64,000 nt of DNA from assembly GCF_003931875.1 (NCBI RefSeq), contig NZ_CP034245.1, positions 496,001 to 560,000 on the forward strand. Direction: 5' to 3'. This DNA comes from Microbacterium sp. 10M-3C3. Its GTDB lineage: Bacteria > Actinomycetota > Actinomycetes > Actinomycetales > Microbacteriaceae. Within the stretch, counting starts at the first letter, position 1. Every line of letters begins with the position of its first letter. This document shows, one piece after another, positions 1-64,000 of this stretch. Under the pieces are notes generated by a model. That model was not told the origin of the DNA. It saw only the letters and a list, made by a program, of their open reading frames with translations, and searched no databases. A program made the position numbers and the translations under genes.

Positions 1-1
1 G

Positions 2-685
2 CGGGCGGCGGAGGATCTGAAGGACACCGCCCGGATGGCCGCAGCCTTGGGCGTGTCCACGGTGACCGGGTTCAGCGGGTCGAGCATCTGGAAGTACGTG
101 GCGATGTTCCCGCCCGCTTCGCAGGAGATGATCGACGCCGGGTACGCGGACTTCGCGGAGCGGTGGAATCCGATCCTGGACGTGTTCGAACAGGTCGGGG
201 TGCGGTTCGCGCTCGAGGTGCACCCCTCGGAGATCGCGTACGACTACTGGACCGCCAAGCGCACCCTGGAAGCGATCGGGCACCGGGGCAGTTTCGGGTT
301 CAACTTCGACCCGTCGCACTTCGTGTGGCAGCAGCTGGACTCGGTGGCGTTCGTGCTGGATTTCGCGGAGCACATCTTCCACGTGCACTGCAAGGAGTCC
401 GTCACCAACCTCGACGGCCGCAACGGTGTCCTCGGCTCGCACCTGTCCTGGGACAACCCGCGGCGGGGGTGGACGTTCGTGTCCACCGGGCACGGCGCGG
501 TGCCGTGGGAGCCGATCTTCCGCGCCCTCAACGCGATCGGATACGACGGCCCCACCTCCGTCGAATGGGAGGACGCCGGCATGGACCGCCTTGTCGGCGG
601 CCCCGAAGCCCTCGCCTTCGTCCGCACACTCGCCCAGATCACCCCACCCCACCAACTCTTCGACGCCGCCTTCAGCTCCAAGTGA
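2..685 (+). CDS. Sugar phosphate isomerase/epimerase (TIM barrel), 5'-truncated by the window edge
   Basis: The reading frame is open from base 2, so the gene starts before the window; the ATG at 35 is internal. The 228 visible residues are the C-terminal two-thirds of an AP-endonuclease-2/IolE-like TIM barrel. Typical metal-site strands are visible: [24 protein letters not shown] and SVEWEDAG, giving the E-D-H-E ligand pattern of this family. Such enzymes isomerise, epimerise or dehydrate sugars and keto-inositols in the cytoplasm. It is followed at 32 nt by a ThuA-domain protein and then a Gfo/Idh/MocA dehydrogenase, a trio often found together in oxidised-sugar catabolism. The exact substrate cannot be read from sequence. 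Confidence 0.85.
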
Positions 686-717
686 CGCGCGCACGCGCTC
701 AGAAAGGTCCCACCGAC

Positions 718-1590
718 GTGGCCGATGTCCTGAACGTCCTCATCCTCTCCGGTCACATGACCATCGAGCATGACAACGCCTTCCGCAGCTTCCGAAAGCA
801 CAACGAGTGGATCACCACGCTGCTCGAAGACACCGGGCGCTTCAAGGTCCGCGTGGTCGAAGACCCGCGCGGCCTCCCCGCGGCGGTCATCGACAAGTAC
901 GACGTGCTCATCGTCGTCTTCGAGGGGCGTGACGGCTTCTTCGAGAAGGCCGTCGGCTTCGGCGCCGAGACCGACGCCGCGATCCTGAAGTTCGTCCACG
1001 ACGACGGCAAGGGAATCGTGTGGTTCCACGGGTCGGCCGCCCAGGAGGACCGCTGGGGCTACCCGGAGGAGTACAACGTCATGCGCGGCGCGAAGCTCAG
1101 CGCCTATGAGACGGGACTGCGGCCCCGGCCGTGGGGAGAGGCGCTGCTGCGCACCACCGAGCCGCGGCATCCGATCACCGAGGGGATCAGCGAGACCTGG
1201 ACGGTCACCGGCGACGACATCCTCACGGGTGTCGATCTGTACGACGGCGCGCAGGTGCTCCTGACGACCTTCGACGACCTCGAGTCGTACGAGAAGGCGC
1301 CCGTGTGGCCCATGTCGCACTACCCGGTCGTCATCCCCGAGGGCGGGATCGCCGAGCTGAACGGCATGAACACCGACCAGCCGATCGCGTGGATCAACGA
1401 GTACGGCGCGGGCCGGTCGTTCACCATCACGATCGGGCACGACATCGACACCTTCCGGCGCATCGAGTTCATCCGGATGTTCCCGCGGGGGGTCGAGTGG
1501 GCCGCGACCGGCGAGGTGTCGCTCACCGGACCCGACCGGCGCGGCGAGCGGCGCTTCAACCCGTGGCCGTACTACAACGGCGAGGGGTGA
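718..1590 (+). CDS. ThuA domain-containing protein
   Basis: A 290-residue protein from GTG 718, preceded by AGAAAGG at 701-707. The open frame runs further upstream but there it only shadows the preceding gene. The fold is the class I glutamine-amidotransferase-like ThuA domain: VLNVLILSGH at the N-terminus, YDVLIVVFEG, GKGIVWFHGS, HPITEG and YGAGRSFTITIGHD near the end. ThuA proteins occur in trehalose/disaccharide catabolic clusters where 3-keto sugars are intermediates, and their exact chemistry is poorly defined. It overlaps the next gene by four bases (GTGA), so the two are translationally coupled. A role in handling 3-keto sugar intermediates here is inferred from context. Confidence 0.88.
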   Translation: MADVLNVLILSGHMTIEHDNAFRSFRKHNEWITTLLEDTGRFKVRVVEDPRGLPAAVIDKYDVLIVVFEGRDGFFEKAVGFGAETDAAILKFVHDDGKGIVWFHGSAAQEDRWGYPEEYNVMRGAKLSAYETGLRPRPWGEALLRTTEPRHPITEGISETWTVTGDDILTGVDLYDGAQVLLTTFDDLESYEKAPVWPMSHYPVVIPEGGIAELNGMNTDQPIAWINEYGAGRSFTITIGHDIDTFRRIEFIRMFPRGVEWAATGEVSLTGPDRRGERRFNPWPYYNGEG

Positions 1591-2579
1591 GTACGGCGGT
1601 GCGCGTCGGCATCCTCGGCGCGGGCGGCATCGCCGAGCGCGCCATGGTGGAGCCGGCCCACGCGGTCGACGGCGTCGAGGTGCGCGCGATCGGCGCGCGC
1701 GATCCCGAGCGTGCGGCGGCGCTCGCGGCGCGTCTGTCCGTCCCCGTGTCCGGCGACTACGACACCGTGCTGTCCGATCCGGATGTCGACCTCGTCTACC
1801 TCGCACTGCCGCCGATCGTCCACGCGCGGTGGGCGGAGGCGGCGCTGCGCGCGGGCAAGCACGTCCTGTGCGAGAAGCCGCTGTCCGCGAACGGCGCGAC
1901 GGCCGCGCGCATCGCCGCCGTCGCCGCCGAGACCGGCCGGCGCGCCTTCGTCGGCTTCCACTACCGGCTGCATCCGTTCACGCAGCGGCTGCTCGAGGTG
2001 ATCGATTCGGGCGTGCTCGGAGAGATCCAGGCGGCCGAGATCGACTTCAGCATCCCGCACTTCGTCGTGAAGCCGGGGAACATCCGCTTGGACGGCGACC
2101 TCGCCGGCGGCGCCGTGATGGATGTCGGATGCTACGCGGTCGACCTGCTGCGCGCCGCCTTCGGCGAGCCGGTCGTCGAGTCGGCGTCCGCGGTGACGTA
2201 CGACGCCGACCCCCGCATCGACCTGCAGACCGACGCCGTCCTGCGTCTGCCCGACGGTGCGACCGCGCGCGTGCGGTCGTCGTTCCTCGGCGACGACACG
2301 GGTGCGATGCGCCTGCACGTCTCGGGATCGGCGGCCGAGCTCGAGGCGACGAGCGTCATCGTGCCGCAGTGGGGAGCGACCCTCCGTGTCGCCTCGGGCG
2401 CGGACGAGCTCCTCTCGGAGGCCGTGGATCCGACCGAGAACAGCTACATCCGCCAGCTGGAGCACCTGCGCGACGCCCTGCGGGAGGGCGTCCCCAGCAT
2501 CCTCGACGCCGACCGGGGCGTCGGCACGATGCGCGTCGTCGACGACATCTACCGCGCGGCCGGCCTGCAGCCCCGCTGA
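1587..2579 (+). CDS. Gfo/Idh/MocA family oxidoreductase
   Basis: A 330-residue NAD(P)-dependent sugar dehydrogenase. The GTG at 1587 overlaps the ThuA stop. The N-terminal Rossmann fold has GILGAGGIAERAM, and the family signature CEKPLSAN follows at about residues 92-99. The second domain has the GGAVMDVGCYAVDLLRAAFGEP segment with the conserved D-x-G-C-Y region. The length is typical of the family. These enzymes oxidise or reduce sugar hydroxyls, often at C3; the gut C-glycoside oxidase DgpA belongs to this family. It is the last gene of the first plus-strand operon and converges with the minus-strand isomerase operon after only 7 bases. Its substrate is unknown. Confidence 0.92.
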   Translation: MSTAVRVGILGAGGIAERAMVEPAHAVDGVEVRAIGARDPERAAALAARLSVPVSGDYDTVLSDPDVDLVYLALPPIVHARWAEAALRAGKHVLCEKPLSANGATAARIAAVAAETGRRAFVGFHYRLHPFTQRLLEVIDSGVLGEIQAAEIDFSIPHFVVKPGNIRLDGDLAGGAVMDVGCYAVDLLRAAFGEPVVESASAVTYDADPRIDLQTDAVLRLPDGATARVRSSFLGDDTGAMRLHVSGSAAELEATSVIVPQWGATLRVASGADELLSEAVDPTENSYIRQLEHLRDALREGVPSILDADRGVGTMRVVDDIYRAAGLQPR

Positions 2580-2586
2580 CCGCCGG

Positions 2587-3576
2587 TCAGGCGGGGACGG
2601 CGGCACCCTCGAGGATCGGCCGCAGCACCTTCTGCACGTACCATCCGCTGACCATCGTGCTCTCGGCAGGATGGGGGCTCTGGTCGGACTCGACGACGAT
2701 CCAGCCGCGGTAGCCGTGCTCGGCGAGCGCGCCCACGAAACCCTCGAAGTCCACGAGCGCACGCTCGTCGCTCGGCTCGTAGAACCAGCGGAGGATGCGG
2801 CGGGCCCCGCCCTCGGTCTTGATGAACTGCTCGGCGTGCGGGGTACTGGCCTCCGCGTCGTCGACCGTTTCGCGCGCGTCCTTCAGCTGTACGTGCACGA
2901 CCCGGTCCGCGTGGGCACGGTAGAACGCCACGGGGTCGATGCCCGCGATCGCGTACTCGGCGGTGTCGATCGCGAGGCCCACCGTCGCGGCATCCGTCGC
3001 GGCGAGGAGACGCTCGATGCCGTCACCGAGACGCAGCGCCGAGAGGAAGTCGACATGCAGGCCGAGCTTCACGCCGTCGGCGGCGATCGCCGCGCCGACG
3101 GCGTTCCACAGGGTCGCGAGCACGCCGATCTGCTCGTCCGACAGCACACCCGTCTGCCACGCCGAGGGTGCGGCCCGCACGACCAGCACGTCACCGCCGA
3201 GACGGTGGACGGCGTCGGCGAACCAGCGGGCCGTGCGGACGATCTGGTCCACCGATGCCGCATCGAGCGGGTCGGGGCCGCGCCCCATCTCGACCTCGAA
3301 CCCGACGGCGGGATCGTAGACATAGCTGCTGACGGCCTCGATGGCGCACGCGGCGAGCACGTCCCTGAACTCCTCCACCGAGCCGTAGAGGTCGGCGAGC
3401 TCCTTGGGGGAGCCGAGCGGCTCCCATGCGCCGAAGCTCACGGCGGTGAGTTCGATCCCCGCGAACCCGCTGATCGACGCCGTCTTGAACGCCCTCTCGT
3501 GCTCACGCTTGCGCACGAACGAGTCGATGTTGGTGTCCCACTGATTGATGGCGTAGGCCCAGCGCACGTCGCTCAT
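2587..3576 (-). CDS. Sugar phosphate isomerase/epimerase (TIM barrel)
   Basis: A 329-residue TIM-barrel protein starting at ATG 3576, which overlaps the upstream stop by four bases. An AAGGGGCGG ribosome site precedes the start. Likely metal ligands are in LHVDFLSAL (H174, D176), LAIDTAEYAI (D204), VHVQLKD (H228) and VVESDQSP near the C-terminus. The first position carries Asp where most relatives have Glu, which may indicate a different reaction or substrate. It is distal in the minus-strand operon headed by the C-glycoside deglycosidase-like pair. A role in isomerising the sugar released from C-C cleavage is inference. Confidence 0.86.
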   Translation of the reverse strand: MSDVRWAYAINQWDTNIDSFVRKREHERAFKTASISGFAGIELTAVSFGAWEPLGSPKELADLYGSVEEFRDVLAACAIEAVSSYVYDPAVGFEVEMGRGPDPLDAASVDQIVRTARWFADAVHRLGGDVLVVRAAPSAWQTGVLSDEQIGVLATLWNAVGAAIAADGVKLGLHVDFLSALRLGDGIERLLAATDAATVGLAIDTAEYAIAGIDPVAFYRAHADRVVHVQLKDARETVDDAEASTPHAEQFIKTEGGARRILRWFYEPSDERALVDFEGFVGALAEHGYRGWIVVESDQSPHPAESTMVSGWYVQKVLRPILEGAAVPA

Positions 3577-4544
3577 CGAGCCGCCCCTTCGTTGTAGATG
3601 CCGTCGAGAACGTTCTTCGCGTACCAGCGGGCGATCGCGGTGCTCTCCGCATAATCGCCGCCGAGCTTGTCGGCCTTGTCGTGCTCGACGCTGATCCAGC
3701 CCGTGTAGCCGTGGTCGCGCACGGAGCGCACCATCGCCTCGAAGTCGACGAGGCCCTCGTCGGTGCCCATCTCGTAGAACCACTTCTCCGTGGTCTTGGC
3801 CGACACTTCGGCGTCGGGGAACATCCGGTAGTCCTCGTTCGTGTCCTTATACCGCGTGTCCTTGAAGTGGAACCCGGTGACCCGCTCGTGGTGCGCCTCG
3901 TACACGCCGACGGGGTCGACGTCGGCGATGCAGTGCTGCGCGGTGTCGACGAAGAACTTCACGTAGCGCGGATCGGCGTAGGAGTAGAACCGATCGATCT
4001 GATCGCGCGTGCGGATGCCGGCGTAGAACTCGTGATGGCACGTGAGGTTGACGCCGTACTGCTGGGTCAGCTCGCCCACCTTCCCCCAGATGTCGGCGGC
4101 GTGCTTCAGGCCGTCGTCGGGCACCCCCGCCTCGTCGAAGTACCGCGACCCCGGCATGACGATGATGTTGTCAAGCTGGATGCCCGACCACATGTCCATC
4201 GTGCGCTGGAAGTCCTCGAGGATCGTCGCGTGCGTCGCCGGCACCTCGGGGGCGTAGCGGTCGGGGGTGTAGTACACGCCGTGGAACGTGTTCACGATGC
4301 GCTCGAGGCCCTGCTCCTGCACGAACTCCTGGTAGTTCGCGACCGAGCCGTACTGCTCGAAAATCTGCCAGATGCGGAAGTCGAACGTGTCGATCGCGTC
4401 GAAGCCGACCGCGGCCACCTGCTGGAGGAAGCGCTTCATGGCCACGCGCGACTGCCACTGGTCGTAGGGGCCGGCCGGTCCCTGTGCGCGCCAGTGGTCC
4501 ATGTAGCTCCACTTGATGGGGGGTCGTGCGACGTCCGTGGTCAT
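3573..4544 (-). CDS. Sugar phosphate isomerase/epimerase (TIM barrel)
   Basis: A 323-residue protein with a full AP-endonuclease-2-type barrel. Candidate metal ligands are E172 in HHEFYAG, D200 in FFVDTAQH, H226 in GFHFKDT and E287 in ISVEHDK, a complete E-D-H-E set. It starts at ATG 4544, overlapping the previous gene by ATGA, and ends in an ATGA overlap with the next, so it sits in a tightly coupled four-gene operon. It is related to the protein encoded next to it but is not a close duplicate. It could be a 3-keto-sugar isomerase or dehydratase of the IolE type. It could also be a second candidate large subunit for the DUF6379 protein, although the adjacent 4541-5572 product is the more likely partner. 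Confidence 0.86.
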   Translation of the reverse strand: MTTDVARPPIKWSYMDHWRAQGPAGPYDQWQSRVAMKRFLQQVAAVGFDAIDTFDFRIWQIFEQYGSVANYQEFVQEQGLERIVNTFHGVYYTPDRYAPEVPATHATILEDFQRTMDMWSGIQLDNIIVMPGSRYFDEAGVPDDGLKHAADIWGKVGELTQQYGVNLTCHHEFYAGIRTRDQIDRFYSYADPRYVKFFVDTAQHCIADVDPVGVYEAHHERVTGFHFKDTRYKDTNEDYRMFPDAEVSAKTTEKWFYEMGTDEGLVDFEAMVRSVRDHGYTGWISVEHDKADKLGGDYAESTAIARWYAKNVLDGIYNEGAAR

Positions 4545-5572
4545 CGTGCTCTCGCTTCGTCGGGATGGGGATGTGTGCTGAGGCCGTCTGCGAGGGCGTC
4601 GACCGCGAGCGCCAGGTGACGGCGCGTCATATCCCACGGGTCTTCCTCGAGCCACTCGTGCCCGCCCCACTCGCTGCACAGCGTGCCGGCGAACCCGGAG
4701 GCCCGCAGCGCGGGAGCGAGCTCGCGGATCGGGGCCGAGACGCGGTCGTCCGCGTCGTCGAGGTCCCAGAACTTCAGATGCACCGCGCCCACCCACGGCA
4801 GGACGTCGGCGATCTCCGCGACACGGGAGCGCCCGAAGCGCACCACGAGATCCATGAAGAGCGTGTGCACCGCCGGCGGCACGCGCCCCGCGCCGAGCTC
4901 GGCGAACACGGCACCCTGCGTGGCCGGGTCGGCCCAGTCGGTGCGCAGTCGACCGACGAGGTCCGCCGAGACGCCGCCGCGCTCGAGTTCGGCGAGATAG
5001 GTCTCGGGAAGCGCCGGCATGAGCATGCTGATATCCAGCAGCAGGCGGAGCCGCGGGTGATCGCGACGGATGATGTCGTCGTACGCCGCCGCGTGCGCCG
5101 CATCCGCCGGCGTCTGCCGACCCTGAACCTCCTCGAAGAGGATCAGGTCGAGTTCGTCGAGGACGGGAAGCAGCCGATCGACGAGCTCGGCGCCGGGCTG
5201 GCCGATCGGCACGCGGATGCCTGCGGCGCCGACCGCCGCGGCCGCGTGCAGCTGGGGGAGGAGGAACGCGTAGCGCTCCTCCTCGGTGCGACGGCGCGGG
5301 CCCGACGTCCATTCGTCGATGCTGCCGCCGACGATGCTGACGCGCCCTGCCCGCTTCTCGAGCGCGGCGCGGAAGTCGCCCGTCTCCGAGGGCGACGGCG
5401 CGGGGAAGCCGCGCCACATCTGGCCCGGCTCGATCTCGATCGTGTCGCTCACGCCGCGGTCGATGAGGGAGAGGGCCAGCTCGGGGGCCGCTCGCGCGGC
5501 CCGGATCACCTCCGGCGTGACGTTGAACGCGCTCGCGGCGAGCGTCCAGCCGGCGGGAAGGGTCGCGGTCAT
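4541..5572 (-). CDS. C-glycoside deglycosidase alpha-subunit-like TIM barrel (CarB-like)
   Basis: A 343-residue TIM-barrel protein from ATG 5572, with GGGAG upstream. Likely metal ligands are E147 or E148 in LFEEVQG, D180 in LLLDISMLM, H265 (or H236) and E301 in LCSEWGGHEW. It directly follows a DUF6379 small protein. In characterised CarBC/Dgp-type enzymes a Mn-dependent TIM-barrel alpha subunit pairs with a DUF6379 beta subunit to cleave the C-C bond of 3-oxo-C-glycosides. The pairing and the CarA-like oxidase encoded at 18061 support this call. No alignment could be run, so the assignment rests on family knowledge and gene order. The alternative is a sugar isomerase of unknown substrate. 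Confidence 0.68.
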   Translation of the reverse strand: MTATLPAGWTLAASAFNVTPEVIRAARAAPELALSLIDRGVSDTIEIEPGQMWRGFPAPSPSETGDFRAALEKRAGRVSIVGGSIDEWTSGPRRRTEEERYAFLLPQLHAAAAVGAAGIRVPIGQPGAELVDRLLPVLDELDLILFEEVQGRQTPADAAHAAAYDDIIRRDHPRLRLLLDISMLMPALPETYLAELERGGVSADLVGRLRTDWADPATQGAVFAELGAGRVPPAVHTLFMDLVVRFGRSRVAEIADVLPWVGAVHLKFWDLDDADDRVSAPIRELAPALRASGFAGTLCSEWGGHEWLEEDPWDMTRRHLALAVDALADGLSTHPHPDEARAR

Positions 5573-5587
5573 CGGGATCTCCCGGGG

Positions 5588-5995
5588 TCAGGCGACGTCG
5601 CGCGAGACCGAGGGCACCGCGGCATCGGGGACGAGGTCGGCGTCGGCGGAGAACGGCAGGCGCAGCGGCCCGGCGCCCCCGGCGTCGAGGTAGGGGATGA
5701 GCAGGGAGAACGACACCGAGATCCGGTGCGCGCCGCGTCCGAGCGGCGTGCGACCGCGTATGACGAGACGGTCCTGGAGGAACCACCAGCCCCGCTCGAA
5801 CGCCAGCGCAGACGGCGTCAGCGTGCGGTCGCCGACGGCGACGAGGAGGGAGGACGGCGCAGCCCCGTCGATCGCGACGGCGAGATCGACGAGGCTCGCC
5901 AGCGGGAGGGAGCGGATCCACGGCAGCGACAGCCGCAGCGCGAATCCCTCGGGTGTCGTGCGCAGCGCATCCTCGCGCAGTGCGGTCAGGGTCAT
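5588..5995 (-). CDS. C-glycoside deglycosidase beta-subunit-like protein (DUF6379, CarC-like)
   Basis: A 135-residue protein without signal or membrane segment, predicted mostly beta strand (for example LRLSLPWIRSLPL, RGWWFLQDRLVIRG, RISVSFSLLIPYL). This size, strand pattern and position before a TIM-barrel gene match the DUF6379/C-glycoside deglycosidase beta subunit family, which completes the active site of the alpha subunit. It starts at ATG 5995 with a strong GAGGAAG site. It is the first gene of the minus-strand operon, behind a good sigma-70-type promoter at 6044-6073. If the family call is right, the operon's primary role is deglycosylation of C-glycosides. Confidence 0.7.
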   Translation of the reverse strand: MTLTALREDALRTTPEGFALRLSLPWIRSLPLASLVDLAVAIDGAAPSSLLVAVGDRTLTPSALAFERGWWFLQDRLVIRGRTPLGRGAHRISVSFSLLIPYLDAGGAGPLRLPFSADADLVPDAAVPSVSRDVA

Positions 5996-6043
5996 GGCGG
6001 CACACTTCCTCGTGGCGGAGCGGCCCGCGCCGCTTCTGCGGAC

Positions 6044-6073
6044 AATCTAACGAGAAAGGTCGAAAAAAAGCAA
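6044..6073 (-). promoter_or_regulatory. Predicted promoter of the deglycosidase operon
   Basis: Read on the minus strand, TTGCTT (6073-6068) is followed by an 18-base T-rich spacer and TAGATT (6049-6044). This is a good match to a housekeeping -35/-10 pair in an otherwise GC-rich genome. It lies between the ROK gene stop and the DUF6379 gene, giving a leader of about 40 bases that carries GAGGAAG. Confidence 0.65.
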
Positions 6074-6080
6074 AAGTGCG

Positions 6081-7370
6081 TCAGGCAACCAGATCGACCG
6101 CGGGAACGGACAGCGCGCGCGGGCGACCGTCGGCGAACCAGCGCGGGAAGGTGATGTCGAAGAGCTGCTCGCGCGCGAGGTCCGCGCCGCCGCGCAGGGG
6201 CTCGCGCTGGTCGTTCACCGACTGGACGATCGCGAGGTCGCGCGTCGCGAGCGGGAGCGAGAGCTCGTACACGCGCTGACGGACCTCGGCGAGGAAGAGC
6301 TCGCCCGCCGACGCGACCGCGCCGCCGACGACGATGACGCCCGGGTTGAACATGTTCACCAGCGCCGCGACCGACTCCCCGACCACGCGTGCGGCGCGCT
6401 GCATCAGCGAGATCGACAGCGGATCGCCGTTCTCGGCGGCCTTCGCGATCGCCTCCGGGTCGATCGTCGTGCCGCGCTCGCGCATGGCCGCGAGCGCGCC
6501 GGTCGCGCCTTCGTCCAGCGCGGCCTCGGCGTCGCGGACGAGCGCCCACCCGCCCGCCACCGCCTCGAGGCAGCCGATCTTGCCGCAGCGACAGGCCGCC
6601 TCGGAGCCCGGCACGCGCACGTGGCCGATGTCGCCCGCGGCGCCGTTCGCGCCGCGGTGCAGGCGTCCGCGCGAGAGGAGGCCCGCGCCGATGCCGGTGC
6701 CGACCTTGCAGTAGATGAGATCCGGATGCTCCGCGCCACGGCGCGCCCGCTCACTGCACGCGAGGAGGTTCACGTCGTTGTCGACCCAGACCGGGGCGCC
6801 GTATCGCTCCTCGAAGGCGCCGCGCACGTCGTAGCCGTTCCAGCCGGGCATGATCGGCGGGGCGACGGGGCGCCCGGTCTCGAAGTCGACCGGGCCGGGG
6901 AGGCCGATCACGACGGCCCACACCGGGGCGTCGTCGAGCCCGGCGAGAAGGCCGTCGACGAGCTCGGCCGCCGTGGCGAGCGTCTCCTGCGGACCGCGCG
7001 CGATGTCCCACCCCACGTGCTCGGCCGCCAGGATCGTCCCGTCGAGGTCGGTGACGCCGGCGTGGATGTGCAGCGCGCCCAGCGCGCACACGACGATGCG
7101 GCCGCGCTCCGAGCGGAAGCGCAGCGTCCGCGGCGCGCGTCCGCCCGAGGACGGACCGAGTTCGGCGTCTTCGAGGAAGCCCATCTCGACGGCGAGATCG
7201 ACGCGCTGCGACACGACGCCGCGGCCGAGGCCCGTGACCCTGCCGATCTCCGGGCGCGTGGTCGCCTCTCCGAGGCGCACCAGGTTCACGATGCGCAGCA
7301 GGCTCGTGACCTCGTCGGTTTGCGCACCGAAGCGCAGGGTGGATCCGCTAGCCATGGTCGATTTTGACAT
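6081..7370 (-). CDS. ROK family transcriptional regulator
   Basis: About 429 residues. An N-terminal winged helix (LLRIVNLVRLGEATTRPEIGRVTGLGRGVVSQRVDLAVEMG) is followed by a ROK sugar-kinase-like domain. The ROK domain has VIGLPGPVDF, WVDNDVNLLA and GTGIGAGLL, and a zinc site in ACRCGKIGCLEAVAGG (the CxCGxxGCxE pattern). Starts at 7385 (TTG), 7370 (ATG) and 7355 (ATG) are all possible; none has a good ribosome site, and 7370 is a compromise. It sits between the minus-strand deglycosidase operon and the divergent plus-strand catabolic operon, so it probably represses both and responds to a sugar or glycoside. The inducer is unknown. Confidence 0.92.
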   Translation of the reverse strand: MSKSTMASGSTLRFGAQTDEVTSLLRIVNLVRLGEATTRPEIGRVTGLGRGVVSQRVDLAVEMGFLEDAELGPSSGGRAPRTLRFRSERGRIVVCALGALHIHAGVTDLDGTILAAEHVGWDIARGPQETLATAAELVDGLLAGLDDAPVWAVVIGLPGPVDFETGRPVAPPIMPGWNGYDVRGAFEERYGAPVWVDNDVNLLACSERARRGAEHPDLIYCKVGTGIGAGLLSRGRLHRGANGAAGDIGHVRVPGSEAACRCGKIGCLEAVAGGWALVRDAEAALDEGATGALAAMRERGTTIDPEAIAKAAENGDPLSISLMQRAARVVGESVAALVNMFNPGVIVVGGAVASAGELFLAEVRQRVYELSLPLATRDLAIVQSVNDQREPLRGGADLAREQLFDITFPRWFADGRPRALSVPAVDLVA

Positions 7371-7423
7371 GACATCCGTGCCCAAGTGGCGAAACGGCGC
7401 GATCTATGGTTGATTTCTACGAA

Positions 7424-7448
7424 ACTTCAGCCGTTTTCGTGCTGAAGT
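7424..7448. promoter_or_regulatory. Inverted repeat, candidate ROK operator
   Basis: ACTTCAG (7424-7430) and CTGAAGT (7442-7448) form a perfect 7-bp inverted repeat with an 11-base AT-richer spacer. It lies between the divergent ROK and Gfo/Idh/MocA genes, 25 bases before the latter's ATG. Nearby, ATGGTCGATTT (7354-7364) and ATGGTTGATTT (7406-7416) form an imperfect direct repeat. Regulator binding is inferred. Confidence 0.5.
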
Positions 7449-7473
7449 GGATGAGCAACCGCGAGGAGGCGGC

Positions 7474-8517
7474 ATGGCCTGGGGAGTCGGCCTCATCGGC
7501 GCGGGACCCGGAGTCGCCGCTCTGCACGCCCCCACGCTTGCACGGGTCGCCGATGACTTCCGGCTCGTCCACGTCGCCGACAGCGGCAGCGGGCGCGCGG
7601 CCGCCATCGCCGCCGCGCACGGCGCCCGCGCGTCGAGCGACGTCCAGACGCTGCTCGACGACGAGGACGTCGACGTCGTCGGCATCTGCAGTCCGCCCGA
7701 ACTGCACGCCGCCCACATCCGGGCAGCCCTGCGCGCCGGTCGTCGCATCATCCTGTGCGAGAAGCCGATCGCCACCACCGCCGACGAGGCCTGGGACGTG
7801 CTGCGCGAATGCGCCGACGCGGGCGCGCTCGTCGTGGTGGGCACGAACCACCTCTTCGACCCGCTGTGGGCGCGGGTCAAGCGTCACATCGACGCGGCCG
7901 AGGAGCGCGTGCGGACCGTGTCCGTGACCATGGCCCTCGCCCCGAACGCCCGCTACCACGCTCTCGTCACGGGCGAGGAGTCCACGCCGACCACGGCCGC
8001 GCGCCCGCCGCTGGACTTCTCCGACCCCCAGCTGTGCGCGCGCGTGGTCCGCCAGCTCGTCGTCGGCCTCGCCGTCCACGATCTGCCGCTCGTCCGCGAC
8101 CTCCTGCCCGGGTTCGAGGAGATCGTCCACGCGCGCGCGATCCCGCCGATCGGTCTCGACATCGGGCTGCGCACCGGCGGCGGGCTCGTGCGACTGAGCG
8201 CCGTCATGCTGCCCGACGGCGCCGACACGCTGTGGCGGGTCTCCGTGGGGATGGGGCGCGACCGCGTCGACCTCGACTTCCCGCCCCCGTTCGTCCACGC
8301 CGGCAGTGCGCGCGCGACGGTGCGCGACGGCTCCGGCCGGATCACGACCTTCCCGGTCGAAGACATCGACGGGTACGAGGCCGAGTGGCGCGCGCTCGCC
8401 GCCCTTGCGCGCGGCGACACCACGATGGAGTACGCCGAGCTGCTCGCCGATGCCGAGGAGGCGATCGCGATCGCGGATGCGGCGGCCGAGGCCGTGCGCG
8501 CGGGGATGACGTCGTGA
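7474..8517 (+). CDS. Gfo/Idh/MocA family oxidoreductase
   Basis: A 347-residue dehydrogenase from ATG 7474 with GAGGAGG at 7463-7469. The N-terminal nucleotide-binding segment is GVGLIGAGPGVAALH, and the family motif CEKPIATT lies near residue 100. The C-terminal half is the usual alpha/beta substrate domain, but the region that normally carries the GG-x-x-x-D-x-G signature reads VVGLAVHDLPLVRDLLPG, with His-Asp replacing the usual pattern. It heads the plus-strand operon facing the ROK gene and overlaps the next gene by GTGA. It probably acts on the oxidised sugar or glycoside of this cluster. Whether it is the C3 oxidase or a downstream reductase cannot be told. Confidence 0.9.
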   Translation: MAWGVGLIGAGPGVAALHAPTLARVADDFRLVHVADSGSGRAAAIAAAHGARASSDVQTLLDDEDVDVVGICSPPELHAAHIRAALRAGRRIILCEKPIATTADEAWDVLRECADAGALVVVGTNHLFDPLWARVKRHIDAAEERVRTVSVTMALAPNARYHALVTGEESTPTTAARPPLDFSDPQLCARVVRQLVVGLAVHDLPLVRDLLPGFEEIVHARAIPPIGLDIGLRTGGGLVRLSAVMLPDGADTLWRVSVGMGRDRVDLDFPPPFVHAGSARATVRDGSGRITTFPVEDIDGYEAEWRALAALARGDTTMEYAELLADAEEAIAIADAAAEAVRAGMTS

Positions 8518-9284
8518 CGTCCCCGAGCGCCGTCCCCGTCGTCACGGGCCTTCCCCGCTACGCGGCGGCGGTCGCCGAGCTCGCCCCCCGGGTACGCCTC
8601 GTCCGCGAGCGGCGAGGCGCCGTGGTCGTGGTCGATGGCACGCGGCGCTGGTGGCTGGACGCCGCGGAAGCCGCATCCGCCGGCGCGGTCGGCGTCGTCG
8701 TGGCCCAGCCGCGCCTCGCGCCGCCCGCCGACGCCCTCGAGGATGTGCGGATCCCGCTCGTGATCGCGCGGCGGCTGCTGCGCGCCGATGTGGGCGCGGA
8801 TGCCGGGCCCGACCGGGCGCCGCGACTGATCGTCGCCGATGCCGACGGGCCCGCCCACGGCCTCGCGACGTGGCTGCGCGACGTCGTCGGATGGTGCCGC
8901 GTCCTCGCCGGCGGCCCGGCGCGCATCGACCGCGCGGCGCGCTCGGCCGGTGCCCTCCTGGCCGCCGGGTCCACGCCCGCGGGGGTGCCGGTGTCGATCA
9001 CCGTCACGACGCGGGACGTCGGCGCCGCAGCGGCGTGCGCGCTCGTCGGCATCGGCGCGGAGCGCACCGAGGTCTCGTGGGACGAGGCGGCCGGCAGCGT
9101 CGACGTCGCCCGCATCGACGTCGACGGTCGGCACACCGCCGTGCCGTCCCGCGAGGGCGCCGAGCGCCTCGCGCTGCGGCGCGCGCTCGGGGCCGTGGTG
9201 GCCGGATCGGCGCCGGACGACCTCCGCGACCTGCGCGACGACGCCCGCACGGTCGAGGACATGCTGCGCATCGCCGGTTCATAA
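8514..9284 (+). CDS. Conserved hypothetical protein, oxidoreductase-associated
   Basis: A 256-residue protein from GTG 8514, translationally coupled (GTGA) to the Gfo/Idh/MocA gene. I do not recognise a specific family. It is Ala/Arg/Asp-rich, with alternating hydrophobic strands (VRLVRERRGAVVVVDG, AGAVGVVVAQPRLA, RLIVADADG) reminiscent of a Rossmann-like layout. Its end, REGAERLALRRALGAVVAG, recalls the C-terminal helix of Gfo/Idh/MocA proteins. No GxGxxG or CEKP motif is present, so it could be a degenerate oxidoreductase paralogue acting as partner of the preceding enzyme. No signal peptide or membrane segment is seen. Confidence 0.75.
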   Translation: MTSPSAVPVVTGLPRYAAAVAELAPRVRLVRERRGAVVVVDGTRRWWLDAAEAASAGAVGVVVAQPRLAPPADALEDVRIPLVIARRLLRADVGADAGPDRAPRLIVADADGPAHGLATWLRDVVGWCRVLAGGPARIDRAARSAGALLAAGSTPAGVPVSITVTTRDVGAAAACALVGIGAERTEVSWDEAAGSVDVARIDVDGRHTAVPSREGAERLALRRALGAVVAGSAPDDLRDLRDDARTVEDMLRIAGS

Positions 9285-9390
9285 CCGACGTCGATGCTCG
9301 GCATCGACACATCCGGCTTCCTCGCCTCGGCACTTCCGTCGGATAGTGGAAGAAGAGTCGGAACGAGCCGTCTCACGGAAAGGATCGAAG

Positions 9391-10407
9391 ATGATCAAGC
9401 TTCTCTCTCATCTCTCGTTCGTCGCGATCACGACTCCCGACGTCGAAGCGTCGGTGGACTTCTACGTCAACCGCGTGGGTCTGACGGTGGTCGCGCGCGA
9501 GGACGACCGCGTCTACCTCCGCTGCTGGGGCGACTACTACAGCTACTCGCTGGTCGTTGCGGAGGGCCCGGAGCCCGCGCTGGAGACCATGGCGTGGCGC
9601 ACGTCGTCGGCCGAGGCCCTCGAGGAGGCGGCCGGCCGCATCGAGGCCGCCGGCATCCAGGGCGAGTGGTTCGAGGGCCGCGGCATCGGCCGCGCGTACC
9701 GCTTCGTCGGCCCTCAGGGGCACCCCATGACGCTGCACTGGGACGTCGAGCGCCACCGCGCCGAGCCGCACACCGCGTCGATCTTCCCCGACCGTCCCGA
9801 GAAGCGCAGCTCCGTCGCCGGCGCTCCCCGCCAGCTCGACCACGTCACGATCGCCGCGAGCGACGTCGACGCGTTCGTGAAGTGGTATGTCGACGTGCTC
9901 GGCTTCCGCTTCATGGCCCGCACGGTACTCGACGAGGCTCCGATCTCGGTGTTCTCGGTGCTCACGACCAACGAGAAGTCGCACGACCTCGGGGTCGTGC
10001 TCGACGGCTCCACGCGTGCCGGCCGCATCAACCACTACGCGTTCTGGGTCGACACGCGCGAAGAGCTCCTCATCGCCGCCGACACCCTGATGGAGAACGG
10101 CGTCCCGATCGAGTACGGCCCGAACATCCACGGCATCGGCGAGCAGACGTTCCTGTACTACCGTGAGCCCTCGAGCCTGCGCATCGAGCTCAACACCGGT
10201 GGCTACCGCAACTACGTCCCCGACTGGGAGGCGAACACGTGGAAGCCGTCGCTGGGCTCGAACAACATGTACCGCAACGGCGCGATGCCGATGTCCATGA
10301 CCGAGTCGTTCCCGCCCGCCGACGGCCCGAGCGCCACGGAAGAGGGCGTCCCGGACGAGATCAAGGAAGCACTGTTCAACCCCTACGCCAAGCAGGGCCG
10401 GGGCTGA
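9391..10407 (+). CDS. Extradiol ring-cleavage dioxygenase, VOC family (catechol 2,3-dioxygenase-like)
   Basis: A 338-residue two-domain vicinal-oxygen-chelate protein. The N-terminal module (LSHLSFVAITTPDVEASVDFY) lacks metal ligands. The C-terminal module has H151 in LDHVTI, H215 in INHYAFW and E266 in LRIELNTGG, the 2-His-1-Glu Fe(II) site of type I extradiol dioxygenases. It starts at ATG 9391 after GGAAAGGATCGAAG. The 106-base gap from the preceding gene suggests its own promoter. It opens a catechol-type ring, and the following genes encode hydrolases for ring-cleavage products. The C-terminal tail of about 60 residues beyond the last ligand is slightly long for the family. The substrate is probably the aromatic aglycone or a derivative (inference). 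Confidence 0.92.
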   Translation: MIKLLSHLSFVAITTPDVEASVDFYVNRVGLTVVAREDDRVYLRCWGDYYSYSLVVAEGPEPALETMAWRTSSAEALEEAAGRIEAAGIQGEWFEGRGIGRAYRFVGPQGHPMTLHWDVERHRAEPHTASIFPDRPEKRSSVAGAPRQLDHVTIAASDVDAFVKWYVDVLGFRFMARTVLDEAPISVFSVLTTNEKSHDLGVVLDGSTRAGRINHYAFWVDTREELLIAADTLMENGVPIEYGPNIHGIGEQTFLYYREPSSLRIELNTGGYRNYVPDWEANTWKPSLGSNNMYRNGAMPMSMTESFPPADGPSATEEGVPDEIKEALFNPYAKQGRG

Positions 10408-10492
10408 CGCCGTGCGGGCGGCCCGCGAGGGCCGCCCGCACCGCCCGACCCCTGACACCGACTCGACGACGAGCCACGGAGACCCCGACGAC

Positions 10493-11467
10493 ATGACCAT
10501 CGACCGCTTCACCGGCGACTTCGCGCTGGCCCGCTACCGCGACGGAGACGGGGTGCGCCTGGGCCTCGTCCGAGGCGAGCGCATCCGCCCGCTCGATGCG
10601 ACGTCGCTCGGCGCCGCCTCGCTGAACGACTTCCTCGCGGCGCCCGACTGGGACCGCCTGGCCGCCCTCCCCGTCGACGGCGCGGACTCCCTCGCCCTGA
10701 GCGACGTCGTCCTGACCGCGCCCGTCGAGCCGCGCCAGGTGCTGCAGACGGGCGCCAACTACCGCCAGCACGTCATCGAGCTCGTCGCCGCGGGCCTCAC
10801 GCAGAACTCCGAACGAACACCGGAGGAGGCGCGCGCCTTCGCCGCCGACCTCATGGACAAGCGCGCCCGCGACGGTGAGCCGTACTTCTTCATCGGCCTT
10901 CCCGCGTGCGTCGTCGGCGACGACGTGCCGCTCGTGCTGCCCGCGTACAGCGAGGTGCACGACTGGGAGCTCGAGCTCGCCGTCGTCATCGGCCGCGAGG
11001 CGTTCCGCGTCTCCCGCGAGGACGCGCTCGACCATGTCGCCGGTTACACGATCGTCAACGACATCACGACGCGCGACCTCGTGTTCCGCAAGGACATGAA
11101 GGAGATCGGCACCGACTGGTACCGGAGCAAGAACGCGCCGGGGTTCCTGCCCACCGGCCCGTTCCTCGTGCCCGCGGCCGCGGTCGATCCCGCCGACACC
11201 GCGGTGCGGCTCGAGCTCAACGGCGACGTGATGCAGGATGCATCGACGTCCGACCTCCTCTTCGACGTGCCGTCGCTCGTGTCGGGCGCGTCGCAGACCA
11301 TGCCGCTGCTGCCCGGCGACCTGCTGCTCACCGGCAGTCCGGCCGGCAACGGCCAGCATTGGCGGCGGTTCCTGCGCGACGGCGACGTCATGACCGGCAC
11401 GATCGCGGGCCTGGGCACGCAGGTCGTCCGCTGCGTCGCCGAGCCCGGCGCGAACGGCGCCGCATGA
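10493..11467 (+). CDS. Fumarylacetoacetate hydrolase family protein
   Basis: A 324-residue protein starting at ATG 10493; the open frame extends upstream without a better start. The FAA-hydrolase core begins at VLQTGANYRQH (about residues 80-90). It contains YSEVHDWELELAVVIGRE, with the E-x-E metal ligands, then YTIVNDITTRDL, KNAPGFLPTGPF and LLTGSPAGNG, where most relatives have GTP. These enzymes hydrolyse or decarboxylate 2-oxo-acid products of meta ring cleavage. It follows the extradiol dioxygenase and overlaps the cyclase-family gene (ATGA). A second family member is encoded at 14642, so the pathway has two such steps or two substrates. Confidence 0.92.
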   Translation: MTIDRFTGDFALARYRDGDGVRLGLVRGERIRPLDATSLGAASLNDFLAAPDWDRLAALPVDGADSLALSDVVLTAPVEPRQVLQTGANYRQHVIELVAAGLTQNSERTPEEARAFAADLMDKRARDGEPYFFIGLPACVVGDDVPLVLPAYSEVHDWELELAVVIGREAFRVSREDALDHVAGYTIVNDITTRDLVFRKDMKEIGTDWYRSKNAPGFLPTGPFLVPAAAVDPADTAVRLELNGDVMQDASTSDLLFDVPSLVSGASQTMPLLPGDLLLTGSPAGNGQHWRRFLRDGDVMTGTIAGLGTQVVRCVAEPGANGAA

Positions 11468-12462
11468 GCGGGCTCGCCGAAGACCCGGGCGCCCTCGACC
11501 GCACCAACCCCGAGGGCGAGATCGGTGCGCGCGCCGACGCCTACCGCAACTGGGGGCGCTGGGGCGAGGACGACGTCCTGGGCACCCTCAACTTCATCGA
11601 GCCCGCCATGCGGGCCGCGGCCGCAGCGCTCGTGCGCGACGGCCGCGCGATCTCCCTCGCGCAGGCGTTCGACACCGACGGGCCGCAGCGCGGCTGGCGC
11701 CGGCGCACGAACCCCGTGCACACGATGACCGACACCGGAACCGACGCCGAGCGCGGCAACCAGGGCTTCCCGCACGGCATCGGCGGGGCGGACGACGTCA
11801 TCGCGATGCCGCTGCAGTGCTCCACCCAGTGGGACGGCCTCGGCCACATCTTCGATCACGGCAACGCGTGGAACGGCCGGCGGGCCGGCGACGTCGTCAC
11901 GAGCGACGGCGATCTGGTGACCGGCATCGAGCACGCCGCCGCGGCGATCGTCGGGCGCGGCGTGCTGCTGGACGTCGGGCGGGCGCTCCGCCCCGACACC
12001 GGGGAGCTCGAGGACGGGCACGCGATCACCGTCGCCGACCTCGAGGCGACGATCGCCGCGCAGGGCGCGACCAGCCAGGTCGGCCGCGGCGACGTCGTGC
12101 TCGTGCGCACCGGCCAGTACACGCGCACGCGGCGCGAGGGCTGGGGCGAGTACGCCGGCGGCCCGGCCCCCGGCCTGTCGCTCACGACGGCCGGATGGCT
12201 GCACCGCACCGAGATCGCCGCGATCGCGACCGACACGTGGGGCTTCGAAGTGCGGCCGAACGAGTTCGACGTGCCGGCGTTCCAGCCGCTGCATCAGGTC
12301 GTCATCCCGAACATGGGCCTGATGATCGGCGAGATGTGGAACCTCGACGAGCTCGCCGAGACGTGCGCCGCCGCGGGACGCTGGGAGTTCCTGCTCTCGG
12401 CGGCGCCGCTGCCGATCACGGGGGCCGTGGGCTCGCCCATCAACCCGATCGCCCTCCTCTGA
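11464..12462 (+). CDS. Cyclase family protein (kynurenine formamidase-like hydrolase)
   Basis: A 332-residue member of the PF04199 cyclase family. Signature elements are NWGRWGEDDVLGTLNFI near residue 30, QCSTQWDGLGHIF with the metal-binding H-x-D-type segment, GRGVLLDV, and GDVVLVRTGQY. These are metal-dependent hydrolases that open lactone, amide or formamide bonds, and the long form seen here is common in actinobacterial aromatic-degradation clusters. ATGA couples it to the preceding FAA hydrolase. A role opening a lactone or an enol-lactone aglycone intermediate is plausible but not shown. Confidence 0.9.
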   Translation: MSGLAEDPGALDRTNPEGEIGARADAYRNWGRWGEDDVLGTLNFIEPAMRAAAAALVRDGRAISLAQAFDTDGPQRGWRRRTNPVHTMTDTGTDAERGNQGFPHGIGGADDVIAMPLQCSTQWDGLGHIFDHGNAWNGRRAGDVVTSDGDLVTGIEHAAAAIVGRGVLLDVGRALRPDTGELEDGHAITVADLEATIAAQGATSQVGRGDVVLVRTGQYTRTRREGWGEYAGGPAPGLSLTTAGWLHRTEIAAIATDTWGFEVRPNEFDVPAFQPLHQVVIPNMGLMIGEMWNLDELAETCAAAGRWEFLLSAAPLPITGAVGSPINPIALL

Positions 12463-12507
12463 CCTTCCCATCCACCCTCCCCGAACCGGAACAGTGAGGT
12501 TTCGTCC

Positions 12508-13641
12508 ATGACCGCAGTGAACACCGTCGCGATCGTCGGAAGCGGAGTCGCGGGACTCGCGACCGGCATCCAGCTGGCCAAGGCCGGCGTCCAGGTCGAC
12601 CTCTTCGAGGCCAAGCCCGAACTGGGCACGGGTGGCTCGGGCATCTCCCTGCAGGGCAACGCCCTGCGCGTGTTCGACCAGCTCGGCGCGTGGGACGACA
12701 TCCGCGCGGCCGGCTACGCCTTCGAGGGGCTGAACCTGCGCGCTCCCGGCCCCGGCGCGCCGATCGTCGCGTCACTGCCCGACGTCAAGACCGGCGGCCC
12801 CGACTACCCCTCCGCGATGGGGATGCCGCGCGCCGAGCTCGCCCGCATCCTCTTCGAGCACGCGCAGCGCGCCGGCGTGCGCTTCCACTTCGGAAGCCGC
12901 GTCACCGCGATCACGCAGACCGACGAGGCCGTCGAGCTCGTCGTCGACGGAACACCGGCCGGCACGTTCGACCTCGTCGTGGGCGCCGACGGCATCAACA
13001 GCACGGTGCGCGAGCTCATCGGCATCACGACCAAGCCCGAGCCGACCGGCATGGGCATCTGGCGCACCTTCGTGTCCCGGCCCGCCGAGGTCGAGCGCAG
13101 CGAGCTCTACTACGGCGGCCCGGTCTACATCGCGGGCTACACCCCGACCGGCGCGAACAGCATGTACGCCTTCCTCGTCGAGAAGGCGCAGGATCGCACC
13201 GCGGTCGACGCCGACGAGGCGACGCGCATCATGGTGGAGGAGTCGCGCGCGTACGACGGGCCCTGGAACAGCATCCGGGCCGACCTCGAAGGCGGCGCCG
13301 CAGCGAACTACACGTGGTTCACGAAGCACATCGTGGATGCGCCGTGGAACCGTGGCCGGGTGGTCGTGATCGGCGACGCGGCGCACTCGTGCCCTCCCAC
13401 GATCGCGCAGGGCGCTCCGCAGGGGCTCGAAGACGCCGCGGTGCTGAGCGAGCTCCTGGTCGAGCGGGACGCGCTCGACCAGGAGCTGTGGGACACCTTC
13501 CACGCGCGGCGGATCCCGCGCGCCACCGCGGTCGTGCAGGCGTCCGTGCAGCTCGGGCAGTGGCAGATCGACGGCGACCGCGACGCGGACGCGGGCGGAC
13601 TCATCTTCGGCATCGCACAGCAGATGGCGGTGCCGGCATGA
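12508..13641 (+). CDS. FAD-dependent aromatic monooxygenase (PHBH/salicylate hydroxylase-like)
   Basis: A 377-residue group A flavoprotein monooxygenase. The N-terminal FAD motif is VAIVGSGVAGLATGIQLAKAG. The DG motif FDLVVGADGINSTVR and the GD motif VVVIGDAAHSCPPTIAQG are both complete. It starts at ATG 12508 after a 45-base gap with GTGAGG. Such enzymes use NAD(P)H and O2 to hydroxylate phenolic rings, producing catechols for extradiol cleavage, so it may prepare the substrate for the dioxygenase encoded at 9391. The stop overlaps the amidohydrolase start (ATGA). Confidence 0.93.
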   Translation: MTAVNTVAIVGSGVAGLATGIQLAKAGVQVDLFEAKPELGTGGSGISLQGNALRVFDQLGAWDDIRAAGYAFEGLNLRAPGPGAPIVASLPDVKTGGPDYPSAMGMPRAELARILFEHAQRAGVRFHFGSRVTAITQTDEAVELVVDGTPAGTFDLVVGADGINSTVRELIGITTKPEPTGMGIWRTFVSRPAEVERSELYYGGPVYIAGYTPTGANSMYAFLVEKAQDRTAVDADEATRIMVEESRAYDGPWNSIRADLEGGAAANYTWFTKHIVDAPWNRGRVVVIGDAAHSCPPTIAQGAPQGLEDAAVLSELLVERDALDQELWDTFHARRIPRATAVVQASVQLGQWQIDGDRDADAGGLIFGIAQQMAVPA

Positions 13642-14645
13642 GCGTCACCGACGTGCACGCCCACGTGCTGCTTCCCGGCATGCACGCCGAGGTGGAGCGG
13701 CGCGCCCCCGAGCTCGTCGCCGAGGCCGCCGATCTGGAGCGTCGCCGCAACGGCGTCGCGAGTCTCCAGGCCTCGGGCGCGATGGTCGGCGCCCGGATCC
13801 CGCAGCTCACCGACGTCTCGGTGCGTCTGGCGGCGATGGACGCGCGGGGCGTCGACCGCCAGTGGGTGAGCGTGTCGCCCAACCACTTCTACCCGTGGGC
13901 GCCGGAGGGGCTCGCGGTGTGGGTGGCGAGCGAGACGAACCGGCTCGTCGCCGAGCACGTCGCGCAGGCGCCCGACCGGCTCACCGGCCTCGGCGTCGTG
14001 CCGCTGCAGCACCCCGACCGGATCGTGGAGTACCTCGACGACGCCGTGCTCGGCCGCGGCCTCGCGGGGGTGGAGATCTCCTCCTTCGCGGGCGACGTCG
14101 AGTTGTCCGACCCGCGGCTCGAGCCGTTCTGGGCGCGCGCCGCGGAGCTGAAGGCGGTCGTGTTCCTGCACCCCTTCGGATGCAGCCTCGACGAGCGGCT
14201 CGATCGCTTCTACCTGTCCAACACGGTCGGGCAGCCGGTCGAGAACGCCGTCGCGCTGTCGCACCTGATCTTCGCCGGCGTCCTCGACCGGCACCCCGAG
14301 CTGCGCCTCGTCGCGGCCCACGGCGGCGGCTACCTCCCCACCGCGATCGGGCGCAGCGACCGCGCATGGCACGTGCGCCCCGAGGCGCACGGGTGCGCGC
14401 ACGCGCCGTCGACGTACCTGCGGCGGCTGTGGTTCGACACCGTCGTGCACGACGCCGGTGCGCTGCGCGCCCTCGTGGAGATCGCGGGTGCGTCGCAGGT
14501 CGTGCTCGGCAGCGACTTCCCCTTCGACATGGGACTGGACGACCCGGCGGCCTTCGTGCGCGATGCGGGCCTCGACGCCGACGTGGTCGCGGCGATCCTC
14601 GGTGGCAACGCCGACGCGCTGCTCGAGGCGAAGGTGCACGCATGA
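13638..14645 (+). CDS. Amidohydrolase family protein (amidohydrolase 2; ACMSD/decarboxylase-like)
   Basis: A 335-residue PF04909 TIM-barrel enzyme. It opens with the metal motif DVHAHV (H7, H9), followed by VVFLHPFG, LVAAHGGGYLP (His ligand/catalytic) and VLGSDFPFDMG with the catalytic Asp. Relatives include aminocarboxymuconate-semialdehyde decarboxylase and gamma-resorcylate-type decarboxylases, so removal of a carboxyl group from an aromatic acid or a ring-cleavage product is likely. It is coupled by ATGA overlaps to the genes on both sides. Confidence 0.92.
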   Translation: MSVTDVHAHVLLPGMHAEVERRAPELVAEAADLERRRNGVASLQASGAMVGARIPQLTDVSVRLAAMDARGVDRQWVSVSPNHFYPWAPEGLAVWVASETNRLVAEHVAQAPDRLTGLGVVPLQHPDRIVEYLDDAVLGRGLAGVEISSFAGDVELSDPRLEPFWARAAELKAVVFLHPFGCSLDERLDRFYLSNTVGQPVENAVALSHLIFAGVLDRHPELRLVAAHGGGYLPTAIGRSDRAWHVRPEAHGCAHAPSTYLRRLWFDTVVHDAGALRALVEIAGASQVVLGSDFPFDMGLDDPAAFVRDAGLDADVVAAILGGNADALLEAKVHA

Positions 14646-15628
14646 GGATCGCGCGCTGGCGCGACGGCGCCGACATCGGCGAGGGCTTCGTCATCGGCAA
14701 CCGCGTCGTGCCGTTCCCCGACGGGCTGACCGTCGCGCACGTCCTGTCGCAGGGCCTGCCGGCCGTCGCGGGACTCGCCGCGCGCGTCGAGGGCGAGCCG
14801 GGCACCGCCCTCGCGGACGTCGAGCTGCTCGCGCCGGTCGTCCCCGCGGCCATCCGCGACTTCGTCGCGTTCGAGGAGCATGTCGAGGGCATCAGCGCCT
14901 CCGTCGACGGGCGCGGCGAAGTCGTGCCGGAGTGGTACCAGGCGCCGACGTTCTACTTCACGAACCCCCACACGGTCCTCGGCCCCGGGCAGAGCGTGAC
15001 CCCTCCCGAGACGGAGCGGCTCGACTTCGAGCTCGAGGTGGCGGTCGTCCTCGGCGCGGTCGAGGGATCGGACGGCGTGAACCTCGCGCCCGAGGAGGCC
15101 GCCGGCCACATCTTCGGCTACACGATCATGAACGACTGGTCGGCGCGGGATCTGCAGGCGCGGGAGATGAAGGTGCGCCTCGGACCCGCGAAGGGCAAGG
15201 ACTTCGGCACCGCGCTGGGCCCGTGGATCGTCACGGCCGACGAGATGGCGGAGTACCTCGACGCCGAGGGCTTCCTCGAAGTGCGCGCCGAGGCGCGGAT
15301 CAACGGCGAGCTCGTCGGCGACGACCTCGTGTCGAACATGGGCTGGCCCTTCCCCGAGCTCGTCGCGTACGCGTCGCGCAACGCGCGCGTCGTACCCGGC
15401 GACGTGCTCGGCTCGGGCACCGTCGGAAACGGCGGGTGCCTCGGCGAACTGTGGGGACGCCGCGGCGCCCTCACACCCCCGCCGCTGCAGCCGGGTGACG
15501 TCGTCTCGTTCACGGTCGAAGGGCTCGGCGAGCTCTCCGGCACGGTCGGCGAGCCGGCGCCCGCGCCCCCGGTGCACGCGGCCCGGCCCCGCCCGCGCCG
15601 GCGACACCGCGACGACGCCGGAGCATGA
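14642..15628 (+). CDS. Fumarylacetoacetate hydrolase family protein
   Basis: A 328-residue protein, the second FAA-hydrolase of the cluster. It has a substrate-binding segment near residues 75-100 (FVAFEEHVEGI, where relatives often have an H-x-x-H type pattern), DFELEVAVVLG with the E-x-E ligands, YTIMNDWSARDLQ, GPAKGKDFGTALGPWIV and GSGTVGNG. The conserved DFGTALGPW block resembles longer actinobacterial FAA hydrolases. The last 25 residues (APPVHAARPRPRRRHRDD region) are Pro/Arg-rich and unlikely to be part of the fold. It overlaps both neighbours by four bases. Confidence 0.91.
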   Translation: MRIARWRDGADIGEGFVIGNRVVPFPDGLTVAHVLSQGLPAVAGLAARVEGEPGTALADVELLAPVVPAAIRDFVAFEEHVEGISASVDGRGEVVPEWYQAPTFYFTNPHTVLGPGQSVTPPETERLDFELEVAVVLGAVEGSDGVNLAPEEAAGHIFGYTIMNDWSARDLQAREMKVRLGPAKGKDFGTALGPWIVTADEMAEYLDAEGFLEVRAEARINGELVGDDLVSNMGWPFPELVAYASRNARVVPGDVLGSGTVGNGGCLGELWGRRGALTPPPLQPGDVVSFTVEGLGELSGTVGEPAPAPPVHAARPRPRRRHRDDAGA

Positions 15629-16389
15629 GCGAGGGCCTGCGCGACCGCACGGTGGTGGTCACCGGGGGCGCGCGCGGCCAGGGTCTCGCCGTGGTGCAGC
15701 GCCTGACCGCGGCGGGAGCGCGCGTGGTCGCCGTCGACCTCGACGACGCGCCGGAGCTCGGCGTGCCCGGAGTGCGGTACCGCGCGCTCGACGTCGCCGA
15801 CGAGGCCGCGTGGCGCGCGCTCGCCGACGAGCTGCGCGCCGACGGGCACGGCCCGGTGCGGGGCCTCGTGAACAACGCGGGCATCACGCATCGGGCGCGC
15901 GTCGGCGAGGTGGAGCGGGCGGCGTGGGAGCGGGTGCTCGCGGTGAACCTCACCGGGCCGCTGCTGGCGATCCAGGCGCTCGCGCCGCTCATGGCGGCGG
16001 GGTCGTCGATCGTCAACATCGGATCGGTCGCGGCGCTGAGCGGCCACTACCCCGTGGCGTACACGGCGTCGAAATGGGGTCTGCGCGGGCTCACCCACGC
16101 CGCCGCGGGCGAGCTCGGACCCCGTGGCATCCGGGTGTCCATCGTGCACCCCGGCTTCATCGAGACGGACATGACGGCGTCGGCGCCCGACGCGATGCGC
16201 ACGGCGCAGCGGCTCATCACACCGCTCGAGCGGACGGGCGAGCCGGACGACGTCGCGGCGGCGGTGGAGTTCCTGCTCTCGGATGCCGCGCGCTTCGTCA
16301 GCGGCGCCGAGCTCACCGTCGACGGTGGTCAGGCCTCGTCGGCCGGAGCGAAGGTGCTGTCGGATCGCCTGCGGGATTCTTCCGACTGA
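15625..16389 (+). CDS. Short-chain dehydrogenase/reductase (SDR)
   Basis: A 254-residue classical SDR. It has the cofactor motif TGGARGQG (TGxxxGxG), the structural NNAG motif, the Ser of IGSVAALSG and the catalytic YTASK (YxxxK). The end SGAELTVDGGQASS is typical of the FabG-like branch. It is coupled to the preceding FAA hydrolase by ATGA. It would reduce or oxidise a hydroxyl or ketone of an aglycone or sugar intermediate with NAD(P)H. Substrate unknown. Confidence 0.93.
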   Translation: MSEGLRDRTVVVTGGARGQGLAVVQRLTAAGARVVAVDLDDAPELGVPGVRYRALDVADEAAWRALADELRADGHGPVRGLVNNAGITHRARVGEVERAAWERVLAVNLTGPLLAIQALAPLMAAGSSIVNIGSVAALSGHYPVAYTASKWGLRGLTHAAAGELGPRGIRVSIVHPGFIETDMTASAPDAMRTAQRLITPLERTGEPDDVAAAVEFLLSDAARFVSGAELTVDGGQASSAGAKVLSDRLRDSSD

Positions 16390-16404
16390 TTCCGACAGAA
16401 GTGA

Positions 16405-16410
16405 TACGAT
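16405..16410 (+). promoter_or_regulatory. Possible -10 element before the MFS gene
   Basis: TACGAT follows two direct TTCCGAC copies (16380-16386 and 16390-16396) with 10-base spacing, framed by TTCT and AGAA. The arrangement looks like a promoter with a regulator site, but no convincing -35 is present. Confidence 0.35.
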
Positions 16411-16488
16411 GACACTGACGTCGGGGCCCGCTCAGGGTCCGATCGCCGGGGCGCAGGGGCCGCGGCGGCACACTCCGTCGCGTCGACG

Positions 16489-16504
16489 GCCCGATCGATC
16501 GGGC
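16489..16504. promoter_or_regulatory. Perfect 16-bp palindrome upstream of the MFS gene
   Basis: GCCCGATCGATCGGGC is a perfect palindrome ending 9 bases before ATG 16514. It may be an operator or a leader hairpin that limits access to the ribosome site. If the ATG at 16409 were the true start, it would be coding instead. Confidence 0.4.
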
Positions 16505-16513
16505 ACCCTTCGC

Positions 16514-18064
16514 ATGACTCTGTCACCGGTGCGCTTGCGCCTTCTCGTCGTCTCCCTCCTCACGGTGTCGTTCCTCGGCGCCCTCGACCACACCGTCGTC
16601 TCGACGTCACTCGCCACGATCGCGGGCGAACTCGGCGCCCTCGAGCACATGAGCTGGATCATGGTCGGCTACACGCTGTCGGCCACCGTGATGCTGCCCG
16701 TCCTCGGCAAGCTCGGCGACGTGCTGGGGCCCCGGCGCGTCTTCCTCGCGTCGCTCGCGCTGTTCCTGGCCGCCTCCCTCGTGTGCGGGCTCGCGCCCTC
16801 GCTCGGGTGGCTCATCGCCGCCCGCGTCGTGCAGGGCCTCAGCTCCGCCGGGCTGCAGCTGATGTCGCAGACGATCATCGCGCGCGTGACGAGCCCGCGG
16901 CAGCGCCCGCGCTACATGGCGATCATCGGCGCGGCGTTCCCCATCGCGATCGTGCTCGGACCCGTGCTGGGCGGTCTCATCACGGACTTCTGGGGCTGGC
17001 CGTGGGTGTTCTGGATCAACCTGCCGGTCGGCGTCGCCGCCCTCGCCCTGGCCCTCGTCGCCGTGCCGCATCTGCCCGGCGGCGCGCATCCGCGCTTCGA
17101 CGTCGCCGGCGCCGTGCTGTTCAGCGGCGCCCTCCTCGCCCTCGTGCTGGGGGTCACCGCCGTCGGCGAGGGGCTCCTCGTCGCGTCGCTGCTGTGCTTC
17201 GCCGCAGCCGCGGCGTGCCTCGTGGCCTTCGCCTTCGTCGAGCGCCGTACGACCGCGCCGATCATCCCGCTGCCGCTCCTGGGCAACCGCACGATCGCGG
17301 CATGCCTCGCACTGTCGACGATCATCGGCACCGGGCTGTTCGCGATCACGAGCTTCCTGCCCACCTACTTCCAGATGGCCTACCGCACGAGCGCCACGGT
17401 CTCGGGCATCGTGCCGATTGCGACGGTGCTCGGCATGCTCGTGAGCAACCTCGTGACGGGGTCGCTCGTCTCGCGCACCGGTCGCTACCGGCCGTACCCC
17501 ATCGCCGGCACCGCGCTGGCCGCCGGCGGTCTCCTCGTCATGGCGGTGCTTCCGGTCGGGCTGCCGCTGTGGGTGCCGGCCGCCGTCATGGCCGTCGTCG
17601 GCATCGGCACGGGCGCCTTCATGAACCTCATCTTCGCGCTGGTGCAGTCGTCGGCTCCCCGCGAAGACCTCGGCATCGTCACCGCGACCGCGAACCTCGT
17701 GCGCCAGGTCGGCTCGACGCTCGGCACCGCCGTCATCGGGGGCGTCGTCGGCTTCGGCGTGGCGCTGGCGCTGCCGGCGGGCCTGGATGCGGCGACCCTG
17801 ACGCCGCAGAGCGTCCACACCGCCTCCGGCGCCGTGCAGGACGCGGTGGCCGGCGTCTACCACGACGTGTTCGCACCGATCTTCCTGGCCCTCGCGGTCG
17901 TGTACGCGCTGGGGATCGTCGCGGCCGTGCTGCTCCCTGGCGGCCGGCTCTCCGACGAGATGCCCGCCGCAGCTCCTGCCGACCCGCAGACCGCCACCGA
18001 ACCCCAGACCCCCACCGAACCCCAGACCGCTGACGCGGCCCCCGTATCGAGGAGAAACCCATGA
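16514..18064 (+). CDS. MFS transporter, DHA2 family (14-TM drug/aromatic exporter type)
   Basis: About 516 residues from ATG 16514. An upstream in-frame ATG at 16409 would add 35 Arg/Pro-rich residues. The DHA2 features are LDHTVVSTSLATIAGEL in TM1 (the L-D-x-T-x-V-N/S pattern), LGKLGDVLGPRRVF as motif A, and VLGPVLGGLITDFWGWPWVFWINLPVG as motif C. About 14 hydrophobic segments follow. The C-terminal tail has a TATEPQTPTEPQT repeat. This family exports drugs and aromatic compounds by proton antiport. In this cluster it could export a toxic aglycone or intermediate, or import the glycoside. It overlaps the oxidase gene by four bases. Confidence 0.9.
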   Translation: MTLSPVRLRLLVVSLLTVSFLGALDHTVVSTSLATIAGELGALEHMSWIMVGYTLSATVMLPVLGKLGDVLGPRRVFLASLALFLAASLVCGLAPSLGWLIAARVVQGLSSAGLQLMSQTIIARVTSPRQRPRYMAIIGAAFPIAIVLGPVLGGLITDFWGWPWVFWINLPVGVAALALALVAVPHLPGGAHPRFDVAGAVLFSGALLALVLGVTAVGEGLLVASLLCFAAAAACLVAFAFVERRTTAPIIPLPLLGNRTIAACLALSTIIGTGLFAITSFLPTYFQMAYRTSATVSGIVPIATVLGMLVSNLVTGSLVSRTGRYRPYPIAGTALAAGGLLVMAVLPVGLPLWVPAAVMAVVGIGTGAFMNLIFALVQSSAPREDLGIVTATANLVRQVGSTLGTAVIGGVVGFGVALALPAGLDAATLTPQSVHTASGAVQDAVAGVYHDVFAPIFLALAVVYALGIVAAVLLPGGRLSDEMPAAAPADPQTATEPQTPTEPQTADAAPVSRRNP

Positions 18065-19629
18065 CCGACACCCCGACCGTCGTCGTCGTCGGAAGCGGCC
18101 CGATCGGCGCCGCCTACGCGCGCGAGGTGCTGGAGAACCATCCGACGGCGCGCGTCGTCATGTTCGAGGCGGGGCCGCAGCTCACGCCCGTCCCCGGCCA
18201 GAGCGTGCGCAACATCGCCGACCCGGAGGAGAAGGAGCGCGCCCGCGAGATGTCGCAGGGCCCGCAGGCCGGCGCGCATCGCGAATCGCTGGGCCTGCCG
18301 GCCGGCGTCGTCGTGGAGGGCATGTTCACCGCCCGCGGCGGCACGCACCTGATCGACTTCGGCGGGGAGGGCAGCGGCCACGCTCCGAGCTTCCCCGCCG
18401 CTGCCGCATCCACCAACGTCGGCGGCATGGGCGCGCACTGGACGTGCGCGATCCCGCGCCCGCACCAGTCCGAGAAGATCTCGTTCATCCCGGACGACGA
18501 GTGGGAGACGCTCATCGGGCGGGCGGAGACCCTGCTGCACGCGCAGTCGGCCGCGTTCGCAGACTCCCCGATCGGCGGCGCGATCCGTGCGCTGCTCGAC
18601 GAGGAGTTCGGCGCCGAGCTCCCCGAGGGCCGCGGCGTCGGCACGCTTCCGGTCGCCGGAGACCCGCAGCCCGACGGCTCGATGGTGTGGGCCGGCGCCG
18701 ACGCCGTGTTCGGCCCGCTGCTGGACGCCGACTCGCCGCTGTCGCGTCGGTTCCAGCTGCACGACCTCTCGCTCGTGCGCGAGGTCGTGCGCGACGGCGA
18801 CCGCGTGACGGGCGTCGTCGTGGAGGACCTGCGCACGCGCGAGACGCGCACCGTGGCGGCCGACGCGGTCGTCGTGGCCGCCGACGCCTTCCGCACGCCG
18901 CAGCTGCTGTGGGCCTCGGGCATCCGCCCCGCCGCCCTCGGCCGCTACCTCACCGAGCACCCGGTCGTCATCGGCACCGTCGCCCTCGACGCCGACCGCA
19001 TGTCGCGCCACGCGACCGAGGAGCAGCTGGCCGAGGAGCTGGAGCGGCGCGCGCAGAACGCCGCCGACCCGGTGGCGGCGGTCAACCGCATCCCCTTCTC
19101 CGAGCCCGGCCACCCGTACTCGCTGCAGGTGATGTACGCCGAGCGCCCGCCGTTCGAGCTCGACCCGTCGAACCCGCACGCGGGCAACAAGTGGGGCTAC
19201 GTCAACATGGGCTACGGCATGCGCAAGCGGCCGCGCGTGGAGGACGGCGTCACGTTCGACGACGACGAGCGGGACTACCGCGGCTTCCCGAACATGACGA
19301 TCGAGTACGCGCTCACCGACGCCGAGCAGGCCGAGATCGACGAGGCGACCGAGCGGCTGCGCCGGGCCGGTGCGGCCCTGGGCGCGTTCGTCGCGGGCCC
19401 GCGCCTGCTCCCGGCGGGCTCGAGCCTGCACTACCAGGGCACGACGCGCATCGGGCAGGCCGACGACGGCACGTCGGTCGCCGACGCGTACTCGCGCGTG
19501 TGGGGCGTGGAGAACCTGTGGGTGGGCGGCAACGGCACGATCCCCACCGCCACGACCGTGAACCCGACGCTCATGAGCGTGGCGATCGCCGTCCGCGGCG
19601 CGCGCGCCCTCGCCGCGTCGCTCGCCTGA
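18061..19629 (+). CDS. GMC oxidoreductase, pyranose oxidase/C-glycoside 3-oxidase-like (CarA-like)
   Basis: A 522-residue FAD enzyme. The dinucleotide motif is GSGPIG at 11-16. TNVGGMGAHWTCA at about 118-130 corresponds to the pyranose-oxidase block whose His carries FAD in fungal enzymes (here H126). The catalytic His-Asn pair is visible as H457 in LHYQGTTRIG and N501 in TVNPTLM. The family includes pyranose 2-oxidases and bacterial glycoside 3-oxidases such as CarA, which oxidises C3 of the sugar of C-glycosides before CarBC cleavage. ATG 18061 follows GAGGAGAAACCC and overlaps the MFS stop. With the deglycosidase-like pair encoded at 4541-5995, this is the main evidence for a C-glycoside pathway. 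Whether FAD is covalently bound is unknown. Confidence 0.87.
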   Translation: MTDTPTVVVVGSGPIGAAYAREVLENHPTARVVMFEAGPQLTPVPGQSVRNIADPEEKERAREMSQGPQAGAHRESLGLPAGVVVEGMFTARGGTHLIDFGGEGSGHAPSFPAAAASTNVGGMGAHWTCAIPRPHQSEKISFIPDDEWETLIGRAETLLHAQSAAFADSPIGGAIRALLDEEFGAELPEGRGVGTLPVAGDPQPDGSMVWAGADAVFGPLLDADSPLSRRFQLHDLSLVREVVRDGDRVTGVVVEDLRTRETRTVAADAVVVAADAFRTPQLLWASGIRPAALGRYLTEHPVVIGTVALDADRMSRHATEEQLAEELERRAQNAADPVAAVNRIPFSEPGHPYSLQVMYAERPPFELDPSNPHAGNKWGYVNMGYGMRKRPRVEDGVTFDDDERDYRGFPNMTIEYALTDAEQAEIDEATERLRRAGAALGAFVAGPRLLPAGSSLHYQGTTRIGQADDGTSVADAYSRVWGVENLWVGGNGTIPTATTVNPTLMSVAIAVRGARALAASLA

Positions 19630-19636
19630 CCCAGTT

Positions 19637-19682
19637 GCGTGAATCGGCGGCTACCCCTGCCCGGGTAGCCGCCGATTCACGC
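19637..19682. terminator. Long perfect hairpin between convergent genes (bidirectional terminator)
   Basis: Arms 19637-19656 and 19663-19682 are perfect 20-base reverse complements separated by CTGCCC. The hairpin lies exactly between the convergent CarA-like and GH13 genes, with no T-tract on either side. Such a long perfect stem is unusual for a terminator and could be a transcript-protecting or mobile-derived element. Confidence 0.75.
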
Positions 19683-19699
19683 CAGATGCGGGGCTGCGC

Positions 19700-22030
19700 T
19701 CAGTCCTCGGGGCGGATGATCGGGATCGTCCGGGTCACCGGATGCGCGTCCGACTCGGGGTCGGGCGGCGTGAGCAGGAGGAACCGGCCCTCGTAGGGCG
19801 CGAGGTGCAGCGGGAAGCTCTGCAGGTCGTCGACGCGGCCGACGGCCTCGCCCGTCTCGCCGTCGACGACCTCGCTGCGCGGCTCGAGGCACTCCGACCG
19901 CACGGTGCCGTCGATCTCCTCGGGCGAGAAGTTCAGCACCGTGATCTGGATGGGCGCGTCCTCCTGCCGGCGGTCGCCGCCGTCGAGGCGGTGGACGAGC
20001 ACGAGCATGCTCGGATGCGCCACGGGTGGCACGTCGACCTGCGACGCGACCGCGATGCCGTGCTCGCGCCGCACGTCCAGGAGCCCGCGCAGTCGGCGCG
20101 CGAACGAGCCGGGGTCGTCGAGCTGCGCGGGCAGCGAGCCGTACAGCGAACGCGCCCGGGGCATGCCCGCGACGGAGCGCGTCGCATCCGGGGCGACGTC
20201 GAGCAGATCGTGCGCACCGCGTTCGATCCACCGCGTGTCGCCCGACGCGATGAGCGAGCGCACGTCGTCGGCGGGCAGGGTCAGCGTGCCGGTGAGGTCC
20301 CACCCCGACAGCGCGAACACGCCCGGCTGCCACGCGTTGTACTTCGCCAGCAGCAGGTGCGCCTCGCGGATGCCGGCCACATCCGCGTCGACGATGTCCT
20401 CGAGCGTCGGGCGGCCCTGCGCGGCCGCGATGAGCGACGTCGTCGTGCACGCGATGCCGTTCTGCGTGAACGGCAGGTTGTAGTCCGCGTCGACGGTGAG
20501 CACCTGCGTGAGCTCGGCGCGGATGAGACGCGCGAGGTCGCCGCCGGTGATCTCGCCGTGCCGGAACGGGAAGACGTCGTCGCGGTGCGTGGTGGCCCAG
20601 TGCACGAGCTCGTACGTCAGCTCGTCGTGGTTCTGCAGCCCGTGGACGAGCTGCGCGGGCTCCACGCCGAGCTCGAGGGACGTGTTGAGCGTCAGCCGCA
20701 GGAACTCGGTGTCGCCGGTGGCGAGGGCGTGGTGGTAGGCCGGGCGCGTCACGAAGTCGTACGACAGGTCGGCGCCTACGGCGCCGGTGTCGCGGATGTC
20801 CTCCATCGTGAGGTTCAGCTCCTGGAACGTGAAGCCGCCGACCTTGCGCACCATTCCCGCGATGATGTGGTTCGCCGCCTGCGAGAGCGGGTGCCCCTCC
20901 GACCATGCCGGCAGGCCCTCCGCGCTCTTCTCGACGCCGAGGAAGCCGTTCGCGTCGAGCCGCAGCGCGCTCGATCCGAGGTCGCCGAGCGAATGCAGGG
21001 CGTCGCCGATCACGAGCCTCATGCCCGAGAAGGTCGGGTCGAGCCAGTTGATCGAGGGCTGACCCTCCTTGAAGTAGTGCAGGTACACCCAGCGCCGCTC
21101 CACGCCATCGGTGCCCGTCACGGGCGCCGTCGCGCTCCAGTTCGTCTCCTTCACGCCCGGCGTGTAGAAGATGACGCGCTGCAGCTCCCCGATGATGTAG
21201 CCGCGCTCGCTCAGCTCGCGCTCGCGCTCGGCGTCGAGGTTGACGGAGTCCCGGCCCTCGGGCACCTCGGGGAGCAGCCCCCAGTCCTCGGGCGGGATCT
21301 CGATCATGTGGTAGATGCCGGGGTAGTCCTTGTAGGCCATCTCGGCCAGGCGGAAGTCGGCGCCCTTGCCGGTGTGGCCGGGCACGATGTCGTCGATGAC
21401 GCTGCCGCCGTGCGCATCGGCCACGTCCGCGAGGCGCCGGAAGGCGGCCTCGTCGCCGAACTCGGGGTCGATCTGCGTGCTGATGCGGTCGAAGTGGCCG
21501 TCGACGCTCGGGGTCTGCTGCCATCCGGTGATGCCGCCGGCGCGTTTGACGGGCCCGGTGTGGATGCCGGTGATGCCGATCGCCTCGAACGCCTCCCATA
21601 GCGCCTCGTCGCCGAGCGCGTCGAGGAAGGGGACGCCGGGCCGCGTGATGAGCGAGATCGGATAGGCCGTGAACCACACGTCGCTCGTCTCGATCGCGCG
21701 CCGGGCGTCGGGTCGGGCGTAGGGGTTCCGCCACATCGAGGGCTGGCCGGAGAGCTGGCGGCCGAGCACGTCGGCGTCCTTGAGCATCGACTGGCGCACG
21801 AGCCATTCGACGTACGCGGGGTTCGATCCGTTCGCGGTGCGCGGATCGGTCGCGAAGCGGCGGAGCGCCCCGCTGCGCAGCTGATCGCGGGGGCGCAGGC
21901 GGCGCGGACGCGCGGGGTAGCGCTGCTCGTCGTAGCTGATCTCGGGAGCGGCGCTCTCCTCGACCGCCTCGCCCGCGGTCTCCTCGGCCACGCCGCGTTC
22001 CACCACCTCGTGCTCGACCGGCTCCTCCAC
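19700..22030 (-). CDS. GH13 alpha-glucosidase superfamily enzyme, trehalose synthase-like
   Basis: Starts at GTG 22030, chosen because GGGAGGA sits five bases upstream; upstream residues in the open frame look non-coding. The 776-residue product has an acidic low-complexity N-terminus (about 40 residues), then a GH13 barrel. Its motifs are [10 protein letters not shown] (region I), ALRLDANGF with the nucleophile Asp (II), FQELNL with the acid Glu (III) and LQNHDE (IV), plus a C-terminal beta domain. The order and the [25 protein letters not shown] segment resemble actinobacterial trehalose synthase-like enzymes that interconvert maltose and trehalose. Another GH13 specificity cannot be excluded. 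It is a single-gene unit, convergent with the catabolic cluster. Confidence 0.82.
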
Positions 22031-22193
22031 CGCGGTCCTCCCGTCCTCGTCCGACCCGGTGTGCCCGACGATACCGCCGCCGATCCGATGCCGGGCGATG
22101 CTTGACACCGACCGTCGCCGACGGGCGATGATGCCGCGCGGCCGGCGCAACCCCCGGCGCCCGGGTCGCGCGACGCGGCTAGCGTGAGCGTCC

Positions 22194-22967
22194 ATGGAAC
22201 CCGAGCTGCGCGACGTGCCCGTCGGCGATCTCGTCGTGCGTGTGCACTCGTCGGCGGGGCGCGACGGGCGTCGCCCGTGGGTGCTCGTGCACGGCATCGG
22301 CATGTCGCACCGCTACTTCCGGCGGCTGCACCGCACGCTCGCCGCGCGCGGCGAGACCGTCCACGCCGTCGACCTGCCCGGGTTCGGCGGGCTGCCGCGC
22401 CCGCGGCGCGACCTCGGCATCCCGGCGATGTCGGACGCACTGGCCGAGGCCCTGCGGACGCTCGGCGTGCCGCGCGCGCTCGTCGTCGGGCAGTCCATGG
22501 GCACCCAGTGGGTGACGGCGCTCGCGGCGCGTCACCCGCAGCTGGTCGCCGGTGCGGCGCTGATCGGACCGGTCGCCGACGAGCGTCACCGCACCGCCCG
22601 CGCCCAGGCCGCCGCGCTGTTCGTCGACACGCTGCGCGAAACCCCGGGGGCGAACCTCCTCGTCCTGACCGACTACGCACGGTGCGGCACGGGCTGGTAC
22701 GCCGCCCAGCTCCGGCACATGCTCGCGTACGACGCCGCGGGCGCCATCGCCGAGGTGGCCGCGCCCATCCTCGTCGTGCGCGGGGGGCGGGACCCGATCG
22801 CCGGAGCGCGGTGGGCCCGGCGGATGCGGGATGCCGCCGCATCCGCGCGTCTGGTCGAAGTGCCCGGGCACGCGCACAACGTGCAGCACAGCGCGCCGCG
22901 CACCCTCGCCGCGGCGCTGTCGGCGTGGGCCGCGACGATCGCTCCCGACGCGGGGGAGCGGGGGTGA
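22194..22967 (+). CDS. Alpha/beta hydrolase
   Basis: A 257-residue alpha/beta-hydrolase fold protein. The oxyanion-hole segment [13 protein letters not shown], the nucleophile elbow VVGQSMGTQ (GxSxG), the acid strand [14 protein letters not shown] and the catalytic H in [10 protein letters not shown] complete the triad. It is cytoplasmic (no signal). ATG 22194 is only 163 bases from the divergent GH13 start, so this gap carries both promoters. GTGA couples it to the next hydrolase. The substrate is unknown; carboxylesters are likely. Confidence 0.9.
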
Positions 22968-23632
22968 GCCGCCTCGCGCAGCGCGCGGCGTGGTGGGTGC
23001 GCGACTACGCCTACGCCGCCGTCTGGCAGCTGCGCGCGGCTGTCGACCGCACCGACCCCGTGCCGCTCGAGGCCGGCGCGGGCACGCCGATCGTGATCCT
23101 GCCGGGCGTCTACGAGACGTGGCGCTTCCTGCAGCCGCTCATCGTCGCCCTGCACGCGCGCGGGCATCCCGTGCACGTGGTCGCCCTCGCGCGACGCAAC
23201 GGCGCCCCCGTCGCCGAGCTCGCGGGCCTCGTCGCCGAGGAGCTGCGCGAGCGCGACCTGCACGACGTCGTCCTCGTCGCCCACAGCAAGGGCGGACTCG
23301 TCGGGAAGGCCGCCATGCTGCGGCGCGACGCCGCCGGGCGCATCCGCGGCATGGTGGCGGTCGCGGCGCCGTTCGGCGGCTCGCGCTACGCGCGGCTCAT
23401 GTGGGGCCGGACGCTGCGGAGCCTGTCGCCGACGGATGCGACGATCCGCGCCCTCTCGCACGAAACGGCCGTCAACGCGCGCATCGTGTCGGTCTACGGG
23501 CGCTTCGACCCGCACATCCCCGAGGGCAGCATGCTCCCCGGCGCCAAGAACGTCGAGCTCGACACCGGCGGGCACTTCCGCATCCTCGCGCACCCGCGCG
23601 TCATGGCGGAGGTCGCCGCGCTCGCGGAGTGA
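22964..23632 (+). CDS. Alpha/beta hydrolase (esterase/lipase-like)
   Basis: A 222-residue protein starting at GTG 22964 inside the preceding stop. IVILPGVYETWRFLQPLI, the elbow VVLVAHSKGGLVGK (HSKGG) and GGHFRILAHPRV supply the Ser and His of the triad, with the acid probably in VYGRFDPHIP. The compact size and H-S-x-G-G elbow resemble triacylglycerol-lipase/PGAP1-like esterases. It has no signal peptide. It forms a two-gene operon with the preceding, unrelated hydrolase. Confidence 0.88.
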   Translation: MSRLAQRAAWWVRDYAYAAVWQLRAAVDRTDPVPLEAGAGTPIVILPGVYETWRFLQPLIVALHARGHPVHVVALARRNGAPVAELAGLVAEELRERDLHDVVLVAHSKGGLVGKAAMLRRDAAGRIRGMVAVAAPFGGSRYARLMWGRTLRSLSPTDATIRALSHETAVNARIVSVYGRFDPHIPEGSMLPGAKNVELDTGGHFRILAHPRVMAEVAALAE

Positions 23633-23639
23633 GCCGGGG

Positions 23640-23975
23640 TCACTCGGGCGCGATCGTCATGCGCGAGATCAGCCCGTCGCGCACCGCGAACGTGATGGGG
23701 CTCGTGCCGTTGTAGCCGTCGCCGCGCACCGTGACGGTGACCACGTACGTGTCGGGCTCGGGGCCGGGGTGCCAGTCGACGACGTCGAAGTGCGAGCGCC
23801 GGCCGATGTTGTCGCTCGCGTTCCACGCCGCCGCGCCGCCCCGCCCGTGGAACGTGCGGCCCCAGTCCTCGAGCACCGCGTCGTCGGTGAACGCGGCGAC
23901 GAACCCCTCCGAGTCGCCGGCGTTGGTCGCGTCGATGAAGGCCGCGATGGGCGCCGGCAGCGGGGCGTTCGTCAT
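23640..23975 (-). CDS. Nuclear transport factor 2-like (SnoaL/DUF4440-type) protein
   Basis: A 111-residue protein from ATG 23975. The cone-fold pattern AAFIDATNAGDSEGFVAAFTDDAVLEDWGRTFHGRGGAAAW is characteristic, and strands VVDWHPGPEPDTYVVTVTVRGDGYNG and ITFAVRDGLISRMTI follow. Such proteins are small ligand-binding domains or isomerase-like enzymes; the specific role is unknown. It is convergent with the hydrolase pair and divergent from the amine-oxidase gene. Confidence 0.88.
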   Translation of the reverse strand: MTNAPLPAPIAAFIDATNAGDSEGFVAAFTDDAVLEDWGRTFHGRGGAAAWNASDNIGRRSHFDVVDWHPGPEPDTYVVTVTVRGDGYNGTSPITFAVRDGLISRMTIAPE

Positions 23976-24040
23976 CCGTCCATTCCAGACGGTGCCGCAC
24001 GGGGGTGTCAATGCGGCGCGGACGGGCCACACTGGTGGAC

Positions 24041-25465
24041 ATGTCGAACGTCACGGCATACGGACACGATCTGCGGCACGACCCCGCGGCGCTGAACGCG
24101 TCGTTCGCCGACGCGCGCCCGGTGTCGTTCTGGCTCGACAGCCCGGACCGCCCGCAGGCTCGCCCCGCGCTCGCGCACGACCTCGACACCGATCTGCTCG
24201 TCGTCGGGGGTGGCTATTGCGGGCTGTGGACCGCGCTGATCGCGAAGGAGCGCGACCCCGGCCGCCGGGTCGTGCTCGTGGACGGCCACCGCATCGGCTG
24301 GGCGGCGTCGGGCCGCAACGGCGGATTCGTCGAGGCGAGCCTCACCCACGGCGCCGACAACGGGCGCCGCCACTTCGCCGACGAGCTGCCGATCCTCGAC
24401 CGACTGGCCGAGGAGAACTTCGAGGCGCTCGCCGCGACGATCGAGCGCTACGGCATCGACGCCGAGTTCGAGCGCGCGGGAGAGCTCACCGTGGCGACAG
24501 AGCCGCATCAGGTGCCGTGGCTGCGCGAGGCCGCCGACGCCGGCGAGGGCGTCTTCCTCGAGGGCGAGGCGCTGCGTGCCGTGGGCGGCTCGCCGCTGTA
24601 CCGCGCCGGGCTCATGGCCGAGCACGGCACCGCGTACGTGCACCCCGCGAAGCTCGCGTGGGGGCTCGCGCGGGTTGCCGAGGAGCTCGGTGTCGTCGTG
24701 CACGAGGGCACGCCGGCGCTGCGCCTGCGGCGGGACGGCGACCGCGTCGAGGTCGACACGCCCCGCGGCCGCATCCTCGCCGCCCGTGTGGCGCTGGCCA
24801 CGAACGGCTTCCCGTCGCTGCTGCCGAGCCGCCGGCTGTTCACCGTGCCGATCTACGACTACGTGCTCATGACCGAGCCGCTGTCGGCGGCGCAGCTGCA
24901 CGCGATCGGCTGGACGGGCCGCCACGGCATCACCGACTCCGGGCGCGAGTTCCACTACTACCGCAAGAGCGCCGACGACCGGATCCTGTTCGGCGGCTAC
25001 GACGCGATCTACCACCGCGGCCGCCGCATCCGTCCGTCGCAGGACGAGCGCGCGGCATCGTTCGAGCGCCTCGCCGACCACTTCCTCTCGACCTTCCCGC
25101 AGCTCGACGGCATCCGCTTCACGCACCGCTGGGGCGGGATGATCGACATGTCCACGCAGCTCGTCGCTTTCCACGGCGCCGCGCACGGCGGGCGCGTCGC
25201 CTACAGCGCCGGCTACACGGGGCTCGGCGTCGCCGCCACGCGCTTCGGCGCCGAGACGATGCTCGACCTCCTGGAGGGTCGCGACACCGCGCGCACGCGA
25301 CTGCGGATGGCGCGCCGGCTGCCGATCCCGATCCCGCCGGAGCCCGTGGCGTACCCGCTCATCCAGGCGATGCGGCGCGCGGTCGCCGCATCCGACCGAA
25401 ACGGCGGCAAGGACGGACTGCTGCTGCGCGCCGCCGGGTGGCTCGGGGTCGGCTTCGACTCCTGA
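24041..25465 (+). CDS. FAD-dependent oxidoreductase (DAO family, PuuB-like)
   Basis: A 474-residue DAO-fold flavoprotein from ATG 24041. The dinucleotide motif is LLVVGGGYCGLWTALIAKERDP, followed by GWAASGRNGGFVEASL, the R-N-G-G pattern of gamma-glutamylputrescine oxidase-type enzymes. The C-terminal FAD segment is RVAYSAGYTGLGVAATRFG. The family deaminates amines or amino acids. An approximately 40-residue N-terminal extension precedes the FAD fold. It stands alone, and its substrate cannot be inferred from context. Confidence 0.9.
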   Translation: MSNVTAYGHDLRHDPAALNASFADARPVSFWLDSPDRPQARPALAHDLDTDLLVVGGGYCGLWTALIAKERDPGRRVVLVDGHRIGWAASGRNGGFVEASLTHGADNGRRHFADELPILDRLAEENFEALAATIERYGIDAEFERAGELTVATEPHQVPWLREAADAGEGVFLEGEALRAVGGSPLYRAGLMAEHGTAYVHPAKLAWGLARVAEELGVVVHEGTPALRLRRDGDRVEVDTPRGRILAARVALATNGFPSLLPSRRLFTVPIYDYVLMTEPLSAAQLHAIGWTGRHGITDSGREFHYYRKSADDRILFGGYDAIYHRGRRIRPSQDERAASFERLADHFLSTFPQLDGIRFTHRWGGMIDMSTQLVAFHGAAHGGRVAYSAGYTGLGVAATRFGAETMLDLLEGRDTARTRLRMARRLPIPIPPEPVAYPLIQAMRRAVAASDRNGGKDGLLLRAAGWLGVGFDS

Positions 25466-25470
25466 CGCGG

Positions 25471-26016
25471 CTACGGCGCGGGCAGGGTGAACGTCACTCC
25501 GGCGCTGCTGCCCTCGGGGCCTTGGAACACGAGGGACGACGGCGGGCCCGCCGTCGAGGCGACGACCGCGCAGCCGCGCTGCTCGTATCCGAGTCCCGCC
25601 CCGTAGTCGTGAGCGGCGGGCGGATCGCACAGGGCGAGCTCCCGGGGCACCGATAGCGTCGTGGCGTCGGCAGGGGAGCCGGCGACCAGATCCTGCGCCG
25701 GGCTGAAGTCGGCGTCACCGCTGAGGGGGGCCCACACGTAGCTGACGTAGTAGGGCGTGGCCCTGTCGAGGTCGTGGACTCCGGGCGCCATGACATCGCC
25801 GAGCGCACCCGGCTCGCCCGCCGCGACCCCGGTCGGCTTCACGGCCACGATCGTGGCGTCGCCCTCGGTGGACGTGTAGCGCACGACTCCCCACTCGCCG
25901 GCGTCCACGACCGTCTCATCCGGCACCACGGCGTCGGCCGCCGGTGCGTCGGAGGCGCGAGGTGCGACTACGCGATCGACGTCACCGCTGTACTCCTCGA
26001 CCTCCCCGTCGGTCAA
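25471..26016 (-). CDS. Hypothetical protein, possibly a 5'-eroded remnant of an exported protein
   Basis: The frame is open from about 26250, but the first 78 codons overlap the divergent MFS gene and its leader. A TTG at 26016 gives 181 residues. The visible part (ECF-like secreted style: GEWGVVRYTSTEGDATIVAVKP, PYYVSYVWAPLSGDADFSPAQDL, two Cys in LALCDPP and RGCAVVA) resembles the mature part of an exported or lipoprotein-like actinobacterial protein. No signal peptide or lipobox can be found in frame. Either the N-terminus has been lost or it is a cytosolic protein of unknown function. Confidence 0.55.
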   Translation of the reverse strand: MTDGEVEEYSGDVDRVVAPRASDAPAADAVVPDETVVDAGEWGVVRYTSTEGDATIVAVKPTGVAAGEPGALGDVMAPGVHDLDRATPYYVSYVWAPLSGDADFSPAQDLVAGSPADATTLSVPRELALCDPPAAHDYGAGLGYEQRGCAVVASTAGPPSSLVFQGPEGSSAGVTFTLPAP

Positions 26017-26095
26017 GACGGCCCGTCCGGCGCTGTGCGAGGAGTAGAACGTTTCCCGGTGCGAGCGACGTATGCCCGCGCGGGAGGGAGCCTCG

Positions 26096-27562
26096 ATGTC
26101 GTCGTCCGGGTTGCAGGTGAAGGAAGTGCGCTCGCTGGTGCCGGCGCGGATGGATCGGCTGCCGTGGGCCCGGTTCCACTGGATGATCGTCGTGGGCCTC
26201 GGCTTCTCGTGGATCCTCGACGGGCTCGAGGTCCAGATCGTCGCGGCCAACGGCTACGCGAAGACCCTGGGCATGGGCTCGTTCGAGGTCGGCCTCGCCG
26301 GCACCGCGTACCTGCTGGGCCAAGTGTGCGGTGCGCTCGTGTTCGGGCGTCTCACCGATCGGCTCGGACGCAAGAAGCTCTTCATCATCTCCCTCGCGGT
26401 CTACCTCATCGGCAGCGCCGTGGCGGGTCTCGCGTTCGCGCCGTGGTTCTTCTACATCTTCCGCTTCATCGCCGGCGCCGGCATCGGCGGCGAGTACGCC
26501 GCGATCAACTCCGCGATCGACGAGATCATCCCCTCGAAATACCGCGGGCGCGTCGACATCGCGATCAACGGGACCTACTGGGGTGGCGCGGCGCTCGGCG
26601 CCGTCGCGAACGTGTTCTTCCTGAACACCGACATCCTCCCGCAGGACCTCGGCTGGCGCCTCAGCTTCTTCCTCGGCCCGATCCTGGGTCTGCTGATCAT
26701 CTGGCTGCGCCGGCACATCCCCGAGAGCCCGCGATGGCAGATGACCCACGGGCAGGAGGACGCCGCCGAGCGCAACGTCGACGAGATCGAGGAGCGGCTG
26801 CGGCGCGAGGGCAAGACGATCGAGCCCGTCGACGAGTCCAAGGCGATCACCGTGAAGGAGTACGGCCGGGTGCCGTTCCTCGTGATCGCGAAGGTGCTGT
26901 TCCAGAAGTACCCGCGGCGCACGCTCGTGGGCGTGACGATGATGGTGACGCAGTCGTTCCTGTACAACGCGATCTTCTTCACGTACGCACTCGTCCTGGA
27001 GAACTTCTACGACACCCCGCCGGCGTCGGCGTCGCAGTACTTCATCATCTTCGCGATCGGCAACCTCGCCGGGGCGCTCGTGCTCGGGCACTTCTTCGAC
27101 ACGTGGGGGCGCCGGCGGATGCTGTTCGGCACCTACGTGCTCGCGGGGCTCATCCTGCTCGTGAGCGCGTTCCTCTTCCAGGCGGGCGTGCTCAACGCGG
27201 CCACGCACACGGCCTTCTGGTGCGCGTCGTTCTTCTTCGCGTCGGCCGGCGCCTCGGCGGCGTACCTGACGGTGAGCGAGATCTTCCCGCTCGAGCTGCG
27301 CAGCCAGGTGATCTCGTACGTCTTCTCGATCGGTCAGCTCGTCGGCGCCGTCGCGCCGGCGCTGTACGGCGCCCTGATCGGCGACGGCACAGATCGCGAG
27401 CCGCTGTTCTGGGGGTACGTGCTCGGCTCGGTCGTCATGATCGTCGGCGGCGTGATCTCGGGCGTCTTCGGCGTGAGCGCCGCGGGCAAGTCGCTCGAGG
27501 ACATCGCCGATCCGCTGTCGCTCGTGGACGGCCCGAAGACCGCGGTCACCCCCGACCGCTGA
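26096..27562 (+). CDS. MFS transporter, metabolite:proton symporter/sugar porter type
   Basis: A 488-residue, 12-TM transporter from ATG 26096 with GGGAGGGAG just upstream. Motif A appears as FGRLTDRLGRKKLFI, the PESPRW sugar-porter signature follows TM6 (IPESPRWQM), and a large cytoplasmic loop is rich in charged residues. GHFFDTWGRRRML is the second motif A. The sequence is typical of sugar or organic-acid proton symporters. Two palindromic repeat elements lie directly after its stop. Substrate unknown. Confidence 0.92.
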   Translation: MSSSGLQVKEVRSLVPARMDRLPWARFHWMIVVGLGFSWILDGLEVQIVAANGYAKTLGMGSFEVGLAGTAYLLGQVCGALVFGRLTDRLGRKKLFIISLAVYLIGSAVAGLAFAPWFFYIFRFIAGAGIGGEYAAINSAIDEIIPSKYRGRVDIAINGTYWGGAALGAVANVFFLNTDILPQDLGWRLSFFLGPILGLLIIWLRRHIPESPRWQMTHGQEDAAERNVDEIEERLRREGKTIEPVDESKAITVKEYGRVPFLVIAKVLFQKYPRRTLVGVTMMVTQSFLYNAIFFTYALVLENFYDTPPASASQYFIIFAIGNLAGALVLGHFFDTWGRRRMLFGTYVLAGLILLVSAFLFQAGVLNAATHTAFWCASFFFASAGASAAYLTVSEIFPLELRSQVISYVFSIGQLVGAVAPALYGALIGDGTDREPLFWGYVLGSVVMIVGGVISGVFGVSAAGKSLEDIADPLSLVDGPKTAVTPDR

Positions 27563-27577
27563 GCCCCACCCCTCGCG

Positions 27578-27670
27578 CACGAATTCAGGCTGCGCGTCGC
27601 CGGTCGGCTTCGCCGGGCCGGAATTCCGCGCCCGGTCGGTTGCCGCGACCGTGGCCAGCCTGAATTCGTG
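27578..27670. repeat. Palindromic intergenic repeat, copy 1
   Basis: A 93-bp element bounded by perfect 15-bp inverted ends, CACGAATTCAGGCTG and its reverse complement, with a GGCCGGAATTCCGCGCCCGG-like central core. It lies in the gap after the MFS gene and could act as a terminator or a REP-like element. A spurious peptide (HEFRLATV...) is readable across it on the minus strand. Confidence 0.85.
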
Positions 27671-27742
27671 TTCGACCGGGGGAGTCGCCTCGGTCCGGAG
27701 CCACTTCTGGCCCGACGGCGGCCGCCGCCCGCCGCCCCTCCG

Positions 27743-27836
27743 CACGTATTCAGGCTGCGCCGTCGCCGGCGGGCTCGCCCGGGCCGGAATTCCGCGCCCG
27801 GTCAGTCGGTGCGACCGTGGCCAGCCTGAATTCGTG
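27743..27836. repeat. Palindromic intergenic repeat, copy 2
   Basis: A 94-bp second copy, 72 bases after the first and in the same orientation. The left end is CACGTATTCAGGCTG (one change) and the right end is identical to copy 1. The internal sequence is highly similar, with small substitutions. It ends 27 bases before the gluconokinase ATG. Confidence 0.85.
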
Positions 27837-27863
27837 TCGGGGTGGGGTGGCTAGGCTCGGAGG

Positions 27864-28379
27864 ATGCCCGCAGCGCTGCCGCCGATCGTCGTGATGGGGG
27901 TCTCGGCCGCCGGGAAGTCGAGCGTGTCGGCGGCGCTCGCGCTGCTGCTCGGGGTGCCGTGGCACGACGCCGACGACCTGCATCCGCCCGTCAACGTCGA
28001 GAAGATGGCGGCCGGCATCCCGCTCACCGACGACGACCGGTGGCCGTGGCTCGACGCGGTCGGCGCCGAGCTCGCCGCGGGGGAGGCGGACGGCGGCGTG
28101 ATCGTCGCGTGCTCGGCGCTGCGCCGGGCGTACCGCGACCGCCTCCGCGCGGCCGCGCCGGGCACTGTGTTCGTGCACCTGACCGGCGCCGACGCGCTGC
28201 TCACGCAGCGGGCGGCGGCGCGGGTCGGTCACTTCATGCCCGCGACGCTGCTCGCATCGCAGCTCGCGACCCTCGAGCCGCTGCAGCCCGATGAGGCGGG
28301 TGCCGCGCTCGACGTGATCGCGCCGGTCGCCGACCTCGCCGACGCGGCCGCGCGGTGGATACGGGGCCGCGCGGCATGA
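27864..28379 (+). CDS. gntK: Gluconokinase
   Basis: A 171-residue cytoplasmic kinase that phosphorylates gluconate to 6-phosphogluconate with ATP. The P-loop is VMGVSAAGKSSV (residues about 10-21). DADDLHP, NVEKMAAGIPLTDDDRWPWL, and VACSALRRAYRDRLR are the usual gluconokinase blocks, followed by FMPATLLASQLATLEPL. The length is as expected. ATGA overlap couples it to a phosphoesterase gene, an unusual partner. Confidence 0.95.
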   Translation: MPAALPPIVVMGVSAAGKSSVSAALALLLGVPWHDADDLHPPVNVEKMAAGIPLTDDDRWPWLDAVGAELAAGEADGGVIVACSALRRAYRDRLRAAAPGTVFVHLTGADALLTQRAAARVGHFMPATLLASQLATLEPLQPDEAGAALDVIAPVADLADAAARWIRGRAA

Positions 28380-28870
28380 CCACACGGCTGCTCGTCGTCG
28401 CCGACACGCACGTGCCGGTGCGGGCGAAGGCGCTCCCCGAGGCGGTGCTGCGGGCGGCGGATGCGGCGGATCTCATCGTGCACGCGGGCGACTGGGTCAC
28501 CGCGGCGGTCCTCGACGAGCTCGAGCGGCACGGCCAGGTGCTGGGGGTGTGGGGCAACAACGACGGCGCCGACCTGCACGCACGGCTGCCGGAGGTCGCC
28601 CGCCGCGACATCGAGGGCGTGCGGTTCGCGGTCGTGCACGAGACCGGAGCGGCCGCCGGGCGCGAGGCGCGCATGGATGCAGCGTTCCCCGACACGGATG
28701 TGCTCGTCTTCGGGCACAGCCACATCCCGTGGGACACCACGACCCCGCGGGGCCTCCGTCTCCTCAACCCCGGCTCGCCCACCGACCGCCGCCGCCAGCC
28801 GTACAAGACGTACCTGACCGCGACCGTCGAGGACGGCGCCCTCCGCGACGTCGACCTCGTGCGCCTCTGA
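28376..28870 (+). CDS. Metallophosphoesterase, YfcE/MJ0936 type
   Basis: A 164-residue calcineurin-like phosphoesterase. Metal motifs are LVVADTHVP (D-x-H), HAGDW (GD), VWGNNDG (GNxD), VVHETG and VFGHSHIPW (GHSH), followed by LNPGSPTDRR. This is the full YfcE-family set. It hydrolyses phosphodiesters in the cytoplasm; the natural substrate is unknown. It starts at ATG 28376 within the gluconokinase stop. Confidence 0.93.
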   Translation: MTTRLLVVADTHVPVRAKALPEAVLRAADAADLIVHAGDWVTAAVLDELERHGQVLGVWGNNDGADLHARLPEVARRDIEGVRFAVVHETGAAAGREARMDAAFPDTDVLVFGHSHIPWDTTTPRGLRLLNPGSPTDRRRQPYKTYLTATVEDGALRDVDLVRL

Positions 28871-28872
28871 GG

Positions 28873-30057
28873 TCAGCGGGTCAGGATGAGCGCGTCGCCC
28901 TGACCGCCGCCGCCGCACAGCGCCACCGCGGCCGTGCCCGAGCCGCGGCGCACGAGCTCGTGCACGGCGTGCACGACGAGCCGGTTGCCGGACGCGCCGA
29001 TCGGATGGCCGATCGCGATGCCGCCGCCGTGGATGTTCACGACGTCGTCCGACAGCCCGAGTTCGGCCTGCGACCGGGCGACGACGGCGCCGAACGCTTC
29101 GTTGATCTCCACGAGGTCGAGGTCGGCGGTGGCGATGCCCTGCCGCTCGACGGCCTGCGCGATCGCGCGCGCGGGCTGCTCGTGCAGCGAGTTGTCGGGG
29201 CCGGCGACCTGGCCGACGGCGCCAAGGGTCGCGAGCACGTCCCAGCCGCGCTCCTCGGCCACGGCGCGCGTGGTGAGCACGACCGCGGATGCGCCGTCGG
29301 AGATCTGCGACGAGTTGCCGGCCGTGATCGACCCGCCCTCGGCGAACGCCGGGCGCAGGCCCGCGAGGGTCTCGACGGTCGTGTCGGGACGGATGCCCTC
29401 GTCGGCGGTGACGACGATCGGCGCGCCCTTGCGCTGCGGGATCTCGACCGGCACGATCTCGGCGTCGAAGACGCCCGCCTGCTGCGCCGCGGCGGCGCGC
29501 TGGTGCGAGCGGGCCGCGACGGCGTCCTGCGCCTCGCGTGTCACCTCGAAGCGCGCGTTCGCGCGCTCGGTGGATGCGCCCATGCTCTCGCGGTCGAACG
29601 CGTCGGTGAGGCCGTCGTACGCCATGTGGTCGAGCGCCTCGATCGAGCCGTAGTTCCAGCCGGTGCGCGAGTTCATGAGCAGGTGCGGGGCGCGGGTCAT
29701 CGACTCCATGCCGGCCGCGACGACGACCGTCGCATCGCCGGAGCGCAGCATCCGGGCGCCGTCGATGACGGCCGTGAGGCCCGACAGGCACACCTTGTTG
29801 ACCGCCGAGGCGTGCACGTTCCAGCCGAGTCCGCCCGCGATCGCGGCCTGGCGCGCGGGGTTCTGGCCGGCGCCGGCCTGCAGCACCTGGCCGACGAGCA
29901 CGGCGTCGATCGCGTCGGCAGGGATACCGCCGCGCTCGAGCGCGCCGCGGATCGCGATGCCGCCGAGCTCGGTGGCGGTGAGGGCGGCCAGCTGCCCCTT
30001 CAGCCGGCCCTGCGGCGTGCGGGCGGCGGCCACGATGACGACGTCGTCGGTGCTCAT
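28873..30057 (-). CDS. Acetyl-CoA C-acyltransferase (thiolase)
   Basis: A 394-residue thiolase. The acyl-enzyme Cys lies in NKVCLSGL (near residue 88), the His in [21 protein letters not shown], and the second Cys in [11 protein letters not shown]. All three catalytic blocks are present. It is the last gene of an operon with both subunits of 3-oxoacid CoA-transferase and overlaps the upstream stop by ATGA. In that setting it would thiolyse acetoacetyl-CoA or beta-ketoadipyl-CoA to acetyl-CoA (and succinyl-CoA); the sequence does not decide which. It could take acetoacetate from the fumarylacetoacetase-type reactions in region 1. Confidence 0.93.
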
Positions 30058-30707
30058 GCGTTCTGCTCCTCGGGGATGCGGACGGTCAGGGACGGCTCGG
30101 TGGCCGCCATGACATCCTCCACCGACACGCCGGGGGCGGTCTCGACGAGGACGAGTCCGTCGGGGGTGACGTCGATGACGGCGAGGTCGGTGATGATGCG
30201 GTCGACGACGCCCTTGCCGGTCAGCGGCAGCGAGCAGGCGTGCACGATCTTGGGGGAGCCGTCCTTCGCGACGTGCTCCATGAGCACGATGACGCGAGCG
30301 GCGCCGTGGACGAGGTCCATCGCGCCGCCCGGGCCCTTCACCATCTTCCCCGGGATCATCCAGTTCGCGAGATCGCCGGATGCGGAGACCTGCATCGCGC
30401 CCAGGATCGCGGCGTCGATCTTGCCGCCGCGGATCATGCCGAAGCTCAGCGCCGAGTCGAAGAACGCCGCGCCGGGAAGGGTCGTGACGGTCTCCTTGCC
30501 GGCGTTGATGAGGTCGGGGTCGACGGCGTCCTCGGTCGGGTACGGACCGACGCCGAGGATGCCGTTCTCCGACTGCAGCACGACCGTCACGTCGTCGGGG
30601 ACGTAGTTCGGGACGAGGGTCGGCAGGCCGATCCCCAGGTTCACGTACGCGCCGTCGGCGAGCTCGCGGGCCGCGCGCGCGGCCATCTCCTGTCGGGTGA
30701 GCGCCAT
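30054..30707 (-). CDS. 3-oxoacid CoA-transferase subunit B
   Basis: A 217-residue CoA-transferase beta subunit from ATG 30707. It has [16 protein letters not shown], the catalytic Glu block [12 protein letters not shown] (SENG signature) and [40 protein letters not shown]. Together with subunit A it transfers CoA from succinyl-CoA to a 3-oxoacid, either acetoacetate or 3-oxoadipate. It ends in an ATGA overlap with the thiolase and starts one base after the subunit A stop. Confidence 0.95.
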
Positions 30708-30708
30708 G

Positions 30709-31491
30709 TCAGTTCCCCTCTGCGGCGGCGGCGCGCACGGTGCGTCGCTCGATGCGCTTCTCGATGCCGGTGCCCACCTCGACGATGCGGTGCACGTAGA
30801 CGCCGGGGAGGTGGACCGTGTCGGGGTCGAGGTCGCCGGGCTCGACCAGCTCCTCCACCTCGGCGATGCACACACGCCCGGCCATCGCGGCGAGCGGGTT
30901 GAAGTTGCGGGCCGCCTTGTTGAAGACGAGGTTGCCGTGGCGGTCGCCGCGCAGGGCGTGGACGAGCGCGAAGTCGGTGACGATCGCCTCCTCGAGCACG
31001 TAGTCGCGCTCGCCCGCACCGAGGTCGAACGTGCGCACGTCCTTCTTCGGCGAGGCGACGGCGACGCCGCCCGAACCGTCGTAACGGCGAGGGAGACCGC
31101 CCTCGGCGACCTGCGTGCCGACGCCGGTCTGCGTGAAGAACGCGGCGATGCCGGCGCCCCCGGCGCGCAGCTTCTCGGCGAGCGTGCCCTGCGGCGTGAG
31201 CTCGAGCTCGAGCTCGCCGGAGAGGAACTGCCGCTCGAACTCCTTGTTCTCGCCGACGTACGACGATGTCATCTTGCGGATGCGGTGGGCGTTCAGCAGC
31301 ACGCCGAGCCCCCAGTCGTCGACGCCGCAGTTGTTGGACACGGCCGACAGATCGGTCGTGCCCTGCGCGAGGAGCGCGTCGATGAGGGCGATGGGGTTGC
31401 CGGAGAGGCCGAAGCCGCCGACGGCGAGCGAGGCGCCGTCCGGGATGTCGGCGACGGCCTCGGCCGCCGAGGGCCAGGTCTTGTCGATCAC
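30709..31491 (-). CDS. 3-oxoacid CoA-transferase subunit A
   Basis: A 260-residue alpha subunit. GTG 31491 was chosen because AAGGAG sits five bases upstream; the open frame further upstream overlaps the divergent regulator. Signature regions are [20 protein letters not shown] (the G-G-F-G-L-x-G CoA loop), [11 protein letters not shown] and [12 protein letters not shown]. It heads the operon for CoA transfer and thiolysis. A divergent IclR-type regulator lies 126 bases away and probably controls it. Confidence 0.95.
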
Positions 31492-31585
31492 GCGTACTCC
31501 TTCGTCGTGAGAGGCCGCGTCGGTGCGGCGGGCGCTCTCCCCATCGTGCGCGCGTGGCGGGCGCGTCGCCGCATCCGCGCTTGCC

Positions 31586-31616
31586 ATATGGATACCCGCC
31601 GACGTAGCGTCCATAT
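31586..31616. promoter_or_regulatory. Inverted repeat, candidate IclR operator
   Basis: ATATGGA (31586-31592) and TCCATAT (31610-31616) form a perfect 7-bp inverted repeat with a 17-base spacer. It lies in the gap between the CoA-transferase operon and the IclR gene, directly before GTG 31618. Its location argues that the ATG at 31588 is not the true start of the regulator. Confidence 0.6.
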
Positions 31617-31617
31617 C

Positions 31618-32406
31618 GTGGACACGGATGCAGCGACGCGTACGGTGCCCGGCGCGCAGGCGATCGCGCGGGCAGCGCGGCTGCTGCGCCTCGTGACCGC
31701 CGCGGGAGCGGAGGGTGCCGCGGTGTCGGCGCTCGCCGAGCGCGCCGACCTCACGCGGCCGACCGCACACCGGCTGCTCGCCGCGCTCCAGCGCGAGGGC
31801 CTCGTCGACCGCGATGACGCCACCGGCCGCTGGGCGCCGGGACCCGAGCTGTACCTCATGGGCACCGTGGCCGCGGCGCGCTACGACATCACCGCGATCG
31901 CGCGCGACATCGTGCGCTCGCTCGCGGTGCGCACCGAGGAGAGCGCGTTCCTCTCCGTGCGACGGGGAGATGAGACCGTCTGCCTCGTGCGCGAGGAGGG
32001 GAGCTTCCCGATCCGTTCGTTCGTGCTCGCCGAAGGCGTGCGGTTCCCGCTCGGCGTCGCGTCCGCGGGGCTTGCGATCCTCGCGTTCCTCCCGTCCCAC
32101 GATGTGGACGCGTACTTCGAGCGGCACCCCGACCTCGCGCGGCGGTGGGGCGCCGCCCACGGCGAGAAGCGACTGCGCGCGCGCCTGCGCGAGACGCACG
32201 AGCGCGGCTACGCGGTGAACCCCGGGCTGATCGTCGAGGGCAGCTGGGGGATGGGAGCCGCGGTGTTCACGCGCGAGGGGCATCCGCAGTGGGCGCTGAG
32301 CCTCACGGGCGTGGAGTTCCGCTTCGGCCCCGAGCGCATCGCCGAGCTCGGACGGGTGCTGCTCTCGCACGCGCACCAGCTGACGACCCGCATCGCCGCG
32401 CGCTGA
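31618..32406 (+). CDS. IclR family transcriptional regulator
   Basis: 262 residues from GTG 31618 (an upstream ATG at 31588 would overlap the likely operator). The N-terminal winged helix is AIARAARLLRLVTAAGAEGAAVSALAERADLTRPTAHRLLAALQREGLV. The C-terminal IclR effector domain contains RTEESAFLSVRRGDETVCLVREEG and FPLGVASAGLAILAFLP. Regulators of this family control beta-ketoadipate, acetate and aromatic pathways. Its divergent orientation to the CoA-transferase/thiolase operon suggests it is the local regulator, sensing a 3-oxoacid or an aromatic acid. Confidence 0.92.
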   Translation: MDTDAATRTVPGAQAIARAARLLRLVTAAGAEGAAVSALAERADLTRPTAHRLLAALQREGLVDRDDATGRWAPGPELYLMGTVAAARYDITAIARDIVRSLAVRTEESAFLSVRRGDETVCLVREEGSFPIRSFVLAEGVRFPLGVASAGLAILAFLPSHDVDAYFERHPDLARRWGAAHGEKRLRARLRETHERGYAVNPGLIVEGSWGMGAAVFTREGHPQWALSLTGVEFRFGPERIAELGRVLLSHAHQLTTRIAAR

Positions 32407-32417
32407 CCCCGCGCGGC

Positions 32418-32789
32418 TCAGTCGCCGGGAGCGGTGAGCACGAGCCGGCTGACGCGCACGCGCACGACCGGTGCGGCCGAGGTGTGCGCGGCGAGCACCG
32501 TCCGCACGCGCGCGGCGACCGCCTCGGCGACGCGGGCCGAGTCGCGGCCGAGCTCGACGCCGATGCTCACGGTCGCCTCGGCGGACGACGGCGACACCTG
32601 CACCGACGACAGGGCCGCCGTGCCGCGTGCGAGATGGTCTACCGCGCGGGCGACGATCGGGCGCGCGGCGTACACGGCGGCCACGCCGGGCACCGCTCGT
32701 GCCGCGGTGTCGACGTCGACCCCGATGCTGTCGGTCGTCGGTGCGGCGGCGGTCCCTCCGCCGGCCGCGGGCACGGTCTGCTCGCTCAT
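32418..32789 (-). CDS. Asp23/Gls24-type envelope stress protein
   Basis: A 123-residue protein with the Asp23 pattern: VDTAARAVPGVAAVYAARP, then strands SVQVSPSSAEATVSIGVELGRDSARVAEAVAARVRTVL and VVRVRVSRLVL. No signal or membrane segment, so it is probably recruited to the membrane by the AmaP-like neighbours. It is the last gene of the minus-strand operon led by the sigma factor and overlaps the previous gene (ATGA). Confidence 0.8.
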   Translation of the reverse strand: MSEQTVPAAGGGTAAAPTTDSIGVDVDTAARAVPGVAAVYAARPIVARAVDHLARGTAALSSVQVSPSSAEATVSIGVELGRDSARVAEAVAARVRTVLAAHTSAAPVVRVRVSRLVLTAPGD

Positions 32790-33376
32790 CGCTCCCCCTC
32801 GTCCTCGTCCATGTGCACGTTGTCGACCGTCACGTCGACGCGCCCCACACGCAGCTCCCCCTGGCTCTGGATGGCCGCGGCCACCGCCGCGCGCGCGGCG
32901 GTGGCCACCTCTTCCACGCGCTCGCCGAAGCGCACGCTCACGGTGATCGTCACGTCGAACGCGCCCGTCTCGTCGTCACGGCGCAGCTTCGTGCGGCCGA
33001 CGAGGATGCCGGGCACCTCGTCGCCTGCCGCGCGGACGAGCTCGTACAGCGCGCCCTCCGTGACGAACAGGCCCGCATCAGGGTCGTGCGGCAGGAGCGG
33101 GATGTCCGACCCCGCCCGGAACTCCCGCATCACCTCCTGCATGATGCCGTCGTACCACTTCTCGTCGAGCGGGCGCGTGCTCTCGTGCGCGACGAGGGCG
33201 CGCGAGAGCGCCCCCATCCGCTCCATCGAGGCGAGCACCGACTGGCACTCCGCATTCGTGTCGATCGCCGCGATGGCCGGGCGCCGACCGCGGTCGAGAT
33301 AGGCCGACAGGTCTTCGAGCGTGTAGCCCGACCCGCCCACGCCGCGCGCGTCGGCGTCGTCCACGTCGTCCGTCAT
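32786..33376 (-). CDS. Asp23/Gls24-domain protein with N-terminal extension
   Basis: 196 residues from ATG 33376, with GGAGGTGA close upstream. The first 100 residues are a helical, acidic domain (YTLEDLSAYLDRGRRPAIAAIDTNAECQSVLASMERMG) that may bind the sigma factor or other regulators. The C-terminal half is Asp23-like (GILVGRTKLRRDDETGAFDVTITVSVRFGERVEEVATAAR...VDVTVDNVHMDED). Position immediately after an ECF-type sigma gene raises the possibility that it modulates that sigma factor; this is inference. Confidence 0.8.
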   Translation of the reverse strand: MTDDVDDADARGVGGSGYTLEDLSAYLDRGRRPAIAAIDTNAECQSVLASMERMGALSRALVAHESTRPLDEKWYDGIMQEVMREFRAGSDIPLLPHDPDAGLFVTEGALYELVRAAGDEVPGILVGRTKLRRDDETGAFDVTITVSVRFGERVEEVATAARAAVAAAIQSQGELRVGRVDVTVDNVHMDEDEGER

Positions 33377-33381
33377 CCCCG

Positions 33382-33924
33382 TCACCTCCATTCCTGCATC
33401 CGCTCGATCACGGTCTTGCGGGCCCGCGCGAGGCGCCCCCGCACGGTGGCGGCGGAGACGCCCACCTGCTCCGCGATCTCGTCATAGCTGTATCCGCTCA
33501 CTTCCTTGAGCACCCACACCACCCGCTGGTCTTCCGGCAGCTCGCCGAGCACGCGCGAGAGCGCCTCCATCTGCGAGGATCGCACGGCGCTGCGCTCGGG
33601 GTCGTCGAGCGCGATCACGGCGTCGTCCACGATCTGCTCCGTGGGCTTGCGGCGGCGCAGCCGGTCGGTCGCCTTCCGCGACACGATCGTCGTGAGCCAG
33701 CTGCGCACCTTGTCGGGCTCGGCGAGCTCGGGCAGGCGCTGCCACGCCGTGATCAGCGCCTCCTGCACGCAGTCGTCGGCGTCGGCGCGCGAGCCGGTGA
33801 GCCGCGTCGCGAACGCCACGAGGAACGGCGCGTGCCGGCGCACCAGCACGCCGAAGGCGAGCTGATCGCCGTCGGCGGCACGGGCGGCCAGGAGGCCGTC
33901 GGGTGCGGCCGTCAGAGCGGTCAT
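33382..33924 (-). CDS. RNA polymerase sigma-70 family factor (ECF type)
   Basis: 180 residues. Region 2 reads FGVLVRRHAPFLVAFATRLTGSRADADDCVQEALITAWQRLPEL (with the D-C-V-Q-E-A core). Region 4 reads LGELPEDQRVVWVLKEVSGYSYDEIAEQVGVSAATVRGRLARARKTV. Between them lies a typical ECF linker. No zinc-anti-sigma gene follows; instead, two Asp23-type genes do. It diverges from a second Asp23 operon on the plus strand, and the 123-base gap probably carries the sigma-dependent promoters. A role in envelope stress is inferred from context. Confidence 0.93.
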   Translation of the reverse strand: MTALTAAPDGLLAARAADGDQLAFGVLVRRHAPFLVAFATRLTGSRADADDCVQEALITAWQRLPELAEPDKVRSWLTTIVSRKATDRLRRRKPTEQIVDDAVIALDDPERSAVRSSQMEALSRVLGELPEDQRVVWVLKEVSGYSYDEIAEQVGVSAATVRGRLARARKTVIERMQEWR

Positions 33925-34047
33925 GCGGGTGGCTCTCTGTCAGGTGACTCTCAGCATCCGCATCGTGACGATTCCCGATCCGGCGGCGTCTACGTAGCGA
34001 AACACTCACAGCGGTCCGAAGGCACCGCTTGACGAAAGGACGCAGAC

Positions 34048-34461
34048 ATGGCACAGCCCACCACGAACGCCCCCCTCGCCACGACCGAGGCGGGCAAGAC
34101 CACGATCGTCGACCCGGTCGTCGCCAAGATCGCCGGCATCGCCGCGCGTGAGGTGCCCGGCGTCCACGCGCTCGGCGGCGGCGCCGCCCGCGTGCTCGGC
34201 AACATCCGCGAGGCCGTGGGCGCGAAGGACTTCGCCCAGGGCGTGCGCGTCGAGGTGGGCGAGAAGGAGGTCGCGGTCGACCTGCAGATCCAGGTGGACT
34301 ACCCGGAGCCGCTGCAGCGCGTCGCCGCCGAGGTGCGCTCGGCCGTGGCCGAGGCGATCACCGAGCTCGTCGGCCTGAAGGTCGCCGAGATCAACGTGAC
34401 CGTCGTCGACGTGTACATCCCGGGCGATGACGACGACGCCGAGGAGTCGCGAGTCCAGTGA
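34048..34461 (+). CDS. Asp23/Gls24 family envelope stress response protein
   Basis: A 137-residue, canonical Asp23 protein. It has TTIVDPVVAKIAGIAAREVPGVHALGGG at the N-terminus, then GVRVEVGEKEVAVDLQIQVDYPEPLQRVAAEVRSAVAEAI and INVTVVDVYIPGDDDDAEE with an acidic tail. It starts at ATG 34048 after GAAAGGAC. It leads the plus-strand five-gene Asp23/AmaP operon, opposite the sigma factor gene, and is coupled (GTGA) to a small membrane protein. Confidence 0.95.
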   Translation: MAQPTTNAPLATTEAGKTTIVDPVVAKIAGIAAREVPGVHALGGGAARVLGNIREAVGAKDFAQGVRVEVGEKEVAVDLQIQVDYPEPLQRVAAEVRSAVAEAITELVGLKVAEINVTVVDVYIPGDDDDAEESRVQ

Positions 34462-34646
34462 ACGGCATCCTCTACGGCACCCTCGCCGGGGTCGCGCTGG
34501 CGTTCGCCGCACTGGCGTTCGGATTCTGGGGTTTCCTCCTCGTCGCCCTCTTCGGCGGCATCGGGGCCCTCATCGGAGCGTCCGTGACCGGCCGGCTGGA
34601 CCTGCGGGCGGCGCTGGACGCCGCCCGCGGGCGCCGGGTCGGATGA
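34458..34646 (+). CDS. Small membrane protein of the Asp23/AmaP cluster (DUF2273-like)
   Basis: A 62-residue protein with two hydrophobic segments (LYGTLAGVALAFAALAFGFW and FLLVALFGGIGALIGASVTG) and a basic C-terminus. GTG 34458 overlaps the previous stop. Small double-spanning proteins of this kind regularly accompany Asp23 and AmaP in Firmicutes and Actinobacteria, probably as membrane anchors. The exact function is unknown. Confidence 0.85.
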   Translation: MNGILYGTLAGVALAFAALAFGFWGFLLVALFGGIGALIGASVTGRLDLRAALDAARGRRVG

Positions 34647-35005
34647 GCGCCGTCGAGGTCGTCGCCCCCACCAGCGGGGGCGCGACCGTCGCCCCCGCCC
34701 GCCCCGTGATCCCCGGTCACGTCACGATCGCCCCCCGCGCCTACGAGCGGCTGCTGGCCGCCGTCAGCGCGCGGTCGATGGGGGTGCGCCCGCGCGATGT
34801 CACCGTGCGCGCGGCCGACGAGGGCGGGCGCCTGATCGTCCACGTCACCGGAGCAGTCTCCGGCGACGGCGCCCCGGTGCTCGAACGCATCGAGCGCGTC
34901 CGCACCGACGTGACCGAAGGCGCGCAGCGCCTCACGGGAGCGGCGGTCACCCGGGTCACCGTCCATGTGACCCGCATCCACTTCGACGACAGGAGGGCAT
35001 CATGA
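34643..35005 (+). CDS. Asp23-like protein
   Basis: A 120-residue cytoplasmic protein with an Asp23-like layout: ITIAPRAYERLLAAVSARSMGVRPRDVTVRAADEGGRLIVHVTGAVSG, then IERVRTDVTEGAQRLTGAAVTRVTVHVTRIHF. The N-terminal 25 residues are Pro/Ala/Val-rich and likely flexible. It is coupled by four-base overlaps to both neighbours. It is a divergent third plus-strand Asp23-family member or partner. Confidence 0.75.
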   Translation: MSAVEVVAPTSGGATVAPARPVIPGHVTIAPRAYERLLAAVSARSMGVRPRDVTVRAADEGGRLIVHVTGAVSGDGAPVLERIERVRTDVTEGAQRLTGAAVTRVTVHVTRIHFDDRRAS

Positions 35006-35574
35006 GCACGCAGAACGCCGACGGCGTGCTGCGCCGCAGCAGCCGTCGCCTGCGGTACCGCTCGCGGAGCGCGGCCGTGTCGACCGCGCTCGTGCTGGCG
35101 GCGCTCATCGGGCTCTACCTGGCCGTCGAGGCGGGGCTCGCGCTCGCCGGTCGCCCGGCGCTCGTGGCCACCCCCGCCCAGCTGTGGGACACGGCCCAGG
35201 CCCAGCCCGCGATCGCGTGGGTGGCGGCGGTCGTCCTCGCCGTCATCGGCGTCGTCTTCGTGCTGCTCGCGGTCCTGCCCGGGCGCCTCGCGCGCCGCGA
35301 GGTCTCGGAGGAGCGCTTCACCGTCGTCCTGGACGACGACGTGCTCGCCAGCGGCCTGTCGCGCAGCGCCGCGACCGCGGCCGGCGTCGGCCGCAGCCAG
35401 GTACGCACGGCCGTCGGACACCGGCGCGCCCGCGTGCAGCTGACCCCCACGACGGGCTTCCCGCCCGCCCGCGACGCGGCCCAGCAGGCGTCCGTCGCGA
35501 CCGTCACCGCCCTGGGCCTGCGCCCGGGACTGACCCCGCGCGTCACCGTCGAACGAGAGGGCGTGATCGCATGA
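35002..35574 (+). CDS. AmaP/DUF6286-like membrane protein
   Basis: A 190-residue protein. After a basic N-terminus (RRSSRRLRYRSRS) there are two membrane segments, about residues 25-50 and 70-95 (AWVAAVVLAVIGVVFVLLAVLP). A cytoplasmic domain with VGRSQVRTAVGHRRARVQLTPTTG follows. This topology, two TM helices then an alpha/beta domain, matches AmaP-type proteins that anchor Asp23 at the membrane. ATGA couples it to both sides. Confidence 0.82.
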   Translation: MSTQNADGVLRRSSRRLRYRSRSAAVSTALVLAALIGLYLAVEAGLALAGRPALVATPAQLWDTAQAQPAIAWVAAVVLAVIGVVFVLLAVLPGRLARREVSEERFTVVLDDDVLASGLSRSAATAAGVGRSQVRTAVGHRRARVQLTPTTGFPPARDAAQQASVATVTALGLRPGLTPRVTVEREGVIA

Positions 35575-36101
35575 CGCAGTCCAACCGGTTCCTCAACCGC
35601 GTGCTGCTGCTGCTCGTCGGACTCGGCTTCCTCGCCGTCGCCGCCGTGATCGCGTGGCCCCAGGTCACCGGCGCCCCGCTGCCGCTGGTCGTGGCCGCCG
35701 ACGACCCGATCGTGTCGTGGGGCATCATCGCCGCCGCCGCCGTCGCGCTCGTCATCGCGGTGGCCTGGGTCGCCTCGCGCGGCCGCGGCCGGACCCGCTT
35801 CGCGATCGCGACCGACGACGTGCGCGTGGACGCCGCCGCCCTCGCCGACATCGTGCGCGACGCGCTCTCGTCGGCACCGGATGTGGCCGGCGTCAAGGTC
35901 GCCGGCTACACGGTGCGCCGCCGCCGGGTGCTCGCCGTGACCGTGCTCACGCGCCGTCACCCCGACCTCCCCGCGCTGATGCGCGACCTCCGTGCCGCGA
36001 TGGACCGCATGGACGCCGTGCTCGGCACGCCGCTGCCGGCCGTGGTCCACATCACGACCGGTCTGCGCACCGCCCTCGCGGGCGAGCGCGCGACCCGCTG
36101 A
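35571..36101 (+). CDS. AmaP-like alkaline shock membrane anchor protein
   Basis: A 176-residue protein with TM segments at about 8-30 (NRVLLLLVGLGFLAVAAVIAWP) and 47-67. A cytoplasmic domain then has RFAIATDDVRVDAAALADIVRDALSSAPDVAGVKVAGYTVRRRRVLAVTVLTRR. It is topologically parallel to the preceding protein but not a close copy. It closes the coupled Asp23 operon; the CsbD gene follows after 59 bases. Confidence 0.82.
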   Translation: MTQSNRFLNRVLLLLVGLGFLAVAAVIAWPQVTGAPLPLVVAADDPIVSWGIIAAAAVALVIAVAWVASRGRGRTRFAIATDDVRVDAAALADIVRDALSSAPDVAGVKVAGYTVRRRRVLAVTVLTRRHPDLPALMRDLRAAMDRMDAVLGTPLPAVVHITTGLRTALAGERATR

Positions 36102-36160
36102 CCCGCACCACCACAACCCCGCGCCCACCCGGGCGCACCGAACAGAGAAAGGAGCCGATC

Positions 36161-36337
36161 ATGGGACTCGGCGACGACATCAAGAACACCGCGCAGGACC
36201 TCGCCGGCAAGGCGAAGGAGGCCATCGGCAAGGCCACCGACAACGACAAGCTCGTTGCGGAGGGCAAGGCCGATCAGGTCAAGGCCGACGCGAAGAAGGC
36301 GGCCGGCGACGTGAAGGACGCCTTCACGAAGGACTGA
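36161..36337 (+). CDS. CsbD family stress protein
   Basis: A 58-residue highly charged, Lys/Asp/Ala-rich helical protein, MGLGDDIKNTAQDLAGKAKEAIG at its start, matching the CsbD-like general stress family. ATG 36161 follows AAAGGAGCCGATC. CsbD proteins are sigma-B-type stress-induced in Bacillus; the mechanism is unknown. Placement after the Asp23 operon fits a general stress regulon. A strong hairpin follows the stop. Confidence 0.93.
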   Translation: MGLGDDIKNTAQDLAGKAKEAIGKATDNDKLVAEGKADQVKADAKKAAGDVKDAFTKD

Positions 36338-36349
36338 GCCGCCCAGACG

Positions 36350-36384
36350 AACGCCCCGCCCGACTCACCCCCGGGCGGGGCGTT
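36350..36384 (+). terminator. Hairpin terminator after csbD-like gene
   Basis: A perfect 13-bp GC-rich stem (AACGCCCCGCCCG and its complement) around ACTCACCCC, 12 bases after the CsbD stop. It is followed by only a weak pyrimidine stretch, as usual in this genome. Confidence 0.8.
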
Positions 36385-36414
36385 CCGTCGTGTCGGCGCA
36401 CTAGCGTCGGTGTC

Positions 36415-37287
36415 ATGACGGATGACCTCGGCGCCGCGCTGCGCGAGCGCGTCGTCGTGCTGGACGGCGGCCTCGGCACCCACCTCGAGGCGCGCGGCGC
36501 CGACGTCTCGGGTGAGCTGTGGTCGGCGCGCGTGCTCCGCGACGACCCCGAGCTCGTGCGCGCCGCGCACGCCGACTTCGTCGCCGCCGGCGCCGAGGTC
36601 GTCATCTCGGCCTCGTATCAGCTCGGCTACGGCGCCGCCCTCCCCGACGGCGAGGTCGACCGGCTCATCCGACTGTCGGTCGCCGTCGCGCGCGACAGCG
36701 GCGCGCGATGGGTCGCCGCATCCGTCGGTCCCTACGGTGCCGTGCGCGCCGACGGCAGCGAGTACACGGGCGACTACGGGCGGGATGCGGCGGAGCTGCG
36801 CGCGTGGCACCGCCGCCGCCTCGCGGCGCTCGCCGATGCCGGCGCCGACGTGCTCGCGGTCGAGACGGTGGCGTCGCCCCTCGAGGCGGAGGTGCTGGCC
36901 GCGGAGCTCGACGCTCTGGGCGTGCCGTCGTTCGTCAGCATGTCGGGCGACAGCACCGCGCTCGACGCGCGGGGGCTGCGCGCGGCGCTGCGGACCGCGG
37001 CCGGAGCGCGCGGCGTGCTCGCGGTGGGCGTCAACTGCTGCCGACCGGCCCGCACCGCGGCGCTGCTGGCGGCGGCGCCCGCCGGGGCTGCGCTCGTGGC
37101 CTACCCGAACGCCGGACGCACGTGGGACGCGTCGACGCGCACGTGGCGGGGCGAGGCGAGCGGGGTGGCCGACCTCGCGCCGGGCTGGGCGGCGGCGGGC
37201 GCGCGCCTCATCGGCGGATGCTGCGGCACGACGCCGGCGGACGTCGCCGCGATCGCCGCGCGCGTCAGCGCGACCACGCGTACGTGA
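36415..37287 (+). CDS. mmuM: Homocysteine S-methyltransferase
   Basis: A 290-residue zinc-dependent methyltransferase making methionine from homocysteine with S-methylmethionine or SAM as donor. It has VVLDGGLGTHLEARGAD at the N-terminus and SVGPYGAVRADGSEYTGDY. The zinc Cys triad is in VGVNCCRP and the final GGCCGTTP. ATG 36415 has little leader, suggesting a leaderless transcript. Its 3' end overlaps the convergent response-regulator gene by 23 bases. Confidence 0.94.
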   Translation: MTDDLGAALRERVVVLDGGLGTHLEARGADVSGELWSARVLRDDPELVRAAHADFVAAGAEVVISASYQLGYGAALPDGEVDRLIRLSVAVARDSGARWVAASVGPYGAVRADGSEYTGDYGRDAAELRAWHRRRLAALADAGADVLAVETVASPLEAEVLAAELDALGVPSFVSMSGDSTALDARGLRAALRTAAGARGVLAVGVNCCRPARTAALLAAAPAGAALVAYPNAGRTWDASTRTWRGEASGVADLAPGWAAAGARLIGGCCGTTPADVAAIAARVSATTRT

Positions 37288-37942
37288 TCTCCGGACGGCC
37301 GGGCCCGCCGTAGCGCGGGACCCGTGACGCGCGTCCCGTCTCCACGAGGTGCTCGAGGTAGCGTCGCGCGGTCACGCGCGACATGCCCTCCCCCTCTGCG
37401 ACCTCGGTGGACGACAGCGCGCCGTCGGCGGCGCGCAGCCGCGCCGCGACCGCCGCGAGGGTCTCCTCGCCGAGGCCCTTCGGCAGCGGCGGGGGCGCCG
37501 CGCGCAGCGCGCCGAGCAGCGCGTCCACCTCCGACTGGGTGGTCGCCTCGTCCGTGCGCGCGATGCCCTCGTGGTACGAGCGGTACGACTCGAGGCGCTC
37601 GCGGAACGCGGCGAAGGTGAACGGCTTGATGAGGTAGTGCATCATGCCGCGCGACACCGCGGCGCGCACGGTCGCGGCGTCGCGCACCGCCGTGACGGCG
37701 ATGATGTCGACCGTCGACCCCTGCGCGCGCACGACCCGCGCGACGTCGAGCCCGCCGCCGTCGGGGAGGGTGAGATCGAGCAGGACGAGGTCGATCGCGC
37801 GCGTCGCGTCGGTGAGGGCCGTGAGGGCGGCGCGCGCGGAGGAGGCGAGCCCCGCGACCTCGAAGCCGTCGACCCGGCCGACGTACGCGGCGTGAAGCTC
37901 GAGTGCGAGCGGGTCGTCGTCGACGATGAGGACGCGGATCAC
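37265..37942 (-). CDS. Response regulator, CitB/DcuR/DctR type
   Basis: A 225-residue regulator from GTG 37942. The receiver has VLIVDDDPLALELH with the acidic pocket, the phospho-Asp at about 56 in LVLLDLTLPDGGG, the Thr in IIAVTAVRD and the Lys in YLIKPFTF. The C-terminal domain, AVAARLRAADGALSSTEVAEGEGMSRVTARRYLEHLVETG, is the HTH of the CitB family. It is coupled (GTGA) to the upstream kinase. The divergently placed dicarboxylate symporter and CitE-like gene are the likely targets. Confidence 0.94.
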   Translation of the reverse strand: MIRVLIVDDDPLALELHAAYVGRVDGFEVAGLASSARAALTALTDATRAIDLVLLDLTLPDGGGLDVARVVRAQGSTVDIIAVTAVRDAATVRAAVSRGMMHYLIKPFTFAAFRERLESYRSYHEGIARTDEATTQSEVDALLGALRAAPPPLPKGLGEETLAAVAARLRAADGALSSTEVAEGEGMSRVTARRYLEHLVETGRASRVPRYGGPGRPEITYAWSR

Positions 37943-39519
37943 GGCAGCGTCACCGTCACGGTGGTGGGGGCCGCCGCGACCGCCACTGATCCGTGGTGCG
38001 CGGCGACGATGTCGCGCACCAGGGCGAGCCCGACACCCCGCCCGCCCGCCGCGTCGGCGGGCTTCGTGGTCGCCCCGAACGCGAACGGGTCGGCGAGGTC
38101 GCGGTCGAAGCCCGGGCCGCTGTCGCTGACGGCGAGCACGACGCCGTCGCCGTCGGCGCGCACCCGCACGCGCACCCAGCGCGGCTCCTGGCCGGCCGCG
38201 GCGGCGTCGAGGGCGTTGTCGACGAGGTTGCCGAGGATCGTCACGGCGTCGGTGGCGGGGATCGGGAGCGCCGGTGCGTCGTCGGGCACGTCGAGCTCGA
38301 GCGAGACGCCGCGCTCGCCCGCGTCGTCGAGCTTGCCGAGCAGCAGCGCCGCGACCGCCGCATCCGACGCGCCGCCGACAAGTCGGTCGGTGAGCGGCTG
38401 GCGGTGCTCGGCGGTCTCGACGAGGAGCTCGCGCGCATCGTCGACGCGGTCGAGCTCGAGCAGCGCGAGCACCGTGTGGAGGCGGTTGCCGTGCTCGTGC
38501 GTCTGCGACCGCAGGGTCTCGGTGAGGCTGCGGACGCTCTCGAGCTCGCCGAGGAGGCTCTGCAGCTCGGACCGATCGCGCAGGGTCATGACGTGCCCGC
38601 GCTGCGGCGAGCGGCGGCCGGTGAGGTCGCGGGCCTCCTCCTGGTTGATCAGCAGCACGCGGTCTCCCGCGACGACGGTCTCCTCGACCATGCGGCGCCC
38701 CTCGCGCAGGGCGTCGCGCAGCGCCTCGCCGACCTCCAGCTCCGACGGGTCGATCGAGACGAGGCCGCTGCGGGCGGGCGGAAGCCCCAGCAGATCGGCG
38801 GCCTCGTCGTTGTAGAGGCGGATGCGACCGGATCCGTCGGTGACCACGAGCCCCTCGCGGATCGAGTGCAGCACCGTCTCGTAGTTCGCGACCATGCGGC
38901 TCAACTCGTCGGGCGTGAGTGCGCCGGCGACGCGCCGCGCCGAGCGTCGGACGAGCAGCGCGCCGAGGAGTCCGAGCCCCACCATGCCCGCCGTCGCCCC
39001 CACGATGAGCGGCACGCGCGGGGCGAGCTGCTCCTGCACGGAGTCGAGCGTCTCGCCGACCGACACCATGCCGACCATCGCGCCGTCCCCGCCGCCGCCG
39101 GCGTAGATGGGTGCGATCGTGCGCACCGACGGGCCGAGCGTGCCCTCGTAGACCTCGGTGAAGGTCGCGCCGGCGAGGGCGGGGGCGGTCGACCCGAGGT
39201 AGGGGCGCCCGATCTCGGCGGGGTCGCGATGGGTGAGGCGGATGCCGTCGAGGGTCATGACCGTCACGAACGACACGTCGGCGTCCGCCATCACGTCCTG
39301 CGCGATGGGCTGGAGCTCACCGCTGTCGCCCTGGGCCACGAGGCGGGCGATCGCCGGCTCGTGCGCGAGCGTCTCGGCGACCGAGCGGGTGACCGACTCG
39401 GCCTCGCGACGGCCGGAGTCGGCGAGCTGCACGGCGAGCACGATCGAGAGCACGGCGCCGGTCACGAGCGCCGTGGCCACGGCCACGAGCGCGAGGCGGG
39501 CTCCGACGCTGAGTCTCAC
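37939..39519 (-). CDS. Sensor histidine kinase, CitA/DcuS type
   Basis: About 526 residues from GTG 39519 (another GTG at 39534 is possible). TM1 is at about residues 8-30 and TM2 at about 175-195 (IVGATAGMVGLGLLGALLV), enclosing an extracytoplasmic Cache/PDC-like domain with VSFVTVMTLDGIRLTHRDPAEIGRPY. A cytoplasmic PAS domain (VLHSIREGLVVTDGSGRIRLYNDEA) follows. The H-box is QTHEHGNRLHTVLALLEL and the ATPase has NLVDNALDAA and GRGVGLALV. The family senses citrate or C4-dicarboxylates outside the cell. The gap to the symporter contains a candidate operator at 39573-39599. Confidence 0.94.
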   Translation of the reverse strand: MRLSVGARLALVAVATALVTGAVLSIVLAVQLADSGRREAESVTRSVAETLAHEPAIARLVAQGDSGELQPIAQDVMADADVSFVTVMTLDGIRLTHRDPAEIGRPYLGSTAPALAGATFTEVYEGTLGPSVRTIAPIYAGGGGDGAMVGMVSVGETLDSVQEQLAPRVPLIVGATAGMVGLGLLGALLVRRSARRVAGALTPDELSRMVANYETVLHSIREGLVVTDGSGRIRLYNDEAADLLGLPPARSGLVSIDPSELEVGEALRDALREGRRMVEETVVAGDRVLLINQEEARDLTGRRSPQRGHVMTLRDRSELQSLLGELESVRSLTETLRSQTHEHGNRLHTVLALLELDRVDDARELLVETAEHRQPLTDRLVGGASDAAVAALLLGKLDDAGERGVSLELDVPDDAPALPIPATDAVTILGNLVDNALDAAAAGQEPRWVRVRVRADGDGVVLAVSDSGPGFDRDLADPFAFGATTKPADAAGGRGVGLALVRDIVAAHHGSVAVAAAPTTVTVTLP

Positions 39520-39572
39520 CCGTTCATCCTGCACCGCCGCGGACGCCGGCGGCGTGAACACTACGACCACAA

Positions 39573-39599
39573 CTGGCCGGGCGGCCGCGAGCGGGCCAG
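39573..39599. promoter_or_regulatory. Inverted repeat upstream of the symporter gene
   Basis: CTGGCC (39573-39578) and GGCCAG (39594-39599) flank a 15-base spacer, between the divergent kinase and symporter genes. It could be the response-regulator site. In this GC-rich context short repeats arise easily, so support is limited. Confidence 0.35.
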
Positions 39600-39659
39600 C
39601 ATCGTCGCATCCCGGCACCGACGCCGGACCCCGTCGTTATCCAGAGAGGAATGACGCAC

Positions 39660-41105
39660 ATGGCACTCTCCCTTCGCACCACCCGGGACGGACGGCCGCG
39701 CAAGCGCATCGACCGCAACCACTGGCTCTACATCGCGGTGATCGCCGCCGTCGGGCTGGGCATCCTCGTGGGCCTGCTCTTCCCGACCGTCGGGCAGGCG
39801 CTCGAACCGATCGGCAAGGGCTTCGTCAACCTCATCAAGATGATGATCGCGCCGGTGATCTTCTGCACGATCGTGGTCGGCATCGGCTCGATCGCCAAGG
39901 CCGCGACGGTCGGCAAGATCGGCGGCCTCGCGCTCATCTACTTCCTCGTGATGTCGACCTTCGCGCTGGCGATCGGCCTCGTGGTGGGCAACATCATCCA
40001 CCCCGGCGAGGGCCTGAACATCGCGGGTGCCACCTACCAGGTGGAGGGCGAGGCGTCCACGACCACCGAGTTCGTGATGGGCATCATCCCCACCACGTTC
40101 TTCTCCGCGTTCACCGGCGGCAGCATCCTGCAGGTGCTCTTCATCGCCCTGCTCGTCGGCTTCGCCCTGCAGCGCATGGGCGAGCGCGGCCAGCGCATGG
40201 TCGAGGCGGTGCGCAGCTTCCAGGTGCTCGTCTTCCGCATCCTCGGCATGATCCTGTGGCTCGCCCCGCTCGGTGCGTTCGGCGCGATCGCGGCGGTCGT
40301 CGGCAAGACCGGGTTCCAGGCCGTGATCAGCCTCGGCATCCTCATGGGCGCGTTCTACCTGACGTGCTTCCTGTTCATCGCGGTCGTGCTCGGCACGCTG
40401 CTGTACGCCGTCACCCGGGTCAACATCTTCTCGCTCATGAAGTACCTCGGCCGCGAGTACCTGCTGATCGTCGGCACCTCCTCCTCGGAGGCCGCCCTGC
40501 CCCGCCTCATCGCGAAGATGGAGCACCTCGGCGTCTCGAAGCCCGTCGTCGGCATCACGGTGCCCACCGGCTACTCCTTCAACCTCGACGGCACTGCGAT
40601 CTACCTCACGATGGCCTCGCTGTTCATCGCCACGGCGCTGGGCAACCCGATGTCGATCGGCGAGCAGATCGGCCTCATGATCTTCATGATCATCGCCTCG
40701 AAGGGCGCCGCCGGTGTCACGGGTGCGGGCCTGGCGACCCTCGCCGGCGGCCTGCAGGCCTACCGCCCCGACCTCGTCGACGGCGTCGGCGTGATCGTCG
40801 GCATCGACCGGTTCATGTCGGAGGCCCGCGCGGTGACGAACTTCACCGGCAACGCCGTGGCGACGCTCCTCATCGGCTCGTGGACCAAGCAGTACGACGG
40901 CGCCCGCGTCCGTGAGGTGCTCGCCGGCCGGCTGCCCTTCGACGAGTCGATGCTCACCGGCGACCCGCACGGCGCCGCGGCCCGCGAGCAGGACCGCGTG
41001 GGCGGCGACGAGACCGGCGAGCCCGTCGCCACGGTCGACACCGCGTCGCTCGACAGCTTCCGCGCCCGCGCCGAGGCGGAGGCCGCCGCGCGGAGCCGCT
41101 CGTGA
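39660..41105 (+). CDS. Dicarboxylate:cation symporter (DAACS/DctA family)
   Basis: About 481 residues from ATG 39660 (an ATG at 39651 sits too close to GAGAGGA). The protein has eight TM helices and two re-entrant loops. Signature segments are GKGFVNLIKMMIAPVIFCTIVVGIGS, the serine-rich hairpin GTSSSEAALPRL, PTGYSFNLDGTAIYLTMASLFIA and FTGNAVATLLIGSW with the substrate-binding N-x-x-G-N. This is the C4-dicarboxylate/glutamate:proton or sodium symporter fold. The polar C-terminal extension of about 60 residues is longer than usual. It is coupled to a CitE-like gene and faces a CitAB-type system, suggesting dicarboxylate or citrate uptake. Confidence 0.95.
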   Translation: MALSLRTTRDGRPRKRIDRNHWLYIAVIAAVGLGILVGLLFPTVGQALEPIGKGFVNLIKMMIAPVIFCTIVVGIGSIAKAATVGKIGGLALIYFLVMSTFALAIGLVVGNIIHPGEGLNIAGATYQVEGEASTTTEFVMGIIPTTFFSAFTGGSILQVLFIALLVGFALQRMGERGQRMVEAVRSFQVLVFRILGMILWLAPLGAFGAIAAVVGKTGFQAVISLGILMGAFYLTCFLFIAVVLGTLLYAVTRVNIFSLMKYLGREYLLIVGTSSSEAALPRLIAKMEHLGVSKPVVGITVPTGYSFNLDGTAIYLTMASLFIATALGNPMSIGEQIGLMIFMIIASKGAAGVTGAGLATLAGGLQAYRPDLVDGVGVIVGIDRFMSEARAVTNFTGNAVATLLIGSWTKQYDGARVREVLAGRLPFDESMLTGDPHGAAAREQDRVGGDETGEPVATVDTASLDSFRARAEAEAAARSRS

Positions 41106-41941
41106 GCGCACATCCCACGGCGGCGGGGACGGCTTCGGCCGCCCCCGCCGCCGCGCGCGTACGTCATGCCCGCACGTGGCTCCTGCGCTCTCCGCTGGCG
41201 GGTGAGATCGCCCCGGACGCGCCGCGCGCCGACGTCGTCGTGCTCGACCTCGAAGACGGCCTGCCCGCGAGCCGGAAGGACGAGGGGCGGTCGCGCGCGC
41301 TGCGCGCGGCGGAGCTCGCGCCGGTGTGGCTGCGGATCAGCGCCGCCGGCACCGCCGACGGCGACGCCGACCTGGCCCTGGCCGCCGCCCTCGGCGACCG
41401 CCTCGGCGGCGTCGTGCTCGCGATGTGCGCATCGCCGGCCGACCTCGACCTCGTCGACCGGCGCCTGAACGCCTCGGTCCCCGTCGTCGCGATGATCGAG
41501 ACGGCGACGGCGCTGCTGGCCGCCGCCGCCATCGCGGCGCACCCGCGCACGTCGCGTCTGGCCTTCGGCATCGGCGACTTCCGTCGCGACACCGGGATGT
41601 CGGCCGACCCGGTCGCGCTCGCGTGGCCGCGCGCCCAGCTCACCGTGGCCAGCGCGGCCGCGGGCATCGCGGGGCCGATCGACGGGCCGTGCGGACCGGT
41701 GTCGCACGCCCGGACGGCCGCTGCGCACGCCGCATCCGTCGGATTCACGGGCACGCTCGTGCTCGACGCCGCGGCGGTGTCGGGGGCGCATGCCGGCTTC
41801 ACGCCCGCGCCCGCCGAGGTGACCGAGGCCCGCGCGCTGCTCGCCGCATCGCCGCCGGGGGACGTCGACGGGTCGTACGCGCCCGCCCTCGCGCGTGCTC
41901 GTGCCCTCGTGGCCCGGGCCGAGGCCCTGGCGAGCCTCTAG
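41102..41941 (+). CDS. HpcH/HpaI aldolase/citrate lyase beta-subunit-like protein
   Basis: 279 residues from GTG 41102 (GTGA overlap). A CitE-like TIM barrel: RTWLLRSPLAGEI, VVVLDLEDGLPASRKDEGR (Mg-binding region with LEDG), VWLRISA, VVAMIETATALLAAAAIA (catalytic E-T region) and LAFGIGDFRRDTGMSADP. Standalone CitE-like proteins cleave or form malyl- or citramalyl-CoA type substrates. No other citrate lyase subunits are in the window. Linked to the dicarboxylate symporter, it probably acts on an imported acid or its CoA ester. Confidence 0.9.
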   Translation: MSAHPTAAGTASAAPAAARVRHARTWLLRSPLAGEIAPDAPRADVVVLDLEDGLPASRKDEGRSRALRAAELAPVWLRISAAGTADGDADLALAAALGDRLGGVVLAMCASPADLDLVDRRLNASVPVVAMIETATALLAAAAIAAHPRTSRLAFGIGDFRRDTGMSADPVALAWPRAQLTVASAAAGIAGPIDGPCGPVSHARTAAAHAASVGFTGTLVLDAAAVSGAHAGFTPAPAEVTEARALLAASPPGDVDGSYAPALARARALVARAEALASL

Positions 41942-41998
41942 CTCGCGGCGGCCACGGCCGGCCCGAGCAGGAGCCCGCTCGCGGCCGTCGCGACACCG

Positions 41999-42154
41999 GT
42001 GCTCGACCCGGGTGAGCGCAGGAAGGTCTTCTCGGCGATCATCGACGACCTCAACCAGCCGCTGCACCGCGCGTACATCTCGCAGCCGGTGCAGCCGCTC
42101 GAGGAATGGATGACCGGCAGCCCGCCCATGCACGTCACCTTCGACGAGGACTGA
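41999..42154 (+). other. Short in-frame open stretch after the CitE-like gene; small gene or 3' remnant
   Basis: After the CitE-like TAG, the same frame stays open to TGA 42152-42154. From GTG 41999 it encodes about 51 residues, including RRKVFSAIIDDLNQPLHRAY and EEWMTGSPPMHVTF, which look like genuine protein rather than GC-rich noise. No family was recognised. It may be a small gene coupled to the lyase, or the last part of a deleted gene. It fills most of the 247-base gap before the ABC permease gene. Confidence 0.4.
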
Positions 42155-42188
42155 ACACCCCGGTCGGCGCGAGAGCCACCGACTCCGG

Positions 42189-43778
42189 TCAGACGCCCTT
42201 GAGCGCGCGCAGTCGCGCCAGGAGCGCGGGCGCGCGCGTGTCGAACGCGCGGCCGCCGACGGTGATGCCGAGCGCCGCGACGGCGGGGCCGATCACGACG
42301 CCGAGGGCGAGGGCGAGCCACGCGGCACCCGCCGATCCGGTCACGACCGACACGATCGCCGCGACGAGGGCCGGAGAGGACAGCGCCACGGCCGCGACCC
42401 AGCACGCCAGGAACGCCAGGAACATCCCGAACGTCGCCCCGGGCACGCGCTTGAACGGGTTGTCGCCGGAAGCGGGCGTCGGCACGATGAGCATCGCCGA
42501 GCTGACCGCGCTGACGCCGTAACCGGCGAGCAGCAGCGCGATGCCCGCGCCGAGTGCGGCGGGAAGGAGCGCCCAGCGCCCCGACAGCGCGACCGTGACG
42601 AGCGTCGCGACCACGAGCAGCGGAAGCCCCACGGATGCGGCGGCGAGCGAGCGCCCGGCTCGGTCGGCGCGCCCGCTGATCCCGGTCTGCACGACGGTCG
42701 CGAACGCCGTGCCGTCGAACGACACGTCGGTGTAGGGGAGGACGCCGAGGAAGAAGCCGACGAACACACCGGAGAGCGCGAACACGGGGGTCGTGAGGTC
42801 GAACCCGGTGTACAGCAGCACCGCGATCGGGAGGAACGGGACGATCAGCAGCTGCCGGGTGTAGCGCAGATCCTTCAGCCAGTACGTCAGCGAGCGCCCC
42901 CACGTCGCGCCGACGGGGCCGGTGGGGACGACGCCGAACCACCCGAGCGCCCCCGCCTTCCCGCCGCGGGCGGACGAGCGCGCGGGCGGCGCCACGAGCG
43001 ACGACGCGAGGCTGCGGTGCCACAGCAGCCACAGCACGGCGAGCGTCGCCGCCGCGATGAGGAGCTTCAGGACGCCGGGCACGACGGCGCCGGCGGCGAG
43101 GTCGCCCGGCACGGCCCATGCCGCCCCGATCGGCGTCCACGACAGCGCCTCGACGATGCCGTCCAGCTGCACGCCCGAGCGGGCGGCGAGGCGCACGAGA
43201 CTCAGGATGCCGAGGATCAACGGACTCGCGAAGATCACCACGACGAACGCGAGGAGGGCGATCAGCTCGCGCGTGCGGCGGCGGCCGCCCAGGCCCGCCG
43301 CGAACGACGCGACCGCGCGCGACGCGACGACGCACACGGCGACGCCGACCGGCACGCACACGATCGCGGCGAGGGCGGCGACCGGCCACCGCCACCACAA
43401 GGCGAACGTCGCGAGGGCGCCGAGGGTCGTCGCGATGCCGGGGATGCCGGTCGCCCCGCCCGCGGTGATCGCGACCATCATGCGCGTCGTGCTGAGCGGG
43501 AACGGGGCGAGCTTGGCCGGGTCCAGCGTGGTGTCCACGCCCGCCGCGAACACCGGCCCCACGACCCACCCGAGGGTCAGCACGGCCCCCGCGACCGTCA
43601 CCGTCGCGCGCGCCGCATCCAGTCCGAGGTTGCCGAGGAAGAACAGGCCGACGCCCGCGAGCAGCAGCAGCCACAGCGCCGAGAGCGACCCGACGATGAA
43701 CCCGACGAGCTGCCATGGGTTGCGGGCGAGCGTGTTTCCGAGGATCCGGAAGCGGATCCTCAGGACTGTCGCAACCAC
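42189..43778 (-). CDS. ABC transporter permease (ABC-2 exporter type)
   Basis: 529 residues from GTG 43778, with GGAGGGG upstream, overlapping the ATPase gene by 19 bases. About 12 hydrophobic segments are arranged in two halves separated by a cytoplasmic segment (SSARGGKAGALGWFGVVPTGPVGATWGRSLTYWLKDLRYTRQ). This layout is typical of the large actinobacterial ABC-2 permeases encoded downstream of a single ATPase. No substrate-binding protein is encoded nearby, so it is an exporter or lipid/peptide-related system of unknown substrate. Confidence 0.87.
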   Translation of the reverse strand: MVATVLRIRFRILGNTLARNPWQLVGFIVGSLSALWLLLLAGVGLFFLGNLGLDAARATVTVAGAVLTLGWVVGPVFAAGVDTTLDPAKLAPFPLSTTRMMVAITAGGATGIPGIATTLGALATFALWWRWPVAALAAIVCVPVGVAVCVVASRAVASFAAGLGGRRRTRELIALLAFVVVIFASPLILGILSLVRLAARSGVQLDGIVEALSWTPIGAAWAVPGDLAAGAVVPGVLKLLIAAATLAVLWLLWHRSLASSLVAPPARSSARGGKAGALGWFGVVPTGPVGATWGRSLTYWLKDLRYTRQLLIVPFLPIAVLLYTGFDLTTPVFALSGVFVGFFLGVLPYTDVSFDGTAFATVVQTGISGRADRAGRSLAAASVGLPLLVVATLVTVALSGRWALLPAALGAGIALLLAGYGVSAVSSAMLIVPTPASGDNPFKRVPGATFGMFLAFLACWVAAVALSSPALVAAIVSVVTGSAGAAWLALALGVVIGPAVAALGITVGGRAFDTRAPALLARLRALKGV

Positions 43779-44518
43779 TCCGGCCCCTCCGATCGGTGAC
43801 GGCCGCCGACGAGCTCGACGAAGCGGTCCTGCAGCGTCTGGTCGCCGCGCACCTCGTCGACGGTGCCCGCCGCGAGCAGGCGTCCTCGCGCGATGACGGC
43901 GACGTGGTCGCACATGCGCTGAACGAGGTCCATGGAATGGCTCGAGACGATGACCGTGCCCCCGCCGGCGGTGTAGTCGCGCAGGATGTCCTCGATGTTC
44001 GCGGCCGAGACCGGGTCGACCGACTCGAAGGGCTCGTCGAGCACCAGCAGGCGCGGCGCGTGCACGAGCGCGCACGCGAGCGCGATCTTCTTCGTCATGC
44101 CGGCGGAGTAGTCCACGACCGGCATCGCGGCGGCCTCGGCGAGGTCCATGAGACGCAGCAGGTCGGCGGTGCGGGCGGCGACCTCGTCGCGCGCGAGGCC
44201 GAACATCATGCCGGTGTACACGACGAGCTGCTCACCGGTCAGGCGGTCGAACAGCCGCACGCCGTCGGCGAGGTTGCCGATCATGCGCTTGGCTTCGACG
44301 GGCTGCCGCCACACGTCGACGCCGTGGATCTCGGCGGTGCCCGCGTCCGGGCGCAGGAGTCCGGTCGCCATCGACAGGGTCGTGGTCTTGCCCGCGCCGT
44401 TGGGTCCGACGAGCCCGTAGAAGGAACCCGCGGGCACCTCGAGATCGAGTCCGTCGACGGCGGTCTTCTCGCCGAAGCGTTTGACGAGGCCGCGCAGGGT
44501 CATCGCTGAGTCGGTCAC
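43760..44518 (-). CDS. ABC transporter ATP-binding protein
   Basis: 252 residues. Walker A is LVGPNGAGKTTTLSMATGLL, the Q-loop region is GVDVWRQPVEAKRMIGNLAD, the signature is VVDYSAGMTKKIALACAL (S-A-G-M-x-K, a variant of LSGGQ) and Walker B is RLLVLDEPFESVDP. The H-loop is VIVSSHSMDLV. It pairs with the overlapping permease as a two-gene export system. Confidence 0.95.
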   Translation of the reverse strand: MTDSAMTLRGLVKRFGEKTAVDGLDLEVPAGSFYGLVGPNGAGKTTTLSMATGLLRPDAGTAEIHGVDVWRQPVEAKRMIGNLADGVRLFDRLTGEQLVVYTGMMFGLARDEVAARTADLLRLMDLAEAAAMPVVDYSAGMTKKIALACALVHAPRLLVLDEPFESVDPVSAANIEDILRDYTAGGGTVIVSSHSMDLVQRMCDHVAVIARGRLLAAGTVDEVRGDQTLQDRFVELVGGRHRSEGPEWLRQS

Positions 44519-44527
44519 GCTCCGAAC

Positions 44528-45076
44528 CTAGCGGCGTCGTCGCCGCCACCGTCGGCGCGGCGGCGGCGGGGCGGATGCGGCGGGCGCCCGCTCGCGCTCG
44601 GCGCGGCGCTCGCGCCACGCGGCGACATCGGCCTCGACGTCGTGGAGGGGCGTCACGACCGGAGGTCCGCCGAGGAGCTGGCGCCGGGCCTCCACGACGC
44701 GGCGGTTGAAGTCCTCGACCGCGGCGCGCACGTCGTCCTCGCGCGCGAACGCGGCGAGGCGCTCGGCCATCTCCGCGTGCTCGACGCGCAGTGTGAGCGC
44801 CGGCGGGCCGAGCCCCGTGAGCTGCTCGGCCTGGATCTTGCGACGGATCCACCAGTCCGGATCGTGCGCCGCGCCGAGGTCGAGCGGCTTGCCGGCGCCG
44901 GGCAGGTCGTCGAAGTCGCCCCGACGGATCGCCTGCTGGATCGCCGTCTCGACGTACGCCGCGCGCTCGGCGGCCGTCGATCCGCGCGGCGGCTGCTCCG
45001 CAGCATCCGGCGTGGCCTCCCCGTCGCGCGCCAAACGGTAGCGGGCCGCGGCCTGCCGGGGATCCTCCGCGCTCAT
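44528..45076 (-). CDS. DUF1992 (DnaJ homologue C28-like) domain protein
   Basis: 182 residues. The DUF1992 core is YVETAIQQAIRRGDFDDLPGAGKPLDLGAAHDPDWWIRRKIQAEQ, with the family-defining DLPGxGKPL motif. The C-terminus is a very basic Arg/Pro tail. The molecular function is unknown. It is coupled by ATGA to the DUF2236 gene and separated by 9 bases from the ABC ATPase. Confidence 0.93.
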   Translation of the reverse strand: MSAEDPRQAAARYRLARDGEATPDAAEQPPRGSTAAERAAYVETAIQQAIRRGDFDDLPGAGKPLDLGAAHDPDWWIRRKIQAEQLTGLGPPALTLRVEHAEMAERLAAFAREDDVRAAVEDFNRRVVEARRQLLGGPPVVTPLHDVEADVAAWRERRAERERAPAASAPPPPRRRWRRRRR

Positions 45077-45996
45077 CGCGTGCCCTCCGCCGCCGCTTCA
45101 CGCTCGAGGCGGCGCAGCCGTAGCCGTGCCATATCCTGCGCGCGCGGACCCGAGCCGAGCGCACGTGCGGAGATCCGCAGGATCACCCGCGTGGCGGTCA
45201 CGACGGGGAGCGGGCTGCGGCGCAGGCCCAGCATCCGGCGGAACTCCCGCGGGAGGGTCGCGACGGCCGCCGCGAACAGCACGCGGTACGCCACGCCCAT
45301 GGCGCCGGGGAACGGCGGGCGGCGCAGGAACCGGACGACCTCGCGCGTGCGGGCGTCGCCGCGCAGCTCGCCGTGGTCGAGGTAGCCGCGGATCCGTGCG
45401 CGCAGCTCGGCGGCCGTGGTCGGGGGAGCGGCCACACGCATGAGGCGGCCGGCCGTCGCCCACTCGGCGACGTACGCGTCGGGGCCGCCCGGAATCGGAT
45501 CGCCCCACTGCTCATGACACGTGAGGAATGCGTCGGCGAACGCCGCATGCACCCAATCCGACAGACCGGGGTCGGCGGCGTCGTACGGCGCGCGCTCGCC
45601 GCCGCCCGCCGTGTACTCGCCGGTGACCCGCCGATGGAAGCGCGCGACGCGGGCGGTCTCGCGCTCGACCTGGGCCCTCGAGCCGTACGTGGTGCAGATG
45701 ATCCACCGCACCGTGCCGGTCAGGCGGCCGATCGGGTCCTCGCGGTAGCGCGACCAGTCGTGCACGCCCGCGAGGGCGCCCGGATGCAGCGCCTGCACGA
45801 GGAGCGCGCGGATCCCCGCCACGAACGTGCCCGTTCCGGCATGGACGACCCACGCCGGACCGTCCTCGGCGAAGTACCCGGCGTCGTCCCCGTCGGCGAG
45901 GGCGCGCACCCACGGCGGCATGCCGTCGGGGTCGCCCGCGAGCGCGATGAGCAGTCGCGCCCGCAGCGGCTCGCGTCGCGTCGGGGAAGAGCTCAC
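45073..45996 (-). CDS. Oxygenase MpaB family protein (DUF2236)
   Basis: 307 residues of the heme-dependent DUF2236/latex-clearing-protein-like family. LLVQALHPGALAGVHDWSRYREDPIGRLTGTVRWI is the signature N-terminal block, with FHRRVTGEYTAGG and WVHAAFADAFLTCHEQWG following. These helices contain the conserved His and Arg proposed to bind heme. Members include rubber oxygenases and MpaB. It is cytoplasmic by sequence (no signal). Substrate unknown. Confidence 0.92.
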   Translation of the reverse strand: MSSSPTRREPLRARLLIALAGDPDGMPPWVRALADGDDAGYFAEDGPAWVVHAGTGTFVAGIRALLVQALHPGALAGVHDWSRYREDPIGRLTGTVRWIICTTYGSRAQVERETARVARFHRRVTGEYTAGGGERAPYDAADPGLSDWVHAAFADAFLTCHEQWGDPIPGGPDAYVAEWATAGRLMRVAAPPTTAAELRARIRGYLDHGELRGDARTREVVRFLRRPPFPGAMGVAYRVLFAAAVATLPREFRRMLGLRRSPLPVVTATRVILRISARALGSGPRAQDMARLRLRRLEREAAAEGTR

Positions 45997-46066
45997 CCCT
46001 CCAGGGTGCCACCGTCGCGGCGGGCCGGGGCCGTGCGTGCCCTAGGGTGAGCGATCGGAGGACGCT

Positions 46067-47059
46067 ATGGCGCCGGATGCAGCGGCGACGCCCCCGCGCG
46101 TGGGCGTGCGGGACGTCGCGCGCGCCGCCGGGGTCTCGCCGCAGACCGTGTCGCGGGTGCTCAACGGGTACGCCGGCATCCGCGACGACACACGCGCCCG
46201 CGTGCTCGAGGCCGTGGCGGCGCTCGGGTACCGCATGAACAACGCCGCGCGCGCCCTGGGCACGCGCACGACGCGCACGCTCGGCGTCGTCGCGACGAAC
46301 GCCGCCCTGTACGGACCCTCCGCGGGCATCGCGGCGCTCGAGACCGCCGCGCGCGAGCGCGGACGGTGGATCGCGACGGCCTACGCCGACGCCGACGACA
46401 CCGGCTCGGTGCAGGCGGCCGTGGAGCACGTCCTGTCGCAGGGGGTCGACGGCATCGTGCTCGTCGCCGCCCACACCCGCACGCGCGACGTCGTCGCCGC
46501 CGCGGCGTCGACGGTGCCGGTCGTCGTGCTGCACGAGGGGGTCGGGGCCGAACGGCAGGCCCAGGGAGCGGCGCTCGCCGTCCGGCACGTGCGCGCGCTC
46601 GGGCACGTCCGCATCGCGGAGCTCGCGGGGCCCGCCGACTGGACCGAGGCCGCCGCGCGCTCGCGCGGCGTCGCCGCGGCACTGTCCGAGGCGGGACTCG
46701 CACCCGCGGCGCGCTGGCACGGCGACTGGAGCGCCGCATCCGGGGCCGCCGTGGCGACGACCGCCGCCGCCGCACTCGCGACGGCCGGCGGCCCGACGGC
46801 GATCGTCGCGGCCAACGACCAGATGGCGCTCGGGTTGATCGCGGGCCTGCGGGGCGCGGGCGTCGACGTGCCGCGCGACGTCGGCATCACGGGCTTCGAC
46901 GACAATCCGGACGCCGCGTACTACCGTCCCGCGCTCACGACCGTGCGGCTCGATCTCGTCGGCGAGGCCCGCCGCGCGGTCGCCGCGGTCGTCGGCGAGG
47001 ACGCCCCCGACCCGGGCGCTCCGGAGCTCGTGGTGCGCGCCTCGACGATCTCCTCCTGA
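46067..47059 (+). CDS. LacI family regulator, probable repressor of L-arabinose genes
   Basis: 330 residues. The LacI HTH is VRDVARAAGVSPQTVSRVLNGYAGIRDDTRARVLEAVAALGYRMNNAARALGT, with the hinge helix. The periplasmic-binding-protein-like effector domain has TLGVVATNAALYGPSAGIAALE and GITGFDDNPDAAYYRPALTTV. Its gene stands in the same orientation directly before the FGGY kinase and araA. A perfect 14-bp palindrome lies in the 77-base gap. It most likely represses the arabinose operon and is released by arabinose or a related effector (inference). Confidence 0.93.
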   Translation: MAPDAAATPPRVGVRDVARAAGVSPQTVSRVLNGYAGIRDDTRARVLEAVAALGYRMNNAARALGTRTTRTLGVVATNAALYGPSAGIAALETAARERGRWIATAYADADDTGSVQAAVEHVLSQGVDGIVLVAAHTRTRDVVAAAASTVPVVVLHEGVGAERQAQGAALAVRHVRALGHVRIAELAGPADWTEAAARSRGVAAALSEAGLAPAARWHGDWSAASGAAVATTAAAALATAGGPTAIVAANDQMALGLIAGLRGAGVDVPRDVGITGFDDNPDAAYYRPALTTVRLDLVGEARRAVAAVVGEDAPDPGAPELVVRASTISS

Positions 47060-47091
47060 ACTCCCTCGGGCCGGGGGTCGCGCCGTCGCGG

Positions 47092-47105
47092 TGTTACCGG
47101 TAACA
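47092..47105. promoter_or_regulatory. LacI-type operator palindrome
   Basis: TGTTACCGGTAACA is a perfect 14-bp palindrome with the central CG typical of LacI-family sites. It is 31 bases before GTG of the kinase gene and 32 after the regulator stop, well placed to repress the kinase-araA-galM operon. Confidence 0.85.
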
Positions 47106-47136
47106 TTCCCACGATCCCGAGACCGATGGAGACCCC

Positions 47137-48759
47137 GTGACGACTTCCGCGCCGACGAGCGAGCCCTCTTCCGCCGACGGCGCCGCGGCGCTCCGCGCCG
47201 GCCGCACCGCCCTCGGCATCGAGCTCGGCTCGACGCGCATCAAGGCGTGCGTGATCGACCTCGACACCGCCGCGGTGCTCGGCACCGGCTCCTCCGACTG
47301 GGAGAACGCGTTCGTCGACCGCCTGTGGACGTACGCGCTCGACGACGTCGAGAGCGGGCTGCGCGCCGCGTACGCCGACCTCGTCGCCGACCTCGAGCGC
47401 CGATACGGCGTGACCCCCGACACCTTCGGCGCGCTCGGGGTGTCGGCGATGATGCACGGCTACCTCGCATTCGACGCCGACGGCGAGCTGCTCGTCCCCT
47501 TCCGCACGTGGCGCAACACCAACACCGGCGCCGCGGCGGCGGAGCTCACCGACCTGTTCGACGTGAACATCCCGCTGCGGTGGTCGATCGCCCACCTGCA
47601 CCAGGCCGTGCGCGACGACGAGCCGCACGTGGCCCGCATCCGCTCGTTCACGACCCTCGCCGGCTACGTGCACCGCCGCCTCACCGGCCGGGACGTGCTC
47701 GGTGTCGGAGACGCCTCGGGCATGTTCCCGATCGACGCGGCGACGGGCGACTACGACGCCGACCTCATCGAGGCCTACGACGATGCGGTGCAGGGCACGG
47801 CGTTGTCTGTGCCGCTCGCCGGCCTCCTCCCCGAGGTCCTGCCCGCCGGCGCTGCCGCGGGCACGCTGACCGCCGAGGGGGCGGCGTGGCTCGACCCCAC
47901 CGGCACGCTGCGCGCCGGCATTCCCGTCGCACCGCCCGAGGGCGACGCCGGCACGGGCATGGTCGCCACCAACTCCGTCGCGCCGCGCACGGGCAACGTC
48001 AGCGCCGGCACGAGCATCTTCGCGATGGTCGTGCTGGAGCGCCCGCTCGCGCGCGTCCACGAGGAGATCGACCTCGTCACGACGCCCGCCGGGGCCCCGG
48101 TCGCGATGGTGCACTGCAACAACGGCGCGAGCGAGCTCGGCGCGTGGGCGGGCGTCTTCGGCCGCTTCGCCGAGGCGGCCGGCAGCCCCCTCGACGCCGA
48201 CGCGGTGTTCGCGACGCTGCTGCGCGAAGCGCTCGCGGGCGACCCCGACGCCGGCGGGATCGTAGCCTACAACCACCTCGCGGGCGAGCCCATCGCGGGC
48301 CTCAGCGAGGGACGCCCGATGATCGTGCGCACCCCCGGCAGCCGCCTGACCCTCGCCAATGTCATGCGCGCGCAGCTCTACGGCGTGTTCGGCACGCTGA
48401 GCCTGGGCATGAGCATCCTCGACGAGGAGGGCGTGGCGCTGGACCGGATGTACGCGCACGGCGGCGTCTTCCGCACCGCGGGCGTCGCGCAGCGCTTCCT
48501 CGCCGGCGCGCTGAACGCCCCCGTCACCGTCGCCGAGACGGCGTCGGAGGGCGGCGCGTGGGGCATGGCCGTGCTCGCCGCCTACGTCGTGCGCGGCGGC
48601 GGCGCCGACCTCGCCTCCTACCTCTCGGACGTCGTCTTCGCCGACGCCCCCGCCGAGACCGTCGCGCCCGATGAGGCCGACCTCGCCGGCTACGCCGAAT
48701 TCCTCGACCGCTACCGCGCCGGTCTCGCCGCCGAGGCGGCGGCCGCCGACGCCCTCTGA
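47137..48759 (+). CDS. FGGY-family carbohydrate kinase, probable L-ribulokinase
   Basis: 540 residues from GTG 47137. [20 protein letters not shown] is the N-terminal phosphate-binding motif, preceded by a 25-residue Ser/Ala-rich extension. [19 protein letters not shown] is the second phosphate motif, and [15 protein letters not shown] the adenosine site near the C-terminus. The general fold is FGGY kinase. Placement before araA suggests phosphorylation of L-ribulose, although the sequence is also compatible with xylulokinase-like relatives. The next start is 23 bases downstream. Confidence 0.86.
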
Positions 48760-48782
48760 AACCCCGACGAAGGACCCTCCCC

Positions 48783-50294
48783 ATGACCCGCACGTCCCTG
48801 ACCACGTCCCTCGCGCCCTACGAGGTGTGGTTCGTCACCGGAAGCCAGAACCTCTATGGCGAGGAGACGCTCCGCCAGGTCGCCGAGCAGTCGCAGGCCG
48901 TCGTGGCCGGCCTCGAGGGCCTCCCGGTGAAGGTCGTCTGGAAGCCCGTGCTGAAGGATTCGGACAGCATCCGCCGCCTCGCCCTCGAGGTGAACGGCCG
49001 TGACGACGTCATCGGCGTCATCGCGTGGATGCACACCTTCAGCCCCGCGAAGATGTGGATCTCCGGGCTGGACGCACTGCAGAAGCCGCTGCTGCACCTG
49101 CACACGCAGGCCAACGTCGAGCTGCCGTGGAACGACATCGACTTCGACTTCATGAACCTCAACCAGGCGGCGCACGGCGACCGCGAGTTCGGCTACATCC
49201 AGACCCGCCTGGGCGTCGCGCGCAAGACCGTGGTCGGGCACGTCTCCCACCCGGCCGTACTCGCCCAGATCGAGGACTGGCAGCGCGCCGCCGCCGGCTG
49301 GACCGCGGCCCGCACGCTCAAGCTGGCCCGCTTCGGCGACAACATGCGCTACGTCGCCGTCACCGAGGGCGACAAGACCGAGGCCGAGCTGCGCTTCGGC
49401 GTGCAGGTGAACACGTGGGGCGTGAACGAGCTCGCCGACGCGGTGGCCGCCGCATCCGAGCCCGACATCGACGCGCTCGTGCAGGTGTACCTCGACTCCT
49501 ACGACGTCGTGCCCGAGCTGCTCCCCGGCGCCGAGCGTCACCAGTCGCTGCGCGACGGCGCCGCGATCGAGCTGGGGCTGCGCGCCTTCCTCGAAGAGGG
49601 CGGATTCGGCGCCTTCACGACGTCGTTCGAAGACCTCGGCGCTCTGAAGCAGCTGCCCGGTCTCGCGGTGCAGCGCCTCATGGCCGAGGGCTACGGCTTC
49701 GGCGCCGAGGGCGACTGGAAGACCGCGATCCTCGTGCGCGTCGCGAACGTCATGGGCGCGGGCCTTCCCGGGGGCGCGAGCCTCATGGAGGACTACACGT
49801 ACGACCTCGTCGCCGGCGACGAGAAGATCCTCGGCGCCCACATGCTCGAGGTGTCGCCGTCGCTCACGACGCAGAAGCCGCGCCTGGAGCTGCACCCCCT
49901 CGGCATCGGCGGCAAGGACGACCCCGTGCGCCTGGTCTTCACGGCCGACCCGGGGCCGGCGCTCGTCGTCGCGATGAGCGACATGCGTGACCGCTTCCGT
50001 CTCGTCGCGAACGTCGTCGAGAACGTCGAGGCGCCCGACCTGCCGAACCTGCCCGTGGGACGTGCGGTGTGGAAGCCGCAGCCGGACTTCGCCACGTCGG
50101 CCGCCTGCTGGCTGGCCGCCGGCGCCGCACACCACACGGTGATGACGACGGCCGTGGGCATCGAGGTGTTCCGCGACTTCGCGGAGATCGCGAAGACCGA
50201 GCTCGTCGTCATCGACGAGGACACCACCGTGCGCGGGTTCCAGAAGGAGCTGCGCTGGAACCAGGCCTACTACCGGCTCGCGCAGGGGCTCTGA
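48783..50294 (+). CDS. araA: L-arabinose isomerase
   Basis: 503 residues, normal for AraA, which interconverts L-arabinose and L-ribulose with Mn2+. Characteristic blocks are [49 protein letters not shown], and [15 protein letters not shown]. The metal-site Glu and His residues lie in [12 protein letters not shown] and [18 protein letters not shown] 48783 follows GAAGGACCC. It ends with a one-base overlap (TGATG) with the epimerase gene. Confidence 0.98.
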
Positions 50295-51244
50295 TGGCGC
50301 GCACACCGCTGTCGGGCACGCAGCATCTGCTGCGCGCCGGTGACGCCGAGGCGGTCATCGCCGGCGTCGGCGCCTCGCTGCGCACCTACACGCACCGCGG
50401 ACGCGACCTCGTCGTGCCGTTCGACGCCGACGAGGTGCGCCCGGGCTACCGGGGCGCCACCCTCGCGCCGTGGCCGAACCGCGTCGTCGACGGCGTCTAC
50501 GTCTTCGACGGCGTCGAGCACGACCTCGCGCTGACCGAGCCGAAGCGCGGACACGCCCTCCACGGGCTGCTGCCGTGGACGGAGTACGCGGCGATCGACA
50601 AGGGCCCGAGCCACGTGACGCTCTCCGCGGTCGTCGAGCCGCAGACCGGCTACCCGTGGCGCGTCGCCGTCGAGACGACGTACGCGCTCACGGCCGAGGG
50701 CCTGCACCAGACCGTGACGGCGCGGAACGAATCCGAGACCGCCGCTCCGTGGGGAACCGGCCCGCACCCCTATCTGCGGGCGGGCGCGGGGCACGTCGAC
50801 GACTGGACTCTCCACCTGCCGGCGGCGACCGTGCTCGAGGTCACGCCCGACCGGCTCGCACCGACCGGCCTCGCGTCGGTCGAGGTCGACGCCGCGCGGT
50901 TCGACTACCGCGCCGCGCGCCCGATCGGCTCGGCGGAGATCGACCACGCGTACACCGACCTCGCCCGCGACGCCGGCGGGCTCGTCACGGTGACGGTGAC
51001 GGGTGCAGCGGGGCTCGGCGCGGCGATCTCGTGGGACGCGACGTGCGCATGGGTGCAGGTGCACACCGCCGATCGGCCCGACGGCGCGGCATCCCCCGCG
51101 CACCGGATCGGTCTGGCGGTCGAGCCGATGACGTGCGCGCCCGACGCGTTCAACGACGCCCGCTACCCGTTCGACACGGGTCTGCTCGTGCTCGAGCCGG
51201 GCGCCGCGCACACCGCGGGGTGGACGATCTCGCCGATCGGCTGA
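50294..51244 (+). CDS. Aldose 1-epimerase family protein (GalM-like)
   Basis: 316 residues. The epimerase blocks are YRGATLAPWPNRVVDGVY with the R-x-x-x-N-R-type segment, KRGHALHGLLPW (catalytic His), GTGPHPYLRAG (second His) and VEPMTCAPDAFN with the catalytic Glu. It interconverts alpha and beta anomers of an aldose, here presumably L-arabinose, to feed the isomerase. It is the third gene of the arabinose operon. Confidence 0.93.
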   Translation: MARTPLSGTQHLLRAGDAEAVIAGVGASLRTYTHRGRDLVVPFDADEVRPGYRGATLAPWPNRVVDGVYVFDGVEHDLALTEPKRGHALHGLLPWTEYAAIDKGPSHVTLSAVVEPQTGYPWRVAVETTYALTAEGLHQTVTARNESETAAPWGTGPHPYLRAGAGHVDDWTLHLPAATVLEVTPDRLAPTGLASVEVDAARFDYRAARPIGSAEIDHAYTDLARDAGGLVTVTVTGAAGLGAAISWDATCAWVQVHTADRPDGAASPAHRIGLAVEPMTCAPDAFNDARYPFDTGLLVLEPGAAHTAGWTISPIG

Positions 51245-51250
51245 CGTGGA

Positions 51251-51811
51251 TCAGTGGCCCTCGTGGGTGACCACGGGGACGGTGCCGTCGTCGCGGATGA
51301 GGATCGCGTCCTGGGTCGCACCCAGCGCGGGGGTCACGACGACCGACATGACGGCCGCCGCGAGGATCAGCCCCCACACGCTGACCGCGCGGGGAGGGCT
51401 GGCCGGGCGGCGCGCGGCGGATGCGGCGAAGCACGCGAGAACGACGAGCAGGCCGATCGCGATCGCGACCGCGTAGACGCTCGTGTGCGCGGGCGCGGCC
51501 GCGAGGAGCGCGGCGAGGAGGACGACCCCCGCGACGGCCGCCGCGAGGACGGCGCGCGGGAGGAGCATGCGGGCGCGCACGAGCGCGACCGTTCCCCACG
51601 CGAGGATCGCGAGGGCGAGCGAGAAGACGAGGATGCCGGCCGCGCGCGCGGCGACCGCGCCGCCGGGCGCCGTCACGCCGCCCGCGCCGAGGGCGGCGAG
51701 GACGAGGCCCGCCGACCACGCCGTGAGCGCGGGCCACGAACCCGTGAAGGCCACGCGGGGCGCCCCCGCACGCGCGGGGCGTGCGGGGGCGGCCGGTGCG
51801 GTGACGCTCAC
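51251..51811 (-). CDS. Hypothetical four-helix membrane protein
   Basis: 186 residues with an Ala/Pro-rich N-terminus and four hydrophobic segments at about 30-50, 57-80, 88-105 and 113-132. A fifth (VSVWGLILAAAVMSVVV) is followed by an exposed C-terminal segment ending IRDDGTVPVVTHEGH. No family was recognised. The extracytoplasmic His-ending tail is the only distinctive feature. It is convergent with the galM-like gene, with 6 bases between stops. Confidence 0.8.
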   Translation of the reverse strand: MSVTAPAAPARPARAGAPRVAFTGSWPALTAWSAGLVLAALGAGGVTAPGGAVAARAAGILVFSLALAILAWGTVALVRARMLLPRAVLAAAVAGVVLLAALLAAAPAHTSVYAVAIAIGLLVVLACFAASAARRPASPPRAVSVWGLILAAAVMSVVVTPALGATQDAILIRDDGTVPVVTHEGH

Positions 51812-51818
51812 GCGGTGC

Positions 51819-52226
51819 TCAGACCGCCGCGGTGCGACGGACGTTCTTGTCGGCGGCGAGGCCGACCCCCAGAAGCACGACCGCGCTGGCGAGGTGAAGG
51901 AAGTGGTCGGCGGCGTTCAGGGCGAGGAAGTTCGCCGGGCCGGCGAGGAAGAAGCCCACGATGCCGAGCAGCAGGTACACCGCGCCGACGAGGACGTTGA
52001 CGCTCTTGGCCGCACGGACGCCCGCGATGCCGGCGATCAGCAGTGCCGCGCCGATCAGGAGGTGCGCGATGTTGTGGAGCGGGTTCACCTGGAAGATGCC
52101 CAGGAGGAGGCCGCCCTGTTCGCCGGCGAAGGCGACGCCGCCGGTGACGGTGAAGCCGAGGAGGCCGACGAGGAGGTAGACGGCGCCGAAGATGACGGCG
52201 ACGATGCGGTTCGGTGACGAGCCCAT
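51819..52226 (-). CDS. DUF4383 membrane protein
   Basis: 135 residues, four TM helices with the DUF4383 motif pattern IFQVNPLHNIAHLLIGAALLIAG and DHFLHLASAVVLLGVGLAAD, where conserved N-x-x-H-x-x-x-H-L residues face the membrane. The function is unknown; the family is widespread in actinobacteria and cyanobacteria. The promoter region (52227-52403) contains a GACGCGG/CCGCGTC inverted repeat at 52246-52264, just upstream of the ATG. Confidence 0.93.
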   Translation of the reverse strand: MGSSPNRIVAVIFGAVYLLVGLLGFTVTGGVAFAGEQGGLLLGIFQVNPLHNIAHLLIGAALLIAGIAGVRAAKSVNVLVGAVYLLLGIVGFFLAGPANFLALNAADHFLHLASAVVLLGVGLAADKNVRRTAAV

Positions 52227-52245
52227 GGCAGGACCTTTCTGTCGA

Positions 52246-52264
52246 GACGCGGCGGTACCGCGTC
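52246..52264. promoter_or_regulatory. Inverted repeat in the DUF4383 leader
   Basis: GACGCGG and CCGCGTC flank CGGTA, a perfect 7-bp inverted repeat starting 20 bases before the DUF4383 start codon. It could be an operator or a leader hairpin. The rest of the 177-base intergenic gap shows no other clear signal. Confidence 0.4.
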
Positions 52265-52403
52265 AGGGGGTCGTTCGATTCGGTGCGCGTTTCGGATTGG
52301 AATTCGCTGTGAGACCGACGGTAGGTTCGCTGAGCCGCGGGGGGGCACGGGCTTGCGCGTTCGCGCGCGAGCGCGGTATGCGCAGGCGTGCCACACTGGG
52401 CGC

Positions 52404-52835
52404 GTGGAGTACACGACCGTCCTGCGTCAGTTCGGCAACAACACCGGCATCGAGGTGCCCGCGGAGGTGCTGGAATCCCTCGGCGCCGGCAAGCGCCCGC
52501 CCGTCGTCGTCACGGTCGGCGACTTCACCTACCGGTCGACGGTCGGGGTCATGAACGGACTGTCGCTCATTCCGTTCAGCTCCGACAAGCGCGCCGCGAC
52601 CGGGCTGCGCGGCGGCGAGGAGATCGTCGTGTCCGTCGAGCTCGACAGCGCGCCGCGCACCGTCGAGGTGCCCGCCGACCTCGCGGAGGCGCTCGCCGCC
52701 GCCGACGCTCGCGCCGCGTTCGACGCGCTGTCGCCGAGCGCCGCGAAGGCCCACGTCACGAACGTCGAGGGCGCGAAGACCCCTGAGACCCGCGAGCGCC
52801 GGATCGCGGCCGTCGTCGCCAAGCTGGCCGGCTGA
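52404..52835 (+). CDS. YdeI/OmpD-associated family protein with DUF1905 domain
   Basis: 143 residues from GTG 52404. The N-terminal DUF1905 barrel reads EYTTVLRQFGNNTGIEVPAEVLESLGAGKRPPVVVTVGDFTYRSTVG, with GLRGGEEIVVSVELDSAPRTVEVPADL following. A C-terminal helical YdeI/OmdA-like segment (AAFDALSPSAAKAHVTNVEGAKTPETRERRIAAVVAKLAG) carries the family's terminal lysine-rich helix. Members are described as bacteriocin-protection-like proteins, with unknown mechanism. There is almost no leader, which fits a leaderless transcript. Confidence 0.93.
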   Translation: MEYTTVLRQFGNNTGIEVPAEVLESLGAGKRPPVVVTVGDFTYRSTVGVMNGLSLIPFSSDKRAATGLRGGEEIVVSVELDSAPRTVEVPADLAEALAAADARAAFDALSPSAAKAHVTNVEGAKTPETRERRIAAVVAKLAG

Positions 52836-52898
52836 GTCCCCGGGCGCGGCGCGGCCGCCGCATCCGAAACGCTAGCCTCGGAGGCGAGGAGGTGCGGC

Positions 52899-53462
52899 GT
52901 GGGACGGACGGCGGACGCGATCGCGGAGGGCGTGTCGATCGCCGCCGCGGCGGCGCGTCTCGCGGTGCGCAACCGCATCCTGGTGGAGACGATCGCCGAG
53001 GGGGCCGACTTCGACCGCGCCGCGGTCAGCCGATTCGCCCGCGAGACGATCCTCGACCTCGCCGACGAGCAGGAGCGCGCGGCGGCGCGCATGAAGGCGC
53101 TGCGGCGCCGCGCCTTCGGCAAGTACTCGACCTCGAGCGGCACGCATGACTACCGCGACCGCGACACGCGGAACCTCCGCCGCCGCGGCAAGCAGTACGC
53201 GGGGGTCGCGAAGGAGCTGCGCGCGTGGGCCGACGATCCCGACCGCATCGCCGACCTCGTGGATGCGGCGCGCAACGCCGCGTGGGGCGATGTGGAGGCG
53301 AACCTGCAGCGCCGACTGGCGGTCGAAGGCGCCAACTACGACGCCGATCCCGACTACGAGCGCATGCGCAAAGCCCGTATGGACGCGCTGCGCATGGTCG
53401 ACCTCGCGCGCCTGGCGTCGCACGCCAAGCGCCGGCGCGAGGCTGCCGTGAACGACGACTGA
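52899..53462 (+). CDS. Conserved hypothetical protein, charged and helical
   Basis: 187 residues from GTG 52899, preceded by GAGGAGGTGC. Strongly helical and Arg/Ala/Asp-rich, with segments AAAARLAVRNRILVETIAEGADFDRAAVSRFARETILDLADEQERAAARMKAL and YERMRKARMDALRMVDLARLASHAKRR. There is no membrane segment and no catalytic motif that I recognise. The many heptad-like helices suggest a structural or nucleic-acid-binding role, but nothing firmer can be said. Confidence 0.82.
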   Translation: MGRTADAIAEGVSIAAAAARLAVRNRILVETIAEGADFDRAAVSRFARETILDLADEQERAAARMKALRRRAFGKYSTSSGTHDYRDRDTRNLRRRGKQYAGVAKELRAWADDPDRIADLVDAARNAAWGDVEANLQRRLAVEGANYDADPDYERMRKARMDALRMVDLARLASHAKRRREAAVNDD

Positions 53463-53531
53463 CGCGCGGGCCGCTAGCGTGGACGTGCCCGCGGCTGCGC
53501 GGGCATCCGCTGCATCCGAGGGGGATCGCAC

Positions 53532-54422
53532 ATGTCGGTCGGGCTGCTCGCCGTCGTCGATGACATCCTGACCGCCGCGGTGAAGGCGAGCGCGAAGACA
53601 GCCGGTGTCGTCATCGACGACGCCGCCGTGACCCCGCAGTACGTGCAGGGGATCACCCCGGCGCGCGAGCTGCCCGTGGTGTGGAAGATCGCGCTCGGCA
53701 GCCTCGTGAACAAGTTCGTGATCATCATTCCGATCGCGCTGCTTCTCACCGCGTTCGCGCCGTGGGTCCTGCCCTACCTCCTCATCATCGGCGGCTCGTT
53801 CCTCTGCTACGAGGGCGCCGAGAAGGTGCTCGAGTGGTTCGGCGTCTCCCACGAGCACGGCGAGGAGGAGGCGCGCGACGAGAAGCGGCTGGTGTGGGGC
53901 GCGGTGCGCACCGACCTGATCCTCAGCACCGAGATCATGCTCATCGCCCTCTCGAGCCTGGACCCCGGTCTGTCGATCTGGATGACGCTCGCCGTGCTCC
54001 TCGTCATCGGTCTCGTCATGACGGGACTCGTGTACGGCGCCGTCGCACTGTTGGTGAAGCTCGACGACGTCGGGCTGCGGCTCATGAAGAGCGAGTCCCG
54101 AGGCGTGCGCCGATTCGGGGCGCGCGTCGTCGCGGCGATGCCGGCGGTCTTCCGCGTCATCAGTGTCGTCGGCACCGTCGCGATGCTGTGGGTCGGCGGC
54201 CACCTCGTGATCGCGAACCTCGCCGAGACGTTCTGGCACGGCCCGGAAGACGTCGTGCACGTCGTGACGCACGCCATCGAGGCGGCGGGCCCGGTCGTCG
54301 TGTGGCTCGCCGACACCGCGATGTCGGCCGTCGGCGGGCTCGTCTACGGCCTGCTCATCGTCGCGGTCGTCGTGGGTGTGACGCGCGTCTTCCGCCGCAC
54401 GCCGTCGGATGCGGCCCACTGA
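53532..54422 (+). CDS. DUF808 family membrane protein (YedI-like)
   Basis: 296 residues. The N-terminal LLAVVDDILTAAVKASAKTAGVVIDDAAVTPQYV and GIT-P-x-R-E-L-P motif (QGITPARELPVVWKIALGSLVNK) are the DUF808 signature. It is followed by about six TM helices and the CYEGAEKVLEW motif. The function is unknown. It is the last gene of the high-GC block; a hairpin follows and then base composition falls. Confidence 0.95.
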   Translation: MSVGLLAVVDDILTAAVKASAKTAGVVIDDAAVTPQYVQGITPARELPVVWKIALGSLVNKFVIIIPIALLLTAFAPWVLPYLLIIGGSFLCYEGAEKVLEWFGVSHEHGEEEARDEKRLVWGAVRTDLILSTEIMLIALSSLDPGLSIWMTLAVLLVIGLVMTGLVYGAVALLVKLDDVGLRLMKSESRGVRRFGARVVAAMPAVFRVISVVGTVAMLWVGGHLVIANLAETFWHGPEDVVHVVTHAIEAAGPVVVWLADTAMSAVGGLVYGLLIVAVVVGVTRVFRRTPSDAAH

Positions 54423-54455
54423 CGTCCCTGCGCCACGGGCCCCGCCGACACAGAA

Positions 54456-54479
54456 AAGGCCCCGCCGAAGCGGAGCCTT
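54456..54479 (+). terminator. Hairpin terminator at the island boundary
   Basis: AAGGCCCCGC and GCGGAGCCTT form a 10-bp stem with one mismatch around CGAA, followed by CTCTTC. It terminates the DUF808 gene. The 18 bases after it contain a second small inverted repeat, CACTGT/ACAGTG (54485-54502). Confidence 0.7.
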
Positions 54480-54633
54480 CTCTTCACTGTCTCAACACAG
54501 TGCGCGCCTGCTGGGACGCTACTTGAACTTTGCTCCAGAGGTAGCAACGCTGCGCGACCTCTGTAGCCGTGCGGCTGGGGAACGGGTCGAGCGAACCTAC
54601 TCGCCGCCAGACCGTGCTGTTCCGCGCCTGACG

Positions 54634-54915
54634 ATGAGCCAGAACGAGGAGATCGTCAAGCTCTACGAGGGTGGGATGCGTGTGGCCGACATCGCCCGGG
54701 AGATCGGGACGACCGAATGGACGATCCATCACCGGTTAAAACGTCTGGGTGTCGAGCGGCGGCCGCGAGGTATGTCCGCGTGCGAGGTCGATGAGGCCAG
54801 ACAGCTGTACGAATCAGGTGAATCACTTCGGAAGCTTTCACTGAAGTTCGGCTTCAACGACAAGACGATCAAGAAGGCGTTGCTCGCTGCCCAGGTCCAA
54901 CTCCGAAAGCGATGA
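54634..54915 (+). CDS. Small HTH protein, recombinase HTH-domain-like
   Basis: 93 residues from ATG 54634, with two consecutive resolvase-type helix-turn-helix units: NEEIVKLYEGGMRVADIAREIGTTEWTIHHRLKRLG and VDEARQLYESGESLRKLSLKFGFNDKTIKKALLAAQV. These resemble the C-terminal HTH of Hin-type serine recombinases. The frame is open back to 54409, and the preceding residues (ATLRDLCSRAAGERVERTY) look coding, so a longer protein or the 3' end of a lost recombinase is possible. It marks the left edge of the lower-GC island. Confidence 0.68.
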   Translation: MSQNEEIVKLYEGGMRVADIAREIGTTEWTIHHRLKRLGVERRPRGMSACEVDEARQLYESGESLRKLSLKFGFNDKTIKKALLAAQVQLRKR

Positions 54916-55029
54916 CTTTGGCGACACCGCGGCCATTGCAAACTCAGTAGCCCCCGAACTGGAACGGGTAGCTGGCCAGCGGATGCGGCCGACGCGGAGC
55001 ATGCCAATCGCCTCCAATACGATGACCAC

Positions 55030-56109
55030 ATGGTGAACTTTGACGCGACGACAGTTCCGCTCGAGAGCCTCCTGCTGGACCCGAACAACTTTCGGTTCAC
55101 CGCGCCCGGGACCGTCGCTCTTGTAGCCGAGGCCCGCATCGCCGAAGAGAAGGTGCAGGCGGCTGCCCTGGAACGTGTCAAAGCGGATGGCGTTTCAGAG
55201 CTCAAGCTGTCGATTGCCGAGAACGGGTTTGTCCCGGTCGAGCGCATCGTCGTCCGCGCACTCGACGGCGATGAGGGCGGCTACGTCGTTGTTGAGGGCA
55301 ACCGACGTACTGCCGCACTGAAGCTTCTCGAGCGCGACCACGCAGGCGGCGTCGACCTCGATGAGCGTGTAAAGGAGGTCTTCGAAGGCGTGCCTGTGCT
55401 CCTCGCAACGGAAGCTTCCGAAGACGATCTTCTTGCGATCATGGGTATTCGACATGTCGGCGGACCCAAGGAGTGGGGCGGGTACCAAAGCGCGCTTCTG
55501 GTGCATCGATTGATGAGCAAGCCCGATCTGACAGCGCGGGAGGTTGCCTCTCGACTCGGGCTCACCGTCAATGAGGTGAATCGGAGGAACCGAGCCTTCT
55601 CAGCGCTCACGCAGATGATGGAGGACGAAGAACACGGCGAGTTCGTTACGCCGGAGATGTATCCGATCTTCCACGAGACAGTCGGCCAGCCGCTCGTCCG
55701 CGAGTGGCTCGGGTGGTCACAGACAGACCGAAAGTTCAACAACGATGACACCAGGGAGTTGTTCTACGGCTGGCTCACTAGAGGCGATGACGGACCAAAG
55801 ATCCGCAGCTACAGCGAGATCCGTGAGCTGAAGCTCATCCTGGAGAACGAAGACGCTCTCATCGCGCTCAAGGACGACGACCAAAGCTTTAGTGATGCGC
55901 TCGCGATCGTCCGGGCAGACGCTCGTTCCGCTCGGTGGCTGCCTAACGCGAAGTCTGCACTGTCCTCGCTGAACGAAATGGGCTCTGACACTATCGAGTC
56001 CCTGGATTCCGACTCCTTGGCTGTCCTCGAGAGCCTCCGGCGCAGAGCCGCATGGATCATCAAGGCTCACGCGGTCTCACAGGACGATGAAGCTAGTGAC
56101 GAGGCCTAG
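55030..56109 (+). CDS. ParB/Srx-fold protein
   Basis: 359 residues from ATG 55030. The N-terminal ParB-like nuclease/CTPase-type fold has DPNNFRF near residue 17, GFVPVERIVVRAL at 66-78 and VVVEGNRRTAALKLL at 86-100, the G-N-R-R box of this superfamily. A HTH-like middle (TAREVASRLGLTVNEVNRRNRAFSAL) and a helical C-terminus follow. It is not next to a parA and is unlikely to be the chromosomal ParB. Such ParB-like proteins occur in mobile and defence regions. It overlaps the Mrr-like gene by 23 bases, implying coordinated expression. Confidence 0.85.
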   Translation: MVNFDATTVPLESLLLDPNNFRFTAPGTVALVAEARIAEEKVQAAALERVKADGVSELKLSIAENGFVPVERIVVRALDGDEGGYVVVEGNRRTAALKLLERDHAGGVDLDERVKEVFEGVPVLLATEASEDDLLAIMGIRHVGGPKEWGGYQSALLVHRLMSKPDLTAREVASRLGLTVNEVNRRNRAFSALTQMMEDEEHGEFVTPEMYPIFHETVGQPLVREWLGWSQTDRKFNNDDTRELFYGWLTRGDDGPKIRSYSEIRELKLILENEDALIALKDDDQSFSDALAIVRADARSARWLPNAKSALSSLNEMGSDTIESLDSDSLAVLESLRRRAAWIIKAHAVSQDDEASDEA

Positions 56110-56971
56110 TGCCCAGCGAGTCTTTGCGCTCATCACACAATCGGCGACACCAAACGACGCCCCTCGACTGCTCCATGACCTAATTGCAACAGAGTTGCTG
56201 CAAGCTGGACATGCTCCTGATCTGGACGGGGCTGCTGAGCTCGCCGAGACGCTCGTCGAACAAGTCCGCGTTCTGATCATCGACGCGCAGACGCTCGCTT
56301 CCAACGCGGGTGAGGCGTGGACGCTCGAGATCTACGGCAGCGAAGATGAGTATGTGCGCGGCTCGTCTGCAGTAGATCTCACTTTGTCCGCGGAAGAGCG
56401 GAGGATCCGATCAAATCGACTGCACATCTCCGCAATCCACTCGGCGCTGCGGGTGCTATCCCCAACGCAATTCGAGCATGCCTGCACAGCGATACTTCAG
56501 CTCATGGGATGTGTCGAGCCCCAGACATCGCCGAGGCGCGACGATGGCGGCATCGACTTCTACGGACGGCTTGAGCTGAAGGGTCGGCTCGACAATAGCT
56601 CGCCGTATGGCGGCATCGACAGCAGGGTCGGACTGTGGCTGGTCGGCCAAGCCAAGCACTATCCAGACCGTCCCATCCAGACGGCTCACATCCGCGAACT
56701 CGTTGGTTCCGTCGAACTCGCGCGAACGGGCGGCGCCATCCACATATGGCAGGGACTTCATCTACGCCCATTCGACGCGACGATCCAGCTGCTTTTCACG
56801 ACTGGCACCTTCTCGAGTGGCGCCCTTCTGTTGCTCGACAAGACCGGGATCGTCGCTATGAATGGTCTGCAACTTGCCACGTTCTTGGCGGATGCCGGCG
56901 TGGGGATCGATCAGATTGCCTCCACGTTCGCCGAGGACGCGTTCCGCGCGGCTCTAAGCATCCCTGGCTGA
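56087..56971 (+). CDS. Mrr-like PD-(D/E)XK restriction endonuclease
   Basis: 294 residues. The first 110 residues are a helical domain of unknown role. The nuclease domain starts at LSPTQFEHACTAILQLMGC (E130) and has SPRRDDGGIDFYG (D157) and WLVGQAKHY (Q188-A-K190), the split D...QxK active site of Mrr-type enzymes. A substrate-domain-like beta region follows. Mrr enzymes cut foreign or methylated DNA. It is paired with the overlapping ParB-like gene, an uncommon pairing, and converges with the minus-strand defence operon 27 bases away. Confidence 0.85.
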   Translation: MKLVTRPSAQRVFALITQSATPNDAPRLLHDLIATELLQAGHAPDLDGAAELAETLVEQVRVLIIDAQTLASNAGEAWTLEIYGSEDEYVRGSSAVDLTLSAEERRIRSNRLHISAIHSALRVLSPTQFEHACTAILQLMGCVEPQTSPRRDDGGIDFYGRLELKGRLDNSSPYGGIDSRVGLWLVGQAKHYPDRPIQTAHIRELVGSVELARTGGAIHIWQGLHLRPFDATIQLLFTTGTFSSGALLLLDKTGIVAMNGLQLATFLADAGVGIDQIASTFAEDAFRAALSIPG

Positions 56972-56998
56972 GGGCTCAGGAAGCTTCCTACTACGCCG

Positions 56999-58606
56999 CT
57001 AGATTCCGTAGAGCTTGAGCGCTACGTGGTTCACGATCAACCGTCGTCCGTCCTTATCGAACGCGAAGTGGATTCGCCCGACCTCGTTCGGCTTGACTGC
57101 GTCGCGCACCTTGACGTGGGGCACCTGGTCGCGTCGCTTTCCGTCAAAGTCAAAGTAGCGCAGCGACTTGTTCTTCTCGATCGTGTCGTCGGCCGTCGAG
57201 ACGTTGAGGCCGAAGTTCTGCTTGAACCAGTCGTCGATGTGTCCGATTGAGCCTGGATCATCGCTATAGAGCTTCTGCGCCGCCCGCGCCAAGGTGGTCA
57301 GCGCCTCAGTCATGTCGGTGGGATCGGGGTACGCGATCTTCTTCCAGGAGCGTTCTGCAGTCTCGGTGAACACGATGCAGGAGCCGCTTGCGTCGGTGAG
57401 CCCCAAGAACGTGTCGGTGGGGTCAGACGACTCCACCAAAGGAGGAATCTTTTCCCAGGGGTCTGTCTCGGCTTCCTCCACAGGCTCGTACTGCGCGAGG
57501 TACTGCCCCTTCCAGTAGTCCACCTGCGCCTGCAGGTCTTCAGCTATATCGGCTCGCGCTTTTAGGGTTTCGACGTCGTGAGCGTATGACTCCGCCAGCT
57601 CCTGGGCTTCGTTGAGATCGGCGTCCAAGACCGCCACCTGCGCGAGCAACGCATCTCGCTCAGCGCCAATATCGGCTGCTTCCTGAGCAAGACGAACGCG
57701 CGCATCCGCATCAGCACGCGCGGCTCGCTGGACCTTTTGACGAGCACGGCGCCAGCCCTCGTCAACGCCGCGGGTGAGCGCCGCGATGGGAGCGAGTCTC
57801 GGCATCAGACGGTTACGGAGCACCTCACGGTCCGCGGCAGCCTCTACCTGCGCCGCCGTCACGTCGATGCCGGGCGCCGCAAGATCGGACCATACGAGTC
57901 GGGCGCCACCGAAGGGAATCTGAAGTCCGGCGATGGCGGCTTGGAGTGTCTCGCGAGCCGAGTAGGTGAGCGTGACGACCCTTGCGAGGCCGATGAGCTT
58001 GCTGGCCGCAACGAAGGCGGCGTCTCGGATCTCGGTCGACCTACTGTGCACCAACAGGATCGGCAGGCGTGACGGCGACTTCAGCGCGGCCACCAGCGCT
58101 CCGACCTCGTCCGCATCCCGCACCATGTGGAAGCGTTCATCGACATGCTGCCCACCGATACTGAGACGTAGCGTCTCGTCCCGTGCAACTGACCCCACGA
58201 TGCCCGGCTGGAAGACGCTCGTGCTTCGAACCGGTGTCAGCGCTCCACCGAGATACTCTCTGCTGATACCGACACGGAAGCTCACGCCACCAGAAACTTC
58301 GCTAGCGGTGACGCGGGTAGTGAGTTCGACTCCGGACTCGAGCGTCTGCTGTACCGACACCCTCAGCGCGCGATCTGCACCGACGGCGATCGACTCCCAT
58401 ACCGCGACGCGGTCCGATACGACCAAATCTCTCAACTCGATCGGGGGTAGCGTCGCCCTCCCCGACTCGAGCAGATCAGACGGGAGGACGACAACATCCG
58501 ACCCTCGGTTCAGCCATTCCGCGACATGCTCAAGTAGCAGCTCGAAGGCGGACTCGCCCTCGCGTACTGATTCGACGTCGAAGTCGACAACGTAGAGGAG
58601 GTGCAT
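56999..58606 (-). CDS. Coiled-coil protein of unknown function in the defence operon
   Basis: 535 residues. The N-terminal alpha/beta part (LLYVVDFDVESVREGESAFELLLEHVAEWLNRGSDVVVLPSDLL, SRLPILLVHSRSTEIRDAAFVAASKLIGL) looks like a folded domain without recognised catalytic motifs. Residues about 270-360 form a coiled coil (RARQKVQRAARADADARVRLAQEAADIGAERDALLAQVAVLD...). A compact C-terminal domain (KSLRYFDFDGKRRDQVPHVKVRDAV...GRIHFAFDKDGRRLIVNHVALKLYG) looks like a small beta domain. It is last in the McrBC-like operon, and a sensor or effector scaffold role is possible but unproven. Confidence 0.8.
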   Translation of the reverse strand: MHLLYVVDFDVESVREGESAFELLLEHVAEWLNRGSDVVVLPSDLLESGRATLPPIELRDLVVSDRVAVWESIAVGADRALRVSVQQTLESGVELTTRVTASEVSGGVSFRVGISREYLGGALTPVRSTSVFQPGIVGSVARDETLRLSIGGQHVDERFHMVRDADEVGALVAALKSPSRLPILLVHSRSTEIRDAAFVAASKLIGLARVVTLTYSARETLQAAIAGLQIPFGGARLVWSDLAAPGIDVTAAQVEAAADREVLRNRLMPRLAPIAALTRGVDEGWRRARQKVQRAARADADARVRLAQEAADIGAERDALLAQVAVLDADLNEAQELAESYAHDVETLKARADIAEDLQAQVDYWKGQYLAQYEPVEEAETDPWEKIPPLVESSDPTDTFLGLTDASGSCIVFTETAERSWKKIAYPDPTDMTEALTTLARAAQKLYSDDPGSIGHIDDWFKQNFGLNVSTADDTIEKNKSLRYFDFDGKRRDQVPHVKVRDAVKPNEVGRIHFAFDKDGRRLIVNHVALKLYGI

Positions 58607-58709
58607 CGGCGCTGCCTTTCACATACCCACAGACCAACGAGTGGAACCGCCCCGACCGCCAGCCGTTCTCCGCCTGAGCCTATCGAGCACGCTCGCGTCC
58701 GACAGGTTC

Positions 58710-59033
58710 CTACAGACGATCGATCCAGGTGTCTTCTTCGCGGTCGGCCCAGGCGTTGCCAGTGTTGACATGGCCCGACCGCGCCGCCCGACCGCGAAGC
58801 ATCTGGATCAACACGTTTGCCTGACCGACTTCAAGCTGCGCGACGGAGGTGATGCGGACACCGGTCAGCTCAGCGACAATGTCGAACTGCGCGTGGGCAT
58901 CAACGACGCCGACCTGCGCGAACAGCTCGCGGATCGTCTGCCGTTGAAGCGCGGTCATCGGCGTCGGTGCCGCTTGCTCTTCCGTGGGCACCACGTCATC
59001 GAGATCAAACAGTCCGCCATCCATGGCTTCCAT
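58710..59033 (-). CDS. Small hypothetical protein of the defence operon
   Basis: 107 residues from ATG 59033; a GTG at 59075 would add 14 residues. Acidic N-terminus (GLFDLDDVVPTEEQ), then a helical segment TALQRQTIRELFAQVGVVDAHAQFDIVAELTGVRITSVAQLEVGQANVLIQMLRGR. That pattern (ELTG-x-x-I-x-S-x-x-x-L) is seen in small C-terminal domains of phage recombination/ssDNA-binding-associated proteins. No enzyme motif. It sits between the DUF3644 and coiled-coil genes. Confidence 0.68.
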   Translation of the reverse strand: MEAMDGGLFDLDDVVPTEEQAAPTPMTALQRQTIRELFAQVGVVDAHAQFDIVAELTGVRITSVAQLEVGQANVLIQMLRGRAARSGHVNTGNAWADREEDTWIDRL

Positions 59034-59087
59034 ACTGCCGGATCGACCGGTCGGCTCAGTCTGGGCGATGCGCACCAGCAGTCGTGG

Positions 59088-60167
59088 CTACTGCGCCGCG
59101 GACGCCTCCTTGGCTTCTGCGGCCCGACCAGTGACGGCCTGGAACCCCTCTGCGGTTGCGCACTGCTTGATGAGGTACTTCACCCAAGCCTCGGTGTACC
59201 CGTAGCCGCGACCCAGTGCGTCGTACATGCAGTACTTCTCATCCGTGCGCTCGGGCTTGTCGCTGCCGTTCACAGGGCGAATCTCCTTGATCTGCCAGGC
59301 ACGGAGGAAGTGGTGGCTCGTAAAGCGGTACGGAATCGCAGCCGCGACCTTGAGTTCCGCCTCACGAGGACGAAGCAGCCCGTGCCCTACAACGGGACGG
59401 CTCTGCTCCCGGACGATGGTTTGTCCACGGCGACCCATCTCGGCTACGGCCGAACGCTCCTCTTCGGTCATGTCATCCCAGCGGGTGAACTGCATCGACA
59501 TGGCATCGTCATCGCGAGAAGCCATTTCCAGGACGACTCGCAGACGAAGCTCGAATCGAGAATCCGCTGCCGTCGCTTCGGGTAGGCCGGAGTGGTACTG
59601 AGCGATGAATCTCTTCAGATCCGCGGGCAGGCGATTACGCAGCTTCAGCAACGCTTGCTCACCCTCGGTAGTGAACGTGCCGACGAACACCGGAAATCGC
59701 AGAATCTCCGCCAGCGAGTACTTGGCGCCGAAGGTGCTGACAAGCTCGTCCTCAAAGTTCAGCAAGAAGGCTTGGGCGTGACCGCTGACAGTGAGACCCA
59801 GGTCGCGATCCGTCGAGGCATGTCGATGCTCCACTCGATTGCGGAGCGCGATGAAGAACTCGAGATTTCGACGGACGGGATCGTCGGCGTTCGTCCACCG
59901 CTCCGCGACGCACTTGGCAAGCTCCCAACGCTTGTGCTCACCATCGATCACAACGAATCGACGCGGGTCGTCCTGCCGCCTGTAGCGATAGTCAATGCCG
60001 TCACGAGCGAAGCGCGCCTGCAGCAAGTACAGCCACGCAAGGTGCATGTGGACGACGAATCCCTCGAACGCTCTGCTCTGACCGGAGTCGTTGTAAAGAC
60101 GCACCGCCAGCGTGGCTTCGTCGATCGATGCGCGAAGCGTGCCGATCCAGCGAGCGGGGCGAGGCAT
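59088..60167 (-). CDS. DUF3644 HEPN-type protein
   Basis: 359 residues. The HEPN signature is R109-N-R-V-E-H114 in FFIALRNRVEHRH, which matches the R-x4-H ribonuclease motif. It is preceded by the family pattern AFEGFVVHMHLAWLYLLQARFARDGIDYRY. A C-terminal domain (AIPYRFTSHHFLRAWQIKEIRP...YTEAWVKYLIKQC) follows. DUF3644 proteins are common in defence islands and are thought to act as RNase effectors in abortive infection. It lies 11 bases after the McrC-like gene, in an operon with McrBC-like genes. Confidence 0.85.
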   Translation of the reverse strand: MPRPARWIGTLRASIDEATLAVRLYNDSGQSRAFEGFVVHMHLAWLYLLQARFARDGIDYRYRRQDDPRRFVVIDGEHKRWELAKCVAERWTNADDPVRRNLEFFIALRNRVEHRHASTDRDLGLTVSGHAQAFLLNFEDELVSTFGAKYSLAEILRFPVFVGTFTTEGEQALLKLRNRLPADLKRFIAQYHSGLPEATAADSRFELRLRVVLEMASRDDDAMSMQFTRWDDMTEEERSAVAEMGRRGQTIVREQSRPVVGHGLLRPREAELKVAAAIPYRFTSHHFLRAWQIKEIRPVNGSDKPERTDEKYCMYDALGRGYGYTEAWVKYLIKQCATAEGFQAVTGRAAEAKEASAAQ

Positions 60168-60178
60168 GTTGTTCGCGC

Positions 60179-61558
60179 TCAGGTGAGGAGCGACGCCTCC
60201 TGTTCTCGTCGCTCGATGGCAGAAGCTAGGGCCGCCAGCACATCCTCTACTGCGCTCTTCATGTCTGCTTCTCCAGCAGTGGGCGTAGCGTGGACGAAGC
60301 TAATCTTGGCGTCAGCCGCAGATGGGAGCTGGGGACGTGCCGCGCAGCTCACGATGTGCACGGAAGTGATAGCCGGCACTCGGTCGCTTCCCACTCGCCG
60401 GATCCCGTAGAGATACTTGGCGCTCTCGGAAAGCACGTCTTCTGGGAGCATCTTCGCCCACGCCTTGGCATCGAGCACGGCTACTTCCGTGAAGTCTCCG
60501 CGAGTGGCCGTGAGGACAACATCTGGAAGCAATGTGCTGGCGACCAGCGCTCGGAACGTGTCCTGGGCGATGTCTGTCGAACGCCCCACGGCAGGCTTTA
60601 CACGAAGGTCGATCGTCATTGCGTCGGTCTCCCATGACGCGATCGCCCCCTCACTAACCGACGTCGCCAACTCCAGGCGCTCACTCACACGATCCCGCAC
60701 GGTAACGGCGAGCCATGCCTCAAACAATTCGTCCGTGTCCAATAGCGGCACCGCCTGGTCACCGCGCTGCCGCGCGAGGAGCTCGGTGAGCACCCGCATG
60801 CACGCCGCCGCAAATCGCGTGAACGCAGGGGGCCAGGATGAAGGATCCGGATCCGCCTGATGCGGAGGGGCGGCCGCGAGTAGACCGACGTGATTGATCG
60901 GTCCCGTAATCCGGCTCAGTGCCTGCCGATCTGCGTCGCCCAGCGTGGTCTGCACGAGGTTCGTAACCTCAAGGGCCAACGAAGATACCGCCGAAAGCGT
61001 GATGCGCTCACCCCGACCAAACCAGCGGGCGGAGCGCGTCACCGCAGTGTTCCCCTCGTGCTGGGACAGGTAGCCAACGCGAGCGACCTCACGCTCTGTG
61101 TATCCCAGGTCTTCGAAACCGCCACCGATTCCTACGGGCACCCAGCGAAGCTCACGCCCGATTCTCATCGGCCAACTATTCAGCAGCCGCTTCGCCTCGA
61201 ACGCGCACAACTCAAGCGCATGCCAATCGGCGAGGACCCGGGCGCGCCCGATCGCCTCTGGTTCTGCGTACGCGTCCTCAAGGCTTGTGAGCGCGAGGCG
61301 AGACCGCCAGCTCGCAAGGTCGCGGCCCGCCTCCCACAGCTTCTCGAGATCCAGCACGGTGAAGTTGCCGCTCGACGGCACATCGAGGTCGAACATTCGC
61401 AGTTCCCGTCCGGCGAGGAAAGGGAGAACCAAACGCCCCGCGAAAGATCGATCCGCCGGCTCAACGATCTGCAGGTCGTCGCCATATGCCTCAATTGCCA
61501 GCCCATAGGGAAGCGCGGGTGTCAGTGGGCGACCTTCGACCCGCGCACTGACGATCAC
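60179..61558 (-). CDS. McrC-like PD-(D/E)XK nuclease (DUF2357/McrC type)
   Basis: 459 residues from GTG 61558. The N-terminal half is a helical and beta domain typical of McrC/DUF2357 proteins. ELFEAWLAVTVRDRV at about 277-291 matches the (L/F)YExW motif of that family. The nuclease site is LLPDVVLTAT (D346) and VAVLDAKAW (D363-A-K365). It follows an McrB-like AAA+ gene by 29 bases, so together they probably form a GTP- or ATP-driven restriction complex. The C-terminal 80 residues are helical. Confidence 0.82.
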   Translation of the reverse strand: MIVSARVEGRPLTPALPYGLAIEAYGDDLQIVEPADRSFAGRLVLPFLAGRELRMFDLDVPSSGNFTVLDLEKLWEAGRDLASWRSRLALTSLEDAYAEPEAIGRARVLADWHALELCAFEAKRLLNSWPMRIGRELRWVPVGIGGGFEDLGYTEREVARVGYLSQHEGNTAVTRSARWFGRGERITLSAVSSLALEVTNLVQTTLGDADRQALSRITGPINHVGLLAAAPPHQADPDPSSWPPAFTRFAAACMRVLTELLARQRGDQAVPLLDTDELFEAWLAVTVRDRVSERLELATSVSEGAIASWETDAMTIDLRVKPAVGRSTDIAQDTFRALVASTLLPDVVLTATRGDFTEVAVLDAKAWAKMLPEDVLSESAKYLYGIRRVGSDRVPAITSVHIVSCAARPQLPSAADAKISFVHATPTAGEADMKSAVEDVLAALASAIERREQEASLLT

Positions 61559-61587
61559 GCGCCCATTTCGGAGGTAGTCGAGACGAG

Positions 61588-63390
61588 TCAGCTCAGCGCT
61601 CCCCAGAAATCAGGAGACGGGCCGAAAGTCTGCCCCTGTAGCGCAGTCTTCAGACGATCCACGCGACTCGCGAGGACGCTTGTCGGCGCGATGTCAGGGA
61701 GACCTTCGATAGCAGCGGCGAACTGGTGTGCTGACAATGTCGGAAGCACGAAGTGGAGGATCGCGTTGTCAACCGCCGTGGCCACGACGACGCTATCGGG
61801 CTGCGTCTCGTCCTCACCGGCGAGTTCCACGTACCAGGCGATGTAGAAGAGCGCCTTTTGATAGGAGCGGAAGTTCACCGCCTCAGTTCCGATGACCTCA
61901 CTGAGCTGCCTGCCCCTACGAAGAAGCGCTTCTTCGTAGACGTCGGAGCCCGATTCGTTGTAGCGAGCGAATGCCGACGACGGTCTCCCGAGGATCGTGC
62001 TCGCCGGTCCGTCCGCTTCTTCGATTGACGGCTGCGACAAGATGTCTGCTGACACACGTGCCTCCTCGATGGAAGGTGTGTCGGTGAGGATCACACATGC
62101 ACGACTCGCGACCTTGCGTGCGGGCGACGGCGAGTCGGCGTCCACATTGATCGTCGCAAAGAAGCGCGGATACGGTGCGAGCGTCAGCCTTGAGGGGACG
62201 GTGACGCCGTTGTCCATCGTTGATACGTCGTCGCTCCGCGAGTGCAGTCGGAAATCGAGAGTGCCGGCTTCCGTGCCACCCAGGCCATGCACGAGGGCAG
62301 ACAGATAGCCCTCGATGGGAGACAGGTTCGCTTCCTCGATGATCACGACGGGCGCATCCTTGCGCTCATCGGTTGACCCGAGCGGAAGCAGATCCAGAAG
62401 GGGTGACTGCGCAATGAACTGCTGTCCAGCGAGATGCGAGTAGTAGCCGAGGAACTCTTCCTGCCGCGCCAGGAATCGACTGCCTTCAAGGCGTGTGCGC
62501 CGGTCCTTCTTCGCGAAGAAGGCGGCGAGCGCCGAGGCGATCAGCGACTTGCCACTCCCGCTTGGGCCGGCCATGAGCACGAACTGGCTGCCGAGCGTGG
62601 ACGCCAGGAGGTCATGAATGTCAGCGTCACTCGCGGTGATCCCGTATGCCGTTGCGAACTTCTTGAACTCGTCGATCAACGATGTGATCTGCTCGATCGG
62701 AGCTTCCTCGTAGCCGTGCCCCTGGACGGCCGCAGTGCCCGGCTGTACGTCAGCAGGGGGTCCAAAGGAGGACCTCTCGAGGAGCGTGGACGACCACTCG
62801 GGAGCGCCGAGGATCGGGACTCCAAGCGGTGTCGGGGTGGTGAAGCGCTCGTACTCATCGAGCGACAGTCCGAGTTTCTCAGCTGCGGAGGTCTGGAGCT
62901 CAACGGTCGACGGCTCGGCTGTCCACTCGACATCGCGTGTGAGTAGCACGGCAAGCGCCGGTCCCGCCGGCCCAGTGACACCGAGGGCCTGGTACTGATC
63001 GAGCAGCACATCGATCGCGTCAGCGCGGATCCCGTTGCCGATGTGGCGGTCGCCGCCGGCCCCGTCGTCATTGAAGAGCAGCGTCTGTGTGTAGCCACGC
63101 GTCGCCTTGTTCCAGACCGTCGAGCGACCCGCCTGTTCGTTCTTGAGCCAACGCTGCGTTGAGTTCAGATTGATGAATGGGTTGAGCGTGCCCGTTCGTA
63201 CGTTCGGAACGAGCGTGAACAGGTCGGCCACCGCTCGGTCGGCACCTCGCGTCGAAGAGTCATAGGGAGCGGCGGCGATGCGACGCCCGGCGAGGAACGC
63301 CTGAGTCCAGTTCGAGTCGGCCGTTCGACGGACATGCTCACTGAGCTGGTGCAGCGCGGTTTCGAGCGCCTCCTCGGAGACCCGTGTCAT
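61588..63390 (-). CDS. McrB-like AAA+ ATPase/GTPase
   Basis: 600 residues from ATG 63390, preceded by AGAGGTG. An N-terminal domain of about 240 residues is probably the DNA-recognition module. The AAA+ core has Walker A AGPSGSGKS (274-282), Walker B VVIIEEANLS (about 347-357) and sensor RFFATINVDAD (about 410-419), in which T-I-N-x-D-x-S is the McrB/MoxR sensor-1 pattern. The McrB-specific NKxD block is not evident, so ATP rather than GTP may be used. It is first in the minus-strand operon and diverges from a DNA methyltransferase gene across a 198-base gap. Confidence 0.87.
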   Translation of the reverse strand: MTRVSEEALETALHQLSEHVRRTADSNWTQAFLAGRRIAAAPYDSSTRGADRAVADLFTLVPNVRTGTLNPFINLNSTQRWLKNEQAGRSTVWNKATRGYTQTLLFNDDGAGGDRHIGNGIRADAIDVLLDQYQALGVTGPAGPALAVLLTRDVEWTAEPSTVELQTSAAEKLGLSLDEYERFTTPTPLGVPILGAPEWSSTLLERSSFGPPADVQPGTAAVQGHGYEEAPIEQITSLIDEFKKFATAYGITASDADIHDLLASTLGSQFVLMAGPSGSGKSLIASALAAFFAKKDRRTRLEGSRFLARQEEFLGYYSHLAGQQFIAQSPLLDLLPLGSTDERKDAPVVIIEEANLSPIEGYLSALVHGLGGTEAGTLDFRLHSRSDDVSTMDNGVTVPSRLTLAPYPRFFATINVDADSPSPARKVASRACVILTDTPSIEEARVSADILSQPSIEEADGPASTILGRPSSAFARYNESGSDVYEEALLRRGRQLSEVIGTEAVNFRSYQKALFYIAWYVELAGEDETQPDSVVVATAVDNAILHFVLPTLSAHQFAAAIEGLPDIAPTSVLASRVDRLKTALQGQTFGPSPDFWGALS

Positions 63391-63588
63391 CGCGACGCCC
63401 ACCTCTTCTTTCGCCCCTGACTCATGACACCAGATCCTATCGGCGCCCCTCGACATGGCCTGGAGGCCCGTGCTTCTAGGGTTGAGATGCGAGTGTCGGC
63501 GGCCCCAGGTTCAATAGGCCCGGCCCTGATTCCCGCCACACGGCGCCGGGTCCGTATCCCGGCAACAAGTAATGGCAAGGTGGACACC

Positions 63589-64000
63589 ATGGCACCAGAC
63601 CGACCTCGCGTTGTAGCGCTGAAGCAGGGGGTTCAACTCCCCGATATCAAGCCCCAGACCCCGGTCGCCGCCCTCGATCGTTCGGCGTGGTTGTCCAGCG
63701 CGGAGACGTTCAGCATCGCGGAGGTCGCACCGCTCGTCGGTATGGCCCCCACCTTCATCGCGAAGGTCCTCGGTCGTCGCGCTCACCTCACCGTCCAGGA
63801 TGTGCTCACTCTGCTCGACCAGGATGCGTTCAGTGAGACCTTCCTGCCGCGTAGCAAGGTGCTCGACTTCCTCACGGCCGAGCGCGAAGAGCCGGGCAAC
63901 GACTACCAACGCACAGACACGCATCTTCTGATCGAAGGCAACGTCACTGAGGCGCTGGACCTACTCGAGCCCGGCTCGGTGAACTGCGTCGTGACCTCCA
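63589..64000 (+). CDS. DNA methyltransferase (amino-MTase, N6-adenine/N4-cytosine type), 3'-truncated by the window edge
   Basis: The frame from ATG 63589 (AAGGTGG upstream) is open to the end of the window, 137 residues. After an N-terminal helical segment (SIAEVAPLVGMAPTFIAKVLGRRAHLTVQDVLTLLDQD) comes the start of a methyltransferase domain. It reads LLIEGNVTEALDLLEPGSVNCVVTS, the standard sequence directly before the TSPPY catalytic motif, which falls just outside the window. This identifies a beta-class amino-methyltransferase. It is divergent from the McrB-like gene and probably protects host DNA against the neighbouring nucleases. Confidence 0.85.
   Translation, partial: MAPDRPRVVALKQGVQLPDIKPQTPVAALDRSAWLSSAETFSIAEVAPLVGMAPTFIAKVLGRRAHLTVQDVLTLLDQDAFSETFLPRSKVLDFLTAEREEPGNDYQRTDTHLLIEGNVTEALDLLEPGSVNCVVTS

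Follow-up and report, generated by a model that had tools for sequence, protein, structure and literature searches.

The question raised by this locus is whether a single gene cluster takes a plant C-glycoside from the intact molecule to central metabolites, as was inferred in the initial annotation of positions 2587..19682 of the window (the whole stretch of 64,000 nucleotides of Microbacterium sp. 10M-3C3 analyzed here). Synteny mapping places one half of a conserved island of approximately 33 kb in the window, and this half is probably the aglycone-degrading, ring-opening portion of a polyphenol-glycoside catabolic island found in Microbacterium and its relatives. The window contains the aromatic module and a second oxidase/lyase pair. 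Upstream of it, the island carries four canonical C-glycoside deglycosidase (CGD) units together with its CarA-type oxidase and sugar transporter.

The gene families named in the initial annotation were all recovered in their places by profile searches and PDB matches. On the plus strand at the left edge, the 3' part of a sugar isomerase-like gene (AP_endonuc_2; 35..685; PF01261, E 7.3e-30), whose full ORF (L006 17684-18685) starts upstream of the window, is followed by a ThuA-domain protein (718..1590; PF06283, E 7.7e-27), present in several mapped islands, and a Gfo/Idh/MocA oxidoreductase (1599..2579; PF01408, E 1.8e-25), a candidate sugar reductase; the latter two flank the 2587..19682 locus on its left. 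The minus strand then carries two IolE-like sugar isomerases/dehydratases with PF01261 domains, a candidate 3-keto-glucal hydratase (2587..3576; TIGR04379 84 bits, below the cut-off of 290) and a second copy (3573..4544; 76 bits, also below the cut-off), as well as the lyase pair discussed below and a ROK-family regulator (6081..7370; PF00480, E 2.7e-55).

The remaining genes are all on the plus strand, beginning with another Gfo/Idh/MocA oxidoreductase (7474..8517; PF01408, E 2.6e-24) and a protein (8514..9284) that gave no match in Pfam and NCBIfam profile searches and is recognized by synteny, with 31-46% identity to its matched relatives. The aromatic module comprises a type I, catechol 2,3-dioxygenase-like extradiol dioxygenase (9391..10407; PF00903, E 2.4e-23), which scores 247 bits against the NCBIfam catechol 2,3-dioxygenase equivalog TIGR03211, below its cut-off of 320, FAA hydrolase (FAH) 1 (10493..11467, searched as 10490-11467; PF01557, E 1.8e-58), a cyclase-family hydrolase (11464..12462; PF04199, E 9.8e-22), a FAD-dependent (FAD_binding_3) aromatic hydroxylase (FMO; 12508..13641; PF01494, E 3e-39; NF005313 378 bits, cut-off 372), an ACMSD-like decarboxylase/amidohydrolase (Amidohydro_2; 13638..14645; PF04909, E 1e-41), whose closest solved relatives are ACMSD decarboxylases (4ign_A, E 1.8e-45), and FAA hydrolase 2 (14642..15628; PF01557, E 2.1e-50). 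The dioxygenase, FMO, and FAH families are adjacent, as in catechol-type meta-cleavage pathways. An SDR oxidoreductase (15625..16389; PF13561, E 3.3e-54) and a DHA2-type MFS transporter (16514..18064, with a possible alternative upstream start at 16409; PF07690, E 4.9e-54) follow, the top-scoring NCBIfam model of the latter being the DHA2 efflux family TIGR00711 (201 bits, below the cut-off of 230), and the series ends with a GMC glycoside 3-oxidase (18061..19629).

The upstream CGD units consist of two fused CGDs and two unfused CGD alphas accompanied by two CGDB betas, and the canonical CarA/CarBC units lie approximately 1.5-15 kb beyond the window edge. The same region carries a clade IV-like GMC, an ABC transporter, a LysR, PcaR-like, PcaI, PcaJ, and PcaF-like genes, and a PobA-like gene. 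In one fused CGD of 433 aa in this genome (L006 3022-4323), the His and Glu motifs are visible by eye. The idea of one cluster for both deglycosylation and ring cleavage thus stands for the coupling itself, which is found in the Microbacteriaceae, Arthrobacter, and Deinococcus, but not for its location, given that the canonical CGD units and CarA are upstream of the window.

What the pair within the window does is a separate question. Its TIM barrel (4541..5572, minus strand), a CGD-alpha paralog termed Q-type here, is homologous to solved CGD alpha subunits, and its best PDB match, 7dnm_A (AgCarB2; E 2.3e-21), bears out the CarB/DgpC-like character first attributed to it. The DUF6379/CGDB small (beta) subunit adjoins it (5588..5995, minus strand), with 15 bp separating its end from the TIM-barrel start. 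The score of this subunit against Pfam PF19906 (CGDB) is below the gathering score (21.7 vs 27.6 bits), and its homology is based on the match to 8umc_B (E 6.9e-8), on a profile built from 26 fused homologs, and on the fold of one of these. The beta subunit and TIM barrel are fused in 26 of the 120 listed Q-type sequences, and a Foldseek search with one fused homolog matched 8qvc_B and 7dnm_B, the top fold matches being CGDs. Public records often label the members of this family “restriction endonuclease subunit R”.

This clear homology, the same alpha/beta pairing, sometimes fused, and the CGD fold would fit a functional CarBC that deglycosylates C-glycosides supplied by the GMC oxidase of the window, as would the metal ligands. 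E148, D180, H265, K267, and E301 are present in the TIM barrel of the window, and the corresponding residues of AgCGD2 (E147, D179, H269, K271, and E305) are invariant in all 120 listed sequences and retained in 5/5 further members that are only 34-54% identical. The catalytic residues argue otherwise. His149 and Glu307 of AgCGD2 are absent, with Gln and Gly in their place in 120/120 listed sequences, including that of the window (Gln150, codon 5123..5125; Gly303, codon 4664..4666; both minus strand), in the same five distant members, and in the Q-type copies of Arthrobacter globiformis and Pseudarthrobacter siccitolerans. The Tyr39 of the PuCGE beta subunit is also missing, being replaced in the window by Ile27 (codon 5915..5917, minus strand), as located by counting on the DgpB alignment, and by Ile in 26/26 fused homologs. 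The loss of the Glu alone may be tolerable, since PuCGD E301A, equivalent to Glu307 of AgCGD2, retains 49.8% of its activity, but PuCGD H143A falls to 10.4% (both values from PMC8563793), and the Y39F substitution in PuCGE removes over 99% of C-glucoside cleavage (PMC10628242). A working CarBC in the window is therefore rather improbable, and the pair, judged by these residues, is not a canonical deglycosidase.

The oxidase provides a second line of evidence. The window GMC (8qve_A, E 1.1e-116) has the GMC domains PF00732 and PF05199, with the catalytic His and Asn positions in SSLHYQG and TTVNPT. The clade IV (CarA-type) substrate loop LDASPVPL is absent from it, the loop there being AERPPFELDP, in which RPPFEL at residue 362 is clade II-like in both pattern and number. 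The upstream GMC has the clade IV-like loop LDASPIPLA. The ortholog P0226 has AETTPFPMEP; the window motif GAHW differs from the clade II motif, printed as GAWH (PMC10807413). MPOx of Microbacterium sp. 3H14, the one characterized clade II oxidase, shares the residue number (362) and the xPPFxL pattern, by comparison of published motifs, and prefers phlorizin, although it also accepts the C-glycoside aspalathin (PMC11673046), which is a further point for a C-glycoside role of the window pair. The window oxidase appears to resemble clade II, and the O-glucoside branch proposed on this basis is uncertain. With this loop and the missing His149, Glu307, and Tyr39-beta, the initial view of the window CarA/CarB/CarC set as C-glycoside enzymes is not sustained.

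It is tentatively proposed that the Q-type pair may be a metal-dependent 3-keto-glycoside lyase of a new class, in which the His base and the oxyanion Tyr are replaced, and which would be tied to the clade II-like oxidase, providing a separate O-glucoside or dihydrochalcone entry, followed by ring destruction, into an island that otherwise handles C-glycosides. The pair might instead cleave no glycoside at all and act as a hydratase or isomerase of the released 2-hydroxy-3-keto-glucal, given that each of the five other mapped Q-type islands contains at least two further CGD alphas, which makes an additional C-glycoside lyase seem redundant, and that a putative sugar-isomerase-type hydratase occurs in the Agrobacterium tumefaciens operon (PMC10628242). 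This is unlikely, as the CGDB-type beta subunit is retained, the pair tracks the clade II-like oxidase in 41/41 Microbacterium and 15/15 family-survey genomes, and the IolE-like genes, where present, are better hydratase candidates. The loss of both acid/base residues might also indicate a non-catalytic sensor or scaffold, which is very improbable, considering the invariance of the five metal-binding residues, even at 34-54% identity, and the lost sites, which are strictly Gln and Gly rather than drifted.

Whatever the lyase-like pair does, its linkage to the ring-cleavage genes is observed directly. The Q-type CGD occurs in 41 of 198 Microbacterium genomes, all of which have the dioxygenase (no more than 10 kb away in 38; Fisher 7.9e-26) and a clade II-like GMC (within 20 kb in 38; Fisher 3.0e-38), counts that are non-independent because the genomes are related. 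In the family survey, it was found in 15 of 299 genomes, with the GMC in all 15 and the dioxygenase in 14; the dioxygenase is 72 kb away in G467, 787 kb away in G339, and absent from G426 (G-numbers are labels of the compared genomes). The co-occurrence of the island genes is far beyond chance, and many genomes share the set, with variation in order and content. In the island mapping, for example, G166 had no match to the Q-type pair, G100 had none to the pair or to most of the aromatic module, and G094 had none to FAH1, the cyclase, and FAH2. Most of the seven other mapped islands lack the IolE-like pair, and close pcaIJF neighbors are found in the island of this genome and in none of these seven, with G038 having 42-51% identical ones.

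The aromatic module might have come to lie beside the glycoside genes by accident, in a catabolic hot-spot, and serve an unrelated substrate. Many genomes do hold it without the Q-type CGD, which is absent from 24 of the 65 dioxygenase-bearing Microbacterium genomes, and no CGD or GMC was found in the fetched flanks of 53 of 80 named aromatic-module loci, which is an upper bound, because Arthrobacter CGDs sit approximately 15-30 kb away. Such an accident is nonetheless quite unlikely. A LysR 62-75% identical to that of the island lies near 18/20 stand-alone modules, so that both settings share a LysR type, and in both Arthrobacter sp. cf158 and Agromyces terreus the module lies next to CGDs of other types. 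The main island genes are present in A. globiformis NBRC 12137, the source of the solved AgCGD2, and in P. siccitolerans 4J27. A plasmid of Deinococcus aetherius, moreover, has the same coupling with divergent genes in a different order, the co-directional series ABC-CGD alpha-DUF6379-GMC-dioxygenase-cyclase-FAH-FMO-SDR, in which the CGD alpha matches the solved D. aerius 8qvc_A over its full length (E 2.9e-225), the dioxygenase is 65.6% identical to that of the window, and the rest of the module is distant (FMO 31%, FAH 39%, cyclase 28%). The genetic coupling of sugar removal to a ring-cleavage module is thus well supported in the Microbacteriaceae, Arthrobacter, and, with another gene order, Deinococcus.

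While gene content, conserved linkage, and residue losses are directly established, the substrates, the reactions, and the route from intact C-glycoside to central metabolites are a proposal. The glucose C3 of plant glycosides would be oxidized by the GMC oxidases, the upstream clade IV CarA-like and the window clade II-like enzymes, by homology to characterized enzymes. The aglycone would then be eliminated by Mn-dependent CGD units, and the catalytic residues assign canonical C-glycoside cleavage to the upstream units, and not to the window pair. The latter could conceivably act after the clade II-like oxidase, with dihydrochalcone or flavonoid-type 3-keto O-glucosides as the most likely substrates and a base other than His, a step of somewhat less than even probability. 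The known O-glycoside eliminase AtOGE depends on His134 (PMC10628242), so a His-less O-glycoside eliminase has no precedent, which counts against this step. The 3-keto-glucal may be hydrated and reduced to glucose by the IolE-like and Gfo/Idh enzymes. The FMO would hydroxylate the aglycone, the extradiol dioxygenase open the ring, and the FAA hydrolases, cyclase, and ACMSD-like enzyme cut and decarboxylate the products; in this genome, the leftover ring could join the beta-ketoadipate route via the PobA- and PcaIJF-like genes just upstream. As a whole, polyphenol-glycoside catabolism by these steps is a reasonably likely account of the island.

Given that deglycosylating genes are linked to ring-opening genes in two phyla, and in strains used for enzymology, the aglycone, and not just the sugar, is probably a carbon source for C-glycoside-degrading soil bacteria. 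This linkage also makes the fate of plant flavone, xanthone, and dihydrochalcone glycosides in the soil testable through single deletions, while the Q-type family is a natural experiment that bears on the question of which CGD residues can be dispensed with.

Among the known systems, the best PDB matches are structures of Deinococcus aerius, 8umc_B for the window small subunit and 8qve_A for the window GMC, 8qve being presumably the oxidase of the same organism as 8qvc and 8umc. The near-identical D. aetherius genes share one operon with the dioxygenase, cyclase, FAH, and FMO. Unlike the window pair, the Deinococcus CGD retains the His and Tyr, its locus has a different gene order, with a POP-type hydrolase and no annotated ACMSD-like gene, and its GMC shares more identity with the upstream oxidase (49%) than with the window GMC (45%). 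The fused CGD of Microbacterium testaceum (8qrz, 8un2) is a beta-alpha fusion, like the 26 fused Q-type sequences, and similar in length to the 433-aa upstream CGD. The fused Q-type homologs, of approximately 460-500 aa, are 20% identical to 8qrz, with a poor whole superposition (rmsd 18). The AtOGE of A. tumefaciens has a proposed analogous role on 3-keto-O-glucosides, but it differs from the window pair in retaining the catalytic His and in lacking a beta subunit (PMC10628242). The fde (Herbaspirillum) and ifc (Variovorax) pathways, likened here by their description in passages of PMC11069340, PMC11303751, and PMC8552027, combine FMO hydroxylation with subsequent A-ring cleavage, similar to the present proposal; the term “C-glycoside” is absent from PMC11069340. 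In PMC8563793, C-deglycosylation is proposed to serve sugar uptake, and the terms “dioxygenase” and “ring cleavage” are absent from the main texts of PMC8563793 and PMC10646112. The GMC, CGD alpha, and CGDB beta genes of the upstream half are of the types known from CarA/CarBC of Microbacterium sp. 5-2b, AgCGD1/AgCGD2 of A. globiformis, and the PsG3Ox cluster of P. siccitolerans, and in the latter two species the aromatic module lies within the same island as the deglycosylating genes.

Profile searches of the window ORFs recovered all the gene families that the initial annotation had assembled into a C-glycoside catabolic supercluster, each at its proposed position. The TIM barrel (4541-5572), which had been likened to CarB, matches the AgCarB2 structure (7dnm_A, E 2.3e-21). 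The small subunit (5588-5995), assigned to DUF6379, falls short of the Pfam cut-off for CGDB (21.7 against 27.6 bits), but its kinship holds through matches to solved DUF6379 subunits (8umc_B, E 6.9e-8). The function proposed for the pair, that of a canonical CarBC, is rejected on the residues of both subunits, as Gln and Gly replace the His149 and Glu307 of the C-glycoside deglycosidase (CGD) AgCGD2 in alpha, and Ile replaces the Tyr39 of PuCGE in beta, and a working C-glycoside lyase is improbable. The pair, termed Q-type here, may instead catalyze the elimination of O-glucosides, a tentative reading to which the main objection is the dependence of AtOGE on His134. A role as a sugar-fragment enzyme is unlikely, and there is only a slim chance that the pair is non-catalytic, and an equally slim one that it plays some other role. 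Two additional substitutions were set aside, that is, Asn248 to Arg as an extra loss, given that the column differs between two alignments, and Tyr17 to Phe (120/120 listed sequences), given that Tyr is kept in one distant member. The whole-length superposition of a modelled fused Q-type homolog, with beta and alpha in one protein, on the solved fused CGD of Microbacterium testaceum (8qrz) was poor (rmsd 18), and the same domain arrangement is thus unconfirmed by the fused model. Homologs of the TIM barrel are listed in many public records as "restriction endonuclease subunit R", a name that seems to have spread by misannotation of this CGD-like family.

The Q-type pair is closely linked to the dioxygenase and oxidase genes in Microbacterium. 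In a sample of 198 genomes of this genus, spaced evenly through a larger group, the window CGD was matched at E <= 1e-15 in 44, of which 41 were counted as Q-type carriers, at an identity of at least 55%, with G044, G100, and G166 being excluded for matching other CGDs only. The extradiol dioxygenase was found in 41/41 of these carriers, in comparison with 65/198 genomes overall, at less than 10 kb in 38, at 34 kb in one, and on separate contigs in two. A clade II-like GMC oxidase (identity of at least 69%) was likewise present in all 41, in comparison with 45/198 overall, at less than 20 kb in 38 and on separate contigs in three. The corresponding Fisher p values (7.9e-26 for the dioxygenase and 3.0e-38 for the oxidase) overstate the independence of related genomes. 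In the family sample, the Q-type pair was present in 15/299 genomes, together with the oxidase in 15/15 and the dioxygenase in 14/15, which lies within 15 kb in 11, at 72 kb in G467, at 787 kb in G339, on another contig in G485, and is absent from G426. The two samples overlap, with six genomes of the genus sample (G000, the host, and G034, G043, G045, G066, and G076) appearing in the family lists, and two of these, G000 and G066, carry the Q-type pair. In the parts of the islands that were read, those of G100 and G166 lack the pair, the aromatic module of G100 consists only of the dioxygenase and a 45% identical FAH, the FAH1, cyclase, and FAH2 of G094 are unmatched, and the IolE-like pair is matched in G094 alone among the seven other islands.

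The aromatic module (window 9391-15628) is a unit. The dioxygenase occurs without the Q-type pair in 24 of its 65 carriers in the genus sample, and 20 loci of dioxygenase carriers (L071-L090) were retrieved, from 19 of these 24 genomes plus a second copy in G145. The dioxygenase, FAH1, FMO, and ACMSD-like genes were present in 20/20, FAH2 in 18/20, and the cyclase in 13/20, while the fetched stretches also included a LysR gene 62-75% identical to that of the island in 18/20, and a PcaF-like gene of more than 70% identity in 9/20. Among the best 80 of 189 loci from one genome-collection scan, with flanks shortened in nine, the cyclase, FMO, and FAH2 lie near the dioxygenase in 64. A CGD alpha or GMC gene was found in the fetched flanks of 27 of these best 80 (CGD alpha in 20, Q-type in 18, another CGD type in 10), and the remaining 53 with neither represent an upper bound, because a whole-genome search of 12 found canonical CGDs in 10, several of those of the Arthrobacter group being 15-30 kb from the dioxygenase. 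In 14 of the same best 80, the ACMSD-like gene is missing and a prolyl-oligopeptidase-like gene occurs, as in Deinococcus; this variant includes L133, L140, L142, and L169 (Kineococcus), L147, L149, L159, L171, and L175 (mostly Leifsonia), and L091 (Deinococcus). In Rhizobium rhizogenes K84 pAtK84c (L093), a 47% identical dioxygenase (11992-12990) is surrounded by FMO, FAH, and SDR genes, with no CGD annotation in the stretch read, and this locus is a proteobacterial relative of the module.

The host genome is a single contig of 3.39 Mb, with the window at C1:496001-560000, and the closest named homologs come mostly from Microbacterium, which points to that genus. The flank directly upstream (L005 and L006, C1:466001-497000) contains PobA-like hydroxylase, PcaR-like, PcaI, PcaJ, and PcaF-like genes with an MFS transporter, a 433-aa fused CGD (L006 3022-4323), assigned by a 24% tblastn match and His/Glu motifs judged by eye, and a 492-aa fused CGD with LysR and a sugar ABC transporter. 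Two CGD beta and two CGD alpha genes, a SnoaL-like protein, and a Gfo/Idh gene lie there as well, and so does another GMC oxidase, whose loop is of the CarA type. The genome thus has four canonical CGD units in addition to the divergent one of the window. The stretch that recurs elsewhere, from the fused CGDs to the window GMC oxidase, spans about 33 kb, and close pca genes adjoin the host island, with none in the seven other mapped islands (those of G038 are 42-51% identical). Further upstream, about 32 kb from the window, the gene at L094 17397-18377, which we take by eye to resemble PaaA, suggests the presence of phenylacetate catabolism genes. Within the window, a 256-aa protein (8514-9284) with no Pfam or NCBIfam match accompanies the preceding Gfo/Idh gene in many related islands, and a maltose alpha-D-glucosyltransferase of the trehalose synthase type (19700-22303, minus strand; TIGR02455, 858 bits, cut-off 719) adjoins the oxidase. 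A search of the window found no tRNA, and tRNA-linked insertion was thus rejected. At 54000-64000, the GC content drops from about 0.73 to 0.62-0.64, and the genes match Mrr_cat, DUF3644, and the PADLOC candidates PDC-M38A, PDC-S19, and HEC-07, which is likely an acquired defence island.

The window oxidase (18061-19629) matches 8qve_A (E 1.1e-116), and its substrate loop, RPPFEL at residue 362, corresponds to NPPFPL, VPPFQL, and TTPFPM in its orthologs. In PMC11673046, MPOx of Microbacterium sp. 3H14, with the loop NPPFQL at 362-367, is called the first extant clade II enzyme to be characterized, phlorizin being its best substrate, followed by aspalathin, with negligible activity on the other glycosides tested, including carminic acid, mangiferin, isovitexin, homoorientin, and puerarin. 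Two features count against the placement of the window oxidase in clade II. Its motif is GAHW, whereas the clade II flavinylation motif is printed as GAWH in PMC10807413, and for this reason the assignment was not made outright; it is also 46% identical to the upstream GMC oxidase, in comparison with 40% between MPOx and the clade IV paralog of its own genome (PMC11673046). Neither the PPFxL loop nor GAWH was found in 10 more distant Microbacterium GMC oxidases.

Comparable arrangements are found in other lineages. Plasmid pDAETH-1 of Deinococcus aetherius has, in one direction, sugar ABC, CGD alpha, DUF6379, GMC, dioxygenase, cyclase, FAH, peptidase-like, two flavoprotein, SMP-30, and SDR genes. 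Its dioxygenase is 65.6% identical to that of the window, but the module is otherwise distant (FMO 31%, FAH 39%, cyclase 28%). The plasmid GMC resembles the upstream oxidase of the host (49%) more than the window one (45%), and the plasmid CGD alpha, a canonical one, matches the solved D. aerius 8qvc_A over its full length (E 2.9e-225). By the title of Furlanetto 2024, the D. aerius cluster reportedly acts on C-glucosyl flavonoids and xanthonoids. Other CGD and GMC types adjoin the module in Arthrobacter sp. cf158 and Agromyces terreus. Arthrobacter globiformis NBRC 12137, from which AgCGD1/2 come, and Pseudarthrobacter siccitolerans 4J27, from which PsG3Ox comes, likewise have the main genes of the island, namely the dioxygenase module, clade II-like GMC, ROK, Q-type pair, canonical CGDs, clade IV GMC, ABC, LysR, and fused CGD, with ThuA and the IolE-like pair unmatched in both. 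The AgCGD2 alpha from the A. globiformis genome agrees with the chain given by the structure search with the TIM barrel.

The chemistry of the pathway in the host is a proposal, in which 3-oxidation would be followed by elimination, hydration and reduction of the sugar, hydroxylation of the A-ring, and extradiol cleavage. The last two steps are modelled on the fde and ifc pathways, likened here by pathway description, in which, according to PMC11069340, PMC11303751, and PMC8552027, A-ring hydroxylation precedes extradiol cleavage. Isoflavone glycosides are not accepted by IfcA (PMC11069340), which would fit deglycosylation preceding hydroxylation. Among the titles and abstract openings searched, an incomplete set with subscription papers mostly outside it, none joins C-deglycosylation to aromatic ring cleavage. 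C-deglycosylation, pyranose and glycoside oxidases, and meta-cleavage are each already known, and what is new, as far as the literature searched shows, is the conserved joining of C-deglycosylation and ring cleavage, together with a His-less CGD subfamily.
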